Shown here piece by piece: positions 1 to 64,000 of a stretch of DNA of 64,000 nucleotides (its first letter is position 1; the number at the start of each line of letters is the position of its first letter). Position numbers and translations under genes: made by a program. The stretch lies in the NCBI RefSeq assembly GCF_039530225.1, contig NZ_BAAAOH010000001.1:1178001-1242000 (forward strand). Direction: 5' to 3'. Source of the stretch: Microbacterium pumilum. GTDB lineage: Bacteria > Actinomycetota > Actinomycetes > Actinomycetales > Microbacteriaceae. The notes below the pieces were generated by a model. That model was not told the origin of the DNA. It was given only the letters and a program-made list of their open reading frames with translations, and ran no database searches.

Positions 1-43
1 AGAACAGGGCTGGCGGCCCAAGCCGGCCCGCATCACCGACTGA
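1..43 (+). CDS. C-terminal end of an upstream gene (partial)
   Basis: An open frame enters from the left edge and encodes EQGWRPKPARITD before a TGA at 41-43. That stop shares its last base with the ATG of the next gene (TGATG), which suggests translational coupling. The next gene resembles a degenerate tyrosine recombinase, and such genes often lie behind other recombinases, so this may be the tail of one. Thirteen residues cannot prove that. Confidence 0.4.
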   Translation, partial: EQGWRPKPARITD

Positions 44-1356
44 TGGCAGCCCCGGCAACGTGCCGGCATGGCGGGACCACGTCCATGGTTACCCCGACCG
101 GCCGATACTGCCATTGGTGCTGGCGTAACGCGCCCGAATGCCGCCGGCCCTGCACTCGTTGCTCCTCGCTGGACAACCTCGCCGACGGTGGCCGCTGCAA
201 AACGTGCCGCGCCACGGACGCAGTCGACACGGTACTTGACGAGAAGACCCTGGGGACACAGCCATTGCTGGCCGTGCTGCGGGATCACCTCCACGCTGCC
301 GACGCGGCCTACGTTCTCATCGCGAAGAAGCGATCCAACGTCTGGCGTCTCATCGTCACGATCGCTGCGCTCCCCCATCCGGTGACCCATACCGACTTGG
401 ACGAGATGGGCACACCTCGCTCGGTGTCCCAAGTCCGCTCGCTGCTGGTCAGCCTCGGTGTTCTGCCGGAGCGGAATGAGTATGCCGTGATGGTGCGGCG
501 GTTGGCCGCGGATGCCATCGCCGGACTGCCGCGCCGGGAGGATCAACTCGCGCTGCAACGATTCGTACGGTGGCGCCAGCAGCACCGACCGAACACCGCC
601 CCGTTGACGATGGCGAAAGCCGCCAACGATCGCACCGAACTGCGGGTCATCGTCGATCTGATCGGAGCGTTCAACACCGCCGGCGCCACGGTCGGCACGG
701 GCCAGCAGGCGACCTTGGACCAGTGGGCGCGGAGGACGCGGATGGCGTTCCGGTCCCGCCGGTTCCTGGGCTGGTGCGCCCGGACCGGCATCAACCGACA
801 GCTGATCCCACCACCGGCTCGGCCTAGCGGGTTCCAGCTCGGCGGGGACCTCGGCCCGGGCAACGACGCGGCGCTGCGGCGTGTCCTCGATCCCGACGAG
901 GACGTCTCGCCACGACTGCGGCTCGCGGTGCTGCTCACCACCGTTTACGCCGTCCGAGTGCACCGCATCGCCGCCCTCTCACAAGACGCGATCCGCGTCG
1001 AGAGCGGTCGACCGCGCATCCGTCTCGGGGACGTCGAGATCGAGCTCCCCGACGCCACCGCATGGTGGATCGACGCGATCCACGACGACCGGACCCATAA
1101 GCCCCGCGCCGGCGGCAGCGGCCGGGACGATACCTGGATCTTCCCGGGGTCCCGCCACGATCAGCACATCCTCCCCTCCAGCCTCGCCCCGCAGCTCAAA
1201 GCACTCGGCGTCTCCCCCGTCACCGCGCATCAAGCATCGGCAGCAGCGCTGATCACGCAGATGCCACCGGCCGTGGTCGCTCGCCTCGTCGGGGTGAGGA
1301 TCACCACCGCGTCGCAATGGCACAAGAGCGCGGGCACAGACCCGGCACACCGCTGA
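43..1356 (+). CDS. Tyrosine-recombinase-like protein with N-terminal zinc-ribbon cysteines, catalytic residues degenerate
   Basis: This 437-residue protein starts with CxxC pairs (CHWC, CTRC, CKTC), as in a zinc ribbon. Its C-terminal half has the layout of a phage-type integrase: a helical RLRLAVLLTTVYAVRVHRIAAL segment where the first catalytic Arg would sit, then TAHQASAAALITQ where a HxxR box would be. The terminal region (ASQWHKSAG) has Trp/His and no tyrosine nucleophile. It is therefore probably a catalytically dead partner in a multi-recombinase block, as in three-gene recombinase elements of actinobacteria. The start overlaps the stop of the preceding gene by one base. The family call is inference from layout. 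Confidence 0.6.
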   Translation: MAAPATCRHGGTTSMVTPTGRYCHWCWRNAPECRRPCTRCSSLDNLADGGRCKTCRATDAVDTVLDEKTLGTQPLLAVLRDHLHAADAAYVLIAKKRSNVWRLIVTIAALPHPVTHTDLDEMGTPRSVSQVRSLLVSLGVLPERNEYAVMVRRLAADAIAGLPRREDQLALQRFVRWRQQHRPNTAPLTMAKAANDRTELRVIVDLIGAFNTAGATVGTGQQATLDQWARRTRMAFRSRRFLGWCARTGINRQLIPPPARPSGFQLGGDLGPGNDAALRRVLDPDEDVSPRLRLAVLLTTVYAVRVHRIAALSQDAIRVESGRPRIRLGDVEIELPDATAWWIDAIHDDRTHKPRAGGSGRDDTWIFPGSRHDQHILPSSLAPQLKALGVSPVTAHQASAAALITQMPPAVVARLVGVRITTASQWHKSAGTDPAHR

Positions 1357-1383
1357 CAGATCCAGACGTCGGCGCTTGATCGT

Positions 1384-1734
1384 ATGCTCAACGGCGGCCG
1401 GGTCGAAGAAAGGGGGACGCCGGTCATCGGAACGAGCAAACGCTACAGCCAGCACTACGACAAGCTCATGGACGAACGTGTCCTGCAGCGCATCGCCGCC
1501 GAGAACCCACTACAGACCCTCACCCCCGCCGAACGGCAGCAAGACACCCTCCCCGTCACCCGCGACCCGCAACCAAAGCCGTGCACCGCATGGGTTCGAT
1601 TCGGCCCACACGCGCTCCAGGTCGACGCGGTCGTCGTTGTCTGGAACGACCTGGCCTGCGGCATCGAGTTCACCGTCGGCGAGAAGCAGCTGCGCTGCTG
1701 GATCTGGGCCAACGCAGTCACCCCAACCCACTGA
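1384..1734 (+). CDS. Conserved hypothetical protein, first of two paralogs
   Basis: The 116-residue product is not recognised as a named family. Its core (WVRFGPHALQVDAVVV, then NDLACGIEF, then LRCWIWANAVTP) reappears almost unchanged in the gene ending at 2795, so the two form a tandem paralog pair. No membrane segment or signal peptide is visible. The start is uncertain: ATG 1384 has no clear ribosome binding site, and an AAAGGGGG lies downstream at about 1410. The conserved part begins at KLMDERVLQR, so ATG 1468 is an alternative start. Confidence 0.6.
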   Translation: MLNGGRVEERGTPVIGTSKRYSQHYDKLMDERVLQRIAAENPLQTLTPAERQQDTLPVTRDPQPKPCTAWVRFGPHALQVDAVVVVWNDLACGIEFTVGEKQLRCWIWANAVTPTH

Positions 1735-1829
1735 CCAACGCGATCGACACCGCTGCGGACACAGCGTGGACGACCGGTGACGACCGGAGCGGGCCCGCGC
1801 TGCACACATCGAATCGGCGGGAGGGGACA

Positions 1830-2204
1830 ATGGATCGCATGCGCGTGGAGATCCTCCATATCTCGGAATGCCCGTCGTGGATCGAGACGGCCCGCCGAGT
1901 GCGCCAGGCGCTCGATGAGCTTGGACTAGACCCAGTGAACGTCGAAATTCGACTCCTTCAATCCCGCGCCGACGCCAGCGCGGAGACCTCGTTCGCCGGG
2001 TCACCCACGATCCTGATCGACGGCTCTGACGCTTTCCCTGGCGCAACACACTCCACCGAGCTCGCCTGCCGGGTCTATCCGACGCCCGCCGGGCTCGCTG
2101 GATCTCCCACCCAGACACAAATCACCGACGCACTTCGGTCACGCATCCCCGACGAAGCCAGCCGGCCTCCACAGACTCGAACGACGGGCGCGAGAACGAA
2201 ATGA
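1830..2204 (+). CDS. Thioredoxin-fold protein with CPSW in place of CxxC
   Basis: The start is ATG 1830 behind GGGAGG. The 124-residue product has a thioredoxin/glutaredoxin-like beginning (MRVEILHISECPSW) and later the cis-proline-type FAGSPTILIDG segment, followed by a cysteine in ELACRVYPTPAGLAG. Similar actinobacterial proteins are annotated as thioredoxin-family or as alkylmercury-lyase-associated. The second active-site cysteine is replaced by Trp (CPSW), so ordinary dithiol chemistry is unlikely and a monothiol or metal-binding role is possible. Its stop overlaps the ATG of the zinc-ribbon gene by four bases. Confidence 0.65.
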   Translation: MDRMRVEILHISECPSWIETARRVRQALDELGLDPVNVEIRLLQSRADASAETSFAGSPTILIDGSDAFPGATHSTELACRVYPTPAGLAGSPTQTQITDALRSRIPDEASRPPQTRTTGARTK

Positions 2205-2359
2205 CATCAGACACCCGCCATGAATGCTCCTGCTGCGGCCGCGAATACCAGCGCAAGCAACTGCACGCACTACACGGCGGCGCACTGATCTGCCGCCGCT
2301 GCGGACTCTGGGTCGCTCTGAGGCCCTTCCGCGACAAGCCACACGACCACCACGTCTAA
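2201..2359 (+). CDS. 52-residue zinc-ribbon protein
   Basis: The frame opens with ATGA, overlapping the stop of the thioredoxin-like gene by four bases, which supports translational coupling. The protein reads MTSDTRHECSCCGREYQRKQ, continues to LICRRCGLWVALRP, and ends in a His-rich tail (KPHDHHV). The two cysteine knuckles (CSCCG and CRRCG, about 20 residues apart) make a four-cysteine zinc ribbon. It probably binds metal or nucleic acid. No known family is recognised. Confidence 0.55.
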   Translation: MTSDTRHECSCCGREYQRKQLHALHGGALICRRCGLWVALRPFRDKPHDHHV

Positions 2360-2507
2360 CGACACAGCACTACGCCGTTCATGGCCGCCCGGTTCGTGGC
2401 GAGCCAGGCAAAGTCAGCGTGTCCACTCGGACCGCATACGCAACGCGTCGAAAAGCTCCGAATAGCGCCAAAGCGAATATCGCCAGCTACCGATCCGGAT
2501 CGACAAG

Positions 2508-2795
2508 ATGATGGACGACCGGATTCTGCAGCGCCTCGCCGCGGAACAACCCCTGCAGTCGCTCACCTCGAAAGAGCTGCAGGCGGCCACACTCCTTGTC
2601 ACGCGAGACCCCCGGCCGAAACCGTGTCGAGCATGGGTTCGCTTCGGCCCGAACGCGGTTCAGGTCGAGGCAGTTGTTGTCGTCTGGAACGACGTCGCGT
2701 GCGGCATCCAGTTCACGGTCGGCAATCGTGACCTGCACTGCTGGGTGTGGGCGAACGCGGTTTCGCCGCTTGAGCACTGGAGCTCCTCCCATTGA
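2508..2795 (+). CDS. Conserved hypothetical protein, second paralog
   Basis: The 95-residue product is a close relative of the protein ending at 1734: shared blocks include WVRFGPNAVQVEAVVVVWND, ACGIQFTVG and LHCWVWANAV. Upstream of the ATG the same frame continues to a stop at 2463 and weakly matches the paralog (YRQLPIRIDKMMDDR against YSQHYDKLMDER). This copy may therefore have lost its original 5' end and now start at one of two adjacent ATGs. The function is unknown. It converges on ssb across a strong hairpin. Confidence 0.55.
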   Translation: MMDDRILQRLAAEQPLQSLTSKELQAATLLVTRDPRPKPCRAWVRFGPNAVQVEAVVVVWNDVACGIQFTVGNRDLHCWVWANAVSPLEHWSSSH

Positions 2796-2800
2796 ATGGC

Positions 2801-2835
2801 GGAGCGGGCGAGAGTACGCTGCTCTCGCCCGCTCC
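2801..2835. terminator. Bidirectional hairpin terminator
   Basis: A perfect 14-bp stem (GGAGCGGGCGAGAG and its complement) encloses a 7-base loop. It lies between two convergent genes, 6 bases after the stop at 2795 and 12 bases beyond the ssb stop. A short T-rich run (tgttgtg) follows on the plus strand. The position and the perfect stem support termination for both genes. Confidence 0.7.
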
Positions 2836-2847
2836 TGTTGTGATGGG

Positions 2848-3300
2848 TCAGCGAGCAAGCCCGGCGCCGGTGGATGAGACCGGCACCGCTACCGGCCCCG
2901 AAGCGGACGCATCCGCGGCGGGGCCGCTAGCTTTTGGGGCGCGCTCGACGCCGACCGTCGCGAACTTGAGAGATGCGCCGACGTTGTCCGCGACGATGTC
3001 GCGGGTCTCGCGCGTCTGGCCGGACTCCTTGTCGGTGTAGCTCCCGAAGCGGAGCTCGCCGGCGATGATCACGTTGTCCCCACGGCTGAGCGACCGAGCC
3101 ACGTTGCCGGCCTGCCGGTCGAACACGACGACGCGGTGAAAGACCGTGTCGCCGTCCTCCCATACACCGGTCTCGCGGTTCAGTCTTCGGTCGTTGACAG
3201 CGACGGAGAAACGGGCGTACTCGTTGCCCGATTCACCCGTGCCGTACTCGGGATCACCGGTGAGGTTGCCCTCGATCGTGACCGGGATCTTGGTTGTCAT
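2848..3300 (-). CDS. ssb: Single-stranded DNA-binding protein of the conjugative element
   Basis: The 150-residue protein has the OB-fold SSB pattern: VTIEGNLTGDPEYG, the ARFSVAVNDR strand, DTVFHRVVVFDRQAGNVARSLSRGDNVIIAGELRFGSYTDKESGQ, then a Pro/Ala/Ser-rich tail. The tail ends in GAGLAR and lacks the acidic DDDxPF tip of housekeeping SSB, as is common for element-encoded copies. AGGAG precedes the ATG. It is the last gene of the conjugation operon and probably coats transferred single strands. Confidence 0.9.
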   Translation of the reverse strand: MTTKIPVTIEGNLTGDPEYGTGESGNEYARFSVAVNDRRLNRETGVWEDGDTVFHRVVVFDRQAGNVARSLSRGDNVIIAGELRFGSYTDKESGQTRETRDIVADNVGASLKFATVGVERAPKASGPAADASASGPVAVPVSSTGAGLAR

Positions 3301-3336
3301 CTCTTCTCCTTTCGTTATGAGGCACCCGTGGCTGCC

Positions 3337-3840
3337 TCAGTGAGCGTGGCTCTGGGTGATCCACGCGTCCCACTCCCGCTCGTCGGTCGCCCCGACCCAC
3401 GAGCGGGGAGGTATGGCTTGGTGGCGCTCGGTGCAGCCTCCGCCGTAGGCGTTCCGTAGGCGCGGGAGCGCAGTGGCGAAGCGTTCGTGCCAACCCAGCG
3501 GACCGTTGCCAGTGTCGCGGGAGTCGAAGGCAGCGCGGTGAGCGCAATGCAATGCAGAAAGCTCCTCGACTAAGGCATCGTGGCGCCACCAGCAGTTCGG
3601 GATCATGCTCTGGGGCAGGCCGTAGCGGACCGTGAGCCATTCGACCCAATCGCGCAGCGACTTCCATTCGACTGGAGCTCCCTCGTCGCGAAGAGTGCGC
3701 CAGTTGGTGGAGGCGCCCCCGAGGACACTGGACGACGCGGATCGATCGGATACGGCTGCGGTCGACGTCTTGGGTCGGATGCCGGCGGCGTCCTGCGCAA
3801 GCAGCCGCATGGCCTGTGCACCCAGGTCTTCCTCGGTCAC
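3337..3840 (-). CDS. Hypothetical protein in conjugation operon
   Basis: The chosen start is GTG 3840, giving 167 residues beginning VTEEDLGAQAMRLLAQDAAG. It overlaps the stop of the upstream HNH-like gene (GTGA) and has GGAGGAG close by. No domain is recognised. The protein is Trp-rich and probably soluble, with segments such as WKSLRDWVEWLTVRYGL and WVGATDEREWDAWITQSHAH. Its position between the HNH-like gene and ssb suggests an accessory role in transfer or DNA processing, which is inference. Confidence 0.6.
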   Translation of the reverse strand: MTEEDLGAQAMRLLAQDAAGIRPKTSTAAVSDRSASSSVLGGASTNWRTLRDEGAPVEWKSLRDWVEWLTVRYGLPQSMIPNCWWRHDALVEELSALHCAHRAAFDSRDTGNGPLGWHERFATALPRLRNAYGGGCTERHQAIPPRSWVGATDEREWDAWITQSHAH

Positions 3841-4229
3841 GACTCCTCCGTGAGGTGGTGAAGGTCTGCGCGCAGCCGATCCAGGGCGATGAGGGAGGCA
3901 TCCCGGCGCGTCCGCTGCCGCGCCAGCACCGTGTCCCGATCGATTAGGCAGTGGAGAACGTCGTGGCATAGAGGATGCATCGGCATCAGGTCGCTGTGTC
4001 GCTCGAACGCCCGCCACGACCCATCGGCGAACCAAACCCCTGCGTAGTCGAGGTGGTGCAGCTCGAGATCAGCGCGCGACGCCGACCGGCTGCATCCTAC
4101 GCAGACGAGCTCGTGGCCCAGCGATTCCTCCCGCTTGAACCAGCGCGCACGCCTAGCGAACCACGCGCGCGACCGCAGAAAGTCGACGCGATAGCCATTC
4201 TGAACGGGGGAGCGACGTCGATTGCTCAC
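3837..4229 (-). CDS. HNH-endonuclease-like small protein
   Basis: GTG 4229 overlaps the stop of the coupling-protein gene (GTGA), so the product is 130 residues. It carries CVGCSR (zinc knuckle), ELHHLDYAGVW (first His pair) and HPLCHDVLHCLIDRD (second His block), the order seen in HNH/McrA-like nucleases. Whether the catalytic set is complete cannot be decided by eye. Close coupling to the VirD4-like gene suggests it travels with the conjugation machinery. Confidence 0.6.
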   Translation of the reverse strand: MSNRRRSPVQNGYRVDFLRSRAWFARRARWFKREESLGHELVCVGCSRSASRADLELHHLDYAGVWFADGSWRAFERHSDLMPMHPLCHDVLHCLIDRDTVLARQRTRRDASLIALDRLRADLHHLTEES

Positions 4230-6064
4230 TCTTCGATCACCTCCGCGGTTACCGAAAGAGGGGTGTCGGACTCTTCGGTGTCCTGCGACGGCGGCGCGGG
4301 CGCCCGCGCCGCCTCGAAAACATCCCGCTGTTCGCGCTCCGTCTCCCGCTTGCCCGACTGCACCGCCTTGGCATCCTTGCGCTCGTCCCACCCGGACAGA
4401 TCGAGCAGCACGCCTCGTCGGTTCCGGTATGCCAGGAGGCCGAGGTTCTGGGGCATGCGCCGGATCTCATCTACCGACATCACGGGAAGTCGCTCGTGGT
4501 GCTCGCTTGTGGAGTGGCCGGCTTCGTGGGAACTCCACGATCGCTGCGTGCGTCGCCGGTCGCGGTGGCCGAGCAACGTCTCTACGTCGCGCAGATGGTC
4601 AACGTGAGAGGCGCCACCGAGCAGGACTTTGGCGGTCGCCGCCGCCCAGATCGTGTCGGCCTCGGCGCGTGACCATGCCGTCTCAGCCTGGGACAGGGCC
4701 TGCAATACGACGAACGTACAGATGCCGCGGCCACCGCCGTCAGCCATGATGCGTGGCAGATTCCCCCAGCGGAACATGTTGGCGATCTCATCAAGGATCA
4801 AACCGAGTGGATGCGCAAGCCGCGAGCCAGGGGATGAAACGGCGCGCGCGCGAGCGACCTCGACGATGTCGTCGAGTACAGCACCCAGGAAGCCGCCCAT
4901 CGCGGACGCACCAGACGCCGAGCCGACCAGGTAAAGGGTGTTCGGCGCATCCAGAAACTCGCGTGGATCGAACTCAGGCTGGCCGGGCCGCGGCATCAGA
5001 GCCTCCCGGATCTGTGGCACCGCGAGCGGAGCCACTGCTCCCTGCACGCCGAACCAGATCGACGACAGCAGCTTGTCGTCGCCGAAGAGAGTCGCCTCGA
5101 GACTGTCGCCCCAACCCGCCGCGCCGCTCGTCCGGAGCACCTGCACCGCGGACTTCGCAAGCGACGGGCTTGACCCCCATGCGTACAGATCTGAAATGGT
5201 GCGATCACCAACGGCGGCCGCGTGCAGGAGCCGTCCCAACACGACGCCCGATGCCTGAGCCCACTCGCCGTTGGTCGTCGACGCGCCGAGTGCCGTTCCC
5301 GTGATGATTGCTGAACCGCGCTGCATCGCGACGAGCGGATCTTCGCACCCGGCGATCGGGTTGATTCGCAAGGTGTCGCGCACCCCGGAGAGCCCCTGCG
5401 GGTCGAACACATGGACTGCACCGCGTGCCTGGCGCATCCTCATCGTCGCGGTCAGGTTGTCGTTCGTCGTCGAGGTCGTGATGAGCGGGCCAGACCAGTC
5501 GAGGATTGCAGAGATCAGCACTCGGTAGCCCTTACCTGATCGCGGCGGTCCCTCGAGTGCGACGGAGTCCTCGATCGACACGAAGACGTCCAGTCCGCGG
5601 GACCGCCCGACACGCCAGCCGACGTCTGTCGCGCGAGGCTTGTGGAGGTCTGGGCGCAGCTGGCCGGCGCGCCGGAGCACCGCCTTCGCCGATAGGTACT
5701 GACGGATCTCGGATGCGTCGGCGAACCCCGGCCGCCCACGCAGGTCGGCGATGAACGCCGCATCGGAGTGCCGATACTTCTGCCACTGCACCAGCCCGAA
5801 CACGACCGCAGCCGCCACGACCAGGACGAGTAGCAAATCAGCGAGTCGGATCTGCCACACCGGCAGAGTGCAGTCAGACGCCAGGGTGAACGCGGTCGGC
5901 TCACCACTGATCGCCAGCCAAAGGCCCGAGAACAAGTCGTGCGGTTCCGGTCGCACTCCGCAGATGAGCTGCGTTACCACGCCTGTCACGAACGTGAAGA
6001 TGACGCCAAGCACGACAGCAACCGCGATAACGACAGCAATCGCTCTACCCAGCAACTCGCTCAT
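4226..6064 (-). CDS. Type IV coupling protein, TraG/VirD4 family
   Basis: This 612-residue inner-membrane ATPase would bring the DNA substrate to the secretion channel. Two membrane segments lie near residues 8-30 and 75-92. Walker A is GPPRSGKG at 172-179 and Walker B is GLILDEIANM at about 421-430. Further conserved pieces are PLITTSTTNDN and the GRGICTFVVLQALSQAE segment after Walker B. It overlaps the upstream ParA-like gene by ATGA and the downstream HNH-like gene by GTGA. A proline/acid-rich tail follows the ATPase domain. Confidence 0.88.
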   Translation of the reverse strand: MSELLGRAIAVVIAVAVVLGVIFTFVTGVVTQLICGVRPEPHDLFSGLWLAISGEPTAFTLASDCTLPVWQIRLADLLLVLVVAAAVVFGLVQWQKYRHSDAAFIADLRGRPGFADASEIRQYLSAKAVLRRAGQLRPDLHKPRATDVGWRVGRSRGLDVFVSIEDSVALEGPPRSGKGYRVLISAILDWSGPLITTSTTNDNLTATMRMRQARGAVHVFDPQGLSGVRDTLRINPIAGCEDPLVAMQRGSAIITGTALGASTTNGEWAQASGVVLGRLLHAAAVGDRTISDLYAWGSSPSLAKSAVQVLRTSGAAGWGDSLEATLFGDDKLLSSIWFGVQGAVAPLAVPQIREALMPRPGQPEFDPREFLDAPNTLYLVGSASGASAMGGFLGAVLDDIVEVARARAVSSPGSRLAHPLGLILDEIANMFRWGNLPRIMADGGGRGICTFVVLQALSQAETAWSRAEADTIWAAATAKVLLGGASHVDHLRDVETLLGHRDRRRTQRSWSSHEAGHSTSEHHERLPVMSVDEIRRMPQNLGLLAYRNRRGVLLDLSGWDERKDAKAVQSGKRETEREQRDVFEAARAPAPPSQDTEESDTPLSVTAEVIEE

Positions 6065-7356
6065 GATGGCTCTGCCTCGAGACTGGATGCCGCAGCTGCG
6101 GCAACTCGAAGCCAGGCGTCGCGCGTAGCCGGTCTGAGAGAGTCGAACCGGAGCGGCCCGGACTTGAGCGCCGGATCGAACGGAACAGTCTCGACGGCCC
6201 GCACGTATCCCTCGAACCCTTCGACGATGCGGCGAGCTTCGCTGGCACGGACAGGCTCGGCGTGTGTCAGGACGATCACGGCGTTGTCCGCGAGCGCTGC
6301 CGATCGTTCGTCGCGTTCGCGAAGAGCATCGAGCAGAAGGGCAGCCGACTCGGCCGATTCAGGAGCCGTAAGCGTAGGGATGACGAGCTGGTACGACGAG
6401 TCGACCATTCGCAGCCACCGATCGGCCGACTCATCATTTCCGGAGTCGAAGACGACAAGTCGGTAGTAGCGGGCGGCGACCTGCATCAGAACGTCGAACT
6501 CCGCGTGGGCGATGCGCTGATGAACCGCGAGCAACTCAGGATTCGATCGGAGCACGTCGTATCGATCAGCAGACTGGTGGTGGACGAAGGCGCTGATGTC
6601 CGAGACGGATGCTGTAGGCGCGAGCAGCGTGCTGGCGGCGGGGAGCAGATCACGAATCGTTGCGTCGTAGAGTCCTGATTCCGTCCGCCATCCGAGTGTC
6701 CCGCGCGTGTCATTGTTGTCCCAGGCCAGCACGTTGCCGCCTCCGTATCGCCCATATACCGCTGCGAGCATTGCGGTGGTGATGGTCTTGCCGACCCCGC
6801 CCTTGCCGTTGGCGACGGCGATGGTACGGCAACCGGCCCAATGTCGAGAGACGGTCTGGGCGTGTTCCGCCCGAGCGAGTTCGGCAGTGGAGGGATGGAC
6901 GTGGATGCCGATTCGGCCGATCAACCCCCGCCAACCGGCACCCTCGGAGCGCTCCCCTCGAGCCGGTTCGATGAACGAGGTACGCGTGGGGGGCTCAGCG
7001 GCCACGGTCGTTCGCCGCAGCCGCTGAGCCTCGTTCCTCACCTCCTCTCCGTTCGCGGTGTCGACAGCAGCGCCGCGCACGACCGTGCCGTGTTCGACGG
7101 GCCTCTCGATGAGTGACGTGACCGTGCCGGTTGCGTCGACGAGCAGGTGATGCTCGCCGCGATCGCCGGTCGTGACGAGCTCCACTGGCGTGGCTGCCTT
7201 TCGGGCGACGGCAGCCGCGCGGTCGACAATGGCCTGGCGGATGTCGGTCTGTTCCGTGGCGCGGACCGTTTCGGTGCCACCATCGGGTAAGACGAAAGTG
7301 GCGCTCGATCCGTTCACGGCTGCGTAGGCGCGTTGGGGTGGTGGCGCGATGGTCAT
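6061..7356 (-). CDS. ParA/MinD-like ATPase of the conjugative element
   Basis: The 431-residue protein has an uncharacterised N-terminal domain of about 170 residues, then a deviant Walker A (VANGKGGVGKT, 182-191), an NNDTRGTLGW switch and VVFDSGND as Walker B. This is the ParA/MinD/SIMIBI layout. In actinobacterial conjugative elements such proteins sit between the VirB4-like and VirD4-like genes, as here. It probably positions the machinery or the DNA at the membrane. It overlaps both neighbours by four bases. Confidence 0.82.
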   Translation of the reverse strand: MTIAPPPQRAYAAVNGSSATFVLPDGGTETVRATEQTDIRQAIVDRAAAVARKAATPVELVTTGDRGEHHLLVDATGTVTSLIERPVEHGTVVRGAAVDTANGEEVRNEAQRLRRTTVAAEPPTRTSFIEPARGERSEGAGWRGLIGRIGIHVHPSTAELARAEHAQTVSRHWAGCRTIAVANGKGGVGKTITTAMLAAVYGRYGGGNVLAWDNNDTRGTLGWRTESGLYDATIRDLLPAASTLLAPTASVSDISAFVHHQSADRYDVLRSNPELLAVHQRIAHAEFDVLMQVAARYYRLVVFDSGNDESADRWLRMVDSSYQLVIPTLTAPESAESAALLLDALRERDERSAALADNAVIVLTHAEPVRASEARRIVEGFEGYVRAVETVPFDPALKSGPLRFDSLRPATRDAWLRVAAAAASSLEAEPS

Positions 7357-8948
7357 GGCAGATCCCTTTCCGTTGCGGTGAGCCAGCCGTCCAGGCTGGT
7401 GTCTGGGCTCGATGGCCAGAGTTCTTCGAGTGCTTCGGCATCGATCAGTTCGAGCGGGCCGCCGACGGATGGCGGCACCACCGCGTCGTCCGTGTTGAAG
7501 AGCTCGTACTCCCAGTCGGTTGAGGTCGCGAAGCAGTCGACGAGGTAGGCGTACTGACCGACATACGCGATGAACTCCCCCTTGCCGAGTTGCCGGGCCA
7601 TCTCGACGTGTGGTTCGGGCATGTTGAGTCGCCGCGCGAGACTTGTCTGCTCCTGGTGGTTCACGCGGAAGACGAACTTGTTCTCGATGTCGCCAACGAT
7701 CGAGTAGGCGAGATTCCGCTCCTGCGAGTCGGCCTCTCCGACGGCATCCAGATCCCCCATCTTGTGGAGGATGACGATGTTGCTAATGCCGTAGTGGCGT
7801 GAGAGCTTGAGCCATTGCTGATACATCTGCAGGGAGGCGAGCGAGGTCATGTCGCGCCATCCCTCTTCGCGAATCACGTAGCGCGTGCGGTGTGCGGATC
7901 GATCGGAGACAACAGCCTGGATCCACGCCGTGGTGCACACCTGCGTGAGTTGGGCGACCAGCTCGCCGCGGGCGAACAACTCGGAGGTGTCGACGACGAC
8001 GATCGGTGCCTCGCTGTCGAACGACACAGTTGATTGGTCTTCGAACAGCCCCGACAGGTCACCTTCGACGAACCGTCGGAGGACGAAGCGTGGCTGCACA
8101 GAGCCTTCGGCGAGGCGGAAGTCGCCGCCGGTGTCGGCGACCATGAGCCCGAGTTCGTCGTAGACGCCGCGAAGCGTGGGCTGGTCTTCGGTCGCGTGGA
8201 TGCAACGCGACAGCGCCTCGTGGATCGCGGCGTGCTCCACCGCGGTTAGGCGCACGCCCCCAAGCGCCATCTCGACGAGGGAAATTAGCGTGGCGATGCG
8301 GCGCTGCCTGACCATCTGCTCGTGTTGTTCATCCGACGAGCCCGTGCGTCGAGGGCCGCGATCGAGCGGATTGAGCCGCGCGGGGGTGCCGTCACCAAGA
8401 CGGATGACTCGTCCTCCTGGGATCGCTTCCGCGACGATGACCCACTCCCCTTTCGCGTCAGAGGGCACGACAGCTTGGTGCCCGAAGGCGATCGAGCGGG
8501 TAACTACCGTCTTGATCGTCGCGCTCTTCCCGGCGCGGTAGGCGCCGAGCACCAGGACGTTCGTCGAGAAGGTGCCACGGTCCGTCGCATCGCCGTATGT
8601 CTCCCAGGGCGAGAAATGCCACAGTGCGTCCGCGTTGAGATCGACGCCGACAACGGGGCCACGATGCCCGAGCCCGGCGTCCGCGACGAACGGGTAGACG
8701 CCGGCGATGTGCTGGGAGGTGGCCTGATGTGGGGGGAGCAGTGGGTGGGCGACATTCCAATAGCCACCCTGAGCAAGGCCCGGGCCGAACGGTCCCGAAA
8801 TCGCAGCCTCCGGAAGTGCGCGTTCGCGCCGTGTCGTCGGTGCAACCCGCTCGCTGCGGGCTGCCTCGGCGATGGATCGACGTAAGTCGCGCCGCTCCTT
8901 CCGGCTGAGGTCGCTGGACTCGAAAACGAAGGCCGTACGTGCCATCAC
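7353..8948 (-). CDS. VirB4/TraC-like conjugation ATPase
   Basis: The 531-residue product has Walker A GAYRAGKSA at 135-143 and PSDAKGEW soon after, the usual start of VirB4/HerA-type motors. The Walker B-like strand is PIVVVDTSELF, and a conserved acidic site (VIREEGWRDMTS) lies in the C-terminal half. It is shorter than classical VirB4 because the N-terminal part is encoded by the neighbouring SCO6880-type gene. That split is typical of actinobacterial type IV systems. Both ends overlap neighbours by ATGA. Confidence 0.85.
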   Translation of the reverse strand: MMARTAFVFESSDLSRKERRDLRRSIAEAARSERVAPTTRRERALPEAAISGPFGPGLAQGGYWNVAHPLLPPHQATSQHIAGVYPFVADAGLGHRGPVVGVDLNADALWHFSPWETYGDATDRGTFSTNVLVLGAYRAGKSATIKTVVTRSIAFGHQAVVPSDAKGEWVIVAEAIPGGRVIRLGDGTPARLNPLDRGPRRTGSSDEQHEQMVRQRRIATLISLVEMALGGVRLTAVEHAAIHEALSRCIHATEDQPTLRGVYDELGLMVADTGGDFRLAEGSVQPRFVLRRFVEGDLSGLFEDQSTVSFDSEAPIVVVDTSELFARGELVAQLTQVCTTAWIQAVVSDRSAHRTRYVIREEGWRDMTSLASLQMYQQWLKLSRHYGISNIVILHKMGDLDAVGEADSQERNLAYSIVGDIENKFVFRVNHQEQTSLARRLNMPEPHVEMARQLGKGEFIAYVGQYAYLVDCFATSTDWEYELFNTDDAVVPPSVGGPLELIDAEALEELWPSSPDTSLDGWLTATERDLP

Positions 8949-10438
8949 TTCATCCCCAGCCCGACTGGGAGGGCATTCACCATGAGCGCTTCCGCCTGCT
9001 GGCAGTACAGGATCTGGGCTTCCATACCCGCGCGCGCCAGCGCATTTCGCATGCCGGCGATTGCCTGGTCAAGCTCTGCCTCATCACCCGCGCTGATCGT
9101 CAGGTAGGCGCCGTATCGGAACTCTCCGTGGCCGGCGACGATCTCCTGCTCCTGCTTCTCGAGAGCATCCCAATCGGCCGCATCCGCCGCCGACCCGTCT
9201 GCCCCTCGCTTCGCGCGGAGCTTTTCGTTTCCGCGCCAGACCTTCTTCTCGTCGCGGATACGCCTAAGCGCTCGCGAGACGGGGACGGGGGTGAGGACGA
9301 GCGAGAAGATGTGTGTCACGGCCTCGCCTGTGCGCGGATGCCGGGCGAACACAAGCGGGGAGACGAATCCGACGGGCGCGTCGGAGCGTGGCCATTCGTG
9401 GATCCACATCGTTGTGTGGACTCCTGAGTCTGTGAAGACGACTCCGTGTCGGCCCTTGGGCTCTTCGAGGTACATCGGGCCGATGGCGGTCGGATCCACG
9501 CCGGATCGGTCGTCTTCCCGGTTCTGAACATCTGTGGCGGACTCCGGATCGACTGCGATCCGCGCCAGGGCCGCGACGTCGCGCGGCCCGAGCCACCGCC
9601 GCACCTTGATGTGCGCCGATTGCAGAGCGTCGGCGAGGTTGCCGGCCTCAATGCGGGCGAGCGCCTGCACGGCATCCTTGCCGCCTCCCAGCGACTTCAA
9701 CTGCGGGCCGAGCGCGACGAGGTCGAGTGTGAACGTCAGGTAATTGCGGTGTGCCACGGCATACCGCTCCGAAGCATCCATCACTCGTGTGTAATTGCGG
9801 GCTACGGGGGAATCTGTGTCGAGGCTCCGCCGGTTCACGATCGTGTCGTAGTGCTCGCGAGCCGACCGAATCGTTGTCGGTAGCGTTCGCTCTTGGAGCG
9901 TCACTCGCTTTATCCCGACGCGCTGCGTGAACGACGCGAGGACGCGCGCCCATTGCTGCGCAAGGTCGAAGCGCTCGGCCACGTCGCTCATGAGGAAGCC
10001 CTGCACTTCAAGCTCTGCCGTCACCGAGGCTGTGCGGTCGTGCGGGTTATATACGCAGGCCACGCCGTCGACATCCCACAGCTGAATAGAAGCGCGCACG
10101 CCTGGGATGTTGAGCGTGCCCGCGACATGAACTCCCTCGGGTCGGTAAACGTGCTTTGTGGCGCCCATCGCTTGCCGAGTGACTTTGAGCATCCATAGCC
10201 CGGCCATCCGCGGTGCCGACATCCCGTGGATCGTCACGAGGGCGACTCCGCCCAGGGCGAGGTAGATCGGCGCGGCGAACAGCAGACCTGGAGGGCCGAA
10301 CCTGTTCACCGAGACGAGGACAACGATCGCGGCGGCGGCGATGAACGCCAGCTGCCAGGGGTCGAGGCCGAGAACGACACCTTGCCCTGAGCGGCGGGGG
10401 AGTCGAATCGGTCGGGTGAGGTCAGGTGTTGTGCTCAT
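8945..10438 (-). CDS. SCO6880-family type IV secretion protein (PrgI/VirB4 N-domain-like)
   Basis: The 497-residue protein begins with two close membrane segments (LAFIAAAAIVVLVSV and GLLFAAPIYLALGGVALVTI), as in PrgI-type proteins. A long soluble part resembling the N-terminal domain of VirB4 follows (GVACVYNPHDRTASVTAELEVQG; VVFTDSGVHTTMWIHEWPR). The SCO6880 family name rests on these features and on its place directly before the VirB4-like ATPase. GAGAGGACA precedes the ATG. It would form the membrane collar for the motor. Confidence 0.82.
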   Translation of the reverse strand: MSTTPDLTRPIRLPRRSGQGVVLGLDPWQLAFIAAAAIVVLVSVNRFGPPGLLFAAPIYLALGGVALVTIHGMSAPRMAGLWMLKVTRQAMGATKHVYRPEGVHVAGTLNIPGVRASIQLWDVDGVACVYNPHDRTASVTAELEVQGFLMSDVAERFDLAQQWARVLASFTQRVGIKRVTLQERTLPTTIRSAREHYDTIVNRRSLDTDSPVARNYTRVMDASERYAVAHRNYLTFTLDLVALGPQLKSLGGGKDAVQALARIEAGNLADALQSAHIKVRRWLGPRDVAALARIAVDPESATDVQNREDDRSGVDPTAIGPMYLEEPKGRHGVVFTDSGVHTTMWIHEWPRSDAPVGFVSPLVFARHPRTGEAVTHIFSLVLTPVPVSRALRRIRDEKKVWRGNEKLRAKRGADGSAADAADWDALEKQEQEIVAGHGEFRYGAYLTISAGDEAELDQAIAGMRNALARAGMEAQILYCQQAEALMVNALPVGLGMK

Positions 10439-11865
10439 GAAACTGTCCTCTCGGGTCGCGCAGGAGTGGTCGATGCGGTGGTCGGTGTCGATGCGGATTC
10501 GGATGTCCGTGGTTGGGGCGGACGCGAGTCAGTCTGTGTATTTGTCCGCCCAGCGGGTCCGGACGGTCCTTTCGGTCCCGACTGTCCGGAAGGAGGCGTC
10601 GGGCTCTTGCTCCCGAGGTTGCGCACAGACTGGGGTGCCACACCGGCGGGTGCTGCACCCAGACGGGAGGGGACGCGGATCGCGGATCGCGCGGTGTTGG
10701 ATGCTGCGCGGCCGGCGCCGCTGCCGAGTCGTGAACCCACGCTGTCGGCGGCGACCGCTCCGATGAAGCTGAACAGCCCGAACACGGCGAAGGGCGCGAA
10801 AGCGACGAGGGCGAGCCCGACCAGCAGAGGCCAGGACTGCGGATCCCAAATCGTCTTCACGTTTGCCAGGCCGTTGAGGATCAGCGAGACGAACGCGACG
10901 GTGAGAGGCCCCGTGAGCAGGAGCACTGCGACCGCCGACACGTACCGAACCACCCACTGCGGACCCACGGTCCGCACGGGGTACAGCATCCAGGCGACCG
11001 GTCCGACCGCGAACAATGCTGCGAGCACAATGTTCCGGAATGCGAAGACAAGTGTGAGAAGTAGCATCGAGATCATCAGGAGGCCGTGGATTATGAAGGC
11101 GAAGTAGTAGCTGGCCTGGCCTCCAGCCCACATCACTTGTTGGAGGGTCACGAAGAGCTCGAGGGGATCCTTGCGGTCGAGGATGTACCAGGTCAGGTCG
11201 TCCACGGCGTTCAGCAGATGGCCAGCCATCCAGAGCGTGATCGGCACAGCGGGGATGGCAATGAACGATCGCACGACGGCGCCCACGATCTGCTCTCGGT
11301 CGCCGGAGACGACGGCCGCGGCGATCGCCCATACCATCGCGCCGAACAGCACCATCAGGACGGCCCACTGCCAGAACGACCACTCCTGTGTCGCCGCGGT
11401 CCAGAGGAGCGTCGTCGTGTCGAATCGCATGTTCTGCGAGACCGTGAACATCATGGCGGTGGCCATGATCGCCATGGCGCGACCCGCATTCTCGAAAGTG
11501 ATGCAGACGATGTCGCCGAGCGTGCACCCATACGCGACTGTCGCCAGCTTGCCGCCTGATCCCTCGAGGGCTTTGGCGTGACCTTCGAACGTCGTGCAGA
11601 CCGTGACTCGCGATCCCTGAGCGAGTACGCCGAGGAAGCACTGCTGCGGCTTGACCAGTGCTGGATCCTCCGGCGTGCAGCTCACTTGTGATCCCGCCTG
11701 TGTGCACTCGACTGGATAGGAGGGAGCAGACCACGGTTCGCCCGTAATGACGGATGCCGATGTCGCTTGAGTGTTCGGCTCCGCTGCGCTCGCCGGGGGC
11801 GACGCGCCCACCAAGCTGATCACCCCGAGCGCCAGGCCAGCTGCGACGAGGTGGAGGAGCTTCAT
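10435..11865 (-). CDS. TrbL/VirB6-like polytopic conjugation protein
   Basis: ATG 11865 is preferred: it shares one base with the upstream stop (TGATG) and gives a proper signal peptide (MKLLHLVAAGLALGVISLV, cleavage after PASA). The 476-residue product has an external cysteine-containing segment (CTQAGSQVSCTPEDP; QQCFLGV), then about six membrane helices, then a long Ser/Pro/Gly-rich tail. This is the layout of TrbL/VirB6 channel proteins. A longer form from 11946 would spoil the signal peptide. Confidence 0.8.
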   Translation of the reverse strand: MKLLHLVAAGLALGVISLVGASPPASAAEPNTQATSASVITGEPWSAPSYPVECTQAGSQVSCTPEDPALVKPQQCFLGVLAQGSRVTVCTTFEGHAKALEGSGGKLATVAYGCTLGDIVCITFENAGRAMAIMATAMMFTVSQNMRFDTTTLLWTAATQEWSFWQWAVLMVLFGAMVWAIAAAVVSGDREQIVGAVVRSFIAIPAVPITLWMAGHLLNAVDDLTWYILDRKDPLELFVTLQQVMWAGGQASYYFAFIIHGLLMISMLLLTLVFAFRNIVLAALFAVGPVAWMLYPVRTVGPQWVVRYVSAVAVLLLTGPLTVAFVSLILNGLANVKTIWDPQSWPLLVGLALVAFAPFAVFGLFSFIGAVAADSVGSRLGSGAGRAASNTARSAIRVPSRLGAAPAGVAPQSVRNLGSKSPTPPSGQSGPKGPSGPAGRTNTQTDSRPPQPRTSESASTPTTASTTPARPERTVS

Positions 11866-12164
11866 CAGAATCCGAAGTCGAAGTTGATGAACCAGGCGAA
11901 AAGTCCGCTCGCGGCTCCGAGTACGGCGGCTGAAATGAAGATCCACAGGATGTTCTCCCCTGCCCAGGTGCGCATACGCTCCGGAGCCAACCCGCGGAAT
12001 GCGAGCGATGCGCCGGCGACGATGAGCATGATCAGCACCACGAGCATCGCTCCGGCCAGGATGTATGAGGCGACGACCTGGAATCCTGCGAAGAATGGTG
12101 CCGAGAAGTCCGGCTGGATGTCGGGCACGTCGACATCGGCCGGTACGGCGATTGTTTGGTTCAC
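11865..12164 (-). CDS. Small two-helix membrane protein (pilin/VirB2-like position)
   Basis: GTG 12164 lies five bases after AAGGAG and gives 99 residues. A short N-terminal stretch (VNQTIAVPADVDVPDIQPDF) is followed by two hydrophobic helices (FQVVASYILAGAMLVVLIMLIVAGAS and GENILWIFISAAVLGAASGLFAWFI) with a short basic loop. Size, two helices and position next to the TrbL-like gene match VirB2/TrbC-like pilins or small channel subunits. Sequence alone does not settle which. Confidence 0.65.
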   Translation of the reverse strand: MNQTIAVPADVDVPDIQPDFSAPFFAGFQVVASYILAGAMLVVLIMLIVAGASLAFRGLAPERMRTWAGENILWIFISAAVLGAASGLFAWFINFDFGF

Positions 12165-12187
12165 GATCACTCCTTGCTCTCGTTGGA

Positions 12188-12796
12188 TCAGGTCAGGGGG
12201 AGTCCTCGGGCGGCCATGAATGGCGCGGGGTCGATGGCTGCGCCGTTCTGGCGAACTTCGAAATGGAGGTGGCAGCCGTAGGACTTCCCGGTGTTTCCCT
12301 CCGCGCCGAGCGGGGTGCCGGCATTCACCAGCGAGCCGACGCCGACGCGCAGCGAGCCCCACTGCATGTGGCCGTACAGCGTGATGAGTCCTTCACCGTG
12401 GTCGATCAGGACGGCATTGCCGTACCCCTGATAGGGCCCAGCTGTTATGACCCGACCCGGCCCTGCGGCGTAGATGGTCGCGCTGCAGCCCTGGGCCATG
12501 TCGTATCCCTGGTGGTTCGTCGAGCAGTAGCCGCACCCGATGACGGGGTTGTAGCCAAACCCGCGACCCTTGGAGTACGCACCATCGAGCGGATAGGTCC
12601 AGTCGCCGACAGTGACCGCGTCGACCTGGCCGGTGATCGCAGATGAGGCGGTGCTCCCGGCGACGGCGAGCGGTATCGCGATGATCGGCGTGATCGCGAG
12701 CACGACGGCCAACCCGATCGCGATGAACGCGGCGACCAGAAGCTTTCGGCCGATCCGCGTCTTGGCGAGGATGGCGACCGCGACTGGGGCACCCAT
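12188..12796 (-). CDS. M23-family metallopeptidase (conjugation lytic factor)
   Basis: ATG 12796 begins one base after the upstream stop and has GGAG at good spacing, giving 202 residues. GTG 12844 is an alternative with 16 more. One membrane anchor (KLLVAAFIAIGLAVVLAITPIIAIPLAV) leads to an LytM domain with zinc ligands in NHQGYDMA and GCHLHFEV and the ITLYGHMQ strand between them. M23 enzymes cut peptidoglycan cross-links, and in Gram-positive conjugation they open the wall for the channel. Confidence 0.88.
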   Translation of the reverse strand: MGAPVAVAILAKTRIGRKLLVAAFIAIGLAVVLAITPIIAIPLAVAGSTASSAITGQVDAVTVGDWTYPLDGAYSKGRGFGYNPVIGCGYCSTNHQGYDMAQGCSATIYAAGPGRVITAGPYQGYGNAVLIDHGEGLITLYGHMQWGSLRVGVGSLVNAGTPLGAEGNTGKSYGCHLHFEVRQNGAAIDPAPFMAARGLPLT

Positions 12797-12797
12797 T

Positions 12798-13535
12798 TCA
12801 GGGCTCCACTGGTTCCGCAAGGAAGCGGACGACTTTGCAGTCACCCCTCCTCTGGCTGCTGGATGGCGCCGGTACAGTGTCCGGACCGCAGAGGACTTGC
12901 ACGCTCAATCTCGCCGACTCGTCGTATGTCACTTCACCGCTCCCGCCGTCGGAGCGTGTGTAGGTGACGGTTACGTCGGCGGTGCCGATGGTCATGTCGC
13001 CCGACGTGTCTTGCGGCGCCGGCACGAACTGCACCTCTCCCGCGACCGCTGACGAAACGCGACCGCGCTCGCCGTCGAGCGAGATCCAGTCGTCCTCGGG
13101 GAGGACGACGGACTGTCGCAGTTCGAGCTTTGCGGCTTCGAGTTCGGTCTGCCGGTCGGTCTCCGAGGAGTAGCGGGTGTCAGGCGTGAACCAGCTGCCC
13201 AGGTAGGTGATCCAGTCTTCGTAGGTGCTCTTCTGCGTGTCGAAGGTTCCCGCGGCAGACAGAGCCGCTCGCGCATAGGCATCCGCGTCCCTGGTCACCG
13301 GTTCCGGAACCCAGCCGCTCTCAACGACCGATGCGTCTACGACCGTCGAGCGCGGCGACGGAGACGGGGAGGTCGACTTCGTGGCGCCAGCCGGTTGGCT
13401 CGGCGATGCCGCGCCGTTCGGATTCGCCTCGCTGCCAATAGAGGTAATCAGGATCGCAATCACCCCGGCGGTCAGGACGACGGCACCGAGGACGGCCCAG
13501 GTCACCGCCCGTCGCTGTGAGCTTCGCGCCATCAT
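12798..13535 (-). CDS. Membrane-anchored conjugation protein (TcpC/VirB8-like position)
   Basis: The 245-residue protein has a single N-terminal anchor (AVTWAVLGAVVLTAGVIAILITSI), a Ser/Pro-rich linker, then an extracellular alpha/beta domain ending with CGPDTVPAP and RGDCKVVRFLAEP. Size, topology and first place in the operon fit the VirB8/TcpC class, but no diagnostic motif is visible. AGGAGG precedes two adjacent ATGs, and the second (13532) has the better spacing. Confidence 0.65.
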   Translation of the reverse strand: MMARSSQRRAVTWAVLGAVVLTAGVIAILITSIGSEANPNGAASPSQPAGATKSTSPSPSPRSTVVDASVVESGWVPEPVTRDADAYARAALSAAGTFDTQKSTYEDWITYLGSWFTPDTRYSSETDRQTELEAAKLELRQSVVLPEDDWISLDGERGRVSSAVAGEVQFVPAPQDTSGDMTIGTADVTVTYTRSDGGSGEVTYDESARLSVQVLCGPDTVPAPSSSQRRGDCKVVRFLAEPVEP

Positions 13536-13914
13536 CGGCCCTCCTGAGAACTCAGGACGGCGACCAGCGGAGACCGTTTCGGCGAGGAGTCAGGTTGCCG
13601 TGGGGGCATCCTACGCACATGCGCGGACGTTGTAAAAGGGTTTTGACATGAATAACGAACGACTGGCGCGACAATACCGCGACCAGCTCGACGGGCCGAT
13701 GCTGTCGCGTGAAGTGGGCAGGCTACTCGCATCTGATCAGCCTGTCTGTCCGACTTTCGGGGGACACAGCGCGCGGGGATCGGGCCGCTGCCGGCGCCCA
13801 ACTCCTTGTTCCGCTTCGCATGAGTGCATGGTACATTGCTGTAGTTGGCAAAGTACAGCATTAATTCATGTTCTTGTCTGGACAGTTCGAAGGGCTGACC
13901 AGGAGAATGAACAT
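13536..13914. promoter_or_regulatory. Divergent intergenic region, probable promoter of the conjugation operon
   Basis: No gene is supported in these 380 bases, which separate the minus-strand conjugation operon from the plus-strand winged-helix gene. The only clear structure is the inverted repeat near 13837-13860. Promoters for both directions must lie here, but I cannot place -35/-10 boxes with confidence. Confidence 0.4.
13837..13860. promoter_or_regulatory. Candidate operator, 7-bp inverted repeat
   Basis: TGCTGTA and TACAGCA face each other across 10 bases, one helical turn, 55 bases before the GTG of the winged-helix gene. The arms are perfect and AT-richer than the surroundings. A role as the binding site of that regulator, controlling itself and the conjugation operon, is inference. 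Confidence 0.4.
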
Positions 13915-14232
13915 GTGCCCAAGTACGCCATCCCCGCCAACGGTGAGAGCGCGGAGGATCCCATCGAAGCCTTCGGGAACAGACTGCGAGCCGGCATGAT
14001 CGGCTACCTTCGCCAGCATCCCGACCAGACGAAGGCTGAGATCGCGAAGGCTCTGGATGTTCCGGCTCCCACAGTGACCAACGCCTTGCAGAAGTTGCTC
14101 GCAGCCGGACTCCTGTCTGCTGATCCGCCGCAAGAAGAATGGTCTCGCGGCCAACGCGTCCGCTACCGCGTGCGCAATGACGTGGTCTCCGAGCTCTACC
14201 TGCAGTTCGGCCAGGCGATCGGCGAGATCTAG
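13915..14232 (+). CDS. Winged helix-turn-helix regulator
   Basis: GTG 13915 follows AGGAG by nine bases and gives 105 residues. The segment RAGMIGYLRQHPDQTKAEIAKALDVPAPTVTNALQKLLAAGLLSADPP is a canonical ArsR/MarR-type winged helix, followed by a wing-like RGQRVRYRVR. There is no sensor domain. It is divergent from the conjugation operon and downstream of a candidate operator, so control of transfer is a reasonable guess. Confidence 0.75.
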   Translation: MPKYAIPANGESAEDPIEAFGNRLRAGMIGYLRQHPDQTKAEIAKALDVPAPTVTNALQKLLAAGLLSADPPQEEWSRGQRVRYRVRNDVVSELYLQFGQAIGEI

Positions 14233-14289
14233 GGTCGGAGGCGACCGCTATTCTTCGATCGAGGACCAACGCTCGGTGAGGTGAGAGAC

Positions 14290-14775
14290 ATGGGAGAAGT
14301 CACGTTCCCACAGTTCCTCGAGGCGAACTGGGTGCTCATCACCGTCGTCCTGGTTGTTGTAGTCGCTATCTGGCTCCTCATATGGCGCAGCCAACACAAT
14401 CGTCGACGGAGCTTGCCGGTCACTCTCCGAGGCGTCCGAATCGAATGCCAGGGTGCGCACCTGGACGAAGATCTCGTGGTAGAGCGCAACTGGCGTGTGA
14501 CGTTTCTGCTCACCAACGCGACGAGCAAGCCTCGAAACGTTCCGGTCCTGAGCTCTCGCGCACTCGCGAAGTCAGGCGGCAAGAAGTTCGTCGGGACGCT
14601 GTACCTCGAGCGCGCCCAGCAGGAGCTCAACCCGGGAGAAGCGCTCGTTGCGTGGGCTCTCTTCCAGCTGCCGGCTGGCGCAGAACCCGAGTGGGTGAGT
14701 ATTGACGTTACCTCGGGCAAGGCGCCGATACTGGCTCTCAGTGTCAAGCACCCCATCGCCGTAACCGCGGCCTGA
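14290..14775 (+). CDS. Single-pass membrane protein, function unknown
   Basis: ATG 14290 follows GAGG by eight bases; GTG 14281 is possible and adds three residues. The 161-residue product has one membrane helix (WVLITVVLVVVVAIWLLIW) and then a soluble beta-rich domain (VERNWRVTFLLTNATSKPRNVPVLSS; SIDVTSGKAPILALSVKHP). No family is recognised. It lies 57 bases after the winged-helix gene and may be co-transcribed. Confidence 0.6.
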   Translation: MGEVTFPQFLEANWVLITVVLVVVVAIWLLIWRSQHNRRRSLPVTLRGVRIECQGAHLDEDLVVERNWRVTFLLTNATSKPRNVPVLSSRALAKSGGKKFVGTLYLERAQQELNPGEALVAWALFQLPAGAEPEWVSIDVTSGKAPILALSVKHPIAVTAA

Positions 14776-15002
14776 CGACCGAACCCGGTAAACGCGATCT
14801 GACCTGACCGCAACACGCGTCGCATCTGGTCGCGGCGACTACTGAAACGCCTGCCAGCTGTCGATTCCGTGCCGTGAAGCCTGCGGCAGTGTACGGTCGC
14901 CCGGGCTCCGAGCAAGGGCTTTCGATGCTTCTATGTTTGTCAAGTTGTGTCTGGTCAAGCGTGATTTGCCGATGTGGCCTTGGTTGACCTCTATGCGTCG
15001 GG

Positions 15003-15602
15003 TCAGTCGTCGCGGAGGATCGCGTAAGGATCGCCGTCGTTGTCGAACCACGACGCGCCGTCGTCCTCATGGAGGATCACGGTTTGCGTGCTTGCGAGCG
15101 ACTCCAGTCCTTCGGCATGTTCAAGTACGCCCCAGCCGTCCAGGTGCGCGAGCTCGCGAGCAGCCGAAGCGGCGTCTGGCACCGCGATTGATGCGTCTTC
15201 ATCGGTGTCGTCGACCCACGCGCGCGCGTACGCGGCCCGGCCCGCGCTGATCAAGGCTGTCTCGTCGACCACGCGATAGTCCCACCGTCCGACGACGGTA
15301 AGAATGTCGCTGTCGTCTTCTTCTTCGTCCTCATCCTCTTCGTCGTCATCCCACCGGTCCGCGTCAAGGCCCAGCGGAAACGAGCCGCACCAGTCGAACT
15401 CGGCGTCATCGAACGCGACCGCTGCTGCATGAAGCTGCGCCGCTGACGGGACATATTGCGCGTGCTCCGCCTGACGACCGGTGCGCGTCAACGTCAGAGC
15501 GATGTGCTCGCGCAACGCATTCAGCAGTTCCTCACCGCGCGCAGAGTATGCCTCTCGCGCGGCTGTCGTCCACTGGGTTTCCGATTCGACGTCGTCAGTC
15601 AC
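15003..15602 (-). CDS. Acidic hypothetical protein with Asp/Glu run
   Basis: The 199-residue product starts at GTG 15602. It is strongly acidic, with a run of Asp and Glu near residues 85-97 (RWDDDEEDEDEEEDD) and an acidic C-terminus (HEDDGASWFDNDGDPYAILRDD). It has no signal peptide or membrane segment. DNA-mimic or immunity-type proteins can be this acidic, but no family is recognised. Confidence 0.55.
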   Translation of the reverse strand: MTDDVESETQWTTAAREAYSARGEELLNALREHIALTLTRTGRQAEHAQYVPSAAQLHAAAVAFDDAEFDWCGSFPLGLDADRWDDDEEDEDEEEDDSDILTVVGRWDYRVVDETALISAGRAAYARAWVDDTDEDASIAVPDAASAARELAHLDGWGVLEHAEGLESLASTQTVILHEDDGASWFDNDGDPYAILRDD

Positions 15603-15816
15603 CCCAGAACTCTAGGCGAAGGCGTCAACGACTGACCGTCGAGAGCCTGACGCAAGAGCAATTCATGTGTTCCTTTCCTCCGACGGCGAGAGCGTAGCGG
15701 GGCGATGACGACTCCGTTCCTGTCGTTCGCTATTTGCAGACTCCGCTCTCCGCTGCGCTTCGAGCTCCGCTTATCAACCGCTCACTCGGGCACTCCGTCC
15801 TCACCTCCCCGCGTGA

Positions 15817-16923
15817 TCAGCCGATTGTCGGAGCGAAGGTGACGCTCGAGGAGGATCCATCGGGTGCGCTTCCATAGAGCGCGTTGAGCGTGCGAAAGAG
15901 GTGTCGGGCGAGGTAGCGCTTGATGCAGCGTCGGACCTCGCGTCGGGTGCGACCTTCGGCGATGCGCTTGTCGAGGTAGGCCTTGGTGGCGGGGTCGCGG
16001 CTCATCCGCGTGATCGCAATGTAGTGCAGTGCCTTGTTCAGGCGCCGGTCTCCGCCCCGGTTCAGGCGGTGCCGGGTCGTGTTGCCGCTCGATGCGGGGA
16101 TGGGGTTGACGCCGGCGAGAGACGCGAACGCGGTGTCGTTTCGGACTCTGCCGGGGTGGGACCAGGCGGTGATGACGACCGCCGCGGTGTATGCGCCGAT
16201 CCCGGTCTCGTTCAGCAGCGGCGCGGCGGGGCTCGCGGTGATGAGTTCGCTCAGACGCGCATGGTTCGCGATCAGCGTGTCGTGCAGGTCCCGGATCCGC
16301 CGGGCCAGTCGGATGGCCTCGTCTCGCGCGGTAGCGAGGGCGAGCGGCTCGGCGCGGTGCTGCCATCGCGATACCTGACCGATCTGGCCCATGAACAGGG
16401 GCTTACGGGCGTCGATGCCGAGGTCGTTGGATCGCAGCAGTGCGGTCAGCGCATTGATGTTCACTGTCTTCTCCACGGCCATCTGGTCGCGGGCAGATAC
16501 CAGCACGCGCAGCGCCTGGCGGGTCCCATCATCGGCGCGGGGACGGCGCAACCGGTCCTCTTCCAGAGGCAGCACGGCGGATGCGATAGCGCGCGCGTCC
16601 AGCGGGTCGGACTTGCCGACCCCGCGGCGGGCCTTCGCGCTAATCCGGGGCGCCTCGACCACCTCGTATCCGGCCCCGGCGACTGAGCGGGCAAGTCTCG
16701 CTCCGTAGGTGGCGACGCCCTCGATCGCCCAGAGGGCTTCCGCGTCACCTCGGGTCAGGCGACCGGTCCAGCCGATCGCGCGGGCGATGCCCGGCGGGGT
16801 GGTGGGGAACTGCTCGCAACCCAGCAGCTGCCCCGACGCCGTGTCGATGACGGCATAGGTGTGTGTCTTCGCGTGGGTATCCACGCCGATGACGAACGGG
16901 TCAGAAAACGCGACGATGGTCAT
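15817..16923 (-). CDS. IS110-family transposase
   Basis: ATG 16923 gives 368 residues. The N-terminal DEDD (RuvC-like) domain shows VIGVDTHAKTHTYAV, AIEGVATYGARLA and KSDPLDARAIA. The C-terminal Tnp_20 domain shows LNETGIGAYTAAVVITAW, FASLAGVNPIPASSGNTTRHRLNRGGDRRLNKALH and the region with the nucleophilic Ser. All parts look intact and the length is normal. IS110 enzymes use a bridge RNA from the element's non-coding end. A longer start at 16998 is unlikely. Confidence 0.9.
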   Translation of the reverse strand: MTIVAFSDPFVIGVDTHAKTHTYAVIDTASGQLLGCEQFPTTPPGIARAIGWTGRLTRGDAEALWAIEGVATYGARLARSVAGAGYEVVEAPRISAKARRGVGKSDPLDARAIASAVLPLEEDRLRRPRADDGTRQALRVLVSARDQMAVEKTVNINALTALLRSNDLGIDARKPLFMGQIGQVSRWQHRAEPLALATARDEAIRLARRIRDLHDTLIANHARLSELITASPAAPLLNETGIGAYTAAVVITAWSHPGRVRNDTAFASLAGVNPIPASSGNTTRHRLNRGGDRRLNKALHYIAITRMSRDPATKAYLDKRIAEGRTRREVRRCIKRYLARHLFRTLNALYGSAPDGSSSSVTFAPTIG

Positions 16924-16929
16924 TGCGGA

Positions 16930-17100
16930 CCGATCCTTCCTCGATGGAACACACGGCTCGGCCGCGCGGCGGCCGGCGCCGGCCCGGGAGGAAATCACTT
17001 CGAGGCAACACTGTGACGGGCCACGACCCCTGAAGGGTCGAGCAGGCTTCTAATCAGGCCATCGACGTGGGCCGGAGGCGCCGGCCGCCCTCGCCCGGAC
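16930..17100 (-). ncRNA. Candidate IS110 bridge RNA region
   Basis: IS110-type elements encode a structured bridge RNA in the non-coding stretch 5' of the transposase. Here that stretch is minus-strand 16924 to somewhat past 17100. Two stems are visible: CGACCC/GGGTCG with a 5-base loop (17024-17040) and GGCCGG/CCGGCC with a 5-base loop (17070-17086). Other GC-rich inverted stretches lie around 16960-16985. The limits, and the target- and donor-binding loops, cannot be fixed without the element ends. Confidence 0.35.
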
Positions 17101-17344
17101 GGACAGATCGAAAGAAAGGCCAACAAAGGGCCAGCGGCATATCGAGCCACGACCGGACGAAGACGACCAACGCCAACCCTGCCAGCCAGTCCCAGACCAG
17201 CCAAGGTCAAGACTCACAGCGCCATATCCTCGGTCCTCCGCTGCGCTCCGGTCCTCCGGTATTGCACGGTCCCTTGCACTCCTCCCGCCCTCCCTTCAGA
17301 CGACAAGTCGCCTTCACGGCACAAAACCGAAAGGGAGATAAAAG

Positions 17345-17475
17345 GTGAACAGCAACGGCAGCATCGAGCATGTCGACCCGCAGGTCCTCGTCATCGAGGA
17401 CAATATGTGATCCGAGGTGCCGATCGACAAGGGCTTCGTGGACAGCATCCGATCCAACGGGATGCTGACTCACAA
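17345..17475 (+). pseudogene. ParB-like protein, 5' fragment with nonsense mutation
   Basis: GTG 17345 behind AAAGGGAGATAAAAG starts VNSNGSIEHVDPQVLVIEDNM and stops at TGA 17408. Reading through gives SEVPIDKGFVDSIRSNGMLT, which continues a ParB N-terminal domain (Q-V-L-V-I-E-D-N, then VDSIRSNG). The TGA sits where an Arg codon is expected, so CGA to TGA is likely. After GMLT the similarity ends and att-like DNA follows at 17494. The element has therefore lost the rest of its parB. Confidence 0.6.
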
Positions 17476-17493
17476 CCAGCCTGGCGAAGAGGG

Positions 17494-17545
17494 GATCCGC
17501 GGAATTTCAAGGCAGAGCAACTCCGGGAAAGCCACGAAAGGCATC
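17494..17545 (+). repeat. att-like direct repeat, left copy (first part)
   Basis: This stretch (GATCCGCGGAA, then TCAAGGCAGAGCAACTCCGG, then GAAAGCC) matches 37554-37605 with only a few differences. The repeat is interrupted here by the IS481-family element and resumes at 18553. Together with its tRNA-like end it looks like an integration-site sequence. Confidence 0.6.
17531..17545 (+). repeat. 15-bp target site duplication, left
   Basis: GCCACGAAAGGCATC borders the left end of the IS481 element and recurs at 18553-18567. Removing the element and one copy restores the att-like sequence found at 37554-37638. Confidence 0.8.
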
Positions 17546-18552
17546 TCTAAAACTGACGGAGGTTGTTGACAGTTGGGTCTTCCGATTGGGAGGAAGATTC
17601 CATGTCAGACAGGGAGCTCGAACGTCGGGCGAATCACAAGCTCGCGGTGCTGCGACACGTCGAGGAAGTCAGCTTCAACGTCGCCGCGACGTGCCGGTAC
17701 TACGGGATCAGCCGGCAGGCCTACTACGGCTGGAAGCGACGATACGAGGCAGAGGGGTTTGAGGGGCTGAAGGACCGCTCCAGCGCCCCGCACCACCAGC
17801 CGACGAAGACGGACCGCGACGTGGTCGAGAAGATCCTCTGGTTGCGGCAGCAATACCATTTCGGGCCGCAGAAAATCTCGATGTACCTGGCCAGGTACCA
17901 CGACGTCACGATCAGCGCGTCCGGGGTCTGGCGGATCCTGCACAAGCTCGGCCTGGGCCGGCTGCCGACCTCGCAACGCTACAAGCGCACCCAGACCCGG
18001 TGGAAGCGGTACGAGAAGCAGCGCCCCGGCCACGCGCTACAGGTGGACGTGAAGTTCATTGAGCCCTTGGGGCAGAAGGGGAAGAAGAAGCGGTACTACC
18101 AGTACACCGCGATCGACGACTGCACCCGCATCCGGGTACTGCGCGCCTACGAACGCAACGACCAGAAGACCGCGATCCAGTTCATCGACCACGTCCTCGC
18201 CAAGCTCCCGTTCCAGATCGAACGAGTCCAAACTGACAACGGTGCGGAGTTCGGGCAAGCGTTTCACTGGCACCTGCTCGATAAGGGCATCGACCACGTC
18301 AAGATCCGGCCCCGCACCCCACGCCTCAACGGCAAGGTGGAGAGGTCCCACCGGATCGACTCGGACGAGTTCTACAAGCTCCTCGAGGGCGAGGTCCTCG
18401 ACGACACCCGCCTGTTCGCCGACCGACTCCAACAATGGGAAGACCACTACAACTACGATCGACCCCACGGCGCCCTCGGCGGCCAAACACCCTACGAGCG
18501 CCTCAAGCAGAAAGCAGCGGCCCCACTGTCATAGGGCTCCGTCAGTTGCACA
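17546..18552 (+). mobile_element. IS481-family insertion sequence, 1007 bp
   Basis: Imperfect terminal inverted repeats share AACTGACGGAG and, after five unmatched bases, TGACAGT. The left end reads TCTAAAACTGACGGAG and the right end, complemented, TGTGCAACTGACGGAG. GCCACGAAAGGCATC is duplicated at both junctions (17531-17545 and 18553-18567), a 15-bp target duplication at the upper limit for this family. One intact transposase fills the element, so insertion was probably recent. Confidence 0.85.
17602..18534 (+). CDS. IS481-family transposase
   Basis: ATG 17602 follows GGGAGG and gives 310 residues. An N-terminal helix-turn-helix (NVAATCRYYGISRQAYYGWKRRYEAEG) precedes an rve integrase core with DDE residues in LQVDVKFIEP, VQTDNGAEFG and NGKVERSHRIDSDEFY. 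The tail HYNYDRPHGALGGQTPYERL is typical of the family. The reading frame is intact. Confidence 0.92.
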   Translation: MSDRELERRANHKLAVLRHVEEVSFNVAATCRYYGISRQAYYGWKRRYEAEGFEGLKDRSSAPHHQPTKTDRDVVEKILWLRQQYHFGPQKISMYLARYHDVTISASGVWRILHKLGLGRLPTSQRYKRTQTRWKRYEKQRPGHALQVDVKFIEPLGQKGKKKRYYQYTAIDDCTRIRVLRAYERNDQKTAIQFIDHVLAKLPFQIERVQTDNGAEFGQAFHWHLLDKGIDHVKIRPRTPRLNGKVERSHRIDSDEFYKLLEGEVLDDTRLFADRLQQWEDHYNYDRPHGALGGQTPYERLKQKAAAPLS

Positions 18553-18600
18553 GCCACGAAAGGCATCTGCTCACGGGTTCAAATCCCACCCTAACCACCA
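18553..18600 (+). repeat. att-like direct repeat, left copy (second part) with tRNA 3'-end sequence
   Basis: After the target duplication the repeat continues to GGGTTCAAATCCCACC and then CTAACCACCA. The T-loop GTTCAAATC with its GGG/CCC stem is tRNA-like and the acceptor ends in CCA. No 5' tRNA half is present, so this is an integration-site remnant and not a tRNA gene. Confidence 0.6.
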
Positions 18601-18970
18601 AAAAGCCCAGATCAGATGGCATTTCTACTTGTCATTGAGTGAGAGTGAGAAAGAACGCGTCCAGGGCGGGTCACGGAACACCCTACGAGTGGGATGCCTA
18701 CGCCCGGGTACCGGCAGCGGGAATCTGACGGCGAGATCGGCCTTGAGGTATTAGTCGGAGGGTCGGAGCCGGCCGAAGGTGGCTGTGCCGCCGAGGGCGA
18801 GCTTGGACAGGACAGCAGGGCCCTGCTCTGCGGCGCACTCCGCAGTCACGCTGAAGTCGTCGGCTCGTCGACAGACCTGATTATGGCGACGCCGACCGCA
18901 TAGAGCTAGTGCGACGGATTCTCGCCAGGAACCCTCGATGGTCGAGGGCTGGTTCACTGCACGGGTGTTC
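18601..18970. other. No gene supported
   Basis: These 370 bases follow the att-like end. Short open frames exist on both strands but show no start signal or recognisable motif. The sequence looks like decayed DNA at the edge of an island. Confidence 0.5.
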
Positions 18971-19510
18971 TCATGGCGACGTTGCGGCAGCGAGGAACAC
19001 TCTCTCGATGGCCTCTGCGGTGGCTACATCCTCATCTTCGACGTCGTCGGCGACGGACTTGCTCTGAGCGGTCGCCAAAAGCGTTCCGATCTCGACTCCG
19101 CCGGGATTGACCGCGACGACAATCAACCCGGTCCTGCCCGACTCGAGCAGTCTCCCGAGCTCATCCAAGGTCGACTTGCGGATGCTCCGGTGGGAGTGAC
19201 CGATGACCCATCCCGCGGCGGCCAGGATACCCGTCGCGAGTAGGGCTCTGGCGAGGGAGGCCACACGGGTGGGACGCGCGATGACTGCGAGGACGGCGCC
19301 GATCATCGCCCCGCCCATGGCCAGTTGCACTGCGGAGCCATCGCGCCGCTCAATCTTGAGCTTGCCTCGTAGGTCGTGTCCCACAACCGCGATCGCGAGG
19401 TGGTCGAACGCGCCTCGGTGATCTGCGCTCCGAATGGATCCGTAATCGCGAATGGCAGATGACCTGTCGGCGTATGTACCAACCGCGACGGTTACCGGCT
19501 TGGCGGGCAT
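18971..19510 (-). CDS. DUF1269-like membrane protein
   Basis: ATG 19510 (MPAKPVTVAVGTYADRSSAI) is chosen, giving 179 residues; ATGs at 19537 and 19588 are alternatives. The pattern is an alpha/beta domain (VAVGTYADRSSAIRDYGSI; DHLAIAVVGHDLRGKLKIERRDG), a glycine-rich double membrane hairpin (AMGGAMIGAVLAVIA; ALLATGILAAAGWVIG), then KSTLDELGRLLESGRTGLIVVAVN. This order is that of DUF1269-type proteins. The larger protein at 25586 repeats the same scheme twice. Confidence 0.6.
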   Translation of the reverse strand: MPAKPVTVAVGTYADRSSAIRDYGSIRSADHRGAFDHLAIAVVGHDLRGKLKIERRDGSAVQLAMGGAMIGAVLAVIARPTRVASLARALLATGILAAAGWVIGHSHRSIRKSTLDELGRLLESGRTGLIVVAVNPGGVEIGTLLATAQSKSVADDVEDEDVATAEAIERVFLAAATSP

Positions 19511-20083
19511 CGTGTTCCACCGCCCTCTCTGGATCATGGTGTTGACACCGAGCGGCTGTGCAGGATGCCTTGCCTCACGGCCATCCATCCATCCACTCCC
19601 TCGGCACGGTAGTCACGTCATCAAGTCGGCGCTTCATACACATGAGATGAACTGACTCGTCGGCCTCCCGGCATGCAGTCGAGACGAGCGTGCGCGGTGC
19701 ACCGATGTGCTCCGCCTTGGATGGGTGGCCATTCGCCTTCAAGTTCTTGCCGTCCTCTTCTCGACGAGGACGGCGACAAGTCGTGGACGATCGTCTCGCG
19801 CGACTAATGTGCGCCGGCACGGCTCTTTGTGGAGCGGCGGTCGGTCAGTTGACAAGATCGACCGCGCGCCTGAGTCGGTTCGTGGCGGTCCAGAACGGCT
19901 AAAAGCTCCGTCTCACCCACCTCGAAGCCGACTACTTCCCTTCTGCCGTCGGCGGCGACACCTACTGAGCCCACATGCTTGGGACACCGCCGACGGCCGA
20001 CCGGGGCCTTGCAGTAGGCGACATGAACCCTCGGAAACCAGGTCCGCACGCTCCCGGTTGTGCCACCATATCGGTGGGGTGGC
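19511..20083. other. Intergenic region without supported gene
   Basis: This stretch of 573 bases divides the minus-strand DUF1269-like gene from the plus-strand regulator. No open frame shows convincing coding features. It probably holds divergent promoters, but none can be placed safely. Confidence 0.4.
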
Positions 20084-22345
20084 ATGCGATATATCGGCGA
20101 TGGTTCCGTGGCGCGCGACGACGAGCCGGCCTTCGATCTCCTGGAGTCGAAGCTGGCGCGGCCCCCCGTGCGCCCCGGAATGGTGGAGCGGCGGTCGCTG
20201 CTGGAGCGCCTCGCCCAGCCGGACGGTGCCGCCGTCGTCTCGATCGTCGCGCCGGCGGGGTACGGCAAGACCACGCTTCTCAGCCAGTGGGCCGATCGTG
20301 ACCCCCGCCCGTTCGCCTGGATCTCGGTGGATGAGAATGACAACGACCCCAAGATCCTGCTGAGCTATGTCGCGTCAGCGCTCGACCGCATCGAGCCGAT
20401 CTCGCCAAGCGCGTTCGACGCGCTCAGGTCCCCCGCGAGCTCGGTCGCGGGCACGGTCGTTCCACGGCTTGGAGCCGCGCTGGCCGGGATCGGCCAGCCC
20501 GTCGTGATCGTGGTGGATGATGTGCACCTGGTGCACGACACCCAGGCGCGCGCTGCGCTGTCGGTGCTTGCGGAGCATGTTCCAGCAGGCTCTCAACTGG
20601 TGTTCGCGGGTCGGTCGGATCCTCCCGTGCGGGTTGCTCGACTGCGGGTGGAAGGCCGACTGCTCGAGATCGGCAGACGCGATCTCGAGCTCACCGTCGA
20701 GCAGGCGGGCGCGCTGTTGGCCGGCGCACACGCCAAGGTGCGCGATGAGGACATTGTTGCGCTGCATCGCAGCACGGAGGGGTGGCCGGTCGGACTCTAT
20801 CTGGCGGCGCTCTATATCCGCGAGGGTGGGGATTCTGACACGATGCCCACGCGCTTCAGCGGGAGCGACAGGCTCGTGGGCGAGTACGTCGAATCGGAGT
20901 TCCTCGAGCGGATGTCCCAAGGGCGCCGGACATTCTTGACGCGAGCATCGGCGCTGGATCGGATGTCGGCATCCCTCTGCGAAGCTGTGCTGGATGTGCC
21001 GGGTGCCGCCGGGTCGTTCGAAGTGCTGTCGAAGTCGCACCTCCTCCTCGTTCCACTCGACCGCGAGGGGCATTGGTATCGCTTCCATCACCTCTTCCGA
21101 GACATGCTGCGCGCCGAGTTGACCCGACATGAGCCCGACATGCTCCCGGCCATCCGGCGACGCGCCGCAGCATGGTGCCTGGAGCATGATCGGCCGGAGG
21201 AAGCGATGGAGTACTCGATCCTGGCGGACGACGTGGACACTGCGGCCCGCCTGCTCCAGACGCTCTGGAGTCCGGTCCATCGTCGCGGCCAGATCGCGAC
21301 GCTGCAGCGTTGGTTCGACTGGCTCGACGAGCGACATGGCATCGACCGGTACCCGCTCAACGCGATGAATGCCGCCTTCCTGGCGATGACCACGGGACGC
21401 GCGCCGGCCGCCGAGCGCTGGATGGCGGCGGTCGATCGCTGGGAGTCGAGCGTGTCCGGCTCTCTCGATGCATACACAGCGGGGATGGCGGCCACCCTTC
21501 ATGCCTTGGCGTGCAGAGATGGAGTTGATCGCATGCGCCAGGATGCCGACGAAGCCGCACGTCTGCTGGCCAAGGTCGACTTCCAGGGAGCGATTACGCC
21601 GCTCCTCCGGGGCGCCGCTTGCGTGCTGCTCGGTGAGCTCGATGACGCCGAGGCCTTGTTTGCGGACGCGGCGAGTCTATCTCCCAAGAATCAGTCCATC
21701 GACGTCCTCGCCATGGTGCGCTGCCAGCAGGCGATCGTGGCGATCGCCCGCAAGGACTGGGCAGCAGCTGAGGCGTTCACCCACCAGGCACAAGCCGCCC
21801 TTCGCGAGGCAGGTGTGGAGCACTCCTATGCCGCGGCCTTCACACAGGCGCTGTGGGCTCGCATGCGACAGCATCGCGGCGAGATCGCGGCTGCGCGCGA
21901 CGCGCTCGCGATGGCACTCCGGCTGCGTCCCATCCTCACTTACGTGCTCCCCGACCGCGCAGTCCAGTGCCGCTTGCTGATCGCGCGCGTCCAGCTGGCA
22001 CTCGACGATCTCGCGGGGGCCCGGACCGTGATGCGCGAGGTCGATGAGATCCTGAAGCGACGGCCGCAGCTGGGCGTCCTGGTCTCGGAGGCCGACGAGC
22101 TGCGACGTCACCTAGACGCGCAGCGCGATGTCGCTCCCGAGGGGGCGACATCGCTCACCAGCGCCGAGCTGCGGGTGCTGCCGTTGCTGGCGACACACCT
22201 GACCTATTCCGAGATCGCCTCGGAGCTGTTCGTCTCGAAGAACACCGTCAAGTCGCAGGCGTATTCTGTGTTCCGAAAGCTCGGAGCGAACTCCCGCGGT
22301 GAAGCGGTCATGCGGTCCCGGGAGCTCGCGCTTCTCGAAGCCTGA
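20084..22345 (+). CDS. STAND-type LuxR-family regulator (MalT-like)
   Basis: The 753-residue protein has a P-loop NTPase module (Walker A VAPAGYGKTT near residue 55; VVIVVDDVHLVHD as Walker B), a winged-helix/helical middle, TPR-like helical repeats, and a C-terminal LuxR domain (LTSAELRVLPLLATHLTYSEIASELFVSKNTVKSQAYSVFRKLGA). MalT-like regulators bind an inducer and nucleotide, oligomerise and activate promoters. It directly precedes the MFS and sulfatase genes and is the best candidate for reading the TTTCATCTCATCGG motif. GTG 20060 is an alternative start. Confidence 0.88.
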   Translation: MRYIGDGSVARDDEPAFDLLESKLARPPVRPGMVERRSLLERLAQPDGAAVVSIVAPAGYGKTTLLSQWADRDPRPFAWISVDENDNDPKILLSYVASALDRIEPISPSAFDALRSPASSVAGTVVPRLGAALAGIGQPVVIVVDDVHLVHDTQARAALSVLAEHVPAGSQLVFAGRSDPPVRVARLRVEGRLLEIGRRDLELTVEQAGALLAGAHAKVRDEDIVALHRSTEGWPVGLYLAALYIREGGDSDTMPTRFSGSDRLVGEYVESEFLERMSQGRRTFLTRASALDRMSASLCEAVLDVPGAAGSFEVLSKSHLLLVPLDREGHWYRFHHLFRDMLRAELTRHEPDMLPAIRRRAAAWCLEHDRPEEAMEYSILADDVDTAARLLQTLWSPVHRRGQIATLQRWFDWLDERHGIDRYPLNAMNAAFLAMTTGRAPAAERWMAAVDRWESSVSGSLDAYTAGMAATLHALACRDGVDRMRQDADEAARLLAKVDFQGAITPLLRGAACVLLGELDDAEALFADAASLSPKNQSIDVLAMVRCQQAIVAIARKDWAAAEAFTHQAQAALREAGVEHSYAAAFTQALWARMRQHRGEIAAARDALAMALRLRPILTYVLPDRAVQCRLLIARVQLALDDLAGARTVMREVDEILKRRPQLGVLVSEADELRRHLDAQRDVAPEGATSLTSAELRVLPLLATHLTYSEIASELFVSKNTVKSQAYSVFRKLGANSRGEAVMRSRELALLEA

Positions 22346-22378
22346 CGGACGATCGTCACCTGTGAGCGGAGGCGAATA

Positions 22379-23830
22379 GTGACTCCTGCAACATCTGGCC
22401 CCAACCGGTCGCCGGCCGTCCGAAGCGGGATCAGAGGCGTGGTCGGCTTCCTCGTCGTCATGGAGTTCGGCAGCGGAATGCTGCAGGGCTGGTATCCACC
22501 TCTCCTGGGCGCGATCGGCACCGAGTTCGGCGTCTCACCGGCAGAGCTCAACTGGGTCGTGGCCGCATACCTGCTCGCCTCCGTGGTGTTCGTGCCGACC
22601 ATCGGCAAACTTGGGGACCGCTACGGGCACAAGCGGCTCCTCACGATCACTGCCGCCACGGTCGCGCTCGGATCGATCACCGTCGCGACGGCCCCCACCT
22701 TCGGACTCCTGCTCGTCGGCCGCGTCCTCGAGGCGCCGCTCACGGCGACACTCGCGCTCGAGTTCGCGATCGTTCGCGACCGTGACGAGAAGTCAGCCGG
22801 CCGCTCGATTGGGAAGCTCGTGAGTGCGCTGACGCTGGGGGCCGCGTTCGGCGGCCTCGGTTCCGGACTCGCGTTCGGCGTGTTCAATGCATTGCGGCCG
22901 ACACTCTGGGTGCCCGCGGTGTTTCTTCTGCTGTGCGTGCCCATCGTCTGGTTCCTCGTGCCGGAGTCAAACGTCCGCACGGAGGGCAGGATCGACTGGA
23001 TCGGGGCCGGGCTGCTCAGCCTGGGGCTGGTCAGCGTTCTGACCGGGATCGCGAACGCCGCGACGTGGGGTTGGACGAACCCCGTCACCTGGGCCCTGGT
23101 AGCGGTAGGCGCCGCGGTGCTCGTGGTCTGGGTGTTGGCGGAGCGCCGGATCAGCCACCCGCTCGTCGACATCGGGGTCCTCGTGCAGCGAGGAATCGGG
23201 CTGCCACTGGTGATAGCGTTCATCTTCGGTGCACAGCTGTTCGGCAGTCAGACGGCCTCGTCGGTGTACATGCTGAGCGACCCGGATGTGATGGGATTCG
23301 GCCTTGGCGTCACCCCCGCCGCCGTCGGCACGTTCGTGCTCGCGCAAGCCGGCGCCGCCTTCGTATCAGCCCTGAATGGCTTCCGGCTCGCAGGGCGGAT
23401 CGGCTCGAGGTCCACTGTCGCCGTCGGCGGCGTCCTCGTTGCGGCAAGCTATGTGATGCTCATACTCGCGCCGGCGTCACTCGTCGGGTTCTACGCCGCG
23501 TGGGCGGTCCGTGGCCTCGGCAATGGCCTTGTCATCTCGGTACTGCCGGCGATCATCGTCAAGCGAGCACCTGCGGACTCCGTCGGCATCGCGTCCGCGC
23601 TCTACACGACCTCCCGCACCGCAGCCGGTGCGGTTGCGGGGGCGGTGTTCGCCCTCGTGATGTCCAGCTTCCTCATGACGGTCGGAACCGGAGCCGGGGC
23701 GACGACGACGACATCGTTCACCGGGTACCTCGCGGTCTGGGGGATCTGCGCGGGACTGGGTCTCGTGGTGGCCATCCTCGCTCTTGTCATCAGGGAGCCG
23801 GTCGAGGCGGTCCGGCTGACGGCTGCCTGA
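22379..23830 (+). CDS. MFS transporter, DHA2-like (14 helices)
   Basis: GTG 22379 follows CGGAGG and gives 483 residues. About 14 hydrophobic helices are evident, with motif A GKLGDRYGHKRLL in the 2-3 loop and LNWVVAAYLLASVVFVPTIG before it. This fits drug:H+ antiporters of the DHA2 group. It lies 33 bases after the STAND/LuxR gene, probably co-transcribed with it. Its substrate is unknown; export of a product of the sulfatase pathway is possible. Confidence 0.85.
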   Translation: MTPATSGPNRSPAVRSGIRGVVGFLVVMEFGSGMLQGWYPPLLGAIGTEFGVSPAELNWVVAAYLLASVVFVPTIGKLGDRYGHKRLLTITAATVALGSITVATAPTFGLLLVGRVLEAPLTATLALEFAIVRDRDEKSAGRSIGKLVSALTLGAAFGGLGSGLAFGVFNALRPTLWVPAVFLLLCVPIVWFLVPESNVRTEGRIDWIGAGLLSLGLVSVLTGIANAATWGWTNPVTWALVAVGAAVLVVWVLAERRISHPLVDIGVLVQRGIGLPLVIAFIFGAQLFGSQTASSVYMLSDPDVMGFGLGVTPAAVGTFVLAQAGAAFVSALNGFRLAGRIGSRSTVAVGGVLVAASYVMLILAPASLVGFYAAWAVRGLGNGLVISVLPAIIVKRAPADSVGIASALYTTSRTAAGAVAGAVFALVMSSFLMTVGTGAGATTTTSFTGYLAVWGICAGLGLVVAILALVIREPVEAVRLTAA

Positions 23831-23859
23831 GCGAGCGGTCCCGCAAAGGCCAGGGTGCA

Positions 23860-23878
23860 TTTCATCTCATCGGTATGA
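23860..23878 (+). promoter_or_regulatory. Sulfatase operon promoter motif, copy 1
   Basis: TTTCATCTCATCGGTATGA lies 119 bases before the first sulfatase ATG and is followed, 41 bases from its start, by TAGCGTGC as a possible -10. The same arrangement occurs at 33305, and an inverted copy at 33257. Confidence 0.55.
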
Positions 23879-23996
23879 AGCTCGCATCCGCGGGCGGTTC
23901 TAGCGTGCACAACGTAGGCGCTGGAGTTCCGATCAGCATCTGAAGCTGTCGGGTTCAGCTGCCCGCGAACAATCACGGGTGGGAAAGGTGACTGAG

Positions 23997-25559
23997 ATGG
24001 CCGATAAGCAGCCGAACATCGTGGTGTTCTTCTGGGACAACTTCGGGTGGGGTGAGCTGGGATGCTATGGCGGTGGTGTGCTCCGCGGAGCGCCGACGCC
24101 GAGGATTGACAAGTTCGCGAGCGAGGGGCTCAAGCTCCTCAACTTCAACGTCGAGGCGCAGTGCACCCCGAGCCGCTCCGCGATCCTGACGGGTCGGCAT
24201 CCCGTGCGCTCTGGAACGCACAGCGTCGCGATGGCGCCGCCGGACGGCCTCACGCGCTGGGAGATCACGACCGCGCAGGCTCTGTCCGATGCCGGGTACG
24301 CGACCGGGATGTGGGGCAAGTGGCATCTGGGCAGCGACCCCGAGAATCGGAGCCCGGTGGACTTCGGATTCGACGAGGCCGTGTGGTCGCCCCGGACCGC
24401 GGACGAGGTGCTGTGGACGACGCAGTCGTACTTCCCCAACGGCAACGTCACCGCGAAGCCTTACGCCGGAGAGATGGAGATCCCGATCGAGCCGGAGACC
24501 ATCTACTCGCGCAAGAAGGGCGAGGACCCCGTGCCCGTGTCCGTGTATGACGCGGAGTTCCGGGCGGGTTTCGACCGGAAGATCACCGAGTGGGCGATCG
24601 ACTTCATGAATCGTTCGCACAAGGACGACAAGCCGTTCTACATGTATCTGCCTTACACGCAGGTGCACATCCCGCCGATTCCCGACCCCGAGTACGTGGG
24701 CAAGACCAAGCGCGGCAACTGGGCGGACATCCTCACCCAGATGGATGACTTCACGGGTCGCGTGCTCGACGAGCTCGACAAGCTCGGCATCGCCGACGAC
24801 ACGATCGTGGTCTGGGCCTCTGACAACGGCGCGGACTCCACGTATCACGCGCCCGCGAGCGACCCGGATCCGTTGGGCGCGCAGTGGAACGGTTTCTCGG
24901 GGCCGTGGCGCGGCTCGCTGTTCACCGCGCTGGAGGGCTCGAACCGGACTCCGTGCATGATCCGCTGGCCGGGCAATGTGGCGGCTGGGCGCGTCAGCAA
25001 CGAGCTGGTCCACGAGGTGGACCTCTTCACGACGCTCGTGCTCGCCGGAGGCGGAACCGTGCCGAACGATCGGGCAATCGACGGCATGGACATGCGCGAC
25101 TTCCTCCTCGGGGATGCGGAGGAGTCCGGTCGTGAGACGATTCTCTGCTTCAATGCCAACCGGCTGCAGGCGATCAAGTGGCGCCAGTGGAAAGCACACC
25201 TGTTCCAGCAGGACGACTTCTACTCGACATGGGTGCCGTACAGCATCCCGCACATCTTCAACCTCGAATGGGATCCGCGCGAGGAGAATCAGGTCGACTT
25301 CCCGCACTTCTGGGTCGCACACCCGATGGCTGCCGCGGCCGCCGCGTTCCTGAAGTCCCTCGCGATGGAGCCGCCGATCAAACCGGGGACGCCAGATCCG
25401 TACACGCCGCCGGCACCCGGACAACTCGTACCGCAGGAGCATCTGCAGATCGGCCCCATCGTGCAGTACATCACCACGCTGCACCACCCGGATCCGGCGC
25501 CGATGGAGCTGAAGGACCACCAGCCGGACCACGGCATGGGTGCACACCAAGGCGCCTGA
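23997..25559 (+). CDS. Type I (formylglycine) sulfatase, about 520 residues
   Basis: ATG 23997 has AAGGTG at good spacing; GTG 23979 would add six residues. The activation motif is CTPSRSAILTGRHP with the modifiable Cys at residue 56. Other active-site pieces are NIVVFFWDNFGWGELGCYGG (Asp then Asn where many sulfatases have DD), GMWGKWHLG, YTQVHIPP and WASDNGAD. There is no signal peptide, so it is probably cytosolic and would hydrolyse imported sulfate esters. Activation needs FGE, encoded at 32301. The substrate cannot be read from sequence. Confidence 0.88.
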   Translation: MADKQPNIVVFFWDNFGWGELGCYGGGVLRGAPTPRIDKFASEGLKLLNFNVEAQCTPSRSAILTGRHPVRSGTHSVAMAPPDGLTRWEITTAQALSDAGYATGMWGKWHLGSDPENRSPVDFGFDEAVWSPRTADEVLWTTQSYFPNGNVTAKPYAGEMEIPIEPETIYSRKKGEDPVPVSVYDAEFRAGFDRKITEWAIDFMNRSHKDDKPFYMYLPYTQVHIPPIPDPEYVGKTKRGNWADILTQMDDFTGRVLDELDKLGIADDTIVVWASDNGADSTYHAPASDPDPLGAQWNGFSGPWRGSLFTALEGSNRTPCMIRWPGNVAAGRVSNELVHEVDLFTTLVLAGGGTVPNDRAIDGMDMRDFLLGDAEESGRETILCFNANRLQAIKWRQWKAHLFQQDDFYSTWVPYSIPHIFNLEWDPREENQVDFPHFWVAHPMAAAAAAFLKSLAMEPPIKPGTPDPYTPPAPGQLVPQEHLQIGPIVQYITTLHHPDPAPMELKDHQPDHGMGAHQGA

Positions 25560-25585
25560 GCTCACACCACGAGAGGCTGACGATC

Positions 25586-26728
25586 ATGAGCGACGGGCCC
25601 CAGGGCCTCACGGATGCCGGGGCCGGCGCGCGCGCCGGCTCCGGGGGGGAAATCGCCATCCTCCTCGAGTGCTTCAACACCAAGAAGGGCGCGGGCGAGG
25701 CCCGCAAGGGGCTGGATGCCGGGCTGAAGGCCAAGGGCGGAACCCTGCTCGACAGCGTCGTGCTCGAGGTCGACGCCAAGCGCAGGGCGGCCGTGCACGA
25801 CCCACGCCGGGTTCTGCTGGGCACCCTGACCGCGGCCCTCACATGGGGGCTGTTCGGCCTCATCGCCGGTGGATGGAGTGGGCTCGCGGTGTGGGCGGTG
25901 CTGGGTGCGATCTGCGGCGGGCTGTGGGCGTATTACACCGAGCACCAGCTGAGCAAGAACGAGCTCACGCGGATCGGCGCCCGGCTGCCGGCGAACTCGT
26001 CGGCTCTCGCCACTTTCGCGGAGACGCGGGATGCTGCCGCGCTTCTCGCGGTCGCCGCCTCCCACGCGCCGGTGACCGCGAGTGTGGCCGCGATCGGCGC
26101 CGACCTGGGCGCCAAGGTCTATGTCGGTGGATCGAGCCCCATCGAGTCGTCTTCATCTACGGGCAAGGGCGGCCTCCCTCTGGATCAAGCCGCGCTGACG
26201 TCGATGGTGGTGTTCCGATACCCGGATGCGGACACGGCGAAGCTCATCGCCGATGATTCCGCATCCGGCAAGGGGTCGAGGCCGCCGCTCGATATCGAGC
26301 TGATCTTCCGCTCCGATCCTGACGGCCGCCGGCACGTCACGTCGCCGACGTACGGCGCCGCGGCCAACTCGCTCCAGTCCCTGATCAGCTGGGCGGCTTT
26401 CGGGCTCGTATACGGCGCCATCGTCGGCGTGGTCTCCGGGGGCGGCGTGCTCGGCATGCTCCAGAATGCCCTGGTCGTCGGGGTGCTGTGGGGTCTGTTC
26501 GGAATCGTCGCCGGGGCCCTGTTCGGGCTGTGGGCGGGCCGCGGGGTCTCCGCCCGGCGACTGCGGAGCGTGGGTGCGCTGCTGGCGCCGAACTCATCCA
26601 TCCTGCTCGCGTGGACCGACCGAGCGGTCGACCAGGCGACGCTCGACCGGTACCTGCGGCCGGGCGCGCAGCGCCTCGTGCTGCGATTCAATCCCGTGCC
26701 CGGCGGCGCCCTGCTGGAAGCCGCCTAA
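25586..26728 (+). CDS. Membrane protein with duplicated DUF1269-like unit
   Basis: ATG 25586 follows GAGAGG and gives 380 residues. The same unit occurs twice: an alpha/beta start (EIAILLECFNTKKGAGEARKGL), a glycine-rich helix pair (TLTAALTWGLFGLIAGG...VWAVLGAICGGLWAYY), and a closing RIGARLPANSSALATFAET; later SWAAFGLVYGAIVGVVSGGGVLG and SVGALLAPNSSILLAW. It lies between a sulfatase and a TRIC-type channel gene, 26 and 23 bases away, so all are likely one operon. Its role is unknown. Confidence 0.65.
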   Translation: MSDGPQGLTDAGAGARAGSGGEIAILLECFNTKKGAGEARKGLDAGLKAKGGTLLDSVVLEVDAKRRAAVHDPRRVLLGTLTAALTWGLFGLIAGGWSGLAVWAVLGAICGGLWAYYTEHQLSKNELTRIGARLPANSSALATFAETRDAAALLAVAASHAPVTASVAAIGADLGAKVYVGGSSPIESSSSTGKGGLPLDQAALTSMVVFRYPDADTAKLIADDSASGKGSRPPLDIELIFRSDPDGRRHVTSPTYGAAANSLQSLISWAAFGLVYGAIVGVVSGGGVLGMLQNALVVGVLWGLFGIVAGALFGLWAGRGVSARRLRSVGALLAPNSSILLAWTDRAVDQATLDRYLRPGAQRLVLRFNPVPGGALLEAA

Positions 26729-26751
26729 GAACCGCCAAGGGGGACACCACA

Positions 26752-27552
26752 ATGATGGACATCTTGATGAGCGCCCAGCCGATCGACTTCGGCGGGTGGA
26801 AGTGGACCGGCGACTTCACGACGCTCGACCTGATCGCCGCAGGGACCAACGCCCTGAACGGGGCGCTGCTTGCGAGACGCCCTGACCACTACAAGAACTT
26901 CACGGTTATCGGCATCTTCGGTATGGCCTTCCTGATGGGCCTCGGGGGAGGCATCACGCGCGACGTGATCGTCAACGAGGTGCCTGGAGCCTTGACCAAC
27001 CCGGCATACATCACGGTCGCCTTCGTCTGCGGGCTCATCGGCTATCTGCTGGCGTATGGCAAGGGCCAGATGTTCCGTGAGGGCCTGTTCCAGTTCGTGA
27101 CGTCGTTCTCGCTTCCGCTGTATGCGATCGTCGGCGCGCAGAAGGGTGCCGCGGCCGGGCTTCCCGTGCTCGGCATCCTGGCCCTGGCCGTCATCGGCCC
27201 GACGTCCGGTCGCTGGTACGTCGATGTGTCCAGCGGCGTCACGCCCAAGCAGTTCATCCGCGGCGAGTGGTTCGTGAGCATCGCGGCGCTGACGGGCCTC
27301 ATCTGGGTGATCTGCGACGCGGCGGGCCTGAACGTCTGGTGGTCGAGCGGCATTTCGTTCGTCATCGGCTACACGCTGCGCGTCGTCGCCCTGTACCGCG
27401 GCTGGGAGGAGCCGCTCGCGAAGGAGCCCGCCGGAGTCTACAAGCACGACGACGGCCGGCCGCTGCTCGGCCGCAAGCTCGCCGGCAAGTCGGAGCGCGA
27501 ACTCCACGACCTCGGTCTCGTCGTCGCGAAAGACTCCGACACCGCGAAGTGA
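26752..27552 (+). CDS. TRIC/UPF0126-type cation channel family protein
   Basis: The product has 266 residues and about seven hydrophobic helices. The first UPF0126 unit shows TLDLIAAGTNALNGALLARRP and FGMAFLMGLGGGITRDVI, the glycine-rich kinks of prokaryotic TRIC channels. The second unit starts near YAIVGAQKGAAAG and ends in ALYRGWEEP. TRIC proteins form trimeric cation channels. In this operon it may balance charge during transport, which is inference. AAGGGGG precedes the ATG. Confidence 0.75.
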   Translation: MMDILMSAQPIDFGGWKWTGDFTTLDLIAAGTNALNGALLARRPDHYKNFTVIGIFGMAFLMGLGGGITRDVIVNEVPGALTNPAYITVAFVCGLIGYLLAYGKGQMFREGLFQFVTSFSLPLYAIVGAQKGAAAGLPVLGILALAVIGPTSGRWYVDVSSGVTPKQFIRGEWFVSIAALTGLIWVICDAAGLNVWWSSGISFVIGYTLRVVALYRGWEEPLAKEPAGVYKHDDGRPLLGRKLAGKSERELHDLGLVVAKDSDTAK

Positions 27553-27597
27553 ACCACCCGCGGCTGGCCTTGGCCGGCCCAGTCCGAAAGGGCGGAA

Positions 27598-29994
27598 ATG
27601 GCCAAGAAGTTCAACGGCGTCATCAACCTGGACGTCCGGGACTCGGTACCTGACTGGGAGCCGTACACCCAGCCGAAGGCGCCGAAGGGCGCGCCGAACG
27701 TGCTATTCGTCGTGTGGGATGACACCGGGTTCGGCACGTTCAGCCCGTTCGGTGGCCCGGTCGAGATGCCTGTGATGCAGCGTCTCGCCGACAACGGGCT
27801 GCGGTTCACCCAGTTCCATACGACATCCATCTGCTCCCCGTCGCGCGCGGCCCTGCTCACCGGTCGCAACCACACGACTGTCGGGATGGCGTGCGTCGCG
27901 GAGGCCACCGAGGGGTTCCCCGGTATGAACGGGCACATCCCGTTCGAGACCGCTCTCATCGGGGAGGTGCTGGGGGAGCGCGGTTACAACACGTACATGC
28001 TCGGCAAGTGGCACTGCGTCGCCGACGACGAGACGAACATGGCCTCCACCAAGCGCAACTGGCCGACGGGTCGCGGCTTCGAGCGGTTCTACGGATTCCT
28101 CGGCGGCGAGACCAACCAGTACTACCCCGACCTCGTGCAGGACCAGCAGTTCGTCGAGCAGCCCGCCCAACCGGTGAGCGTGCAGGAATGGCAGGAGGGC
28201 AAAGAAGGGTACTTGCTCACGGCAGACCTCGTCGATCATGCGATCGCCATGATCAGCGACGCCAAGCAGATCGCGCCCGACAAGCCCTTCTTCATGTACT
28301 TCTGCCCTGGTGCCAACCACGCGCCGCACCAGCCCCCGAAGGCGTGGGCCGATAAGTACAAGGGCAGATTCGACGTGGGCTACGAGGCGATCCGTGAGCA
28401 GATCCTCGAGAACCAGAAGAAGCTGGGCGTCCTTCCCCAGGACACCGAGCTGTCGCCCATCAACCCGCTCATCGGGCTCACCGGGGCAGACGGCACGCCC
28501 TTCCCGGAAGGCGACACGGTTCGTCCGTGGGACAGCCTGTCGGATGACGAGAAGAAGCTGTTCACGCGCATGGCAGAGGTGTTCGCCGGGTTCGCGAGCT
28601 ACGCCGACGATCAGGTCGGTCGTCTCATCGACTATCTGGAGCGCACCGGAGAGCTCGACAACACGATCCTCGTGATGATCTCCGACAACGGCGCCTCGGG
28701 CGAAGGCGGTCCGAACGGATCCGTCAACGAGAATGACTTCTTCAACAGCGTGCCCTCTCTGATGGCAGACAACCTGAAGCAGATCGAGATCCTCGGCTCG
28801 CCCGCGACCTACAACCACTATCCGACCGGATGGGCGCTGGCGTTCAACACCCCGTTCAAGCTGTTCAAGCGCCACACGTGGGAAGGCGGTGTGTGCGACC
28901 CCATGCTGGTGCACTGGCCCGCCGGCATCAGGGCCAAGGGCGAGCTGCGCGACCAATACGCGCACGTCACCGACATCGTGCCCACCGTGTTCGAGTGCCT
29001 CGACATCCAGCTGCCCGAGGTGGTGAAGGGGTACACGCAGTGGCCGCTGGAAGGGACGAGCTTCAAGTACGCGTTCGAGGATGCAGGAGCGAGGACCCAG
29101 AAGCCGAGCCAGTTCTACCAGATGCTGGGCACGCGGGCGCTCTGGCGCGACGGCTGGAAGGTCGACGCGCTGCATGCCGGCGCACCGTCCGGCTGGTCCC
29201 ATTTCGAGCAGGACAAGTGGGCGCTCTATCACACGGATGTCGACCGGGCGGAGATGCATGACCTGGGCGATCAGCATCCCGAGCTGCGCGACGAGCTGAT
29301 AGCGCTGTGGCACATGCAGGCCGGCCAGTTCTTCGGGCTTCCCCTCGAGGACCGTACGGCCCAGGAAGTGCTCACGATGGCGCGACCACAGCTGACGGCG
29401 CCGCGGGACAGGTATGTCTACTACCCCGGCACGCTCGAGGTGCCGGAGGCCGTCGCGGTGAGCGTCCGGGGGAGGTCGTTCAAGATCGCGGTGAATATCG
29501 AGATCGACTCCGAGAGTGCGGAGGGCGTGCTGTTCGCGCATGGCCATCTCTTCGGCGGGCATTCGCTGTACATCAAGGATCGGAAGCTGATCTACGTGTA
29601 CAAGTTCCTCGGTGACACAGCGCAGGTCATCACGTCCGACATCGACGTGCCGCAGGGCCGTTGCGTGCTGGGTGTCGAATTCGTCAAAGACCACTTCGAC
29701 CAGCTGCGCAACTCGCCTGTCCCAAACCAGTGCATCGGCGATGCCGCCATGTACATCGACGACAGGCAGGTCGGCGAGTACAAGAACATGGCCACGCAGC
29801 TCGGCAAATTCGCGCTCGCCGGTGAGGGACTCAACATCGGCCGCGATGGCGGGGCGCCGGTCACCTTCGACTACCCGGGAACGCAGCCTTGGGCGTTCAC
29901 CGGAGGCACCATCGAGAACGTGGTCATCGACGTCTCAGGAGAGGGGTACCGAGACTACGAACTCGAGGTCGCCGCAATGATGAGCCGCGACTGA
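27598..29994 (+). CDS. Large type I sulfatase (arylsulfatase, about 800 residues)
   Basis: ATG 27598 follows AAAGGGCGG. The 798-residue enzyme has the FGE target CSPSRAALLTGRNH with Cys79, metal-site residues in VLFVVWDDTGFGTFSPFGG and MISDNGASGEGG, LGKWHC, PGANHAPHQPP and the KRHTWEGGVCDPMLVHWPAG segment. The C-terminal 200 residues form an extra beta-rich domain (VAVSVRGRSFKIAVNIEID; LFAHGHLFGGHSLYIKD), common in the 780-800 residue arylsulfatases. There is no signal peptide, so a cytosolic location is likely. It differs strongly from the first sulfatase, implying another substrate. Confidence 0.9.
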   Translation: MAKKFNGVINLDVRDSVPDWEPYTQPKAPKGAPNVLFVVWDDTGFGTFSPFGGPVEMPVMQRLADNGLRFTQFHTTSICSPSRAALLTGRNHTTVGMACVAEATEGFPGMNGHIPFETALIGEVLGERGYNTYMLGKWHCVADDETNMASTKRNWPTGRGFERFYGFLGGETNQYYPDLVQDQQFVEQPAQPVSVQEWQEGKEGYLLTADLVDHAIAMISDAKQIAPDKPFFMYFCPGANHAPHQPPKAWADKYKGRFDVGYEAIREQILENQKKLGVLPQDTELSPINPLIGLTGADGTPFPEGDTVRPWDSLSDDEKKLFTRMAEVFAGFASYADDQVGRLIDYLERTGELDNTILVMISDNGASGEGGPNGSVNENDFFNSVPSLMADNLKQIEILGSPATYNHYPTGWALAFNTPFKLFKRHTWEGGVCDPMLVHWPAGIRAKGELRDQYAHVTDIVPTVFECLDIQLPEVVKGYTQWPLEGTSFKYAFEDAGARTQKPSQFYQMLGTRALWRDGWKVDALHAGAPSGWSHFEQDKWALYHTDVDRAEMHDLGDQHPELRDELIALWHMQAGQFFGLPLEDRTAQEVLTMARPQLTAPRDRYVYYPGTLEVPEAVAVSVRGRSFKIAVNIEIDSESAEGVLFAHGHLFGGHSLYIKDRKLIYVYKFLGDTAQVITSDIDVPQGRCVLGVEFVKDHFDQLRNSPVPNQCIGDAAMYIDDRQVGEYKNMATQLGKFALAGEGLNIGRDGGAPVTFDYPGTQPWAFTGGTIENVVIDVSGEGYRDYELEVAAMMSRD

Positions 29995-30039
29995 CGAGGG
30001 CTCTCGGCAGCGCGGCACCGATCAAAGAGGGATACGACG

Positions 30040-30939
30040 ATGACTGCACAGGATCTGTTCAACGCGCTCTTCAACGCAGGACTCGTGATCATGCTGCTCA
30101 CGCTCGTCGCGAGCCTTGGAATGACGTTCAGCGTCAGGCAAGTGCTGCAGCCGCTCAGGAGGGTCTGGCTGCTGCTCGGCACGATCCTGGTCAACTCGGT
30201 GCTCGCCCCGCTCGTAGCCATCGGGGTCGGCTACCTGTTCCCGCTCAGCGCCGAGGCGCGTGTCGGCCTGGCGATCGTGACCGTCGCAGCAGCAGGACCG
30301 GCCGGGTTGAAGGCCTGTCAGTTCGCGAAGCGGGCCGACATGGCCATGGCGGTGTCGTTCACCATCGTCCTTCAGGTCGTGAACATCCTCGTCGCACCGC
30401 TGTGGGCCGTGGCCATCGTGACCGGGGCCAGCGTCAACCCGTGGAGCATCGTCGTCGACCTCCTGTTCCTCGTGCTGCTGCCGCTCATCGTCGGGTTGAT
30501 CCTCCACAGCCGCTACCCCGACCATCGCGAGAGCTGGAAGGCGGGCCTCGAGAAGATCTCCGACATCGCGCTCTACGTCGCGCTCCTCGCAGGGCTGGCG
30601 GCCAACTGGGAGGCGGTGGTCACGATTCTCGGGACGTGGGTCATCCTGGCCTCGGTGGTGATCATCTTCGTGTACACCCTTCTCGGGTGGGTCGTCGCAT
30701 TCCGCGACTCGACCGCGGCCGTCACCATCTCGATGATCTCCGCTATGCGCTTCACACCCATCGGGCTGGTCGTGATCTCGACGGTCCTTCACAGCGAAGG
30801 CTCGTATCTCACCCCAGCTCTCATGTTCGCCCTCATCGACACGGTGATCCCGTTCCTCATCGCAGCCGAGCTCGGCAGGCACTACACGCGGAAGTCCGCG
30901 GCGACCGCATCGGCGGCGAGGACCCGCGCGTCTGCCTGA
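30040..30939 (+). CDS. Bile acid:sodium symporter (BASS) family transporter, copy 1
   Basis: The 299-residue protein is almost all membrane helices (about nine), with the paired glycine-rich regions of the BASS fold: SLGMTFSVRQVLQPLR, TVAAAGPAGLKACQFAKRADMAMAVSFTIVLQVVN and STAAVTISMISAMRFTPIGLVVIS. BASS proteins import organic anions, including sulfated steroids in animals. It ends the operon after two sulfatases, so uptake of a sulfate ester is a sensible guess. AGAGGG precedes the ATG. Confidence 0.8.
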   Translation: MTAQDLFNALFNAGLVIMLLTLVASLGMTFSVRQVLQPLRRVWLLLGTILVNSVLAPLVAIGVGYLFPLSAEARVGLAIVTVAAAGPAGLKACQFAKRADMAMAVSFTIVLQVVNILVAPLWAVAIVTGASVNPWSIVVDLLFLVLLPLIVGLILHSRYPDHRESWKAGLEKISDIALYVALLAGLAANWEAVVTILGTWVILASVVIIFVYTLLGWVVAFRDSTAAVTISMISAMRFTPIGLVVISTVLHSEGSYLTPALMFALIDTVIPFLIAAELGRHYTRKSAATASAARTRASA

Positions 30940-30967
30940 GCAGCGGGTGTCGGGCGTCGACGTCTGG

Positions 30968-32281
30968 TCACGCCTGCGAAGGGTCGGCCGCGCGCCGAGC
31001 CATTCCGATGCCCTGGCGGTCGGGGATCAGCGCATCACCGCGCTGCGACTCGGGGAAGGCCGACGCTACCGCGTCGTCGAGCAGAGCCAACTGTCGGCGC
31101 AGCGGCGGCAGGCGGCGCTCGGGCAGATCGCCGATGAGCGCATCGAGCAGAGCGCGGAGGCGCCGAGCGATCTGATACTGGTTCGCGCCGAACTGGCGGA
31201 TCTCATTCAGCGCGAGTTCGACGAGGTCCTCCCAGGTCGGGGTCGGGTACATGAGGCGCACGACCCCCTCGCGATCGGGGACGGCTCCGGCGGACAGGTG
31301 CTTGCCGGATGCGTACCGCAGCAGATCCTCGATCCTGTCGATGGACTGGACCGCCGTAGTCGGGTCGTTGACCGCGGGGGATAGGGCCTTGATGGCGACG
31401 TCCACCAGCATCCGGATCGCGAACGCGGGGTCGAAGTCAATCGTGCGCTCGTCGTCGAGGATCACGGATCGTCGCAGTCGCGCCTCGGGGAGGCGCTTGG
31501 TGCCGTAGACGCTGAGCAGCGAGCCGTTCGCCGGCACGTGGTCGCCGACCGCCTGCCGCATCTGGATGACCGCATCGCCTCTTTTCGCGAGTGCGACGAG
31601 CGCGACCTGATCGAGCGTGGCGATGACGGAGCCGACGGCGCCGGCGTAGATCGTCTGGATCGGGGTCTCGTTGCTCACTCGCTGAGCTGTCAGCTGAGCC
31701 CGTTCTGCATCGGATTGACTGGTCGGGTAGACGACGTCGAAGACTCGCCGTGCCGAGGCATCCACCTGCTGCACGACGTTCGCGACGCGAAGACCGTTCA
31801 TCGTGCGCTCTATCAGCAGGAGGAACATGAGGATGCTGAGCAGGGTGAGCGCTGTGGCGGCGATCAACGACCGGGTGGGCGAAGGTGCTCCCGAGGCCGT
31901 GCTGATCTGCGCCGTCGAAGCCAGGGCGAAGAGGAATGTCGCGATGAAGGCGCTGAGTGAGAGGTTCAGCGTGCGGTCGCTGCGCAGCCAGCGCACCAGT
32001 CGAGGCGAGAACTCGCTCGTTCCGAACTGGACGATCAGCAGCACCACCGAGGTGACGAAGCCCGTGAAGGCCAGCATCCCGCTCGCGAGCGCCGACATGG
32101 TCACCTGGGCGCTCGCCGCGCTCACGCTGAATACGTCGGTCACGGGGTCTGCGGCATCCCATTGCGCGAGTGCGAAGCTCAGCAGCAGCGCGACCAGAGC
32201 GTAGATGGCCGGGAAGAAGAGCATGCTCGACATGAGCCGCTCCCAGAGCCGCCGGCCCCTGATGTTCCCCGGGATGTTCAC
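30968..32281 (-). CDS. DUF2254 family membrane protein
   Basis: GTG 32281 gives 437 residues. Four membrane helices occupy the first 160 residues (LFFPAIYALVALLLSFALAQW; SGMLAFTGFVTSVVLLIVQFGTSEFSPRLVR), followed by a long soluble part with AFAIRMLVDVAIKALSPAVNDPTTAVQSIDRIEDLL, a signature of DUF2254. The function is unknown in the family. It lies 19 bases after the FGE gene and is probably expressed with it. Confidence 0.85.
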   Translation of the reverse strand: MNIPGNIRGRRLWERLMSSMLFFPAIYALVALLLSFALAQWDAADPVTDVFSVSAASAQVTMSALASGMLAFTGFVTSVVLLIVQFGTSEFSPRLVRWLRSDRTLNLSLSAFIATFLFALASTAQISTASGAPSPTRSLIAATALTLLSILMFLLLIERTMNGLRVANVVQQVDASARRVFDVVYPTSQSDAERAQLTAQRVSNETPIQTIYAGAVGSVIATLDQVALVALAKRGDAVIQMRQAVGDHVPANGSLLSVYGTKRLPEARLRRSVILDDERTIDFDPAFAIRMLVDVAIKALSPAVNDPTTAVQSIDRIEDLLRYASGKHLSAGAVPDREGVVRLMYPTPTWEDLVELALNEIRQFGANQYQIARRLRALLDALIGDLPERRLPPLRRQLALLDDAVASAFPESQRGDALIPDRQGIGMARRAADPSQA

Positions 32282-32300
32282 GCCGCGGCCCGCATCTGAA

Positions 32301-33212
32301 TCAGGCGTCGGTCACGCACCGGAAGCCCACGTGGGACATGGCGGTGTCTTCTGCCTGCGCAGAGCGTGCGGCCGGCCGGAACCGCAGGCAGTACTCCGGC
32401 GAGCACAGGAATGAACCACCCTTGAGCACGCGCCGTGCTGTGCGCTCGCCCTCGCGGGCGCTGGCGGTGGCGAGCAGATTCAGGCGCTTGCCCGGATCGA
32501 CCGGCTCGTCACTGAGGGTGAGGTGCCGTGGGGTGTAGTAGTCGGACGTCCACTCCCAGACGTTGCCCATCATGTCGTGCAGACCGTACCCGTTGGCGGG
32601 GTACGAACCCACCGGCGCCGTGCCGCCGACTCCCTGGTTGTCGTACGGAAAGCGCCCGAGCCAAGAGTTCGCCTGGGGCACCCCGCCCGGGTACGGCTCG
32701 TCCCCCCACGCGAAGCGAGCACCGTCGACCCCGCCGCGGGCCGCGTATTCGTGCTCGACCTCCGTCGGCAGTCGCTTGCCCGCCCACGTCGCGTACGCTT
32801 CGACATCCTCGTAGGCGACATGAACGACCGGATGCCGCATCCTGTCGTCGATCGAGGATCCCGGGCCGAACGGCGCCCGCCAGCTGGCGCCCGGCTGCCA
32901 CCGCCACCAGTTGCGCCAGTTTCGCAGATCGACGGGGCCCGCCGTGGGCGTGAAGACCATGGCGCCAGGCACGAGGTCCTGGGGCGAGGCGCCCGGCATG
33001 GCGGTGGCATCTATCGGTCGCTCCGCCACCGTCACGTAGCCGGTGTCGGCGACGAAGCGGTCGTAGTCCTCGTTCGTGACCTGGTACCGGTCCACGCGGA
33101 AGTCCGCGACGCAGCGCTCCACAACAGGCTGCTCGTCGGCATAGAACTCGTCGGAGCCCATGCGGAAGGTGCCGCCCGCGATGAGTACCATCTCACGATC
33201 GTCTCTTGCCAC
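32301..33212 (-). CDS. Formylglycine-generating enzyme (sulfatase-modifying factor)
   Basis: This 303-residue FGE-sulfatase domain protein converts the CxPSR cysteine of sulfatases to formylglycine, using oxygen and copper. It opens with MVLIAGGTFRMGSDEFYADEQPV and has HPVVHVAYEDVEAYATWAGKRLPTEVEHEYAARGG, NVWEWTSD and GGSFLCSPEYCLRFRPAARS. The two active-site cysteines are Cys270 and Cys275, and the ending HVGFRC is normal. Start GTG 33212 follows GAGG. A copy of the shared promoter motif lies just upstream, so both sulfatases and their maturase are likely expressed together. Confidence 0.93.
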   Translation of the reverse strand: MARDDREMVLIAGGTFRMGSDEFYADEQPVVERCVADFRVDRYQVTNEDYDRFVADTGYVTVAERPIDATAMPGASPQDLVPGAMVFTPTAGPVDLRNWRNWWRWQPGASWRAPFGPGSSIDDRMRHPVVHVAYEDVEAYATWAGKRLPTEVEHEYAARGGVDGARFAWGDEPYPGGVPQANSWLGRFPYDNQGVGGTAPVGSYPANGYGLHDMMGNVWEWTSDYYTPRHLTLSDEPVDPGKRLNLLATASAREGERTARRVLKGGSFLCSPEYCLRFRPAARSAQAEDTAMSHVGFRCVTDA

Positions 33213-33256
33213 GTCTCACCTCGCGTCCAGTGTCGGGGTGGGGCGTTCCGCTCGCA

Positions 33257-33275
33257 TCATGCGGATGAGATGAAG
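33257..33275 (-). promoter_or_regulatory. FGE operon promoter motif, copy 2 (inverted)
   Basis: Read on the minus strand, CTTCATCTCATCCGCATGA matches the motif before the first sulfatase at 16 of 19 bases. It lies 45 bases before the FGE start. A good -10 at the same distance as the other copies is not obvious. Confidence 0.45.
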
Positions 33276-33304
33276 CGCCGGGATGCCGTCGAGATGGAGG
33301 CGGA

Positions 33305-33323
33305 TTTCATCTCATCGGCATGA
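33305..33323 (+). promoter_or_regulatory. Lipoprotein/BASS operon promoter motif, copy 3
   Basis: TTTCATCTCATCGGCATGA differs from the copy at 23860 at one base. TAGCGTGC follows 42 bases from its start, against 41 at the first copy. With the inverted copy 30 bases away it forms a divergent control region. Confidence 0.55.
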
Positions 33324-33452
33324 TGCCGTCGACCATCGCCCCGGCATAGCGTGCCGAACGAACAGGCCGCACCTCGCCCTCGCAGGAATGATCATGCAGG
33401 TCTTGCCCTCCGGACGCACGCGGCGACTGCGACAAGGAGGGTGTGCAAAGTC

Positions 33453-35846
33453 ATGAACGCCTCAGCCGGGCGCCGGAGCGTCACAAGCCCCGTTCGGATG
33501 CCTTCATCGAAGTCCACGATGCTGCGTCGCAGCGGAATCGTCGTCACGGTCGTCGCTCTCCTCTCGACGATGGCGGGATGCTTCGGACCCGCCGGCTCCG
33601 ACTCCGCCACCCTGATGCCCTCTCCGACGTCGACGCCCTCGGCGGTGGTCCGCGGATCGGCCTCTGCGGACGCTCCTTGCGCGGCTCCAGATGAGTCGAC
33701 GCCCTATTCCCCCATACCGGCCGACTTGGCTGTCGCCAGCGACCAAGAAGGATGGGTGGGCGTCTTCCAAAGGGTCGATGCTCGGTTCAATCGCGACGGC
33801 ACGCTGAAGAAGGATCCGCGTGAATCCACAGTCATCTCGGTGAGCGGCGACAAGCCGGTCTCCGTGAAGGTCCCCGTGTCGAGCACCGATGCCCGGCTCG
33901 TGCCGACCAAGGGACACGCAGAGCCACCCAAGAAGGTCGACGTGAATGGTGGCGTCGCAGAAGTGGCCTTCACCCCCGAGGGAGTCGCCGACAAGAAGAT
34001 CGAGGCACGCTACGACAAGCCGCTGCCCGTCGATGTCGCCGTGAGCTACACATTCAACGGGGAGCCGGTTAGCGCTGAAGACGTCGACTCCAAGATCAAG
34101 AACAAGAAGGGCACGGTCCAGATCACCTACACGCTCACCAACACGACCAGCACCCCGGTGACGGCGTGCTTCACCGGGTTCGACGGCCAGCCCCAGACCC
34201 AGACGCTCACGACGCCGCTGCCGATCCTCGCATATCTGACCGTCACCGTGCCCGACGCGACCACGAGCTTCACGGCACCCGGTGCCGCGCCGTCGCACAG
34301 CAAGTCAGGTGTGGCCGTCGGGTGGACCGGCGCGCTGTTCGAGCCCTTCGGGTCGACGAAACAATCTTTCACGCTCACCATGACGACAGCAAAGTCCTCC
34401 GTGCCGCAAGCGAGCGTGATCCTGGCGACCCTCGACCCGTGGTCGATCACGGGCCAGGTGGCTGCCGCCTCGGCGCAGTCGCTGGGTACGGCTCAGGCGG
34501 CTGCGAGGAAGGCGATGTCGGCTGTCGAGACCTCCCTCGATGCCATCCAGCAGCGCATGTCCAGCTTCCAGGGGTCCAGCGGCCAGACCACGGCGTCCGG
34601 CGCGCGGTCGCCGATCTCGCTGCCTGCCGTCAACGGCGCGGGAGTGCACCTGCCCGGCGTTTCAATCCCCGCGATCCAAGCACCCTCCATCGATACGCCC
34701 GCACTTCTGCTGCCCCCCGTGGTGGACTTCACCGCCCCTCAGCTCACGGTCCCGACCATGGTCGACCCAGGCCTTCCCCTCCCCGACTTCGCGGGACTCC
34801 ACAAACAGCTCGCCGTGGTCATCGGCGCGCTTGATGCGGGACCGACCGCGGCCAAGCTCGCAGCGCTCGAGACGGCCGTGAGCGCTTCTGCGGGCAACGT
34901 GAACGCCGTGACGGAGGCGGCGAAGGCGTTGGCCGACCTCACGAAAGCTCTCAAGAACTCGGCGCAGAAGGCCTCCGATGGTCTGGACGGGATCGTGGCA
35001 CAGGTGCCGCCGGCACTGGACAAGGCGGTCAAGCTGCGCCAGCTGCTCGACCAGATCCAGACCGATGTCGACGCTCTGCAGCATCCCGCGGACGCAGCGT
35101 TGCAGAAGGTGAACGATGACCTGACCGCTGCCCGCGATCTCACGGATGCTCTCGTCACAGCACTCACGAACCTCGACAACGTGGCGCACACCGCTCAGGC
35201 AGACGTCGCGGCACTCAAGACGAAGGTCACCACTCTTGAGCGGTCCGCCGCTGATCTCGTGACCACGCTGACCGGCAAGCTGGTCTCGGGACAGAGCGCC
35301 CTCGAAGCTGCCCAGACCGACGCTGCCGAGACGATCATGGCCCAGCTCGGCGCCGCTGGTGACGCCGCGGTGGCTCTCGGCTCGAAGCTCGACGCCGAGG
35401 CCGCGCAGAGCGATAAGAACAAGGGCACGCTGGCGGAATTGATGGATGCTGTCGTGAAGCGCTCCGCACAGAAGGCCGTCCAAGAAGCGGAGGACAAGGC
35501 TGCCGCAGCCGTCGCTAAGGCACATGCCGCTGCGCAGAACGCCGTGAATTCTGCGAATGCCACCCTGGGTGCAGCCATCGCCAAGGCCAAGGCGGCGACG
35601 GCCGACGCCGCCGCGCGGGCAGCCCAGCAGGCATCCCTGGCAATCCAGGATGCGGAGGCTTCAGCCCGGGAGGCGGCCGGCGCGACCGCCGCGGAGGTCG
35701 GCGACGGCGTGACCGCCGCGAACGACGCCTTCGCTCAACTCCTGTGCCTGAACCAGCAGGCGCTGCTACACCAACTGCCGGCCGGCAGCGCGACCGGGGT
35801 CAGCTCGCAGAACGGCCGATTCGCCTACATCATCGAAGGCTCGTGA
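33453..35846 (+). CDS. Large lipoprotein with beta domain and long coiled-coil tail
   Basis: ATG 33453 lies 12 bases after AGGAGG (797 residues). ATG 33519 has a weaker ribosome site but gives an ideal lipoprotein signal, MLRRSGIVVTVVALLSTMAGC, with the lipid-bearing Cys. A beta-rich domain (VSVKVPVSSTDARL; VQITYTLTNTTSTPVTACF) follows, then a Pro-rich stretch and an Ala-rich helical tail of about 350 residues that should form coiled coil. It resembles extracellular parts of YhgE/Pip-type proteins but without their membrane helices. The role is unknown; a wall or envelope stalk is possible. Confidence 0.65.
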   Translation: MNASAGRRSVTSPVRMPSSKSTMLRRSGIVVTVVALLSTMAGCFGPAGSDSATLMPSPTSTPSAVVRGSASADAPCAAPDESTPYSPIPADLAVASDQEGWVGVFQRVDARFNRDGTLKKDPRESTVISVSGDKPVSVKVPVSSTDARLVPTKGHAEPPKKVDVNGGVAEVAFTPEGVADKKIEARYDKPLPVDVAVSYTFNGEPVSAEDVDSKIKNKKGTVQITYTLTNTTSTPVTACFTGFDGQPQTQTLTTPLPILAYLTVTVPDATTSFTAPGAAPSHSKSGVAVGWTGALFEPFGSTKQSFTLTMTTAKSSVPQASVILATLDPWSITGQVAAASAQSLGTAQAAARKAMSAVETSLDAIQQRMSSFQGSSGQTTASGARSPISLPAVNGAGVHLPGVSIPAIQAPSIDTPALLLPPVVDFTAPQLTVPTMVDPGLPLPDFAGLHKQLAVVIGALDAGPTAAKLAALETAVSASAGNVNAVTEAAKALADLTKALKNSAQKASDGLDGIVAQVPPALDKAVKLRQLLDQIQTDVDALQHPADAALQKVNDDLTAARDLTDALVTALTNLDNVAHTAQADVAALKTKVTTLERSAADLVTTLTGKLVSGQSALEAAQTDAAETIMAQLGAAGDAAVALGSKLDAEAAQSDKNKGTLAELMDAVVKRSAQKAVQEAEDKAAAAVAKAHAAAQNAVNSANATLGAAIAKAKAATADAAARAAQQASLAIQDAEASAREAAGATAAEVGDGVTAANDAFAQLLCLNQQALLHQLPAGSATGVSSQNGRFAYIIEGS

Positions 35847-35921
35847 CACCGCGCGGTGTCCCTAAGGGCCTCATCACGCGACTGCGGTTCCATGCGCAGC
35901 CTTGTAGCACCGGGAGGACCA

Positions 35922-36905
35922 ATGGATAACAGCACGGTGAACGCCATCATCGTGGCGTTCGGATTGCTCTTCGTGATCGCCAATGGCCTTTCGCTCGGGA
36001 TGCACGTGAAGGTCGGTGAGACCCTCGCGCATTTCGTTCGGAACTGGAAGTTCGCGCTTCTGACTTTGCTTATCAACTTCGTCGTACTGCCGTCGCTGAT
36101 CATCGGGTTCGCGGCACTGGTCGACATCCCGGCTGACATCAAAGTCGGGTTCTGCATCGTCGCTCTTGCGGCGGGAGCGCCGTTCGCACCGCTGCTGACG
36201 AGACTGGCCAAAGCGGATGCGGCGATGTCGACGACACTCTTCATCGTTCTGATCGCGGGGACGCTCATCGCCGTGCCGCTCGGGCTGCCGCCAGCCGTTG
36301 CGGCGCTGGTGCCCAGCATCCCTCCCGTGCATGTCTGGGACGTCGCCTGGCCGCTGCTTCTCTTTCTCGCCGCACCGTTGGCTCTGGGGTGCCTCTTTCG
36401 GCTGCGCTACCCCGACGTGGCCGAACGCTTCGCGAAGCCGCTGCAGATCATCGCAATCACCGCTCTTCTGCTGTACGTCAACGTCTTCATCGCCGCGTAC
36501 CTGGACCTGTTCGGACAGGCTTGGGGATCCGGCGCGTATCTTGCGGCGATCGGCGTCCCCGTCCTGGGAATCATTCTGGGCAGCCTCATCCGCCTCCGAG
36601 ATAGGGGCGCCCGTCAGGCCGCCGTCATCACAACCGCCCAGCGCAGCGTTGGCGGCGCGATCATCGTGACCATCTTCACGTACCCTCAGCCCCTGGCCAA
36701 CGTCTCGGTCACCATCATCAACACCATCGGGATCATCGTCTTGCTGATCCTCAGCCTGGAATGGCGCCGCGCCGCGACGCGTGCCCCGCAGCGAAGCTCC
36801 GATAGCTCCACGCCACACGCCCACCGGTCGCAGGGATCAACGAGCAGTCCCGACGGAGCCACACATTCGCGGTCGCCCGGTTCAGCGACGCAGTCCAACG
36901 ATTGA
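35922..36905 (+). CDS. BASS-family transporter, copy 2
   Basis: ATG 35922 follows GGGAGG and gives 327 residues with about nine helices. Family features are the FGLLFVIANGLSLGMHVKVGETLAHFVRNWK start, ALAAGAPFAPLLTRLAKADAAMSTTLFIVLIAGTL and TTAQRSVGGAIIVTIFTYPQPL. It is diverged from the copy at 30040. A hydrophilic Ser/Arg-rich tail of about 40 residues follows the last helix. It lies behind the lipoprotein gene and probably shares its promoter. Confidence 0.78.
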   Translation: MDNSTVNAIIVAFGLLFVIANGLSLGMHVKVGETLAHFVRNWKFALLTLLINFVVLPSLIIGFAALVDIPADIKVGFCIVALAAGAPFAPLLTRLAKADAAMSTTLFIVLIAGTLIAVPLGLPPAVAALVPSIPPVHVWDVAWPLLLFLAAPLALGCLFRLRYPDVAERFAKPLQIIAITALLLYVNVFIAAYLDLFGQAWGSGAYLAAIGVPVLGIILGSLIRLRDRGARQAAVITTAQRSVGGAIIVTIFTYPQPLANVSVTIINTIGIIVLLILSLEWRRAATRAPQRSSDSSTPHAHRSQGSTSSPDGATHSRSPGSATQSND

Positions 36906-37488
36906 TCGTGCTGTCGGGCGAAGCAACTGTCAGGATGCGTCTGCATGTACGGCCCAGGCGCTTCGCTGCCTGCTAATTCATGTCCTCGCACGCTGATCGG
37001 ATGACGCTCCCGACCATTGCTCGAATGGATGCGACGCACGGAACGTCGGGCCGGAACATTCAGACATGGCGCGGTACCTCCCGACGTGCCGCACGATGGT
37101 GACGATCTGCCAGGGAAGCGCCCCACTTCAATTGCGGTGCACATCTACTGAACGACCCGGTTGGTGACCGGCTCGAACTCGTCGGCAACCCGATAATGAG
37201 GTGAACTCGAAAGCGGTCATCATCGACGTCGAGAGCGGTGTGCAAACTCGGGTGGGCACCGGATTGGCTCTGCGATGAGGTCACTGACCTGCTCGACCGC
37301 GGTTGGGCAATTGATCTAGCGGCTGAACAAGCCAACCTTGATGCTCCTGCGCATACTCGCGTGCTCTGCCGGCTCGTAGCTCACCGATCCTGAGTCGGGG
37401 CGACAGCGCCATTAGCGGTGGAGTGCGACCAACTCGACTGCGGAGGATCAAATGGGTGGCCGAATGTCCGCGAGGGCCCGTGGTCAGC

Positions 37489-37508
37489 GTGGGTAAAGCG
37501 TGGGTAAA
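37489..37508 (+). repeat. Paired 9-bp repeats (arm-site-like), pair 1
   Basis: GTGGGTAAA occurs at 37489-37497 and again at 37500-37508, an 11-base step. Similar pairs follow nearby. Such paired short repeats resemble arm-type binding sites of tyrosine integrases. Confidence 0.5.
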
Positions 37509-37553
37509 ACATCGGCGAATCCCGCAATGGCGCTGACATCTACGAAAGGTCGA

Positions 37554-37638
37554 GATCCGCGGAAACTCAAGGCAGAGCAACTCCGGGAAAGCCGCGAAAT
37601 GCTTCTGCAGATGGGTTCAAATCCCACCGTCACCGCCA
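37554..37638 (+). repeat. att-like direct repeat, right copy with tRNA 3'-end sequence
   Basis: The sequence matches the left copy (17494-17545 joined to 18568-18600) with about a dozen differences over 85 bases. It ends in GGGTTCAAATCCCACC and GTCACCGCCA, a T-arm plus acceptor 3' strand with CCA. The 5' tRNA half is missing. Each copy thus looks like an integrated attP/attB hybrid from successive insertions at a tRNA gene. Confidence 0.6.
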
Positions 37639-37697
37639 CAGAAAAATCCCTGATCAGCAGCACTTTCGAGTAGCCCAGATCAGCGATTCTCCACGTG

Positions 37698-37718
37698 GTG
37701 GGTAAACAAGTGAGTAAA
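37698..37718 (+). repeat. Paired 9-bp repeats (arm-site-like), pair 2
   Basis: GTGGGTAAA at 37698 and GTGAGTAAA at 37710 repeat with a 12-base step, in the same orientation as pair 1. Confidence 0.45.
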
Positions 37719-37736
37719 GCCGTGCGATCCTCACAT

Positions 37737-37873
37737 CCGCGGAATCCCGCGGGTTTCCGGGGCTTGGACGCCTTGGCTTGGTCACCACGGGGTGCGATCT
37801 CGTTTTACTCATTTCTTACTCATAGAGTCTCCGAGCCCGACTGAGGGCACTGAATTCCGCGGAATCACGCGGG
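37737..37873. repeat. Two copies of CCGCGGAATCMCGCGGG
   Basis: CCGCGGAATCCCGCGGG at 37737-37753 and CCGCGGAATCACGCGGG at 37857-37873 are 120 bases apart. Both att-like repeats also begin with TCCGCGGAA. The element is nearly palindromic and could be a recombinase core or a regulator site. Confidence 0.45.
37804..37823 (-). repeat. Paired 9-bp repeats (arm-site-like), pair 3, reversed
   Basis: On the minus strand ATGAGTAAG and ATGAGTAAA repeat with an 11-base step, matching the other pairs in opposite orientation. Confidence 0.45.
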
Positions 37874-38038
37874 TTCAGGCAGTTACTTACCGTAGGATCT
37901 TTGCCCACCGTAGGAGGCGTGGCGACGGGCGAGAAGCCGTACGCGCCGCCGGCGGTTCGCGTCACGATGCCCGCGTCGAAGTCGCTCGAACTGCGTTCCA
38001 GATCGCGGTACCGATGGCAGTTGGGACTACAGCGAGGG

Positions 38039-38537
38039 TTACCCCGCCCGTGGGGCTCGGTCTCGTCCTTGGCGAGGGACTTCGATCGGGTGATCGGCGC
38101 TCCACGAGGCGAGCAGCTTCAGCCGCTCCGCAGAAGGGGAGCCTGGTTCTGCCGTGTAGATCAGCAGCACTTGGCCGGGTTCGGCGGTGATGGCGAGTTC
38201 CTCCTACGCGAGCGTCATCTCGCCGACGATCGGGTGGTTGAACCGCTTGGTGCCCGCGCCGTGAGTGCGCACATCGTGCGCTCCCCACAGGCGTCGGAAG
38301 GTGTCGCTGCGGGTCGAGAGTTCGCCCACGAGGTCCTGCAGTCCCTTGTCGTGCCTCCGATCGCGCCGCTTTCGAGTCTGGCGTAATACTCGACACTCAC
38401 CCCCGCGAGGGTTGCGACCTCGGTGCGGCGCAGCCCGGTGACACGGCGGTTGGAGCCGCGGGAATGCCCGCCGCATCCGGCGTCAGCTTCGCACGCCGTG
38501 ACATGAGGAGCTCGCGCACCTCGGATCGGTTGTCCAC
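38039..38537 (-). pseudogene. MmyB-like XRE regulator, decayed
   Basis: From GTG 38537 the frame reads VDNRSEVRELLMSRRAKLTPDAAGIPA, then loses one base. In the next frame it continues NRRVTGLRRTEVATLAGVSVEYYARLESGAIGG, a helix-turn-helix. About 140 codons of the usual middle are missing, and DKGLQDLVGELSTRSDTFRRLWGAHDVRTHGAGTKRFNHPIVGEMTLA follows. A TAG stands where a Tyr codon is expected, before EELAITAEPGQVLLIYTAEPGSPSAERLKLLASW. One frameshift, one deletion and one nonsense codon make it nonfunctional. Such regulators often sit divergent from exporter or oxidoreductase genes, as here. Confidence 0.8.
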
Positions 38538-38637
38538 GCCGCCAGCGTAGGTCGCGGCATCTGCGCGAGGGTGCCCTGCCAGTACACCTCTCATCAGGAA
38601 CTCCCTCGATCCTCGGATCCCCGGTTGGCTGGGTGAC

Positions 38638-39891
38638 ATGCCAGCCGCTTCCCTCCCGCCACATCGGTCCACGATCGGAAGATTCGTTCCGAGCCTGCTC
38701 CTGCTCCTCACCGTCTTCGGGCCGATCTCGATGGACCTCTATCTGCCGGTGCTTCCCGCGCTGACCATCGAGCTGGATGCCGCGACGTCTGTCGCACAGC
38801 TGACCATCACGGCGTGCCTGATCGGCCTCGCTCTGGGTCAGCTCATCGCCGGGCCCATGTCCGATCGTTTCGGTCGACGCGCGCCGCTTCTGATCGGGCT
38901 GATCGCCTACGTCGTGACATCGGTGATGTGCGCGCTGAGCCCGAGTGTCGAGCTGCTCATCCTCGCTCGCGTCGTCCAGGGCCTTGCTGGCGGCGTCGGG
39001 ATCGTGATCGCCCAAGCCGCGGGGCGCGATCTCTACTCCGGGGGTGCGCTGATCCGCTTCTACGGGCGGCTCACCGTGCTCGCTGGGCTCGCCGCGATCG
39101 TCGGACCTCTCCTCGGTGGCATGCTGGCGACCATCGCCGACTGGCGGGGACTGTTCCTCTTCCTGGCTGCAATCGGTGCCGGCATCCTGACCGCGACTCT
39201 CCTGGGCTTTCGCGAGACGCTTCCGAAGAACCGGCGCACGTCCGGCGGCTTCGCGGAGATCCGCCGTGACTTCCGGCTGCTGCTGGCCGACGGGGTCTTC
39301 GTCGGCGCCGTGCTCGTCACGGGTTTCGCGAACGCGGCGGTCTTCGCGTACCTCGCCGGCGCCACCTATGTGCTGCAGGGGATCTACGGCCTCACGCCCC
39401 AGCAGTACGCGCTCGCGTTCGGGCTGAACTCGGCCGGTTTCATGGTGTTCGGGTTCGTCAGCGCCCGCGCCTCGGATCGCTGGAGCGTGCGCGGAACTCT
39501 CATGGTCGGGATCGCCATGTGCGGCCTCGGCGCGGCCGGGCTGCTGATCGCCGGTCTGACCACGGTGCCCCTGCTGGTCGTCATCATCTCGCTGCTGGTC
39601 CTGGTCAGCGGTGTCGCCGTCACCACCCCGCCCACCACCACGCTCGCGCTCGCCGAGTATCCGCAGATCGCTGGGACCGCGTCCTCGCTGCTGGGCTTGT
39701 CGCGATTCGCGTTCGGCGCGGTGGCTGCTCCGCTCGTCGGCATCGCGGGCGCCGCGGCCATCTTGCCGCTCGGGGTGGTCACGCTCACAGCGGTCGTTCT
39801 TGCGGTGATCGCGTATGCGATCCTCATCGCGCGCAGCACCCGGGAGGCGGATGACGCGCCCGTGGCGCCCGCCGTCGCAGAACTCGTCTGA
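38638..39891 (+). CDS. MFS multidrug exporter, Bcr/CflA-like
   Basis: The 417-residue protein has 12 helices and a Bcr/CflA-type opening (LLLLTVFGPISMDLYLPVLPALTIELDAATSVAQLTITACLIGLALGQLIAGPMSDRFGRRAPLLIG). RVVQGLAGGVGIVIAQAAGRDLYSG is also typical. Relatives export chloramphenicol or other drugs; the substrate here is not determined. It is divergent from the dead XRE gene, so its former control is probably lost. Confidence 0.87.
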   Translation: MPAASLPPHRSTIGRFVPSLLLLLTVFGPISMDLYLPVLPALTIELDAATSVAQLTITACLIGLALGQLIAGPMSDRFGRRAPLLIGLIAYVVTSVMCALSPSVELLILARVVQGLAGGVGIVIAQAAGRDLYSGGALIRFYGRLTVLAGLAAIVGPLLGGMLATIADWRGLFLFLAAIGAGILTATLLGFRETLPKNRRTSGGFAEIRRDFRLLLADGVFVGAVLVTGFANAAVFAYLAGATYVLQGIYGLTPQQYALAFGLNSAGFMVFGFVSARASDRWSVRGTLMVGIAMCGLGAAGLLIAGLTTVPLLVVIISLLVLVSGVAVTTPPTTTLALAEYPQIAGTASSLLGLSRFAFGAVAAPLVGIAGAAAILPLGVVTLTAVVLAVIAYAILIARSTREADDAPVAPAVAELV

Positions 39892-39926
39892 CCGTCACTA
39901 ACCACAACCCGAAGGAGGATCGCGCC

Positions 39927-40940
39927 ATGCGTGGAGTGATCATGCACACCCCCGGCGACGTCCGCGTCGAGGACCGCCCGACCCCGACCATCATCGACCC
40001 GACAGACGCGATCATCCGGATTGCGGCGACGTGCATCTGCGGTTCGGACCTCTGGCCGTACCGCGGTGTCGACCACCCCGACCACATGCCGATGGGCCAC
40101 GAGTACGTCGGCGTCGTCACTGAGATCGGTGCGGATGTCGAGACCCTGCAGGTCGGCGACTTCGTCGTCGGGTCGTTCTTCGCCTCCGACAATACCTGCG
40201 AGATCTGCCAGGCCGGCTACCAGTCCCGCTGCGTCCATGCCACAGGGCTGGACGGCACCCAGGCAGAGTACGCCCGCATCCCGTTCGCCGACGGCACTCT
40301 CGTCTCAACCCCGGGCCGGCCCGACCCCGACCTGATCCCGTCCCTGCTCGCGGCATCCGATGTTCTCGGCACTGGTTGGTTCGCCGCCGTGGCCGCTGAG
40401 GTCGGTCAGGGCAAGACGGTGGCGGTCGTCGGTGATGGAGCGGTCGGGCTGCTCGGCATCCTCGCGGCGAAGGAACTCGGCGCGGAGCGGATCATCGCGA
40501 TGAGTCGTCACGCAGACCGGCAGGCCCTCGCCCGCGAGTTCGGCGCCACCGACATCGTCGAGGAACGCGGCGACGAGGGTGTGACGAGGATCAAGGAGCT
40601 CACGAACGGGCTCGGTGCGCATTCCGTGATCGAGGCTGTGGGTACGCAGGAATCGATGATGCAGGCGATCCGCGCCACTCGCGCCGGCGGCCACGTCGGC
40701 TATGTCGGCGTCTCGCACGACGTCGCGCTGCCCGGTGAAGAGCTGTTCTTCTCCGGCGTGCACCTGCATGGCGGCCCGGCCCCCGTGCGCCGGTTCCTGC
40801 CTCAACTCATCCAGCTGATCTGGGACCGCAAAATCGACCCCGGCAAGGTGTTCGACCTCACACTCCCGCTCGAGCAGGCCGCAGAGGGCTACCGGGCCAT
40901 GGACCAGCGTCGCGCCACCAAAGTGCTCCTCACCTTCTGA
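39927..40940 (+). CDS. Zinc-dependent alcohol dehydrogenase family protein
   Basis: The 337-residue MDR enzyme has a catalytic zinc site (CICGSDLWPYRG; MGHEYVGVV), one visible CEICQAGYQSRC loop with reduced structural-zinc cysteines, and a Rossmann VAVVGDGAVGLLGILAAKELGAERII. AAGGAGG precedes the ATG. It lies 35 bases after the MFS gene, probably in one operon. NAD(P)-dependent oxidation or reduction of an unknown alcohol or aldehyde is expected. Confidence 0.87.
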   Translation: MRGVIMHTPGDVRVEDRPTPTIIDPTDAIIRIAATCICGSDLWPYRGVDHPDHMPMGHEYVGVVTEIGADVETLQVGDFVVGSFFASDNTCEICQAGYQSRCVHATGLDGTQAEYARIPFADGTLVSTPGRPDPDLIPSLLAASDVLGTGWFAAVAAEVGQGKTVAVVGDGAVGLLGILAAKELGAERIIAMSRHADRQALAREFGATDIVEERGDEGVTRIKELTNGLGAHSVIEAVGTQESMMQAIRATRAGGHVGYVGVSHDVALPGEELFFSGVHLHGGPAPVRRFLPQLIQLIWDRKIDPGKVFDLTLPLEQAAEGYRAMDQRRATKVLLTF

Positions 40941-40957
40941 GCGGGCAAGAAGAGATC

Positions 40958-41497
40958 TTGACGAAGTCACGCGCGAACCGGATCAGAGGACTGTGCGCCA
41001 CGCTCGTCATTCTGGGCGCAGGTTCCCTCGCCCTCAGTGGGTGCACCACTGCTACTGCCCGTTCCACCACCCCACAACTCACAGAAGGCATTCCCGCAGA
41101 AATGACAACACCACCTGCTGAGGCCGCTGAGCAGCCCGGCGGCACGCCGATCCGCATCACCGTCGGTGATGACATCGTCACAGGAGTGCTGTGGGACAAC
41201 GCGGCCGCGCGCTCATTGACCGAGCAGCTGCCCCTCACGCTGACCTTCCGCGACTTCAACCGGGTGGAGAAAATCAGCCGTGTCCCACAACCCCTGTCGA
41301 TGGAAGGGATGCCCAAAGGGGATGACCCGGAGCCAAACGACATCGGCTATTACGCTCCGTCAGGGGATCTCGTCCTCTACTACGGCGACGTCGGGTACTG
41401 GAACGGCATTGCTCGCATCGGAGAGTTCACCTCCTCGCTGGACCCGATCCAGTATCAGGAGGAGGCTTTCACCGCGACGATCGAACTCGCCCCGTAG
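40958..41497 (+). CDS. Cyclophilin-like domain lipoprotein
   Basis: The start is TTG 40958 behind AAGAGA, giving 179 residues. A lipoprotein signal (LCATLVILGAGSLALSGC) leads to a cyclophilin-like domain (IRITVGDDIVTGVLWDNAAARSLTEQLPLTLTFRDF; NDIGYYAPSGDLVLYYGDVGYWNGIARIGEF). The domain is common beside flavin and short-chain oxidoreductases, as here. Its biochemical role is unsettled. Confidence 0.8.
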   Translation: MTKSRANRIRGLCATLVILGAGSLALSGCTTATARSTTPQLTEGIPAEMTTPPAEAAEQPGGTPIRITVGDDIVTGVLWDNAAARSLTEQLPLTLTFRDFNRVEKISRVPQPLSMEGMPKGDDPEPNDIGYYAPSGDLVLYYGDVGYWNGIARIGEFTSSLDPIQYQEEAFTATIELAP

Positions 41498-41532
41498 CCG
41501 ACCCAGCGGCGCGCACAGAGAAACGAGCAGAC

Positions 41533-42300
41533 ATGAACCCCACGTACGACTTCGTCGGGCAGGTTGCCGTGGTGACCGGCGCCAGTTCCGGGATGGGCTT
41601 CGTTACGGCGAAGGCATTCGCCGAGGCCGGGGCCGCGGTCGTCCTCGCTGACATCAACGAGGTTGCGCTCACGTCCGCGACCGACGGTCTCACCGCGGCC
41701 GGACATCAGGCGCTCGGTGTGCGGTGCGACGTCGCCGATGAGGAGAGCGTTGCGGCGATGGTACGGGCGACGGTCGAGACGTTCGGGCGTTTGGACATGG
41801 CGTTCAACAACGCGGGCATCCAGGTTCCGCCCTCGGACGCGGCGGACGAGCCGGGTGAGGTGTTCGACCGGGTCAACGCGATCAATCTCCGCGGCGTTTG
41901 GGCGTGCATGAAGCATGAGCTGTTCCAAATGCGGGAACAGGGGAGTGGTGCGATTGTGAACTGCTCCTCCTTGGGCGGCCTCGTCGGGCTGCCCGGCAGG
42001 GCCGCCTATCACGCCTCCAAGCACGGCGTGATCGGGCTGACCACAAGCGCGGCGTTGGAGTATGCGCCCCGCGGCATTCGCATCAACGCGATCTGTCCCG
42101 GCACGATCGAGACGCCGATGGTGACCGACATGATCGAGAAGGGCGAACTCGACATGGCGGAGGCGATGGCGAACCAGCCCATCGCCAGACTCGGCCGCGC
42201 CGACGAGATCGCCGCAGCTGTGCTCTGGCTCTGCAGCCCCGGATCCAGCTTCGTCGTCGGAGTTGCGCTCCCCGTCGACGGAGGATACACCGCACGCTGA
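41533..42300 (+). CDS. Short-chain dehydrogenase/reductase
   Basis: The 255-residue SDR shows the cofactor loop TGASSGMGF, Asp at the end of beta2 (VVLADINE, favouring NAD), NNAG, catalytic Ser in IVNCSSLGG, the YxxxK box YHASK, and PG after it. The ending VGVALPVDGGYTAR is standard. It follows the lipoprotein gene by 35 bases. The substrate is unknown. Confidence 0.9.
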   Translation: MNPTYDFVGQVAVVTGASSGMGFVTAKAFAEAGAAVVLADINEVALTSATDGLTAAGHQALGVRCDVADEESVAAMVRATVETFGRLDMAFNNAGIQVPPSDAADEPGEVFDRVNAINLRGVWACMKHELFQMREQGSGAIVNCSSLGGLVGLPGRAAYHASKHGVIGLTTSAALEYAPRGIRINAICPGTIETPMVTDMIEKGELDMAEAMANQPIARLGRADEIAAAVLWLCSPGSSFVVGVALPVDGGYTAR

Positions 42301-42756
42301 ACGACGGATCATTCGCCCTTGGTGCTTCCCAAAGGCTCGAGACCGACGGTCGTGCTCGCCTTACCTCGTGGGCAGCTGATCGACCGACGCGAGCTCGCTG
42401 CTCCGGTGTCGTGACGTGCACCGCGGGCATGACCTCCTCCGCGTCGAGCACGCCGCCCCCAGAAATCTCTCTGGTTTGTCGACCTGAGCGTTCTCCGGTG
42501 ATCCTTCGCCGCCGGTGACGAGTGCCTGGGGTGTGAACTGCAGCACGCAGTCCCGGGGAGCCTTCGGGAGCTCATTGATCGGCAACCGACTCTGTCGCAT
42601 GGATCGAGTGGCCCCGCGCTGGCGCAGGGATTCACCGCACCTGCGTGGTGACCCGCAGAAGATCACCACATCTGGTGATGCCGGATCCCCACCTCGATTC
42701 GTAGCTTGCTCAATCAAGAGCACCGCCCGGAACCACAACACCTCTTGGAGGACACC
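42301..42756. promoter_or_regulatory. Intergenic region with promoter of the MDR oxidoreductase
   Basis: No gene is supported in these 456 bases. The last 100 bases hold the palindrome at 42662 and a -10-like TAGCTT at 42702. The first 350 bases show nothing recognisable and may be remnant DNA. Confidence 0.5.
42662..42679. promoter_or_regulatory. Shared palindromic operator, copy 1
   Basis: ATCACCACATCTGGTGAT is an 18-bp palindrome with one central mismatch pair. TAGCTTGC follows after exactly 22 bases. The same palindrome (as its complement) and the same 22-base distance to TAGCTTGC recur at 46251, which makes a common regulator very likely. Confidence 0.7.
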
Positions 42757-43800
42757 ATGAAAGCTGCTGTCTACCGCCGATTCGGCGGACCCGATGTCGT
42801 CCACGTCGAGCACATCGCCGACCTCGAACCGAAGGCCGATGAGCTCCTCATCCGCGTCCACGCCTCCACCGTGAGCGCCGCCGACCATCGCTCCCGCTCC
42901 CGCGACATCCCCGCCGGCCTCGCCATCCCGAGTGCCCTCGTTCTGGGATTCTTCCGCCCCCGGCGGCCGGTGCTCGGAATGGACGCCGCCGGCATCGTCG
43001 AGAAGACGGGCGACGACATTCAGGGTTTCGCGCCTGGCGATGAGGTGGCGGTGATGCTCGGCAGCCGCTTCGGCGGCCACGCCGAGTACGCCCTCGTCAA
43101 GGCCACCGATGCGGTGGTCCACAAGCCCCGTGGCCTAAGGTTCAACGCCGCCGCCAGCCTCATCTTCGGCGGTATCACGGCGCAGGCCTATCTCAACCAG
43201 GCGACGGTTCAGGCCGACACCTCGATCCTCGTCAATGGGGCGTCGGGCGCGGTCGGTTCCGCGTTCGTTCAGATTGCCAGCGCGGTGGGCGCGCACGTGA
43301 CGGCGGTCTGCAGCCGATCGAACCACGCGCTCGTGACCGACCTCGGCGCGCAGCGGACCATCGACTATCGCACTCACGACTTCACGGAAGACGGCACAAC
43401 GTACGACGTGATCGTCGACTGCGTCGGCAACGCCCCCGTCGCCAGAGTTGCCGACTCGGTGCGCCGCGGCGGCGCGGTGCTCCTGGTCGCAGCCGATCTG
43501 CGCTCGCTTATCCACGCCAAGCGCGATGCCCGGCGCCATGGAATCAGCGTCATCACCGGCCCCGGACCCTATCGGGCCGCGGACCTGCAGCACGTCATGT
43601 ACCTCGCCGAGGTCGGCGACATCCGGCCCGTCATCGACCGCACGTATCCCTTGGACGACATCGCCCAAGCCCATCGGTACGTGGACACCGGCCGCAAGCG
43701 CGGGAGTGTCGTGATCCAGGTCGCCCAGGCGATCCAGACCATCCCGCCGAGCGCGACCGGTGAATCAGCCACGACCGCGGCCGTTTCGAACCGTCGATAG
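42757..43800 (+). CDS. MDR-family NAD(P)-dependent oxidoreductase (quinone oxidoreductase-like)
   Basis: ATG 42757 follows TTGGAGGAC and gives 347 residues. It has the zinc-free MDR layout: MKAAVYRRFGGPDVVHVEHI, PVLGMDAAGIVE, and the cofactor loop ILVNGASGAVGSAFVQIASAVGAHVTAVCS. The tail IRPVIDRTYPLDDIAQAHRYVDTGRKRGSVVI is typical. It heads a probable operon with DUF805, ABC and FtsX-like genes. Confidence 0.88.
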   Translation: MKAAVYRRFGGPDVVHVEHIADLEPKADELLIRVHASTVSAADHRSRSRDIPAGLAIPSALVLGFFRPRRPVLGMDAAGIVEKTGDDIQGFAPGDEVAVMLGSRFGGHAEYALVKATDAVVHKPRGLRFNAAASLIFGGITAQAYLNQATVQADTSILVNGASGAVGSAFVQIASAVGAHVTAVCSRSNHALVTDLGAQRTIDYRTHDFTEDGTTYDVIVDCVGNAPVARVADSVRRGGAVLLVAADLRSLIHAKRDARRHGISVITGPGPYRAADLQHVMYLAEVGDIRPVIDRTYPLDDIAQAHRYVDTGRKRGSVVIQVAQAIQTIPPSATGESATTAAVSNRR

Positions 43801-43846
43801 CCCGATCCCAGACCCCGCAACGCACGACGTCCGAAAGGCAAACCCC

Positions 43847-44236
43847 ATGAGCTTTCCTCAATCCATCCGTAGCGGGCTCCGCCGCTACGCCGACTTCTCT
43901 GGTACCGCGAGCCGGTCCGAGTTCTGGTGGTGGATCCTCTTCACCGTGCTCGTCACCGCCGCGCTCGCCGCTCTCCCCGTCCCGACATTCCCTGTCGGGG
44001 ACGCAACAGCGCTGAGCGCCCCGACACTCACTCCCGTCTGGCAACTCGCTGTCCTCCTGCCCACCCTCGCCGTGACCGCCCGTCGCCTCCGCGACGCCGG
44101 CTCGAGCTGGGGACACATCTTCTGGATCCTCCTCCCTGTCGTGGGCGGAGTCGTGCTGGCCGTGCTGTGTTCGCAGCCGTCCAACATCCGTTTTAGCGCC
44201 GCGGCGCTCGGCACTCCCGCGGAGGCCCTCCGATGA
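43847..44236 (+). CDS. DUF805 membrane protein
   Basis: ATG 43847 gives 129 residues. The start SIRSGLRRYADFSGTASRSEFWWWILF and the later VTARRLRDAGSSWGHIFWILLPVVGGVVLAVL are DUF805 hallmarks. Three membrane helices are visible. It overlaps the ABC gene by ATGA. The role is unknown. Confidence 0.85.
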   Translation: MSFPQSIRSGLRRYADFSGTASRSEFWWWILFTVLVTAALAALPVPTFPVGDATALSAPTLTPVWQLAVLLPTLAVTARRLRDAGSSWGHIFWILLPVVGGVVLAVLCSQPSNIRFSAAALGTPAEALR

Positions 44237-44946
44237 GCGCCGAGAGCACCGCCGCACTGCTCGAGGTCCATGACCTCCGGCGTTCCTACGGTCGGGGTGC
44301 CAACCGGTTCGACGCGCTGAAGGGCGTGTCCCTCCGGGTCGAACCCGGGGAGTCCCTCGCGATCGTGGGCAAGAGCGGCTCCGGCAAGTCCACGCTGATG
44401 CATCTCCTGGCGCTCCTCGATCAGCCCGATCAGGGTGCGCTGAGTGTCGGGGGAGTGGATGCGGCAACCCTCAGCTCCCGGGAGCTCAGCCGACTGCGCA
44501 ACGAGACCTTCGGGTTCGTCTTCCAGCAGTTCTTCCTCAATCCGAACGCCAGCGTCCTGGAGAACGTCATCCTGCCCTTGAAAATCGCCGGTGTGGGTCG
44601 CCGCGAACGGCGGGCGCGGGGGATGGCTGTGCTGGACCAGCTGGAGATGGCTGACAAAGCCAAGAGCAAGGCAGTGAGCCTCTCGGGGGGCCAGAAGCAG
44701 CGTGCGGTGATCGCCCGGGCGCTCGTGAACAATCCCAAGCTCATCTTCGCGGACGAGCCGACCGGAAACCTCGACACCGTGACCGGCCGCTTGGTCGAAG
44801 ACATCCTGTTCCGGTTGAACAGGGAGAGCGGCATCACCCTCATCGTGGTGACGCACGACACCGAACTCGCTGCGCGGTGCGACCGCCAGATCCACATCAG
44901 CGATGGCAGAGAAGTACTTCCCGAACTGATCGGAGCATTCGCATGA
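44233..44946 (+). CDS. ABC transporter ATP-binding protein, MacB/LolD type
   Basis: The 237-residue ATPase has Walker A GKSGSGKST, signature LSGGQKQR, Walker B LIFADEPTGNLD and the switch His in VVTHD. FVFQQFFLNPNASVLENVILP is the Q-loop region of the MacB/LolD group, which act as mechanotransmission exporters rather than classic pumps. It is coupled by ATGA to its permease. Confidence 0.92.
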   Translation: MSAESTAALLEVHDLRRSYGRGANRFDALKGVSLRVEPGESLAIVGKSGSGKSTLMHLLALLDQPDQGALSVGGVDAATLSSRELSRLRNETFGFVFQQFFLNPNASVLENVILPLKIAGVGRRERRARGMAVLDQLEMADKAKSKAVSLSGGQKQRAVIARALVNNPKLIFADEPTGNLDTVTGRLVEDILFRLNRESGITLIVVTHDTELAARCDRQIHISDGREVLPELIGAFA

Positions 44947-46229
44947 AGATCACCGACATGCTGACCACCGCGGTCGGCAACACCCTGCGCAGCAAGACGC
45001 GGACCACCCTCACGGTGCTGGCCATCTTCATCGGCGCGTTCACGCTGACCATCACCAGCGCGATCGGCACCGGCGTCTCGGACTACATCGACAACCAGAT
45101 CGGCGCCTTCGGTGCCAAGGACGTCCTCACCGTCACCAAGGCGAGTGAGAGGACGGCGATGCACGAAGGGCCAGCGGAGTACGACCCGGATGCGGCGATC
45201 GTCGGCGCCGACCTCGCCCAATTCGAGACCGAACCGCTTACCGACGACGATCTCGACGCTATCCGGCGGGTCGATGGCATTCTCGATGTGAGCGCTGTGC
45301 GGCAGGTCAATCCCCGCTACATCGAGTACGACCACCGCGGAAAGTACATGCTCGACGTGAATGCCTCGGCAAATCTCACCACTCCCGACCTGGCGGCCGG
45401 CGGTCAACTAGACAACGCAGGCGACGAACCCCAGATCCTTCTCCTCAGCTCGTACGTCGACGCGCTGGGATTTGCGGATGCGGCCGGTGCTGTGGGAACG
45501 ACCGTGCGGATCGGGATCGCCGATTACACCGGTGCGCTGCACGAGGTCGACGCGACGGTCGCGGGTGTGCAGAACCAGACGATCCTCGCCTCGGGTGCCG
45601 CACTGAACGAGGCCCTGATCGACGAACTGCACGCCGTCCAGAGCATCGGACAGCCGTCGGCCACATCGGAGCAGTCCGTCGTCGCCATCGCGCATTTCAA
45701 CCCGGACGCCACCGAAGCCCAGATCGATGCGATCCAGGCTGCCCTCGCGGACGCGGGGTTCCAGGCAGCCACAGTGTCGGACCAGATCGGCGTGATCCAG
45801 ACAGTCGTTGACGGCATCATCGCGGTGCTGAACTCCTTCGCCGTCATCGCGCTGATCGCCGCCGGATTCGGAATCGTCAACACCCTCCTCATGAGCGTTC
45901 AAGAACGGACTCGAGAGATCGGGCTGATGAAGGCGATGGGGATGCGAGGCGGAAGCATCTACGCACTGTTCAGCACCGAGGCGGTCTTCATCGGCTTCCT
46001 CGGCAGCGTCCTCGGCGCCGCGGCTGCGGTCGGGATAGGCAGCGCAGCGAACGGACTCATCGTCGACAGGTTCCTCATCGATCTCGAGGGTTTGCAGGTG
46101 CTGCGGTTCGAATTCGTGCCGGTCGCGTCGATCTTGCTGACTGTGATGCTCATCGCGTTCCTCGCCGGCACGCTGCCGGCGAGGAAAGCAGCCCGCCAGA
46201 ACCCGATCGACGCGCTCCGCTACGAGTAA
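44943..46229 (+). CDS. FtsX-like ABC permease, MacB type
   Basis: ATG 44943 overlaps the ATPase stop and gives 428 residues. The first helix lies in NTLRSKTRTTLTVLAIFIGAFTLTITSAIGTG, then comes a periplasmic-type domain of about 250 residues, then three helices including VIALIAAGFGIVNTLLMSVQERTREIGLMKAMGMRGGSI and the ending LPARKAARQNPIDALRYE. This is the MacB/FtsX permease layout. Substrate unknown; export of peptides, antibiotics or envelope lipids is usual. Confidence 0.9.
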   Translation: MKITDMLTTAVGNTLRSKTRTTLTVLAIFIGAFTLTITSAIGTGVSDYIDNQIGAFGAKDVLTVTKASERTAMHEGPAEYDPDAAIVGADLAQFETEPLTDDDLDAIRRVDGILDVSAVRQVNPRYIEYDHRGKYMLDVNASANLTTPDLAAGGQLDNAGDEPQILLLSSYVDALGFADAAGAVGTTVRIGIADYTGALHEVDATVAGVQNQTILASGAALNEALIDELHAVQSIGQPSATSEQSVVAIAHFNPDATEAQIDAIQAALADAGFQAATVSDQIGVIQTVVDGIIAVLNSFAVIALIAAGFGIVNTLLMSVQERTREIGLMKAMGMRGGSIYALFSTEAVFIGFLGSVLGAAAAVGIGSAANGLIVDRFLIDLEGLQVLRFEFVPVASILLTVMLIAFLAGTLPARKAARQNPIDALRYE

Positions 46230-46250
46230 GCGCCGCAGATCACCCGGAGG

Positions 46251-46268
46251 ATCACCAGATGTGGTGAT
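46251..46268. promoter_or_regulatory. Shared palindromic operator, copy 2
   Basis: ATCACCAGATGTGGTGAT is the exact reverse complement of the copy at 42662. TAGCTTGC at 46291 follows after 22 bases, the same distance as at copy 1. It controls the DUF2306 gene, 77 bases downstream. Confidence 0.7.
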
Positions 46269-46344
46269 GCCCCCTCACCACATGGCTGCGTAGCTTGCAG
46301 ACATCGCCCGGCGGATGATACGGGCCACACGATCAGGAGCGACG

Positions 46345-47031
46345 ATGACCCTCAACACTTCACACGCGACGCCTGTCGTCCGGCCCGCGCGGAAGCGCGG
46401 GCCCGGCTGGCTGCTTCCCGCCGGGCTGATCACGTTCGGGTTCCTCCCGATCCTTGCCAACGCGCTGCGACGTGTCGCGCTGACCGTCGGGGCAGCCGGC
46501 TCCGGCGACGGCGGTGGGATGTCGCTCCCGGTCATCCTGCACGTCGTCGGGGCGACCATCTTCGTCGTCCTCGGCGCTCTCCAATTCTCCGCAGGTTTTC
46601 GGCGACGCCGGCCGACCTGGCACCGAATCGCTGGCCGAGTGGCGATTCTTGCGGCCCTGCTCGCGGCCGCCTCGGGACTCTGGCTGGCATTCGTCACGCT
46701 GGCGGAGTCCTCTCCGCTGCTGTTCCTCTTCCGGTTTCTGGCGGCAGCCGGGATGGCGATCTTCATCATTCTCGGATTCCGTGCCATTCGGCAGCGCCGA
46801 CTCCCGCAGCACCGCGCGTGGATGATCCGCGCGTTCGCCATCGGGCTCGGCGCCGCGACCCAGGTGTTCACCCTCGGCTTCGGTGAGGCGATCCTCGGCA
46901 AGAGCGAGCTGACCGTCGCCCTGCTGAACGGCGCGGGCTGGGCGATCAATCTCACCGTGGCCGAATGGGTTATCCGCCGGACGCCTAGGCGCGTGGCCCC
47001 CGCCACAGCCCGGACCGGGGTCCGAGCATGA
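46345..47031 (+). CDS. DUF2306 membrane protein
   Basis: ATG 46345 follows AGGAG and gives 228 residues with six helices. LPVILHVVGATIFVVLGALQFSAGFRRRRPTWHRIAGRVAILAALLAAASGLWLA and RQRRLPQHRAWMIRAFAIGLGAATQ carry the His and Arg residues typical of DUF2306. Its function is unknown. It overlaps the next small gene by ATGA. Confidence 0.82.
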   Translation: MTLNTSHATPVVRPARKRGPGWLLPAGLITFGFLPILANALRRVALTVGAAGSGDGGGMSLPVILHVVGATIFVVLGALQFSAGFRRRRPTWHRIAGRVAILAALLAAASGLWLAFVTLAESSPLLFLFRFLAAAGMAIFIILGFRAIRQRRLPQHRAWMIRAFAIGLGAATQVFTLGFGEAILGKSELTVALLNGAGWAINLTVAEWVIRRTPRRVAPATARTGVRA

Positions 47032-47330
47032 GTCCGGGAACGACTCGCGACGAAGCCGGCGACTACGAAGTGCGTGTCGGCCGGCACCTGGACGATCGGT
47101 GGGCCGAGTGGTTCGGCGACCTGACCATCACTCGCGAGCCGGACGGGACGACGACGCTGCGGGGTCGTGTTGCTGACCAGGCCGCATTGCACGGCATCCT
47201 GATCAAGATCCGCGATCTCGGAATGGTCCTTCTCACGGTGCGTGCGATCGATGCTCGCGCGTCTACGACCGCGGATGACGCGGACGGCACTCGACGAGTG
47301 TCCATCTCGACGACGGACGGCGATCCTTAG
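47028..47330 (+). CDS. Small conserved hypothetical protein
   Basis: The 100-residue soluble protein reads [57 protein letters not shown]. That pattern is common in actinobacteria next to transporters and oxidoreductases, but I do not know a named function. It starts inside the stop of the DUF2306 gene and its stop overlaps the convergent regulator gene by four bases. Confidence 0.75.
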
Positions 47331-50300
47331 GTGGGCGGCTTTTGCCCGCCCCGCCCGAGCTCACCGAGTTCCTGGGCACGAAGCACGGCCGATCGTCGAT
47401 TGTTGACCCCGAGCTTGGTGTAGATCCGCTTCGTGTGAGTCCGCACCGTGTTCAGCGACACGACGAGCATGCGGGCGATTTCGGGGCCGCTCAACTCGGT
47501 GGCGAGGAGCCGGAGCACCTCCCGCTCACGTTCGCTCAAAGGCTCCGCGAGACCGGCAACCCGATCGTCGCTCGGCGCGGCAGCGTCGGCAGCGCCGAAC
47601 ACCGTCAGAAGCCGGAGGGCGGAGGCGCGGACGGAGTCCCGCGCCGCGATGGCCTCCAGGAGTCCGCTCATCGGTGCGCCCTCGTCCACGAAGAGGCGTG
47701 CGTACCCCTCGGGCTCGGCGAGCAACAGGGCCCGCTCCAGCGATGCGCCGGCATCCGACATGCTGCCGTGCGCGCGATATGCCAGAGCCTGCAACGCGAG
47801 GATCTCCATGACACTCCCGGTTCTTCCCCCGGCCTCCGCTGCCTCGAGAAGACGGGCTAGGAGCGCCGAGGCGTCGCGGAGGGGCTTCTCTTCGCGGTGT
47901 CGGCGATGCTGCGCGAGCAGGGTCCTGGCAAGTGTGATGTGCTCGTACTCCCGCAGATAACTGAGGTCGTCTTCCGCGGATAATCCCGCCGCGCGGGCCC
48001 ATGCGAGGGCTTCGGCGATCCTGTCCTGCTGTAACCAGACTCGCGCCCGCATTGCGGGAACGGGGCGAACCACCGGCCCCATGTCAGCCACGAAGAATTG
48101 CTCTGCCGCATCCAGGAGGTCGACTGCGCCGGCCAGGTCTCCCTGAGCTTGACGCAGCTGGGCCAACGCCAGTCTCGACCGGTATCGGTACTTCGGCAGC
48201 CCGGCGGCGTCGCCCTGTGCGGCGCCAAGCTCCAGGTGCACGATCGCTGCCTCCAGATCTCCGCGCTCGTACAGGATCGTGCTCATCCCGACATGCATGT
48301 CCGGGATGCCGCGGCGGACTTGCGGCGTCTGTTCGAGTGCCAGCTGCAAAGCGGTCTCATAGCTCGTCATCGCGTCGCCCAGTCGGCCCTGTGTCAGACG
48401 GATGTCCGCCAGGGTGACCGTGCACCCGAGCACGTCGGCGATATGCCCCGAGCGGCGGAAGCTGGCGACGGACTCCGCGTAGCCCTTGTACGCGCCGTCC
48501 AGGTCGCCGCGTCCCCACAGTGCCAGGCCCTCCAGTGCCGCGGCCGCGCCCCGGCGATACTGGTCGTCCTCGTCGAGCAGCTCGAGCGCTCGTCGGGCGT
48601 ACGCCACGGTCGCCGTCGCGTCTCCGCGGGCCAGCGCTTGCCCAGAACGGTAGATCGCCACGGAGCCGGGCAGGCGCCGGAACTCGTCGGCATCGACGAC
48701 CATAGGCTGATCAAGATCCGCGCCACTGCCGTCCGCGGCATCCGTCCACCGCTCCGCGTCCCGCAGTCGGGCCTCCACTCCGGTCATCTCTCCGGTGGAC
48801 AGAAGGGCGCCGGCGAAGCCGAGACTGAGTACGGGCCGTGTGCGGAAGATCTCGTCGGGGAGCGCCTCCATCCAGCCGCGCAGCGTCGCCTCCCGGCGAT
48901 CCCGCGCCATCACGGGCATGGCCGTCTCGATGAGCCGCGCAGCCAGCGCGGGGTCCGCCGCAGCAAGGGCGTGCTGGATCGCAGAGTCCAGTTCGCCGTG
49001 CTGCTCGTGCCACGCACTCGCCCGGCGGTGCAGGTCGGGCACGTCGTCCGGCTGCTCTTCGATCAGACGCGCCCGCAGCACTTCGGCGAACAGGTGGTGG
49101 TAGCGATACCAATGACGGTGGTCATCGAGCGGCACGAGGAACAGATTGGCCCGGTCAAGCGCCTCCAGCATCGCTCTGCTGTCACCGCGTCCCGTGACGG
49201 CATCGCCGAGTGGCGCATTCATGCGGCCGAGAATCGATGTGTGCAGCAGGAAGGAGCGCACCTCCGGCGGCTGGTTCTGGAGGACCTCCTCGACCAGGTA
49301 GTCGACGATGTATCGGTCGTCGCCGGCGAACCCGGCGACGAAATCGGCGATGTCGTCTCGGCCGCGCATCGAGAGCGCTGCGAGCTGGAGCGCGGCGATC
49401 CATCCCTCCGTGCGGTCGTCGAGTGTGGAGATCTGCTGAGGCGTCAGCGGCACGTCCATCGCGCGGGTGAGATAGTCCGACGCCTCCTCCGCGGTGAAAC
49501 GCAGCTCGGCCGCGCGAACCTCGACGAGATCACCGCGAGCCCGCAGCCGAGCGAGAGGTAGTGGCGGATCAGCCCGGCTCGCCAGTACCAGGTGGACGTT
49601 AGGCGGCATGTTGGCGATCAGGAACGCGAGTCCGTCGTGCACTGTGCGTGTCTCGATGACGTGATAATCGTCGATCACGAGAACGAGCTCACCCGCAACC
49701 CCGGCGAGGTCATTGAGGAGGCCAGTGAGAAGGGCCTGCGGGGAGACCGGTCCGGGCGTTTCCACCAGCGAAAGCGCCTCGGCCCCCACATCCGGCGCGA
49801 TCGTCCGCAGCGATGCAATCACGTACGTCCAGAACAGCGCCGGATCATTGTCACCTGCATCGAGCGACAGCCACGCCGCGGCGGGCTCCCCCGCTCCCCC
49901 TGCGGAGGCCCCCGCAAGCCAGACGGCAAGCAGGGTCGACTTGCCGAAACCCGCCGGCGCCGAGACGATCGTGAGACTGGACGCCAGTCCTCGATCAAGC
50001 TGCTTCAGAAGTCGCGGGCGCGCCACCGCTTCTCGCCGCGCTTTCGGTCGGTAGAGCTTCGTTTTCAGCAGCGCACGCGATGACACCGTCAAGGGCGGGT
50101 AACCCAAAGAGGAAGCCGTCTCCGCGCCTATTACGGCCGCCGGGTCCGCCGCCAATTGGGCGCGGAGCTTCTCTGCCGATTGCGCCAGGTCGGCGGCCGA
50201 GCTCGGTCGCCCTGCAGGGTCTTTCGCCATGCACGACAGAACCAGGTCGCGCACGAGTTGCGGCAGGTCGGGCGGCATCGGCGGGGGCGCGTCGTTCACC

Positions 50301-50972
50301 TGCGCCAGAGCGATAGCCACCGGCGACTCGCCGGTGAACGGGCGCCGTCCCACGAGTGCTTCGTAGGCGACCACGCCGAGCGAGTAGATGTCGCTCGCTG
50401 CAGTGACCGGTCGGCCGCTGACCTGCTCCGGCGAGATGTACTGCACTGTCCCCATCACTTGGCCGACGGTGGTGAACGGGACCTGATCGGCGACGCGTGC
50501 GATCCCGAAATCCGTGATCTTCAACCGGCCATCCGGAGTGAGTAGGAGATTTTCCGGCTTGATGGTCCCGGTGTACGAGGCCCGCTTCGTGAGCGGAGTG
50601 CAGGGCGTGTGCTGTCTGGGCGATGATGCCCAGGACGCGATCCGGTCGCAGGGGTGCCTCCCTGCGCAGGAGGTTGGAGAGCGGCTCGCCGTTGACAAGC
50701 TCCATCACCAGGAATGCGGTTCCGTCCGCTTCGCCGTAGTCGTACACCCGCGCGATGCCGTCATGGTCCACCAGTGCCGCATGTCGGCCTTCGGCGCGGA
50801 AGCGCTCCAGGAAGCCGGGCGCCTCGACCAGCTCGGCCTTGAGGATCTTCACCGCGACGGTGCGGCCGATGACCCGGTCCGACGCCTCCCACACCTCACC
50901 CATCCCGCCGACCGCGATCCGCCGCGACAGTTCGTAGCGGTCAGCCAGCGCCATCCCCGGCTGAACAGTCAT
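47327..50972 (-). pseudogene. Ser/Thr kinase-STAND-LuxR regulator, frameshifted in the kinase loop
   Basis: ATG 50972 starts a Hanks-type kinase ([43 protein letters not shown]). Directly after HRD an extra C, in GGGACCATCAAG near 50565, shifts the frame. The next frame continues [24 protein letters not shown] and APE-type [11 protein letters not shown], then Walker [20 protein letters not shown], helical repeats, and a LuxR domain ([45 protein letters not shown]). Without the shift the product would be about 1,215 residues. The rest of the frame is intact, so the change is recent or a sequencing error. It lies convergent to the two units sharing the palindrome. Confidence 0.82.
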
Positions 50973-51155
50973 GGCTGGAGTTCAGCGGCGTCGATCGATG
51001 CATCCACGCTGACCGATCCTTCCGAAGACCGCTCGCGCCGCTCTGCCGCGCGAGACCTGCACGGGCAACCGTATACCGGTCGGTGCCCAGGACCCGTTCG
51101 GGACGATGTGGAGTCGACGCGCGACGCATCCGCGTTCGAACGGTCTGACCACGGT

Positions 51156-51755
51156 TCAGCTTGTTGTTTTGGACCTAGCTCGGACGTGGATGCGTTCGCC
51201 GTGTTTGCCGAACATGCTGAGGATCTCGACCGGGCCGCTGCCGGCGGATCCGAACCAGTGCGGGTTCTTGGTGTCGAACTCGGCCGCCTCGCCGGGACCC
51301 ATCACGATGTCGTGGTCGCCCAGCACCATCCGGAGTCGGCCATCGAGCACGTAGATCCATTCGTAGCCGTCGTGGGTACGCAGCACTGGTTCGCGTTCGG
51401 TCGCGGGAATGATGATCTTGAACGCCTGCGGTTCGCTGTGCGGCTGGGACAGGCGGGTGAGCACGCGGCCTTCCGTGCGGGACGCCTTCTGCGGCACCCT
51501 CGGGTCGTCGATTCTCGGGGAGCTGACGATGTCGTCCAGGCTGATCGCGAGCGCGGCGACGACGGGGAGCAGCAACTCGAGACTCGGTTTGCGTTGACCC
51601 GACTCGAGGCGGGAGAGCGTGCTCTTCGAGATGCCGGTGGCCTTGGCAAGGTCCTCCAGCGTGACGTTCTTCTTCTGTCGCGCGTGACGCAGTCGAGGCG
51701 GGATCTGGCTGAGTTCGGTATCGATACGCTGCGATGTGCTCACCTGCCCATGCAA
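51156..51755 (-). CDS. XRE-family regulator with C-terminal cupin
   Basis: The 199-residue protein has an N-terminal helix-turn-helix (LRHARQKKNVTLEDLAKATGISKSTLSRLESGQRKPSLELLLPVVAAL) and a cupin sensor (VLRTHDGYEWIYVLDGRLRMVLGDHDIVMGPGEAAEFDTKNPHWFGSAG). This pairing is common for small-ligand repressors. It is divergent from the flavoprotein gene across 65 bases and probably controls it. GTG 51743 is an alternative start. Confidence 0.88.
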   Translation of the reverse strand: MHGQVSTSQRIDTELSQIPPRLRHARQKKNVTLEDLAKATGISKSTLSRLESGQRKPSLELLLPVVAALAISLDDIVSSPRIDDPRVPQKASRTEGRVLTRLSQPHSEPQAFKIIIPATEREPVLRTHDGYEWIYVLDGRLRMVLGDHDIVMGPGEAAEFDTKNPHWFGSAGSGPVEILSMFGKHGERIHVRARSKTTS

Positions 51756-51820
51756 TCATCCCGTTCCGGTTTCGGCAACGGAAATCCCTGCTGTGACGCT
51801 GTTGATGTCATCTTGGTTTC

Positions 51821-52762
51821 ATGAGCGAGGAAACACACCACGACGTCATCATCATCGGCGCCGGCGCGGCGGGTCTGAGCGCCGGACTGGTCCTCACCCG
51901 AGCACGGGCCGATGTCCTGCTGATCGATGCCGGCCAGCCACGCAACGCGCCCGCCGAGCACATGCACGGCTTCGTCTCCCGCGATGGGATGCCTCCGCAA
52001 GACTTTCTCGCCTCGGGACGCGCCGAGGTCACATCGTACGGAGGCCGGTTCGTCCAGGCCTCCGTGCTGACCGTCGCGCGGTCCGCTGACGCCATTTTCC
52101 GCGTGGCGCTGGAAGACGGCGCAGTCGAGACGTCCCGTGCCCTTCTGGTGGCAACCGGTCTTGTCGACGAGCTTCCCGACATCGCCGGCTTGGCCGAGCG
52201 ATGGGGGTGGCTGGTACACCATTGCCCCTATTGCCACGGACACGAAGTCCGGAAGCAGAAGATCGCGGTCATCGGCGGCCCGCAGCGCGAAATGTCCCTC
52301 AAACAAGCAGGGCTTCTCCGTCGCTACAGCCACAGGGTGACTTTCATAACGAACGGCATCGAGCTGAGCCCCGCGGAGTTGCACCGGCTCACCGCGTTCG
52401 GCGTCTCCGTGGTCGAAGGAGCCGTCTCCCAGCTGCTCGGCGCACCGGGTGCGCTGGACGCGGTCGAGCTGAGCGACGGAAGTGCCGTCGAATCCGACGC
52501 CACGTTCATCGCGCCTCACCAAGTCCCCCGCGACGCGCTCCTGAAAGCGCTCGGCTGCCAGACCGACCCCGACACGGATCTCGTCGTCGCCGACGGATTC
52601 GGCCAGACCAGTGTCCCCGGCGTCTGGGCGGCGGGAAACGTCGTCACTCCTACCGCGCAGGTCGTCACGGCCGCGGGCGCGGGAAGCGCGACCGCCATCG
52701 CCATCAACGGGTGGCTTCTCCAACAAGACCTCGACGCCGCATCAGCGGCTCGACCGCAGTAA
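51821..52762 (+). CDS. Thioredoxin reductase-like FAD/NAD(P) oxidoreductase
   Basis: The 313-residue flavoprotein has a FAD site (DVIIIGAGAAGLSAGLVLTRARADVLLID), the redox pair CPYC at 135-138, an NAD(P) domain (KIAVIGGPQREMSLKQAGLLRRYSHRVTFI) and a FAD-closing VPGVWAAGNVV. GVWAAGNV replaces the GvfAaGD of true TrxB, and no thioredoxin gene is adjacent, so its partner is unknown. No ribosome site is visible, so the transcript could be leaderless. Confidence 0.85.
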   Translation: MSEETHHDVIIIGAGAAGLSAGLVLTRARADVLLIDAGQPRNAPAEHMHGFVSRDGMPPQDFLASGRAEVTSYGGRFVQASVLTVARSADAIFRVALEDGAVETSRALLVATGLVDELPDIAGLAERWGWLVHHCPYCHGHEVRKQKIAVIGGPQREMSLKQAGLLRRYSHRVTFITNGIELSPAELHRLTAFGVSVVEGAVSQLLGAPGALDAVELSDGSAVESDATFIAPHQVPRDALLKALGCQTDPDTDLVVADGFGQTSVPGVWAAGNVVTPTAQVVTAAGAGSATAIAINGWLLQQDLDAASAARPQ

Positions 52763-52789
52763 CCCCCTTTCACCGAAAGGACATTCACC

Positions 52790-53053
52790 ATGTCTCAGCC
52801 AACATCCACCTCGACTCGCATTCCTTCGTCGGCGCAACAGCCCCCGTCCGTTCATGTCCGAGCCGTGATCACCTGGATCGCGATCTTCCCGCTCGTCACA
52901 CTCGGGTTCTTCGGGATCGCACCCTTCGCCGAGGACTGGAATCCTGTCCTGCGCGCGTTCATCCTCTCCGTCGTCGTCGTTCCCGTCGCCGTCTACCTCG
53001 TCGTCCCCCAGCTGATGCGGATCTACGGGAGGATGCGTGCCGCGCGTCGCTGA
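52790..53053 (+). CDS. Small two-helix membrane protein
   Basis: The 87-residue product has a polar start, two membrane helices (AVITWIAIFPLVTLGFFGIAPF and AFILSVVVVPVAVYLVVPQLM) and a basic tail (RIYGRMRAARR). AAAGGACA precedes the ATG and it lies 27 bases after the flavoprotein gene, so they are probably co-transcribed. Function unknown. Confidence 0.75.
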   Translation: MSQPTSTSTRIPSSAQQPPSVHVRAVITWIAIFPLVTLGFFGIAPFAEDWNPVLRAFILSVVVVPVAVYLVVPQLMRIYGRMRAARR

Positions 53054-53098
53054 GTCGGATCACCGGATGCGGCGACGTCGGTCAGGGCGGTGGCGCTT

Positions 53099-53120
53099 AA
53101 TCAAACCGGGCTGTTTGATT
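53099..53120. promoter_or_regulatory. Inverted-repeat operator upstream of first tetR
   Basis: AATCAAAC and GTTTGATT face each other across six bases, a perfect 8-bp inverted repeat 86 bases before the tetR start. Two further TGTTTGA half-sites lie at 53141 and 53178, inside a 21-base direct repeat. This cluster looks like the autoregulatory site of the TetR protein. Confidence 0.6.
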
Positions 53121-53130
53121 TATCTGATCC

Positions 53131-53188
53131 TATACACTTCTGTTTGAGGTAGTCAACATGTCCATCGCATACACTAATGTTTGAGCTA
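53131..53188 (+). repeat. 21-base direct repeats carrying TGTTTGA
   Basis: TATACACTTCTGTTTGAGG at 53131 and CATACACTAATGTTTGAGC at 53168 are similar over about 21 bases and spaced 37 bases apart. The AT-rich TATACA part may also serve as a promoter element. Confidence 0.45.
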
Positions 53189-53206
53189 ACGGAGGGCGGT
53201 CTAGAC

Positions 53207-53797
53207 GTGGCAAGTGTGCAGCGGGAGCGGGCGGTGCGGTCGGATTCGACGCGGAATCGCGACGCCATCCTTCAAGCGGCTGCCGAGTGCCTGAGCGTGA
53301 ATCCGAGCGCGAGCCTGGCCGATATCGCGCAGGCCGCCGGTATCGCCCGGATCACTCTGTACGGACACTTCTCGTCGCGAAACGAGCTCTTGACCGAACT
53401 CGTCCACACCTCGATGGCGCGGGTGGAGGCGGAACTCGCTTCCGTCGATCTGAGCGGGGACACGTGGCACGCGTTAGAGGCCCTTGTGGCTTCGTCGTGG
53501 CGGCTTGTGAGCAGCTTGAGTGTCCTGCGGGGCGTTGCGGAGCACGCCCTGCCGGCCGATGAGATGCACGGAAGCCACGGAGACCCCCGCACGCGGGTCG
53601 AGCATCTGCTCGCTCGTGGCCGTGCGGACGGATCTTTCCGTGATGACCAGAGCATCGCGTGGCAGACGGCGTGCTACTTCTCGCTCCTGCACGGGGCTGC
53701 CGCCGAAGTAAGGGCGGGCCGGCTCAGCGAGGACGAGGTCCAGGAGTCGCTCATTCAGACGCTGCGGGCTCTGCTGCAAGCACCGTCCGCACAGTAG
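53207..53797 (+). CDS. TetR-family transcriptional regulator
   Basis: GTG 53207 lies ten bases after GGAGGG and gives 196 residues; ATG 53177 lies within the operator repeats and is less likely. The helix-turn-helix is NRDAILQAAAECLSVNPSASLADIAQAAGIARITLYGHFSSRNELLTELV. The rest is an all-helical ligand domain without assigned specificity. It overlaps the convergent second tetR by 47 bases. Confidence 0.87.
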   Translation: MASVQRERAVRSDSTRNRDAILQAAAECLSVNPSASLADIAQAAGIARITLYGHFSSRNELLTELVHTSMARVEAELASVDLSGDTWHALEALVASSWRLVSSLSVLRGVAEHALPADEMHGSHGDPRTRVEHLLARGRADGSFRDDQSIAWQTACYFSLLHGAAAEVRAGRLSEDEVQESLIQTLRALLQAPSAQ

Positions 53798-54346
53798 CCA
53801 CGATCGCGTCAGTGGGATCGATGGGCCCCGGGTCCTCGGGCCTGGAGAGCGAGGCGCCGGCTCGAGCGATGGCGTAGATGCAGTACATCTGCCAGTGCAC
53901 AGTCTGGTCGGTGCGGAATGTGCCGTCGCGGCGACCGCGCATCACGAGCGTGCGGATTCGGCCTGTCGTGTCCTGATGTAGTCGCCTCAGTTCCCGCGGG
54001 CTGAGCTCGCCGCCGGCGGCCGCCCGGAGGCCCGCCATGTCGTTGAGCATTCGCCATGAGGTCGCGACGAGCGGGGCGACGGCATCTTGCGGTGAGAGCG
54101 CCGGGTCGTCCAGTCCCGTGAGTGTCATGTTCGCCTCGGACATCACCAGGCGTAGCGCGGACCTCACGAGTGCGTGTCGGCTAGGGAAGTGGCTGTACAA
54201 GGTGCCGCGGCTGACGCCGGAGGTGACCGCGATCTCCTCCATGCTCGCGCGAGGACTTACGTGGAGTGCGCTCAGCGCGGCCCGGAGGATCGCTTGGCGA
54301 TTACGGGTCGCGTCAGAGCGGGGGCGGCGACCATGGGTCGTTCACG
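53751..54346 (-). pseudogene. TetR-family regulator, frameshift near codon 4
   Basis: A helix-turn-helix (RNRQAILRAALSALHVSPRASMEEIAVTSGVSRGTLYSHFPSRHALVRSAL) runs in frame up to THGRRPRSDAT, where a TGA closes the frame with no start codon. GTG 54346, behind GAGGAAG, reads V-N-D and would join it if one base were restored (VNDxHGRR). A one-base loss is therefore likely. Translation from ATG 54242 would give 163 residues lacking the first helix of the DNA-binding domain. Confidence 0.6.
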
Positions 54347-54377
54347 AAACTTCCTCTTGACTAGCTCAGACATCTGT

Positions 54378-54403
54378 GTTTATGTTATCCAACTAACACA
54401 AAC
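54378..54403. promoter_or_regulatory. Divergent operator between tetR and the hydrolase operon
   Basis: GTTTATGTT and AACACAAAC form a 9-bp inverted repeat with one mismatch across eight bases. It lies 31 bases from each neighbouring start (tetR GTG 54346 and hydrolase ATG 54434), the usual place for a TetR operator controlling both directions. Confidence 0.6.
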
Positions 54404-54433
54404 ATGACTGTATGAGTAAAGAATCGAGTGGAC

Positions 54434-55708
54434 ATGTCCCGCATCCGTCAGCCCCTCCGCGTGGCGCTCGCCCGCGACACCAGCACCTTCGCGCGGCGCT
54501 GGCCCGGGAAGGCGCTCGTCGCCGCTGTGCTGGTTGGCATTCCGGTCGTTCTCTTCGTGCGCTCGGTGCGAGGCGGCTCGTACATCGACGACAGCTGGCT
54601 CGCGGTGCTCGCGGCGGTTGTCGTGGTCTTGGCCTACGCGCTCTCCCGACGACTGCTCGCCACGGTGGTGGTGGCCAGCATCGTCCTCGGTGCGGCAGCG
54701 CTCACCATGACGCCGCAACTCGCCACCGCGAGTACCGGCGACGACACTGTCCTGGAGCGCCTCGACGGCTTGCGCAGCGACGGCATGCTCGACGGCTACC
54801 GCGACCTCGCCGTCGCGACCGTCGACCTGGATGCCGCCACTCCGATTCAGTTCGCCGGTCTCGGCGCCGACCCGCACACGCGGATTGAGATCGGGTCGCT
54901 GACCAAGGCGATGACCGGCCTGGTCATCGCGGACGCGGTCGAGCGTGGCGAGATCCGTCTGGATGCCCCTGTCTACACGTATCTGCCGCGGTTGAACGGA
55001 TCACCGGCCGGCGCGGTCACGATGCGGGAACTCGTGACGCACACGGCCGGGTACGTGGCGTTCGGTCCTGCCACGATGATGCGCGGATTGTGGGCCGCCC
55101 CGCTGGGGCACAACTTCTTCTCCGCCGACGAAACGCAAGTGATGGCGGAAGCACGAGCCGGCACGCTGGAGTCCCGCGGCACGTACCTCTACTCCACGCT
55201 CGGAGCCGCGACGGCCGGCCTGGCCGTGGCCGCAGCAACCGGCATGGACTACCCCGAGCTGCTGCGCACCCGCCTGTTCGACCCCCTCGGGATGTCCGAC
55301 ACCGTCGTCGAAGAGGATCGCAACGCCGTCGAGGGTGGGTGGTCGGCATCCGGCCTCCCCGTACAGCCGTGGGTCATGGGCGCGTACGCCCCCGGCGGCG
55401 GCGTTGTCTCGACCGCACACGACCTCGCCACATTAGCAACCGCCCTCCTTGACGGCACCGCGCCCGGACTGACCGCGATGGACCCCGAGGCGCCGGCGGG
55501 AGCAGATGACACCGCCGTCGGCATGTTCTGGCACATCTCCGACTGGTCCACCGGTCAGACCATCACCTGGCACACCGGACAGACCGGCGGATACACCACC
55601 TACTTCGGCATCGACCGTGCCGACGGCACCGCGGTCATCCTCCTCTCGGATGTCTCGAACTCCGCGATCTCCGACCTCGGTCGCGAATTGCTCGCCGACC
55701 ACGCCTGA
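54434..55708 (+). CDS. Membrane-anchored beta-lactamase-fold serine hydrolase
   Basis: The 424-residue protein has two N-terminal membrane segments (ALVAAVLVGIPVVLFVR; LAVLAAVVVVLAYAL...TVVVASIVLGAAAL), then a class C-like domain with SxxK SLTK at 155-158, Y-S-T in GTYLYSTLGAA in place of YxN, and HTGQTGG as third motif. Such enzymes are usually esterases or DD-peptidase relatives, not true beta-lactamases. It begins a three-gene operon controlled by the divergent tetR. Confidence 0.85.
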   Translation: MSRIRQPLRVALARDTSTFARRWPGKALVAAVLVGIPVVLFVRSVRGGSYIDDSWLAVLAAVVVVLAYALSRRLLATVVVASIVLGAAALTMTPQLATASTGDDTVLERLDGLRSDGMLDGYRDLAVATVDLDAATPIQFAGLGADPHTRIEIGSLTKAMTGLVIADAVERGEIRLDAPVYTYLPRLNGSPAGAVTMRELVTHTAGYVAFGPATMMRGLWAAPLGHNFFSADETQVMAEARAGTLESRGTYLYSTLGAATAGLAVAAATGMDYPELLRTRLFDPLGMSDTVVEEDRNAVEGGWSASGLPVQPWVMGAYAPGGGVVSTAHDLATLATALLDGTAPGLTAMDPEAPAGADDTAVGMFWHISDWSTGQTITWHTGQTGGYTTYFGIDRADGTAVILLSDVSNSAISDLGRELLADHA

Positions 55709-55750
55709 CCCCTCCCACCCACAACCAAGACCGACACGAAGGAGCACACC

Positions 55751-56761
55751 ATGGCTACGACCGCCACCCCCACTCGCCCCGAGACCGCCGCACCCGCCCG
55801 CTCGCCGCGTCCGTCGCGCCGGCGGCGCATCGCACGTGCACTGGCAGTCGGGCTCGCCATCGTTCTGGCGCTCGCTTTCGTCTCGACCGTCGCGAACGCG
55901 GCTGAGACCGCATCCGAGAAGGCACAGCTCACACCGTACGGCGAGACCGTCACGCTCAACGCCGGGGACATCAACGTCTGGCGCAACGGGGGATCGGGTC
56001 CGACCATGGTGCTGCTCAGCGGCTACGGCACCCCGGCGCCAGCAGTCGACTTCGCCCCGCTGGTCCGCGAGCTGGAGGCGTTCGACGTGATCGTCGTGGA
56101 GGGCTTCGGGTACGGATACAGCGACCTCGACGTGGCCAACCGCTCCATCGAGAACATCACCTCCGAACTGCACACCGTGCTCGCGAAGCTGCACGTCGAC
56201 GAGCCGGTCATCCTGGCCGGGCACTCGGTCGGCGGTCTCTACGCCCGCTACTACGCGAACACCTACCCGGACCAGGTCGCCGCGGTCATCGGTATCGACC
56301 CGATGGCGGCCACCGCCACCTCGCTCGAGGTCGGCACCCCCTCGATCACCGAGGGCGTCGCCGGCGCACTCGGCCTCTACCGTGTGGTCACCACGATCGT
56401 GCCTGACCTCATTCAGCCTCCTGGCACCGCCTACACCGCTGGAGAACGCCGACGGACGGCAGCGATGTCGAACTGGAACTACGGCAACCCCTCCATCTCG
56501 GACGAGTGGAGCCAGCTCCAGGCGAACTCGACGAAGGCGGCCGCGCAGCCGTTCGCCGCCGACCTGCCCGTCCTGGAGATGCTCTCCGCCGAGAGCGTCG
56601 ACGGGATGCCGTGGTGGCTGCCGAACCACGAGGCCGAGCTCGCGGGAGTCGCCACCCACCAGCTCGAGGTGCTCGAGGGAGCCCACTACCTGCACTGGAC
56701 CCAGTCCCCGCAAATGGGTCGCATCATCACCCACTTCGTCTCGGCTCACGTCACTCCCTGA
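55751..56761 (+). CDS. Alpha/beta hydrolase with N-terminal anchor
   Basis: ATG 55751 follows AAGGAG. The 336-residue product has a basic stretch and a membrane/signal segment (ALAVGLAIVLALAFVSTVANA), then an alpha/beta hydrolase fold. The nucleophile is Ser159 in LAGHSVGG, the oxyanion region lies near LLSGYGTP, and the catalytic His is probably in LEGAHYLHW. It likely acts outside the cell. The substrate is unknown. Confidence 0.85.
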   Translation: MATTATPTRPETAAPARSPRPSRRRRIARALAVGLAIVLALAFVSTVANAAETASEKAQLTPYGETVTLNAGDINVWRNGGSGPTMVLLSGYGTPAPAVDFAPLVRELEAFDVIVVEGFGYGYSDLDVANRSIENITSELHTVLAKLHVDEPVILAGHSVGGLYARYYANTYPDQVAAVIGIDPMAATATSLEVGTPSITEGVAGALGLYRVVTTIVPDLIQPPGTAYTAGERRRTAAMSNWNYGNPSISDEWSQLQANSTKAAAQPFAADLPVLEMLSAESVDGMPWWLPNHEAELAGVATHQLEVLEGAHYLHWTQSPQMGRIITHFVSAHVTP

Positions 56762-56807
56762 CAGCACGCGCCTCGACACTCGGCCTCACACAAGGAAGAA
56801 CCCCGCC

Positions 56808-57437
56808 ATGAACTCTTCACAGAACAGCATCCCGACAATGACTACGCGCACGATCGCCCGAACGGTGGGAGCACTTCTACTCGCCGCGTTCGTCCTCTAC
56901 GGGGTCGGCAACGCCATCGCGACCGGAGCCGCGGATGACAGTGCCATGCTCACTCTCGGCGTCTCGATGATGCTTGCCAACAGTGTCGCCGTGGTGGCGA
57001 TAGGAGTGCTCCTCGTGCCAGTCCTCCACCCCCACTCGCCGCTGGTGGCTCGGATCTACCTCGCCACCCGTTTCTTCGAAGCCACCTTCCTCTCGGTCGG
57101 CGCGATCGCCCTTCTCGTCGGATCAGCGGCAGTCAACTTCACTGCGTACAACATCGCCATGGCTGGCCTCGGCATTGGGAGCCTGTTCTTCTGCGCACAG
57201 CTCTATCGCACGCGCCTCGTCCCCCGCTTTCTTGCGGTCTGGGGATTCGTCGGCTACGCGGCATTCGCCGTCGGCAGCCTCACCGAGCTCGCCGGCGTCG
57301 CGGGCGCAGGCCTCATCGGGGCCGTCCCGGGCGGACTCTTCGAGATCTTCTTCGCGTTCTGGCTCATCGTCAGAGGATTCACCAGGCAGCCTGCCCCTAC
57401 TCGCACCGTCATGGCGTCGGAATCGGTGTGGCCCTGA
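56808..57437 (+). CDS. DUF4386 membrane protein
   Basis: ATG 56808 follows AAGGAAG and gives 209 residues with about six helices. LLLAAFVLYGVGNAIA, ARIYLATRFFEATFLSVGAIALL and RFLAVWGFVGYAAFAVGSLTEL...VPGGLFEIFFAFWLIVRGF are the usual blocks of DUF4386. It ends the hydrolase operon. Function unknown. Confidence 0.82.
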   Translation: MNSSQNSIPTMTTRTIARTVGALLLAAFVLYGVGNAIATGAADDSAMLTLGVSMMLANSVAVVAIGVLLVPVLHPHSPLVARIYLATRFFEATFLSVGAIALLVGSAAVNFTAYNIAMAGLGIGSLFFCAQLYRTRLVPRFLAVWGFVGYAAFAVGSLTELAGVAGAGLIGAVPGGLFEIFFAFWLIVRGFTRQPAPTRTVMASESVWP

Positions 57438-57612
57438 CGGGTCCGGGAGAATCGATGATCATGACATCGCGCCGCCGGGTTCCTGATCAGCATCATCATC
57501 CTGCCCAGGGCGCTCACCAGACTCGGACCCCAGCGGGTGGCGCTCATCGGGCTCGGGCTGCAATCCCACTCCGCTCAATCCCACAAGGGATGTGTCGGTA
57601 TCTCGGGCTGGT

Positions 57613-60486
57613 TCAGGGTGTCGCGTGCGGGTGACCGTACCGGTGGGGATCGACGTCGAACGTGGCGGCACAGGCCAGTGAGCAGAAGTAGAAGGTCATT
57701 CCGTCGTGCTCACGGGTTGCGGCGGCCGTCTTCGGATCGATCTTCATGCCGCAGACCGGGTCGGTGACGAGGGTCGTACCGTCCGTGGAGTGCTCGTCGT
57801 GGTGTGCCCTCGGATGCTCCTCGTGTGCATGGTGGGGGTTGCTCTCATCCACCGGGTTGGTGTTCAAGGCCGCAGCCGCAGTGGCTGCGGGGTTGGCGTC
57901 GCGCAGGGGGTTGATTGCGATGTCGGCTTCGGCATCCGCCATCGAACGCTGACCTCCAGCGGCAGCTGACCCGTGCTCAGGCAGGGACGTTGACACGGGA
58001 TTGCTGGATGCTGTTTTTGCGGTGTGGGCCTGAGCGGGAAGGCGCAGTCGTCTCAGCAGGAGTGCGTTGACGGCCACGATGACGCTGGAGCCGGACATCG
58101 TGATCGCGGCGATCTCTGGGCTGAGCATGATGCCCAGCGAGGCGACGAACACGCCGGCCGCGATCGGCAACGCGACGATGTTGTATCCGACGGCCCAGCC
58201 CAGGTTCTGCCGCATCTTGCGTACGGTGCCCTTGCCGATGCGCAGCGCGACCGGGACGTCGAGCGGGTCGGAGCGCATCAGGACGACATCTGCCGTTTCG
58301 ATGGCGACGTCAGTCCCTGCGCCGATCGCGATGCCGAGGTCGGCCTGGGCCAGGGCGGGGGCGTCGTTCACCCCGTCGCCTACCATGGCAACTTTCTTGC
58401 CCGCGCGTTGCAGGTCGGCGATCCTGGCAGACTTGTCCTCGGGGAGGACTTCGGCGATGACAGTGTCGATGCCCAGCAGCGCGGCGATGCGTTTAGCGGT
58501 GGGTTCGTTGTCGCCGGTGAGCATCACGACTTCGATGCCGGACTCGTGAAGTGAGGTGATGGCTGCTACGGCGGTGTCGCGTGGCGCGTCCGCGAGTGCG
58601 ATCACCCCGGCTGCCCGCCCGTCGACGGCGAACGCGATGGCTGTGCGCCCGGTGGCGGCGAGTTGGTTCTGCGCGGCGGAGATGGCGGGGATGTCGATTC
58701 CCTCATCTGCCATCAGCCGGGCGTTGCCCATCACGACCCGGCGCCCGTCGACGGTCGCGACTGCTCCGAGTCCGGTGACGTTGAGGAACGCGGTGGCGGT
58801 GAGGCGCGGGATGTTGCGTGCGTCCGCGTAGGCGACGACCGCCTTGGCGAGGGGATGCTCCGACTCGCGCTCGGCCGCCGCCGCCAGGGTGAGCAGTTCG
58901 ATGTCGTCCATTCCGATCGGCAGGTAGTCGGTGACTTCCGGTTCACCCTTGGTGAGGGTTCCGGTCTTGTCGAGCACGACGGTGTCGATGTGCGCGGCGG
59001 ACTCGAGGGCGCTGGCGTTCTTGAACAGCACGCCGCGCTTGGCGCCCAGTCCGGTGCCGACCATGATCGCGGTGGGGGTGGCGAGACCGAGCGCGTCGGG
59101 GCAGGTGATGACCACCACGGTGATGGCGAACAGGATGGCGGTGGACACCGAGGCGCCCGTCCAGAGCCAGGCGAGGAAGGTCACCGTGCCGCCGATCAGC
59201 GCGACCAGCACCAGCCAGAACGCGGCCCGGTCGGCGAGCCGCTGCCCGGGTGCTTTGGAGTTCTGCGCCTCCTGCACGAGGGCGACGATCTGCGCCAGCG
59301 CGGTGTCGGCGCCGACTTTGGTGGCTCGCACCCGCAGGGTGCCGGTGGTGTTCACGGTGGCACCGATGACCTCAGAGCCGACCCGCTTCGCGACCGGCAG
59401 GCTCTCACCGGTGACCATCGACTCGTCGATCTCCGAGTCGCCCTCCTCGACGGTGCCGTCGGTGGGGACCTTCGCCCCAGGGCGTACCAGCATGAGGTCG
59501 CCAGGCACGACCTCGGCGGTGGGCACCTCGACCGCTTCACCGCCCCTGAGTACGACCGCGCGGGGTGGGGCGAGCTCCAGCAGGGTTCGGATCGCGTCGT
59601 TCGCACCGCCCCGAGCGCGCATCTCCACCCAGTGGCCCAGCAGCACGAAGCTGGCGAGCACGGTGGCCGCCTCGTAGAACACCTCACCACCGCCGGTGAG
59701 GGTGATCACCACGCTGTAGAGCCAGCCGGCGCCGACACCGACGGCGACCAGCACCATCATGTCCAGGGTCCGGGCGCGGAGGGCACGCCAGGCGCCGTCG
59801 AAGAAGATCCAGGCCGAGTAGAAGATCACCGGCAGGGAGAGGATCAGCGAGAACACGTCATCGCGCAGCCCGAACGGCGCCGGGACGGTGAAGCCGAACA
59901 CCTCACGGCCGATCGGGGACCACAGGATGATCGGCACCGAGAGGACCGCGGCGACGATGAATCTGTTGCGCATGTCGCGGATCATCGATGCCATCGACAT
60001 TCCCGCGTGGCTGCCGCCGTGTCCCATCACGTCCTGCATGGTGCGATCGGCCACGCCATGATCAGCGTGGCCTCCGTGGGCGACCTTCTCGGCGGCATGC
60101 ATCGCGTGACTGGGGTCCTCGGGCATGGTCATCGCGCTGTGATCGTGTTGACCACCCGGTGTCGGCGGTAACGGTGCGGTCTCGTCGGATGCCGTGTCAC
60201 GGTGCCCGACAGGCTGCTCTTGGTGGGGGTCGTGGGCCGGATCGCAGATGTGATCGGGGACGGATCGCCCAGCGCAGTGGTACCCGCAGTCGATGATCCA
60301 CTGACGCAGCTGAGCCTGGGATGTCAGGTGGGGGTCGTAGGAGACATTTGCTGTCTGGGCAACCGGGTTTGCCTCAACGAGGAGGACACCGGGCCGGCGG
60401 AGCAAGGTCGATTCCACGATCGATTTCGATGACGCCCAGGAGACGCCCTCAACTTCCAATACGACGGTTCGGGTATGCGCGTTCAT
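57613..60486 (-). CDS. Heavy-metal P1B-type ATPase with CPD motif, His-rich linker and C-terminal YHS domain
   Basis: The 957-residue pump has a degenerate HMA domain at 6-75, where the metal-binding cysteines are replaced (GVSWASSKS). A His/Met-rich linker (80-165), eight helices, TGES (359-362), CPD at 462-464 in [26 protein letters not shown] at 506 and [11 protein letters not shown] follow. After a second His-rich stretch a YHS domain ([23 protein letters not shown]) closes the protein. A copper-type export role is likely, though CPD instead of CPC or CPH makes the ion uncertain. AGGAG precedes the ATG. Confidence 0.88.
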
Positions 60487-60582
60487 GCTTCTCTCCTGCG
60501 TAGAGTCCGCGGTGCGAGTGAGCGTCCATGGCGGCGTGCTCCGCGAGCGGGGCCGGCCGGGATTGCGACCGGCCCCGGCAAG

Positions 60583-61167
60583 TCAGAGGGTCGCGAGGAT
60601 CTCCTCCATGGTGGCTATCTCGGCGGTCTGCGAGGTGATGATGTTCTGCGCGAGCGCGATCACATCGGCGTTCTGTCCGTTGTCGACTTCGTTCTGCGCC
60701 ATGTCGATGGCGCCCTGATGGTGCTCGATCATCTGCTCGAGGAACAGACGGGATGCCTCGTCGCCGGTGGCATCCGCGAGGGCTTGCATGTCGGTATCGG
60801 ACATCATGCCGTCGCCCATCCCGCCCATGTCGCCCATTCCGGTGCCCCAGTCATCGAGCCACGACTCCATCTGCTCGATCTCCGGCCCCTGGGCGGCTTT
60901 GATCTGCTCGGCGAGGGCGGTCACCTGCTCGTCGATGTCGTCCTTGGCGAGGATCACGTCGGACATCTCGATGGCCTGCTCGTGGTGGGGGATCATCATC
61001 ATCGTGAACTGGATGTCGGTCTGGTTGACGTCGGCAGCCGGTGCGGATGCGCCCATTCCGGACATGTCGCCGTCCATCCCGCCATTGCTGGTGGCGTTGG
61101 CGCAGCCGGCCAGGGCGATCAGGGCGGTCAGCGTGATTGCGGCAATTGCCGCGGCACGGATCTTCAT
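60583..61167 (-). CDS. DUF305 lipoprotein
   Basis: ATG 61167 follows TGAGGAG and gives 194 residues. The signal MKIRAAAIAAITLTALIALAGC ends in a lipobox. Two DUF305 units follow: FTMMMIPHHEQAIEMSDVILAK and LFLEQMIEHHQGAIDMAQNEVDNGQN, separated by a Met/Gly/Asp-rich loop. The paired HH and Met residues suggest metal binding outside the membrane. Such proteins commonly accompany copper ATPases, as here. Confidence 0.9.
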   Translation of the reverse strand: MKIRAAAIAAITLTALIALAGCANATSNGGMDGDMSGMGASAPAADVNQTDIQFTMMMIPHHEQAIEMSDVILAKDDIDEQVTALAEQIKAAQGPEIEQMESWLDDWGTGMGDMGGMGDGMMSDTDMQALADATGDEASRLFLEQMIEHHQGAIDMAQNEVDNGQNADVIALAQNIITSQTAEIATMEEILATL

Positions 61168-61258
61168 TTGAGTTCTCCTCAGTCGTTGGGTGACGCGCAC
61201 GATCCGAGTGATCGCGCGCGAAAGGTCTGCTGACCTGCAAGGGGTCAGCGAGGGCGTG

Positions 61259-61684
61259 TCACGTGCGACTGATGCAGAGAACGAGAAGAGAGGGTGGTTT
61301 CGAGAGCGTTGTCACTCGCGTCAGCGGGGAGGGGCCGGCGCGGCGTAGCGCTGCCGTCCAGGTGATGCCTCGTCGTGGCAATAGGAGCAACAGCGAGGCC
61401 ACCAGAAGGGCGAGGACGCAAGTCATTGCCAGCATGCTCGTGTGGCCGCCGCAGTCGCTGCAGTCCTCCTCCGTCGCGGGTTGGGCGGTGCCGTGATCGA
61501 TGGCATTCGTATCATGGACGGACAACACCGCCATCGGTTCCGCGTGCGCAGTGTGGCTGTTCAAGGAATGCATCGCGAGCAGCCCGACGATGATCGCGGC
61601 GGTGACACCGATGAGCAGGAGTACGGAACGGTGCAGCCCGCCGGGGCTGCGGCGCAGATGCTGCGCAAGAGCGATCATCGGCAT
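61259..61684 (-). CDS. DUF6153 membrane protein
   Basis: The 141-residue protein has a first helix (SVLLLIGVTAAIIVGLLAMHSL), an external segment with HTAHAE and CSDCGG, a second helix (SMLAMTCVLALLVASLLLLLP) and a basic tail. This is the DUF6153 pattern, frequent in actinobacterial copper clusters. The His and Cys residues between the helices could bind metal. AGAGGTGAC precedes the ATG. Confidence 0.78.
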   Translation of the reverse strand: MPMIALAQHLRRSPGGLHRSVLLLIGVTAAIIVGLLAMHSLNSHTAHAEPMAVLSVHDTNAIDHGTAQPATEEDCSDCGGHTSMLAMTCVLALLVASLLLLLPRRGITWTAALRRAGPSPLTRVTTLSKPPSLLVLCISRT

Positions 61685-61775
61685 GTCACCTCTTCCGGTC
61701 CAGGGTATTCGTCGACGCGGTTGGTGCGTGACGCGCGGATTACAACTTCAGACTCTTCTGTTCTTGGTCCCGTGC

Positions 61776-64000
61776 TCAGGCGGGCTGCGGCGCCCTCAAG
61801 GCGGTGTCGACGGCGATGGTGGGTGGCGATGCGGGCTGAAAGCGGCGCAGCCGAAGACTGTTGGTGACGACGAACACGGATGACAGCGCCATCGCGGCGG
61901 CGGCGACCAGCGGGTTCAGCAGGCCGAGCATCGCGATCGGAATGGCCGCGATGTTGTACGCGAACGCCCAGAACAGGTTGCCCTTGATGGTGCCCAGGGT
62001 GCGGCGGGCCAGCCGGATTGCATCGGCGACCACCAGGAGGTCGCCGGAGGCGATGGTCACGTCGCTGGCTGCGATCGCCGCGTCCGTTCCTCCGCCCATC
62101 GCGACCCCGAGGTCTGCCGCGGCGAGCGCGGCGGCGTCGTTGACGCCGTCACCGACCATCGCGACAACCCGGCCGGCAGACTGCAGTTCTCGGATCACGT
62201 CAAGCTTTCCGGCAGGGGTCACACCGGCGAGGACCTCGTCGATTCCGACGATCGCGGCGATGTGCTGCCCCGCTCCCTCGTTATCGCCGGTGAGTAGCAC
62301 CGGGCGGAGCCCGAGCGCACGGAAGCGTGCGATCGCTTCCGCGCTCGTCGGTTTGACGGTGTCCGAGACGGCGATGGTTCCCAGGAATTCGCCGTCGCGG
62401 GCGACCGCGATCACGGTGGCGCCCGCCGCTTCGACTGTCTCGGCTTCGCTGCGACTCTGGATCGGTAGGTGCACGCCCCACTGGTCTTCGACCCACAGCG
62501 GGCGTCCGGCGACCACGAACGATCCGTCGACGATGGCCTGAACGCCGAACCCGGCGTGGGAAGCGAACGCCTCGGCGACGGGCGGGACGCTATCGGCGGC
62601 GGCGACGATCGCGCGGGCCACCGGGTGCTCGGACCCCCACTCGGCACTGGCGGCGATCCGCAGCAGCTCGTCCTCGGTGATGCCGGGGGCCGGTCTCACG
62701 GTGGTGACGGTCATGGTGCCGCGGGTGATGGTGCCGGTCTTGTCGAGCACGATGGTGTCGACCAGCCGTGTCTGCTCCAGCACCTGCGGGCCGCGGATGA
62801 GGATCCCCAGCTGCGAACCGCGGCCGGTGCCGACCAGCAGCGCGGTCGGTGTGGCGAGGCCGAGCGCGCACGGGCAGGCGATGATCAACGTCGCGACCGC
62901 CGCAGTGAACGCAACGTCAAGCGAGCCGCCGACAAGCAACCATCCGACGAACGCAATGATCGCGAGCAGGATCACGACCGGGACGAAGATCGCCGAGACC
63001 CGGTCGGCGAGCCGCTGCACGCGAGCCTTTCCCGTTTGGGCTTCGTCCATCAGTCGTTGCATGCGCGCGAGTTCGGTGTCGGCGCCGACCCGTGTGATCT
63101 CGACGATGAGTCGACCGCCGACGTTCAGGGTTGCGCCGACCACTCGCGATCCGGTGGTGACCTCTACGGGGATGGATTCGCCGGTGAGCATGCTGGCATC
63201 GATCGCGGATGCCCCATCAACTATGAGTCCGTCGGAGGGGATCTTCTCTCCGGGGCGCACCAGCACTCGGTCGCCGACGGCAAGCTGTGCGACTGGGACG
63301 TGCTGCTCGAGCCCGTCGACGAGGCGGGTGGCGTCTTTCGCCCCCAAGTGCAGAAGTGCATGGAGCGCTTCCGAAGACGACTTCTTCGCCCGCGCCTCCG
63401 CGTACCGGCCAGCGAGGATGAACACCGTGACCAGGGCCGTGACTTCGAGGTAGATCTCCCCGCTTCCCGACTCAGGGGTGCTGAACAGGGTGAAAGTCAT
63501 GTGCATGCCCGGCATCCCGGCCATGCCGAAGAACAGTGCGTACAGTGACCAGCCGAATGAGGCGATCACGCCGAGGCTGATCAGGGTGTCCATCGTCGCG
63601 GCACCGTGCCGGGCGTTCACGAACGCGGCACGGTGGAACGGCCACGCACCCCACACCGCGACGGGGGCTGTCAGCGCCAGCGCCAGCCATTGCCAGTTCG
63701 GGAACTGCAGCGCCGGGATCATCGACATCAACGCGACCGGCACCGCCAGGGCGGTGGTGATCAGCAGCCGCCGGCGCAGTAACACCAACTCCGGGTCCTC
63801 AGCGGGTGTTGTGGATGTGGGCTCGTCGAAAATCGGCACCGGAAGCGCCGCGCCGTAGCCGGCGGACTCGACGGCGGCGATCAGCTCCGCAGTCTCAACC
63901 CCGTCGGTGCGCACGCGAGCTTTCTCGGTCGCGTAGTTGACCGTCGCCTCCACGCCCGGCAGCTTGTTGAGCTTGCGCTCGATCCGGGTGGCGCAGGACG
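61776..64000 (-). CDS. copA: Copper-exporting P1B-type ATPase (CopA-like), 5' end outside window
   Basis: The frame is open to the right edge; codons before 63953 read [29 protein letters not shown], the end of a CxxC-type HMA domain, so the true start is beyond 64000. Later motifs are TGES in [14 protein letters not shown] in [28 protein letters not shown], the HP-locus GSEHPVAR and [23 protein letters not shown] and the cysteine HMA domain fit Cu(I) export. This and the CPD-type ATPase make a two-pump copper block. Confidence 0.9.

Follow-up and report, generated by a model that had tools for sequence, protein, structure and literature searches.

The closest described systems for taking up and cleaving sulfated organic molecules come from Pseudomonas and from vertebrates. 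Soil sulfur is about 95% organic, with sulfate esters and sulfonates as its major forms (PMC4267179, in excerpt). The Pseudomonas ats/sft cluster (atsACBR-sftR-atsK-sftP) combines an ABC importer with a LysR-type regulator, and the literature searched yielded a single described importer of sulfate esters in prokaryotes, which is an ABC system (PMC3596284, in excerpt). In vertebrates, the carrier SOAT (SLC10A6) imports sulfated steroids, which are cleaved by an intracellular steroid sulfatase; carrier and sulfatase are separate genes, and the system is Na+-dependent and steroid-specific (PMC10298714, in excerpt).

We analysed a 64,000-nucleotide stretch of Microbacterium pumilum DNA, referred to here as the window. 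At 17.5-37.6 kb, at a tRNA-Ser hot spot, it contains an island encoding two type I sulfatases (Sulf1 and Sulf2), an FGE, two BASS carriers, and TRIC-type, DUF1269 and DUF2254 membrane proteins, together with a lipoprotein, a STAND LuxR regulator and an MFS gene. Like ats/sft, the island places a P. aeruginosa-type arylsulfatase beside a regulator and a dedicated, here putative, sulfate-ester importer for sulfur supply; unlike ats/sft, with its ABC importer and LysR-type regulator, it has BASS carriers and a STAND LuxR regulator (PMC3596284, in excerpt). The island also differs in having a linked FGE and DUF1269, TRIC, DUF2254 and lipoprotein genes, and the genes called in 18971-36905 gave no Pfam match to an ABC family, such as an atsRBC importer would show. 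As with SOAT and steroid sulfatase, a BASS/SLC10-type carrier, here a putative importer, is paired with a predicted intracellular sulfatase (PMC10298714, in excerpt), whereas the island forms one putative regulon, its sulfatases have no membrane anchor and the Na+ site of BASS1 is not conserved. Finally, in having a Sulf2-type arylsulfatase near FGE, the island resembles the sulfatase-FGE pairs that occur in actinobacteria and haloarchaea. Unlike the island, the pairs in the chromosomal loci that we examined were without carrier, DUF1269, TRIC or DUF2254 relatives by tblastn. We propose, with a probability of about 0.6, that the island was acquired horizontally and works, under its own regulation, as a unit for organic sulfate ester use, in which BASS carriers mediate uptake and desulfation takes place in the cytosol.

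Island borders and a shared sequence element

The att-like repeats that the initial annotation had placed around the module are real. They are direct repeats of about 85 bp that terminate in the tRNA-Ser(CGA) 3' end, as is found at integrative elements sited at tRNA genes. The last 27 nt of the right repeat (37554..37638, + strand) match the 3' end of the intact tRNA-Ser(CGA) gene, which lies about 36 kb ahead of the left repeat, at 27 of 27 bases. The left repeat (17494..18600, + strand), also of the tRNA-Ser 3' end type, is split by an IS481-type insertion (transposase ORF at 17563-18534) with a 17-bp target repeat, and this copy has diverged. IS elements and a second element also occur near the island. 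A search for tyrosine integrases covering the PF00589 family gave no match between the repeats; the nearest, at 1159895 and 1177049, both lie outside.

All genes listed in the initial annotation were recovered in place, with start codons picked by eye. Two genes absent from it are the MFS gene (22379..23830, + strand), 33 bp after the regulator gene, and a gene for a small membrane protein (18971..19588, - strand), whose resemblance to DUF1269 is weak (E 0.045, below the cut-off). The island had also been described as self-contained. It does have its own FGE, but the genome encodes a second one, 78% identical to it, with another large arylsulfatase about 10.5 kb away, and the repeats enclose no PF00589 integrase match. 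A third, weaker PF03781 match is present in the genome. Conserved synteny of the whole island was sought in phylum, family and plasmid searches and not found, and the DNA copy in the plasmid collection amounted to only 208 bases, in Embleya.

Intergenic gaps in the transcription units of the island are 9-45 bp. The element TTCATCTCATNNNNATGA, noticed post hoc after inspection of repeats, has four exact copies in the 4.45-Mb genome, all inside the island, each upstream of and oriented toward one transcription unit. Copy 1 (19634..19651, - strand) precedes the small membrane protein gene, copy 2 (23861..23878, + strand) the sulfatase operon, copy 3 (33257..33274, - strand) FGE-DUF2254 and copy 4 (33306..33323, + strand) lipoprotein-BASS2, so that the four units jointly contain both sulfatases, the FGE and both BASS genes. 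A scan of the 4.45 Mb allowing at most 1 mismatch returned these four matches, every one exact, and the reversed-pattern control returned 0; at 2 mismatches, 0.11 matches are expected in the window. No fetched locus outside this island carried a copy. Because four island-only copies are distributed one per unit, the island looks like one private regulon, with TTCATCTCATNNNNATGA as a putative shared promoter element.

The candidate regulator is the STAND LuxR/MalT-like protein (20060..22345, + strand, likely start 20084). It would probably sense the substrate or sulfur state and activate the four TTCATCTCATNNNNATGA units, a putative pairing of regulator and element. In another genome (G028), a Sulf2 relative is directly preceded by a regulator with 41% identity to this protein over its length, and that locus has no TTCATCTCATNNNNATGA at up to 3 mismatches.

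Sulfatases, FGE and carriers

Sulf1 (23997..25559, + strand) and Sulf2 (27598..29994, + strand; 798 aa) were initially annotated as unrelated. Both match PF00884, although they belong to different subfamilies. Each has the formylglycine motif C-x-P-S/T-R of type I (S1) sulfatases, CTPSR in Sulf1 and CSPSR in Sulf2, and the Cys and Arg of the motif are present in 121 of 121 sequences in either set, query included. Type I sulfatases have an active-site Lys after the DN motif and a pair of Asp that act as metal ligands. Sulf2, whose best solved relative is the P. aeruginosa arylsulfatase, has the DD pair (121/121) as well as Lys 421 and Lys 424 (each 121/121), either of which may be the counterpart of the active-site Lys. 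Sulf1 has WDN in place of DD, and all 120 ungapped sequences of its set show Asn where the second Asp would be; the WDN motif is present in 119 of 120 relatives, at residue 12-44 (median 13). It has Leu at the position of the active-site Lys in the solved 7aj0 and in arylsulfatase A, and its set has Leu (60), Tyr (59) or Met (2) there among 121 sequences. Lys375 is not mentioned in PMC5870055.

A hydropathy scan found no hydrophobic N-terminus in Sulf1, Sulf2 or the FGE. This agrees with the absence of sulfatase signal peptides reported in the initial annotation, and a cytosolic location of both sulfatases is suggested by their sequences. The FGE, a sulfatase-activating enzyme (32301..33212, - strand), is of the SUMF1 type: its FLCSPEYC aligns with FLCHESYC of 6s07 (E 1.9e-65), and the Cys pair in this stretch is presumably catalytic. 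Vertebrate steroid sulfatase is activated by FGE. In the island, the FGE would generate formylglycine from the active-site cysteine in each sulfatase. The two enzymes would then split esters into sulfate and an alcohol or phenol, and the cell would most likely use the esters for their sulfur.

BASS1 (30040..30939, + strand) is the last gene of the sulfatase operon, and BASS2 (35856..36905, + strand) follows the lipoprotein gene by 9 bp. SBF matches of 49.1 bits (BASS1) and 48.1 bits (BASS2), against a cut-off of 24.3, place both in the BASS/SLC10 family. With the predicted model of BASS1 (pLDDT 80.6), Foldseek ranks 1-27 were all solved BASS/SLC10 bile-acid carriers, with a TM-score of up to 0.83 (human NTCP). 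Aligned to 28sx, BASS1 has Ile for Glu and Arg for Gln at the positions that we take to be the Na+ sites of these carriers. Among 33 aligned sequences, the first column is without Glu and the second holds Arg (31) or Lys (2). BASS2 has Ile for the Glu and retains the Gln. The absence of the Na+-site Glu and Gln from BASS1 bears on its ion coupling and transport direction and is a point against import. In the proposed reading, both carriers would import negatively charged sulfated organic molecules. Steroid-like sulfates, put forward as a substrate in the initial annotation, were considered since SLC10A6 carries them, and dropped as unsupported, with nothing among the island genes pointing to steroids.

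The remaining proteins may have accessory roles. The sulfatase operon encodes the DUF1269 membrane protein (25586..26728, + strand) and a homologue of prokaryotic TRIC channels (26752..27552, + strand), with a PF03458 match of 65.8 bits over two stretches and 5wuf, 5wtr and 5h35 as best PDB matches. The DUF2254 gene (30968..32281, - strand) lies 19 bp after the FGE gene. The large lipoprotein (33498..35846, + strand), with lipobox STMAGC and a coiled-coil-like appearance, both judged by eye, had no Pfam family match and no relatives in the plasmid collection by tblastn. Together with the MFS transporter, these proteins could serve ion balance, export of the desulfated product and membrane capture.

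Carrier-sulfatase linkage in other organisms

Are the transporters linked to sulfatases elsewhere? The initial annotation had staked its reading on this question, and we found such linkage both on plasmids and in same-phylum genomes. On six plasmids, a BASS gene and a Sulf2-type arylsulfatase gene are at most about 10.5 kb apart, and in most cases much less. Four are haloarchaeal (Halorussus, Halobaculum limi, H. lipolyticum and Haloarcula, the last with the genes about 10.5 kb apart) and two cyanobacterial (Nostoc and Sphaerospermopsis). FGE is annotated on five of the six, the Sphaerospermopsis stretch being without one, and the Nostoc carrier is also beside the sulfonate-use genes ssuD/ssuC. 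These archaeal and cyanobacterial carriers are only distant relatives of BASS1 and BASS2. From 441 records with a Sulf2 match, 20 were considered and 16 inspected, four Streptomyces goshikiensis rows being left out and two unannotated loci searched by tblastn; SBF was neither annotated nor found in 10 of the 16. The BASS1 plasmid search (4 records) is no census of SBF, as it missed the Nostoc, Sphaerospermopsis and Halobaculum lipolyticum carriers.

In 396 same-phylum genomes, three BASS1-like genes besides the own match were detected at E 1e-25 or better, a limit of our choice, and all three lie beside sulfatase genes or FGE. One (G106) neighbours an anaerobic sulfatase maturase and a protein in which DUF1269 is fused to a sulfatase, and another (G097) neighbours DUF1269, SulP permeases and an alkylsulfatase of type III. 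The third (G086) is at a contig end, where it neighbours an FGE and a relative of DUF2254 and no sulfatase was seen. By tblastn, 0 of 12 other SBF genes, two of them below the SBF cut-off, were near such genes; in this control the maturase, alkylsulfatase, SulP and DUF1269 queries were drawn from the positive loci, which were also read with Pfam, and the control loci were searched by tblastn only.

Relatives of Sulf1 and BASS1 also occur on contigs of identical exact size: four of at least 7 kb (0.035 expected; 0/2000 shifts), in a test on the best 120 rows per list in which equal size is no proof of the same contig. The count at 4 kb or more was likewise four, reached by 1 of 2000 shifts. For Sulf2 and BASS1 there were two at either size (27/2000 shifts at 4 kb or more, 0/2000 at 7 kb or more), and a contig of 38987 bases is counted in all three pairs. 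Sulf1-Sulf2 linkage alone is weak, since its two contigs of at least 4 kb and one of at least 7 kb gave 71/2000 and 112/2000 shifts. Viral contigs with Sulf1 gave no pattern match. In Synechococcus, a cluster of sulfonate-use genes contains a Sulf1 relative. With the own genome set aside, Sulf1 was found in 3 of 396 phylum genomes at E 1e-100 (43-45% identity) and in 1 of 398 family genomes at 1e-90 (40% identity).

More distant, chromosomal relatives of Sulf2 have other surroundings. Neither BASS1 nor BASS2 relatives were found by tblastn in 37 such loci (34 genomes; about 49-61% identity), and SBF was not among the families listed for Sulf2-relative neighbours (25 of 82 and 25 of 74 families listed, so that the remainder may include a few SBF members). 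The Prescottella defluvii relative is 81% identical in its best segment, with the match broken over several frames, and no other window genes were found by tblastn in its 22-kb locus. The initial proposal of organic-sulfate uptake and cytosolic desulfation on transferable DNA thus gains from the shared element, the plasmid and phylum linkage and the control, but the 37 carrier-free chromosomal loci count against it, as do the 10 plasmid loci with no SBF, the Lys missing from Sulf1 and the distant kinship of the archaeal and cyanobacterial carriers.

Alternative readings and implications

How else might the island be read? It could be a stress or membrane-homeostasis cassette, in which the sulfatase substrates are sulfated lipids or further sulfate esters made by the cell itself, and BASS, TRIC, DUF1269 and DUF2254 serve ion and osmotic balance rather than feeding. 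Neighbours of Sulf2 relatives in same-family genomes (n=114) include genes in keeping with this, namely mechanosensitive channel (6), AI-2E (4), SfLAP (4) and DUF6325 (3), and haloarchaeal plasmids carry HdeD, AI-2E, LURP, DUF1269 and TIGR00341. However, sulfate permeases (4/114 and 2/109 neighbours) and the neighbouring alkylsulfatase and sulfonate-use genes point to sulfur handling, and we regard such a cassette as unlikely. It is quite improbable that the BASS proteins instead carry the desulfated product, or an anion like sulfate or sulfite, out of the cell, with the ester entering otherwise, for example via the MFS transporter. The Na+-site residues missing from BASS1 and the presence of an MFS gene in the island are consistent with export, but the vertebrate BASS-type carrier imports sulfated steroids for an intracellular sulfatase (PMC10298714, in excerpt), and the MFS protein weakly resembles drug exporters, though below curated cut-offs, and has no TTCATCTCATNNNNATGA copy pointing at its gene.

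A third possibility, that unrelated genes accumulated by chance at a tRNA hot spot for integration, would accord with the Sulf2 relatives that occur without these neighbours and with the IS elements and second element nearby. We nevertheless reject it as very improbable, because four units share TTCATCTCATNNNNATGA, which is absent from the rest of the genome, and because carriers and sulfatases are linked in other organisms. We favor the reading in which BASS carriers bring organic sulfates into the cell for desulfation in the cytosol, probably to supply sulfur.

We see roughly even odds for a broader proposal, that of a prokaryotic system for uptake and desulfation that has gone unrecognised and that plasmids and islands have carried across actinobacteria, cyanobacteria and haloarchaea. 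It would combine BASS carriers dedicated to organic sulfates with sulfatases of either of two unrelated classes, and DUF1269 would belong to its core, to the point of being fused to a sulfatase. Its sulfatases would be of the formylglycine type I, with an FGE or a radical-SAM maturase, or of the metallo-beta-lactamase type III, and in microbes the system would correspond to the SOAT-steroid sulfatase pathway of vertebrates. The BASS-sulfatase pairing in archaea and cyanobacteria suggests a little-noticed microbial route for the uptake and desulfation of sulfated organic molecules. If a recurrent BASS-sulfatase-maturase unit exists, it would give a large carrier family a testable substrate class and a clue to what DUF1269 does, and the putative private promoter element would be a ready reporter for finding the inducer.

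Gene units and a shared upstream element

The window (1178001-1242000 of a single-contig genome of 4,451,674 bases) had been described in the initial annotation as carrying a sulfatase island with its own maturase, two BASS carriers and a STAND regulator between att-like repeats. Pfam, NCBIfam and PDB searches bore out this gene list and added two genes: an MFS gene between the regulator and sulfatase 1 (Sulf1), and a small membrane protein (18971-19588, - strand) at the left end. From gene spacing and strand, with start codons picked by eye, we drew the units LuxR-MFS (gap 33 bp), Sulf1-DUF1269-TRIC-Sulf2-BASS1 (26, 23, 45 and 45 bp), FGE-DUF2254 (19 bp) and lipoprotein-BASS2 (9 bp), with the small membrane protein as a single gene.

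The common element gives the strongest support for reading the gene set as a single functional unit. Its 18-nt pattern, TTCATCTCATNNNNATGA, was derived from the 28-nt repeat D4. At up to one mismatch it has four matches in the whole genome, all exact and all inside the island; the reversed pattern has none genome-wide, and the chance expectation in the window at two mismatches is 0.11. One copy faces the small membrane protein and the other three face the operons of the sulfatases, FGE and lipoprotein-BASS2, which places both sulfatases, FGE and both carriers under one common signal. No copy is directed at the LuxR-MFS unit.

The STAND LuxR gene (20060(20084)-22345) is likely the island's regulator because its relatives adjoin those of Sulf2 elsewhere: a full-length relative (41% identical) lies immediately upstream of one in genome G028, and a partial relative at a contig end (42% over 483 residues) lies upstream of one in G013, of the same genus. 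We infer that this regulator pairs with the shared element, which is absent at up to three mismatches from the G028 locus. Another gene of the window (47327-50698, - strand) fuses a protein kinase domain to a MalT-like TPR region and a LuxR DNA-binding domain.

Sulfatases, maturase and carriers

The nearest named relatives of the sulfatases are in Nocardioides, Leifsonia and Prescottella. Sulf2 (27598-29994) has P. aeruginosa arylsulfatase as its closest solved structure, an enzyme assigned to S1_4 by SulfAtlas in an excerpt of PMC5066984, and its conserved motifs are retained across its 120 relatives. Sulf1 (23997-25559) retains the formylglycine motif; its chemistry may be unusual, as judged from residues: the active-site Lys of solved relatives is replaced by Leu, Tyr or Met in 121/121 sequences (Sulf1 and 120 relatives), and its subfamily has WDN in place of DD. 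Neither sulfatase has a hydrophobic N-terminus, so both are probably cytosolic. The sulfatase-activating enzyme, FGE (32301-33212, - strand), has the aligned cysteine pair. At 705-719 kb of the same genome (L016 7292-20000 and L017 1-934), a second FGE, 78% identical, lies about 10.5 kb from a 40% Sulf2 relative; between them are another MalT-like regulator and genes that look, by eye, ABC-transporter-like, PLDc_N-like and DUF1269-like.

BASS1 (30040-30939) is predicted to resemble bile-acid carriers, which took all of ranks 1-27 in Foldseek at 17-20% identity, with a best TM-score of 0.83 to human NTCP (model from 33 sequences; mean pLDDT 80.6, pTM 0.76). At the positions that we take, from ASBT, to be the Na+-site Glu and Gln, BASS1 has Ile and Arg. 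Among 33 aligned sequences none has Glu at the first position, and the Gln position is Arg in 31 and Lys in 2. BASS2 (35856-36905) has Ile for Glu and retains Gln.

Carrier-sulfatase linkage in other genomes

BASS1 relatives at E 1e-25 or better occur, besides its own match, in 3 of 396 phylum genomes. In G106, a 991-aa fusion (L154:4719-7694, - strand) with DUF1269 on the N-terminal side of a type I sulfatase neighbours an anaerobic sulfatase maturase (above curated cut-off), DUF6325 and a BASS1-like gene whose match is spread over two frames. In G086, FGE, a carrier gene and a relative of DUF2254 with 26% identity are consecutive at a contig end, with no sulfatase seen. The G097 carrier accompanies SulP permeases, a type III alkylsulfatase and DUF1269. 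By tblastn over the surrounding 14-20 kb, none of 12 further SBF genes, taken from seven genomes including our own, has such neighbours.

Four of 72,556 plasmid records match BASS1, three with a Sulf2-type arylsulfatase and FGE nearby (carrier to nearest arylsulfatase, 30 bp, 2.6 kb and about 10.5 kb). We also examined 16 of the 20 plasmid loci of Sulf2 relatives listed from 441 records, a survey sharing three plasmids with the first. Six have an SBF carrier (Halorussus, Halobaculum limi, H. lipolyticum, Haloarcula, Nostoc and Sphaerospermopsis) and 10 have none by annotation or tblastn; on the Nostoc plasmid, the FGE-arylsulfatase-BASS trio adjoins ssuD and ssuC. Where these archaeal and cyanobacterial carriers can be aligned with BASS1 or BASS2, identity is 28-31% (one pair 24%), and the Sphaerospermopsis carrier matches neither directly; the plasmid linkage thus holds at the superfamily level rather than between strict orthologues. 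Among the best 120 metagenome proteins per query, relatives of BASS1 and Sulf1 lie on contigs of exactly the same size, at least 7 kb, four times (0.035 expected; 0/2000 shifts), and those of BASS1 and Sulf2 on same-size contigs twice (0.044 expected; 0/2000 shifts).

Other results speak against such linkage. Sulf2 relatives are common, occurring at E 1e-100 in 62 of 398 family genomes, our own included, but across 37 chromosomal loci in 34 genomes, with relatives about 49-61% identical and three of the loci spanning less than 13 kb, tblastn found no relative of the window's BASS, TRIC, DUF1269 or DUF2254. The 223 neighbours within about 3.6 kb of Sulf2 relatives include FGE (9) and sulfate permease (6); mechanosensitive channel (6), SfLAP (4) and AI-2E (4) appear among the first 114, and DUF4436 (7) is commonest among the other 109, followed by FGE and ribosomal proteins. 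SBF is absent from the 25 families listed for each set. At three chromosomal loci of Sulf1 relatives, two of which have FGE, tblastn likewise found no BASS relative. Nor is SBF annotated in any of four Sulf1-related plasmid regions, of which the first belongs to a sulfonate cluster, another has FGE, a third has neither and the last is unannotated. In G013 (L130 2203-7902), ORFs that look by eye sulfate-permease-like, GAP/SfLAP-like and HdeD-like come after the Sulf2 relative, with a MalT-like regulator near.

Integration site and proposed role

The att-like repeats that flank the island, 20 kb apart and in direct orientation, end in the 3' portion of tRNA-Ser(CGA), whose intact gene is at 1159592-1159682. 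The right repeat is identical to the tRNA end at 27/27 bases; the left (window 17494-18600) is diverged and interrupted by an IS481-type insertion, whose 17-bp target repeat seems long for that family. The nearest PF00589 integrases are outside the island, one next to the tRNA and one at 1177049 (G000:C1:1177049-1177633). To the left, on the tRNA-Ser side, the island is flanked by the latter integrase and by genes for a TraG/TraD-type coupling protein, SSB and a ParA-like protein (window 2848-7356). It therefore appears to be the outermost part of an array that grew by tandem accretion at the tRNA, adjoining a conjugative element.

The best-supported reading is that organic sulfates are taken up by the BASS carriers and then desulfated in the cytosol. 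We favour sulfur supply as the purpose because SulP and ssu genes occur as neighbours. The nearest described microbial system found, ats/sft of Pseudomonas, has an ABC-type importer, as excerpted from PMC3596284, whereas the island has BASS carriers; in P. aeruginosa, sulfur starvation raises atsA more than 95-fold, according to an excerpt of PMC12581299. The nearest mechanism is that of vertebrate SOAT with steroid sulfatase (PMC10298714, in part). Full-text literature searches, judged by titles and abstract openings and mostly confined to papers outside subscription, returned no description of a BASS-sulfatase unit. We therefore regard the island as a variant of the already known organosulfate scavenging clusters, of which the BASS-based form appears to be new.
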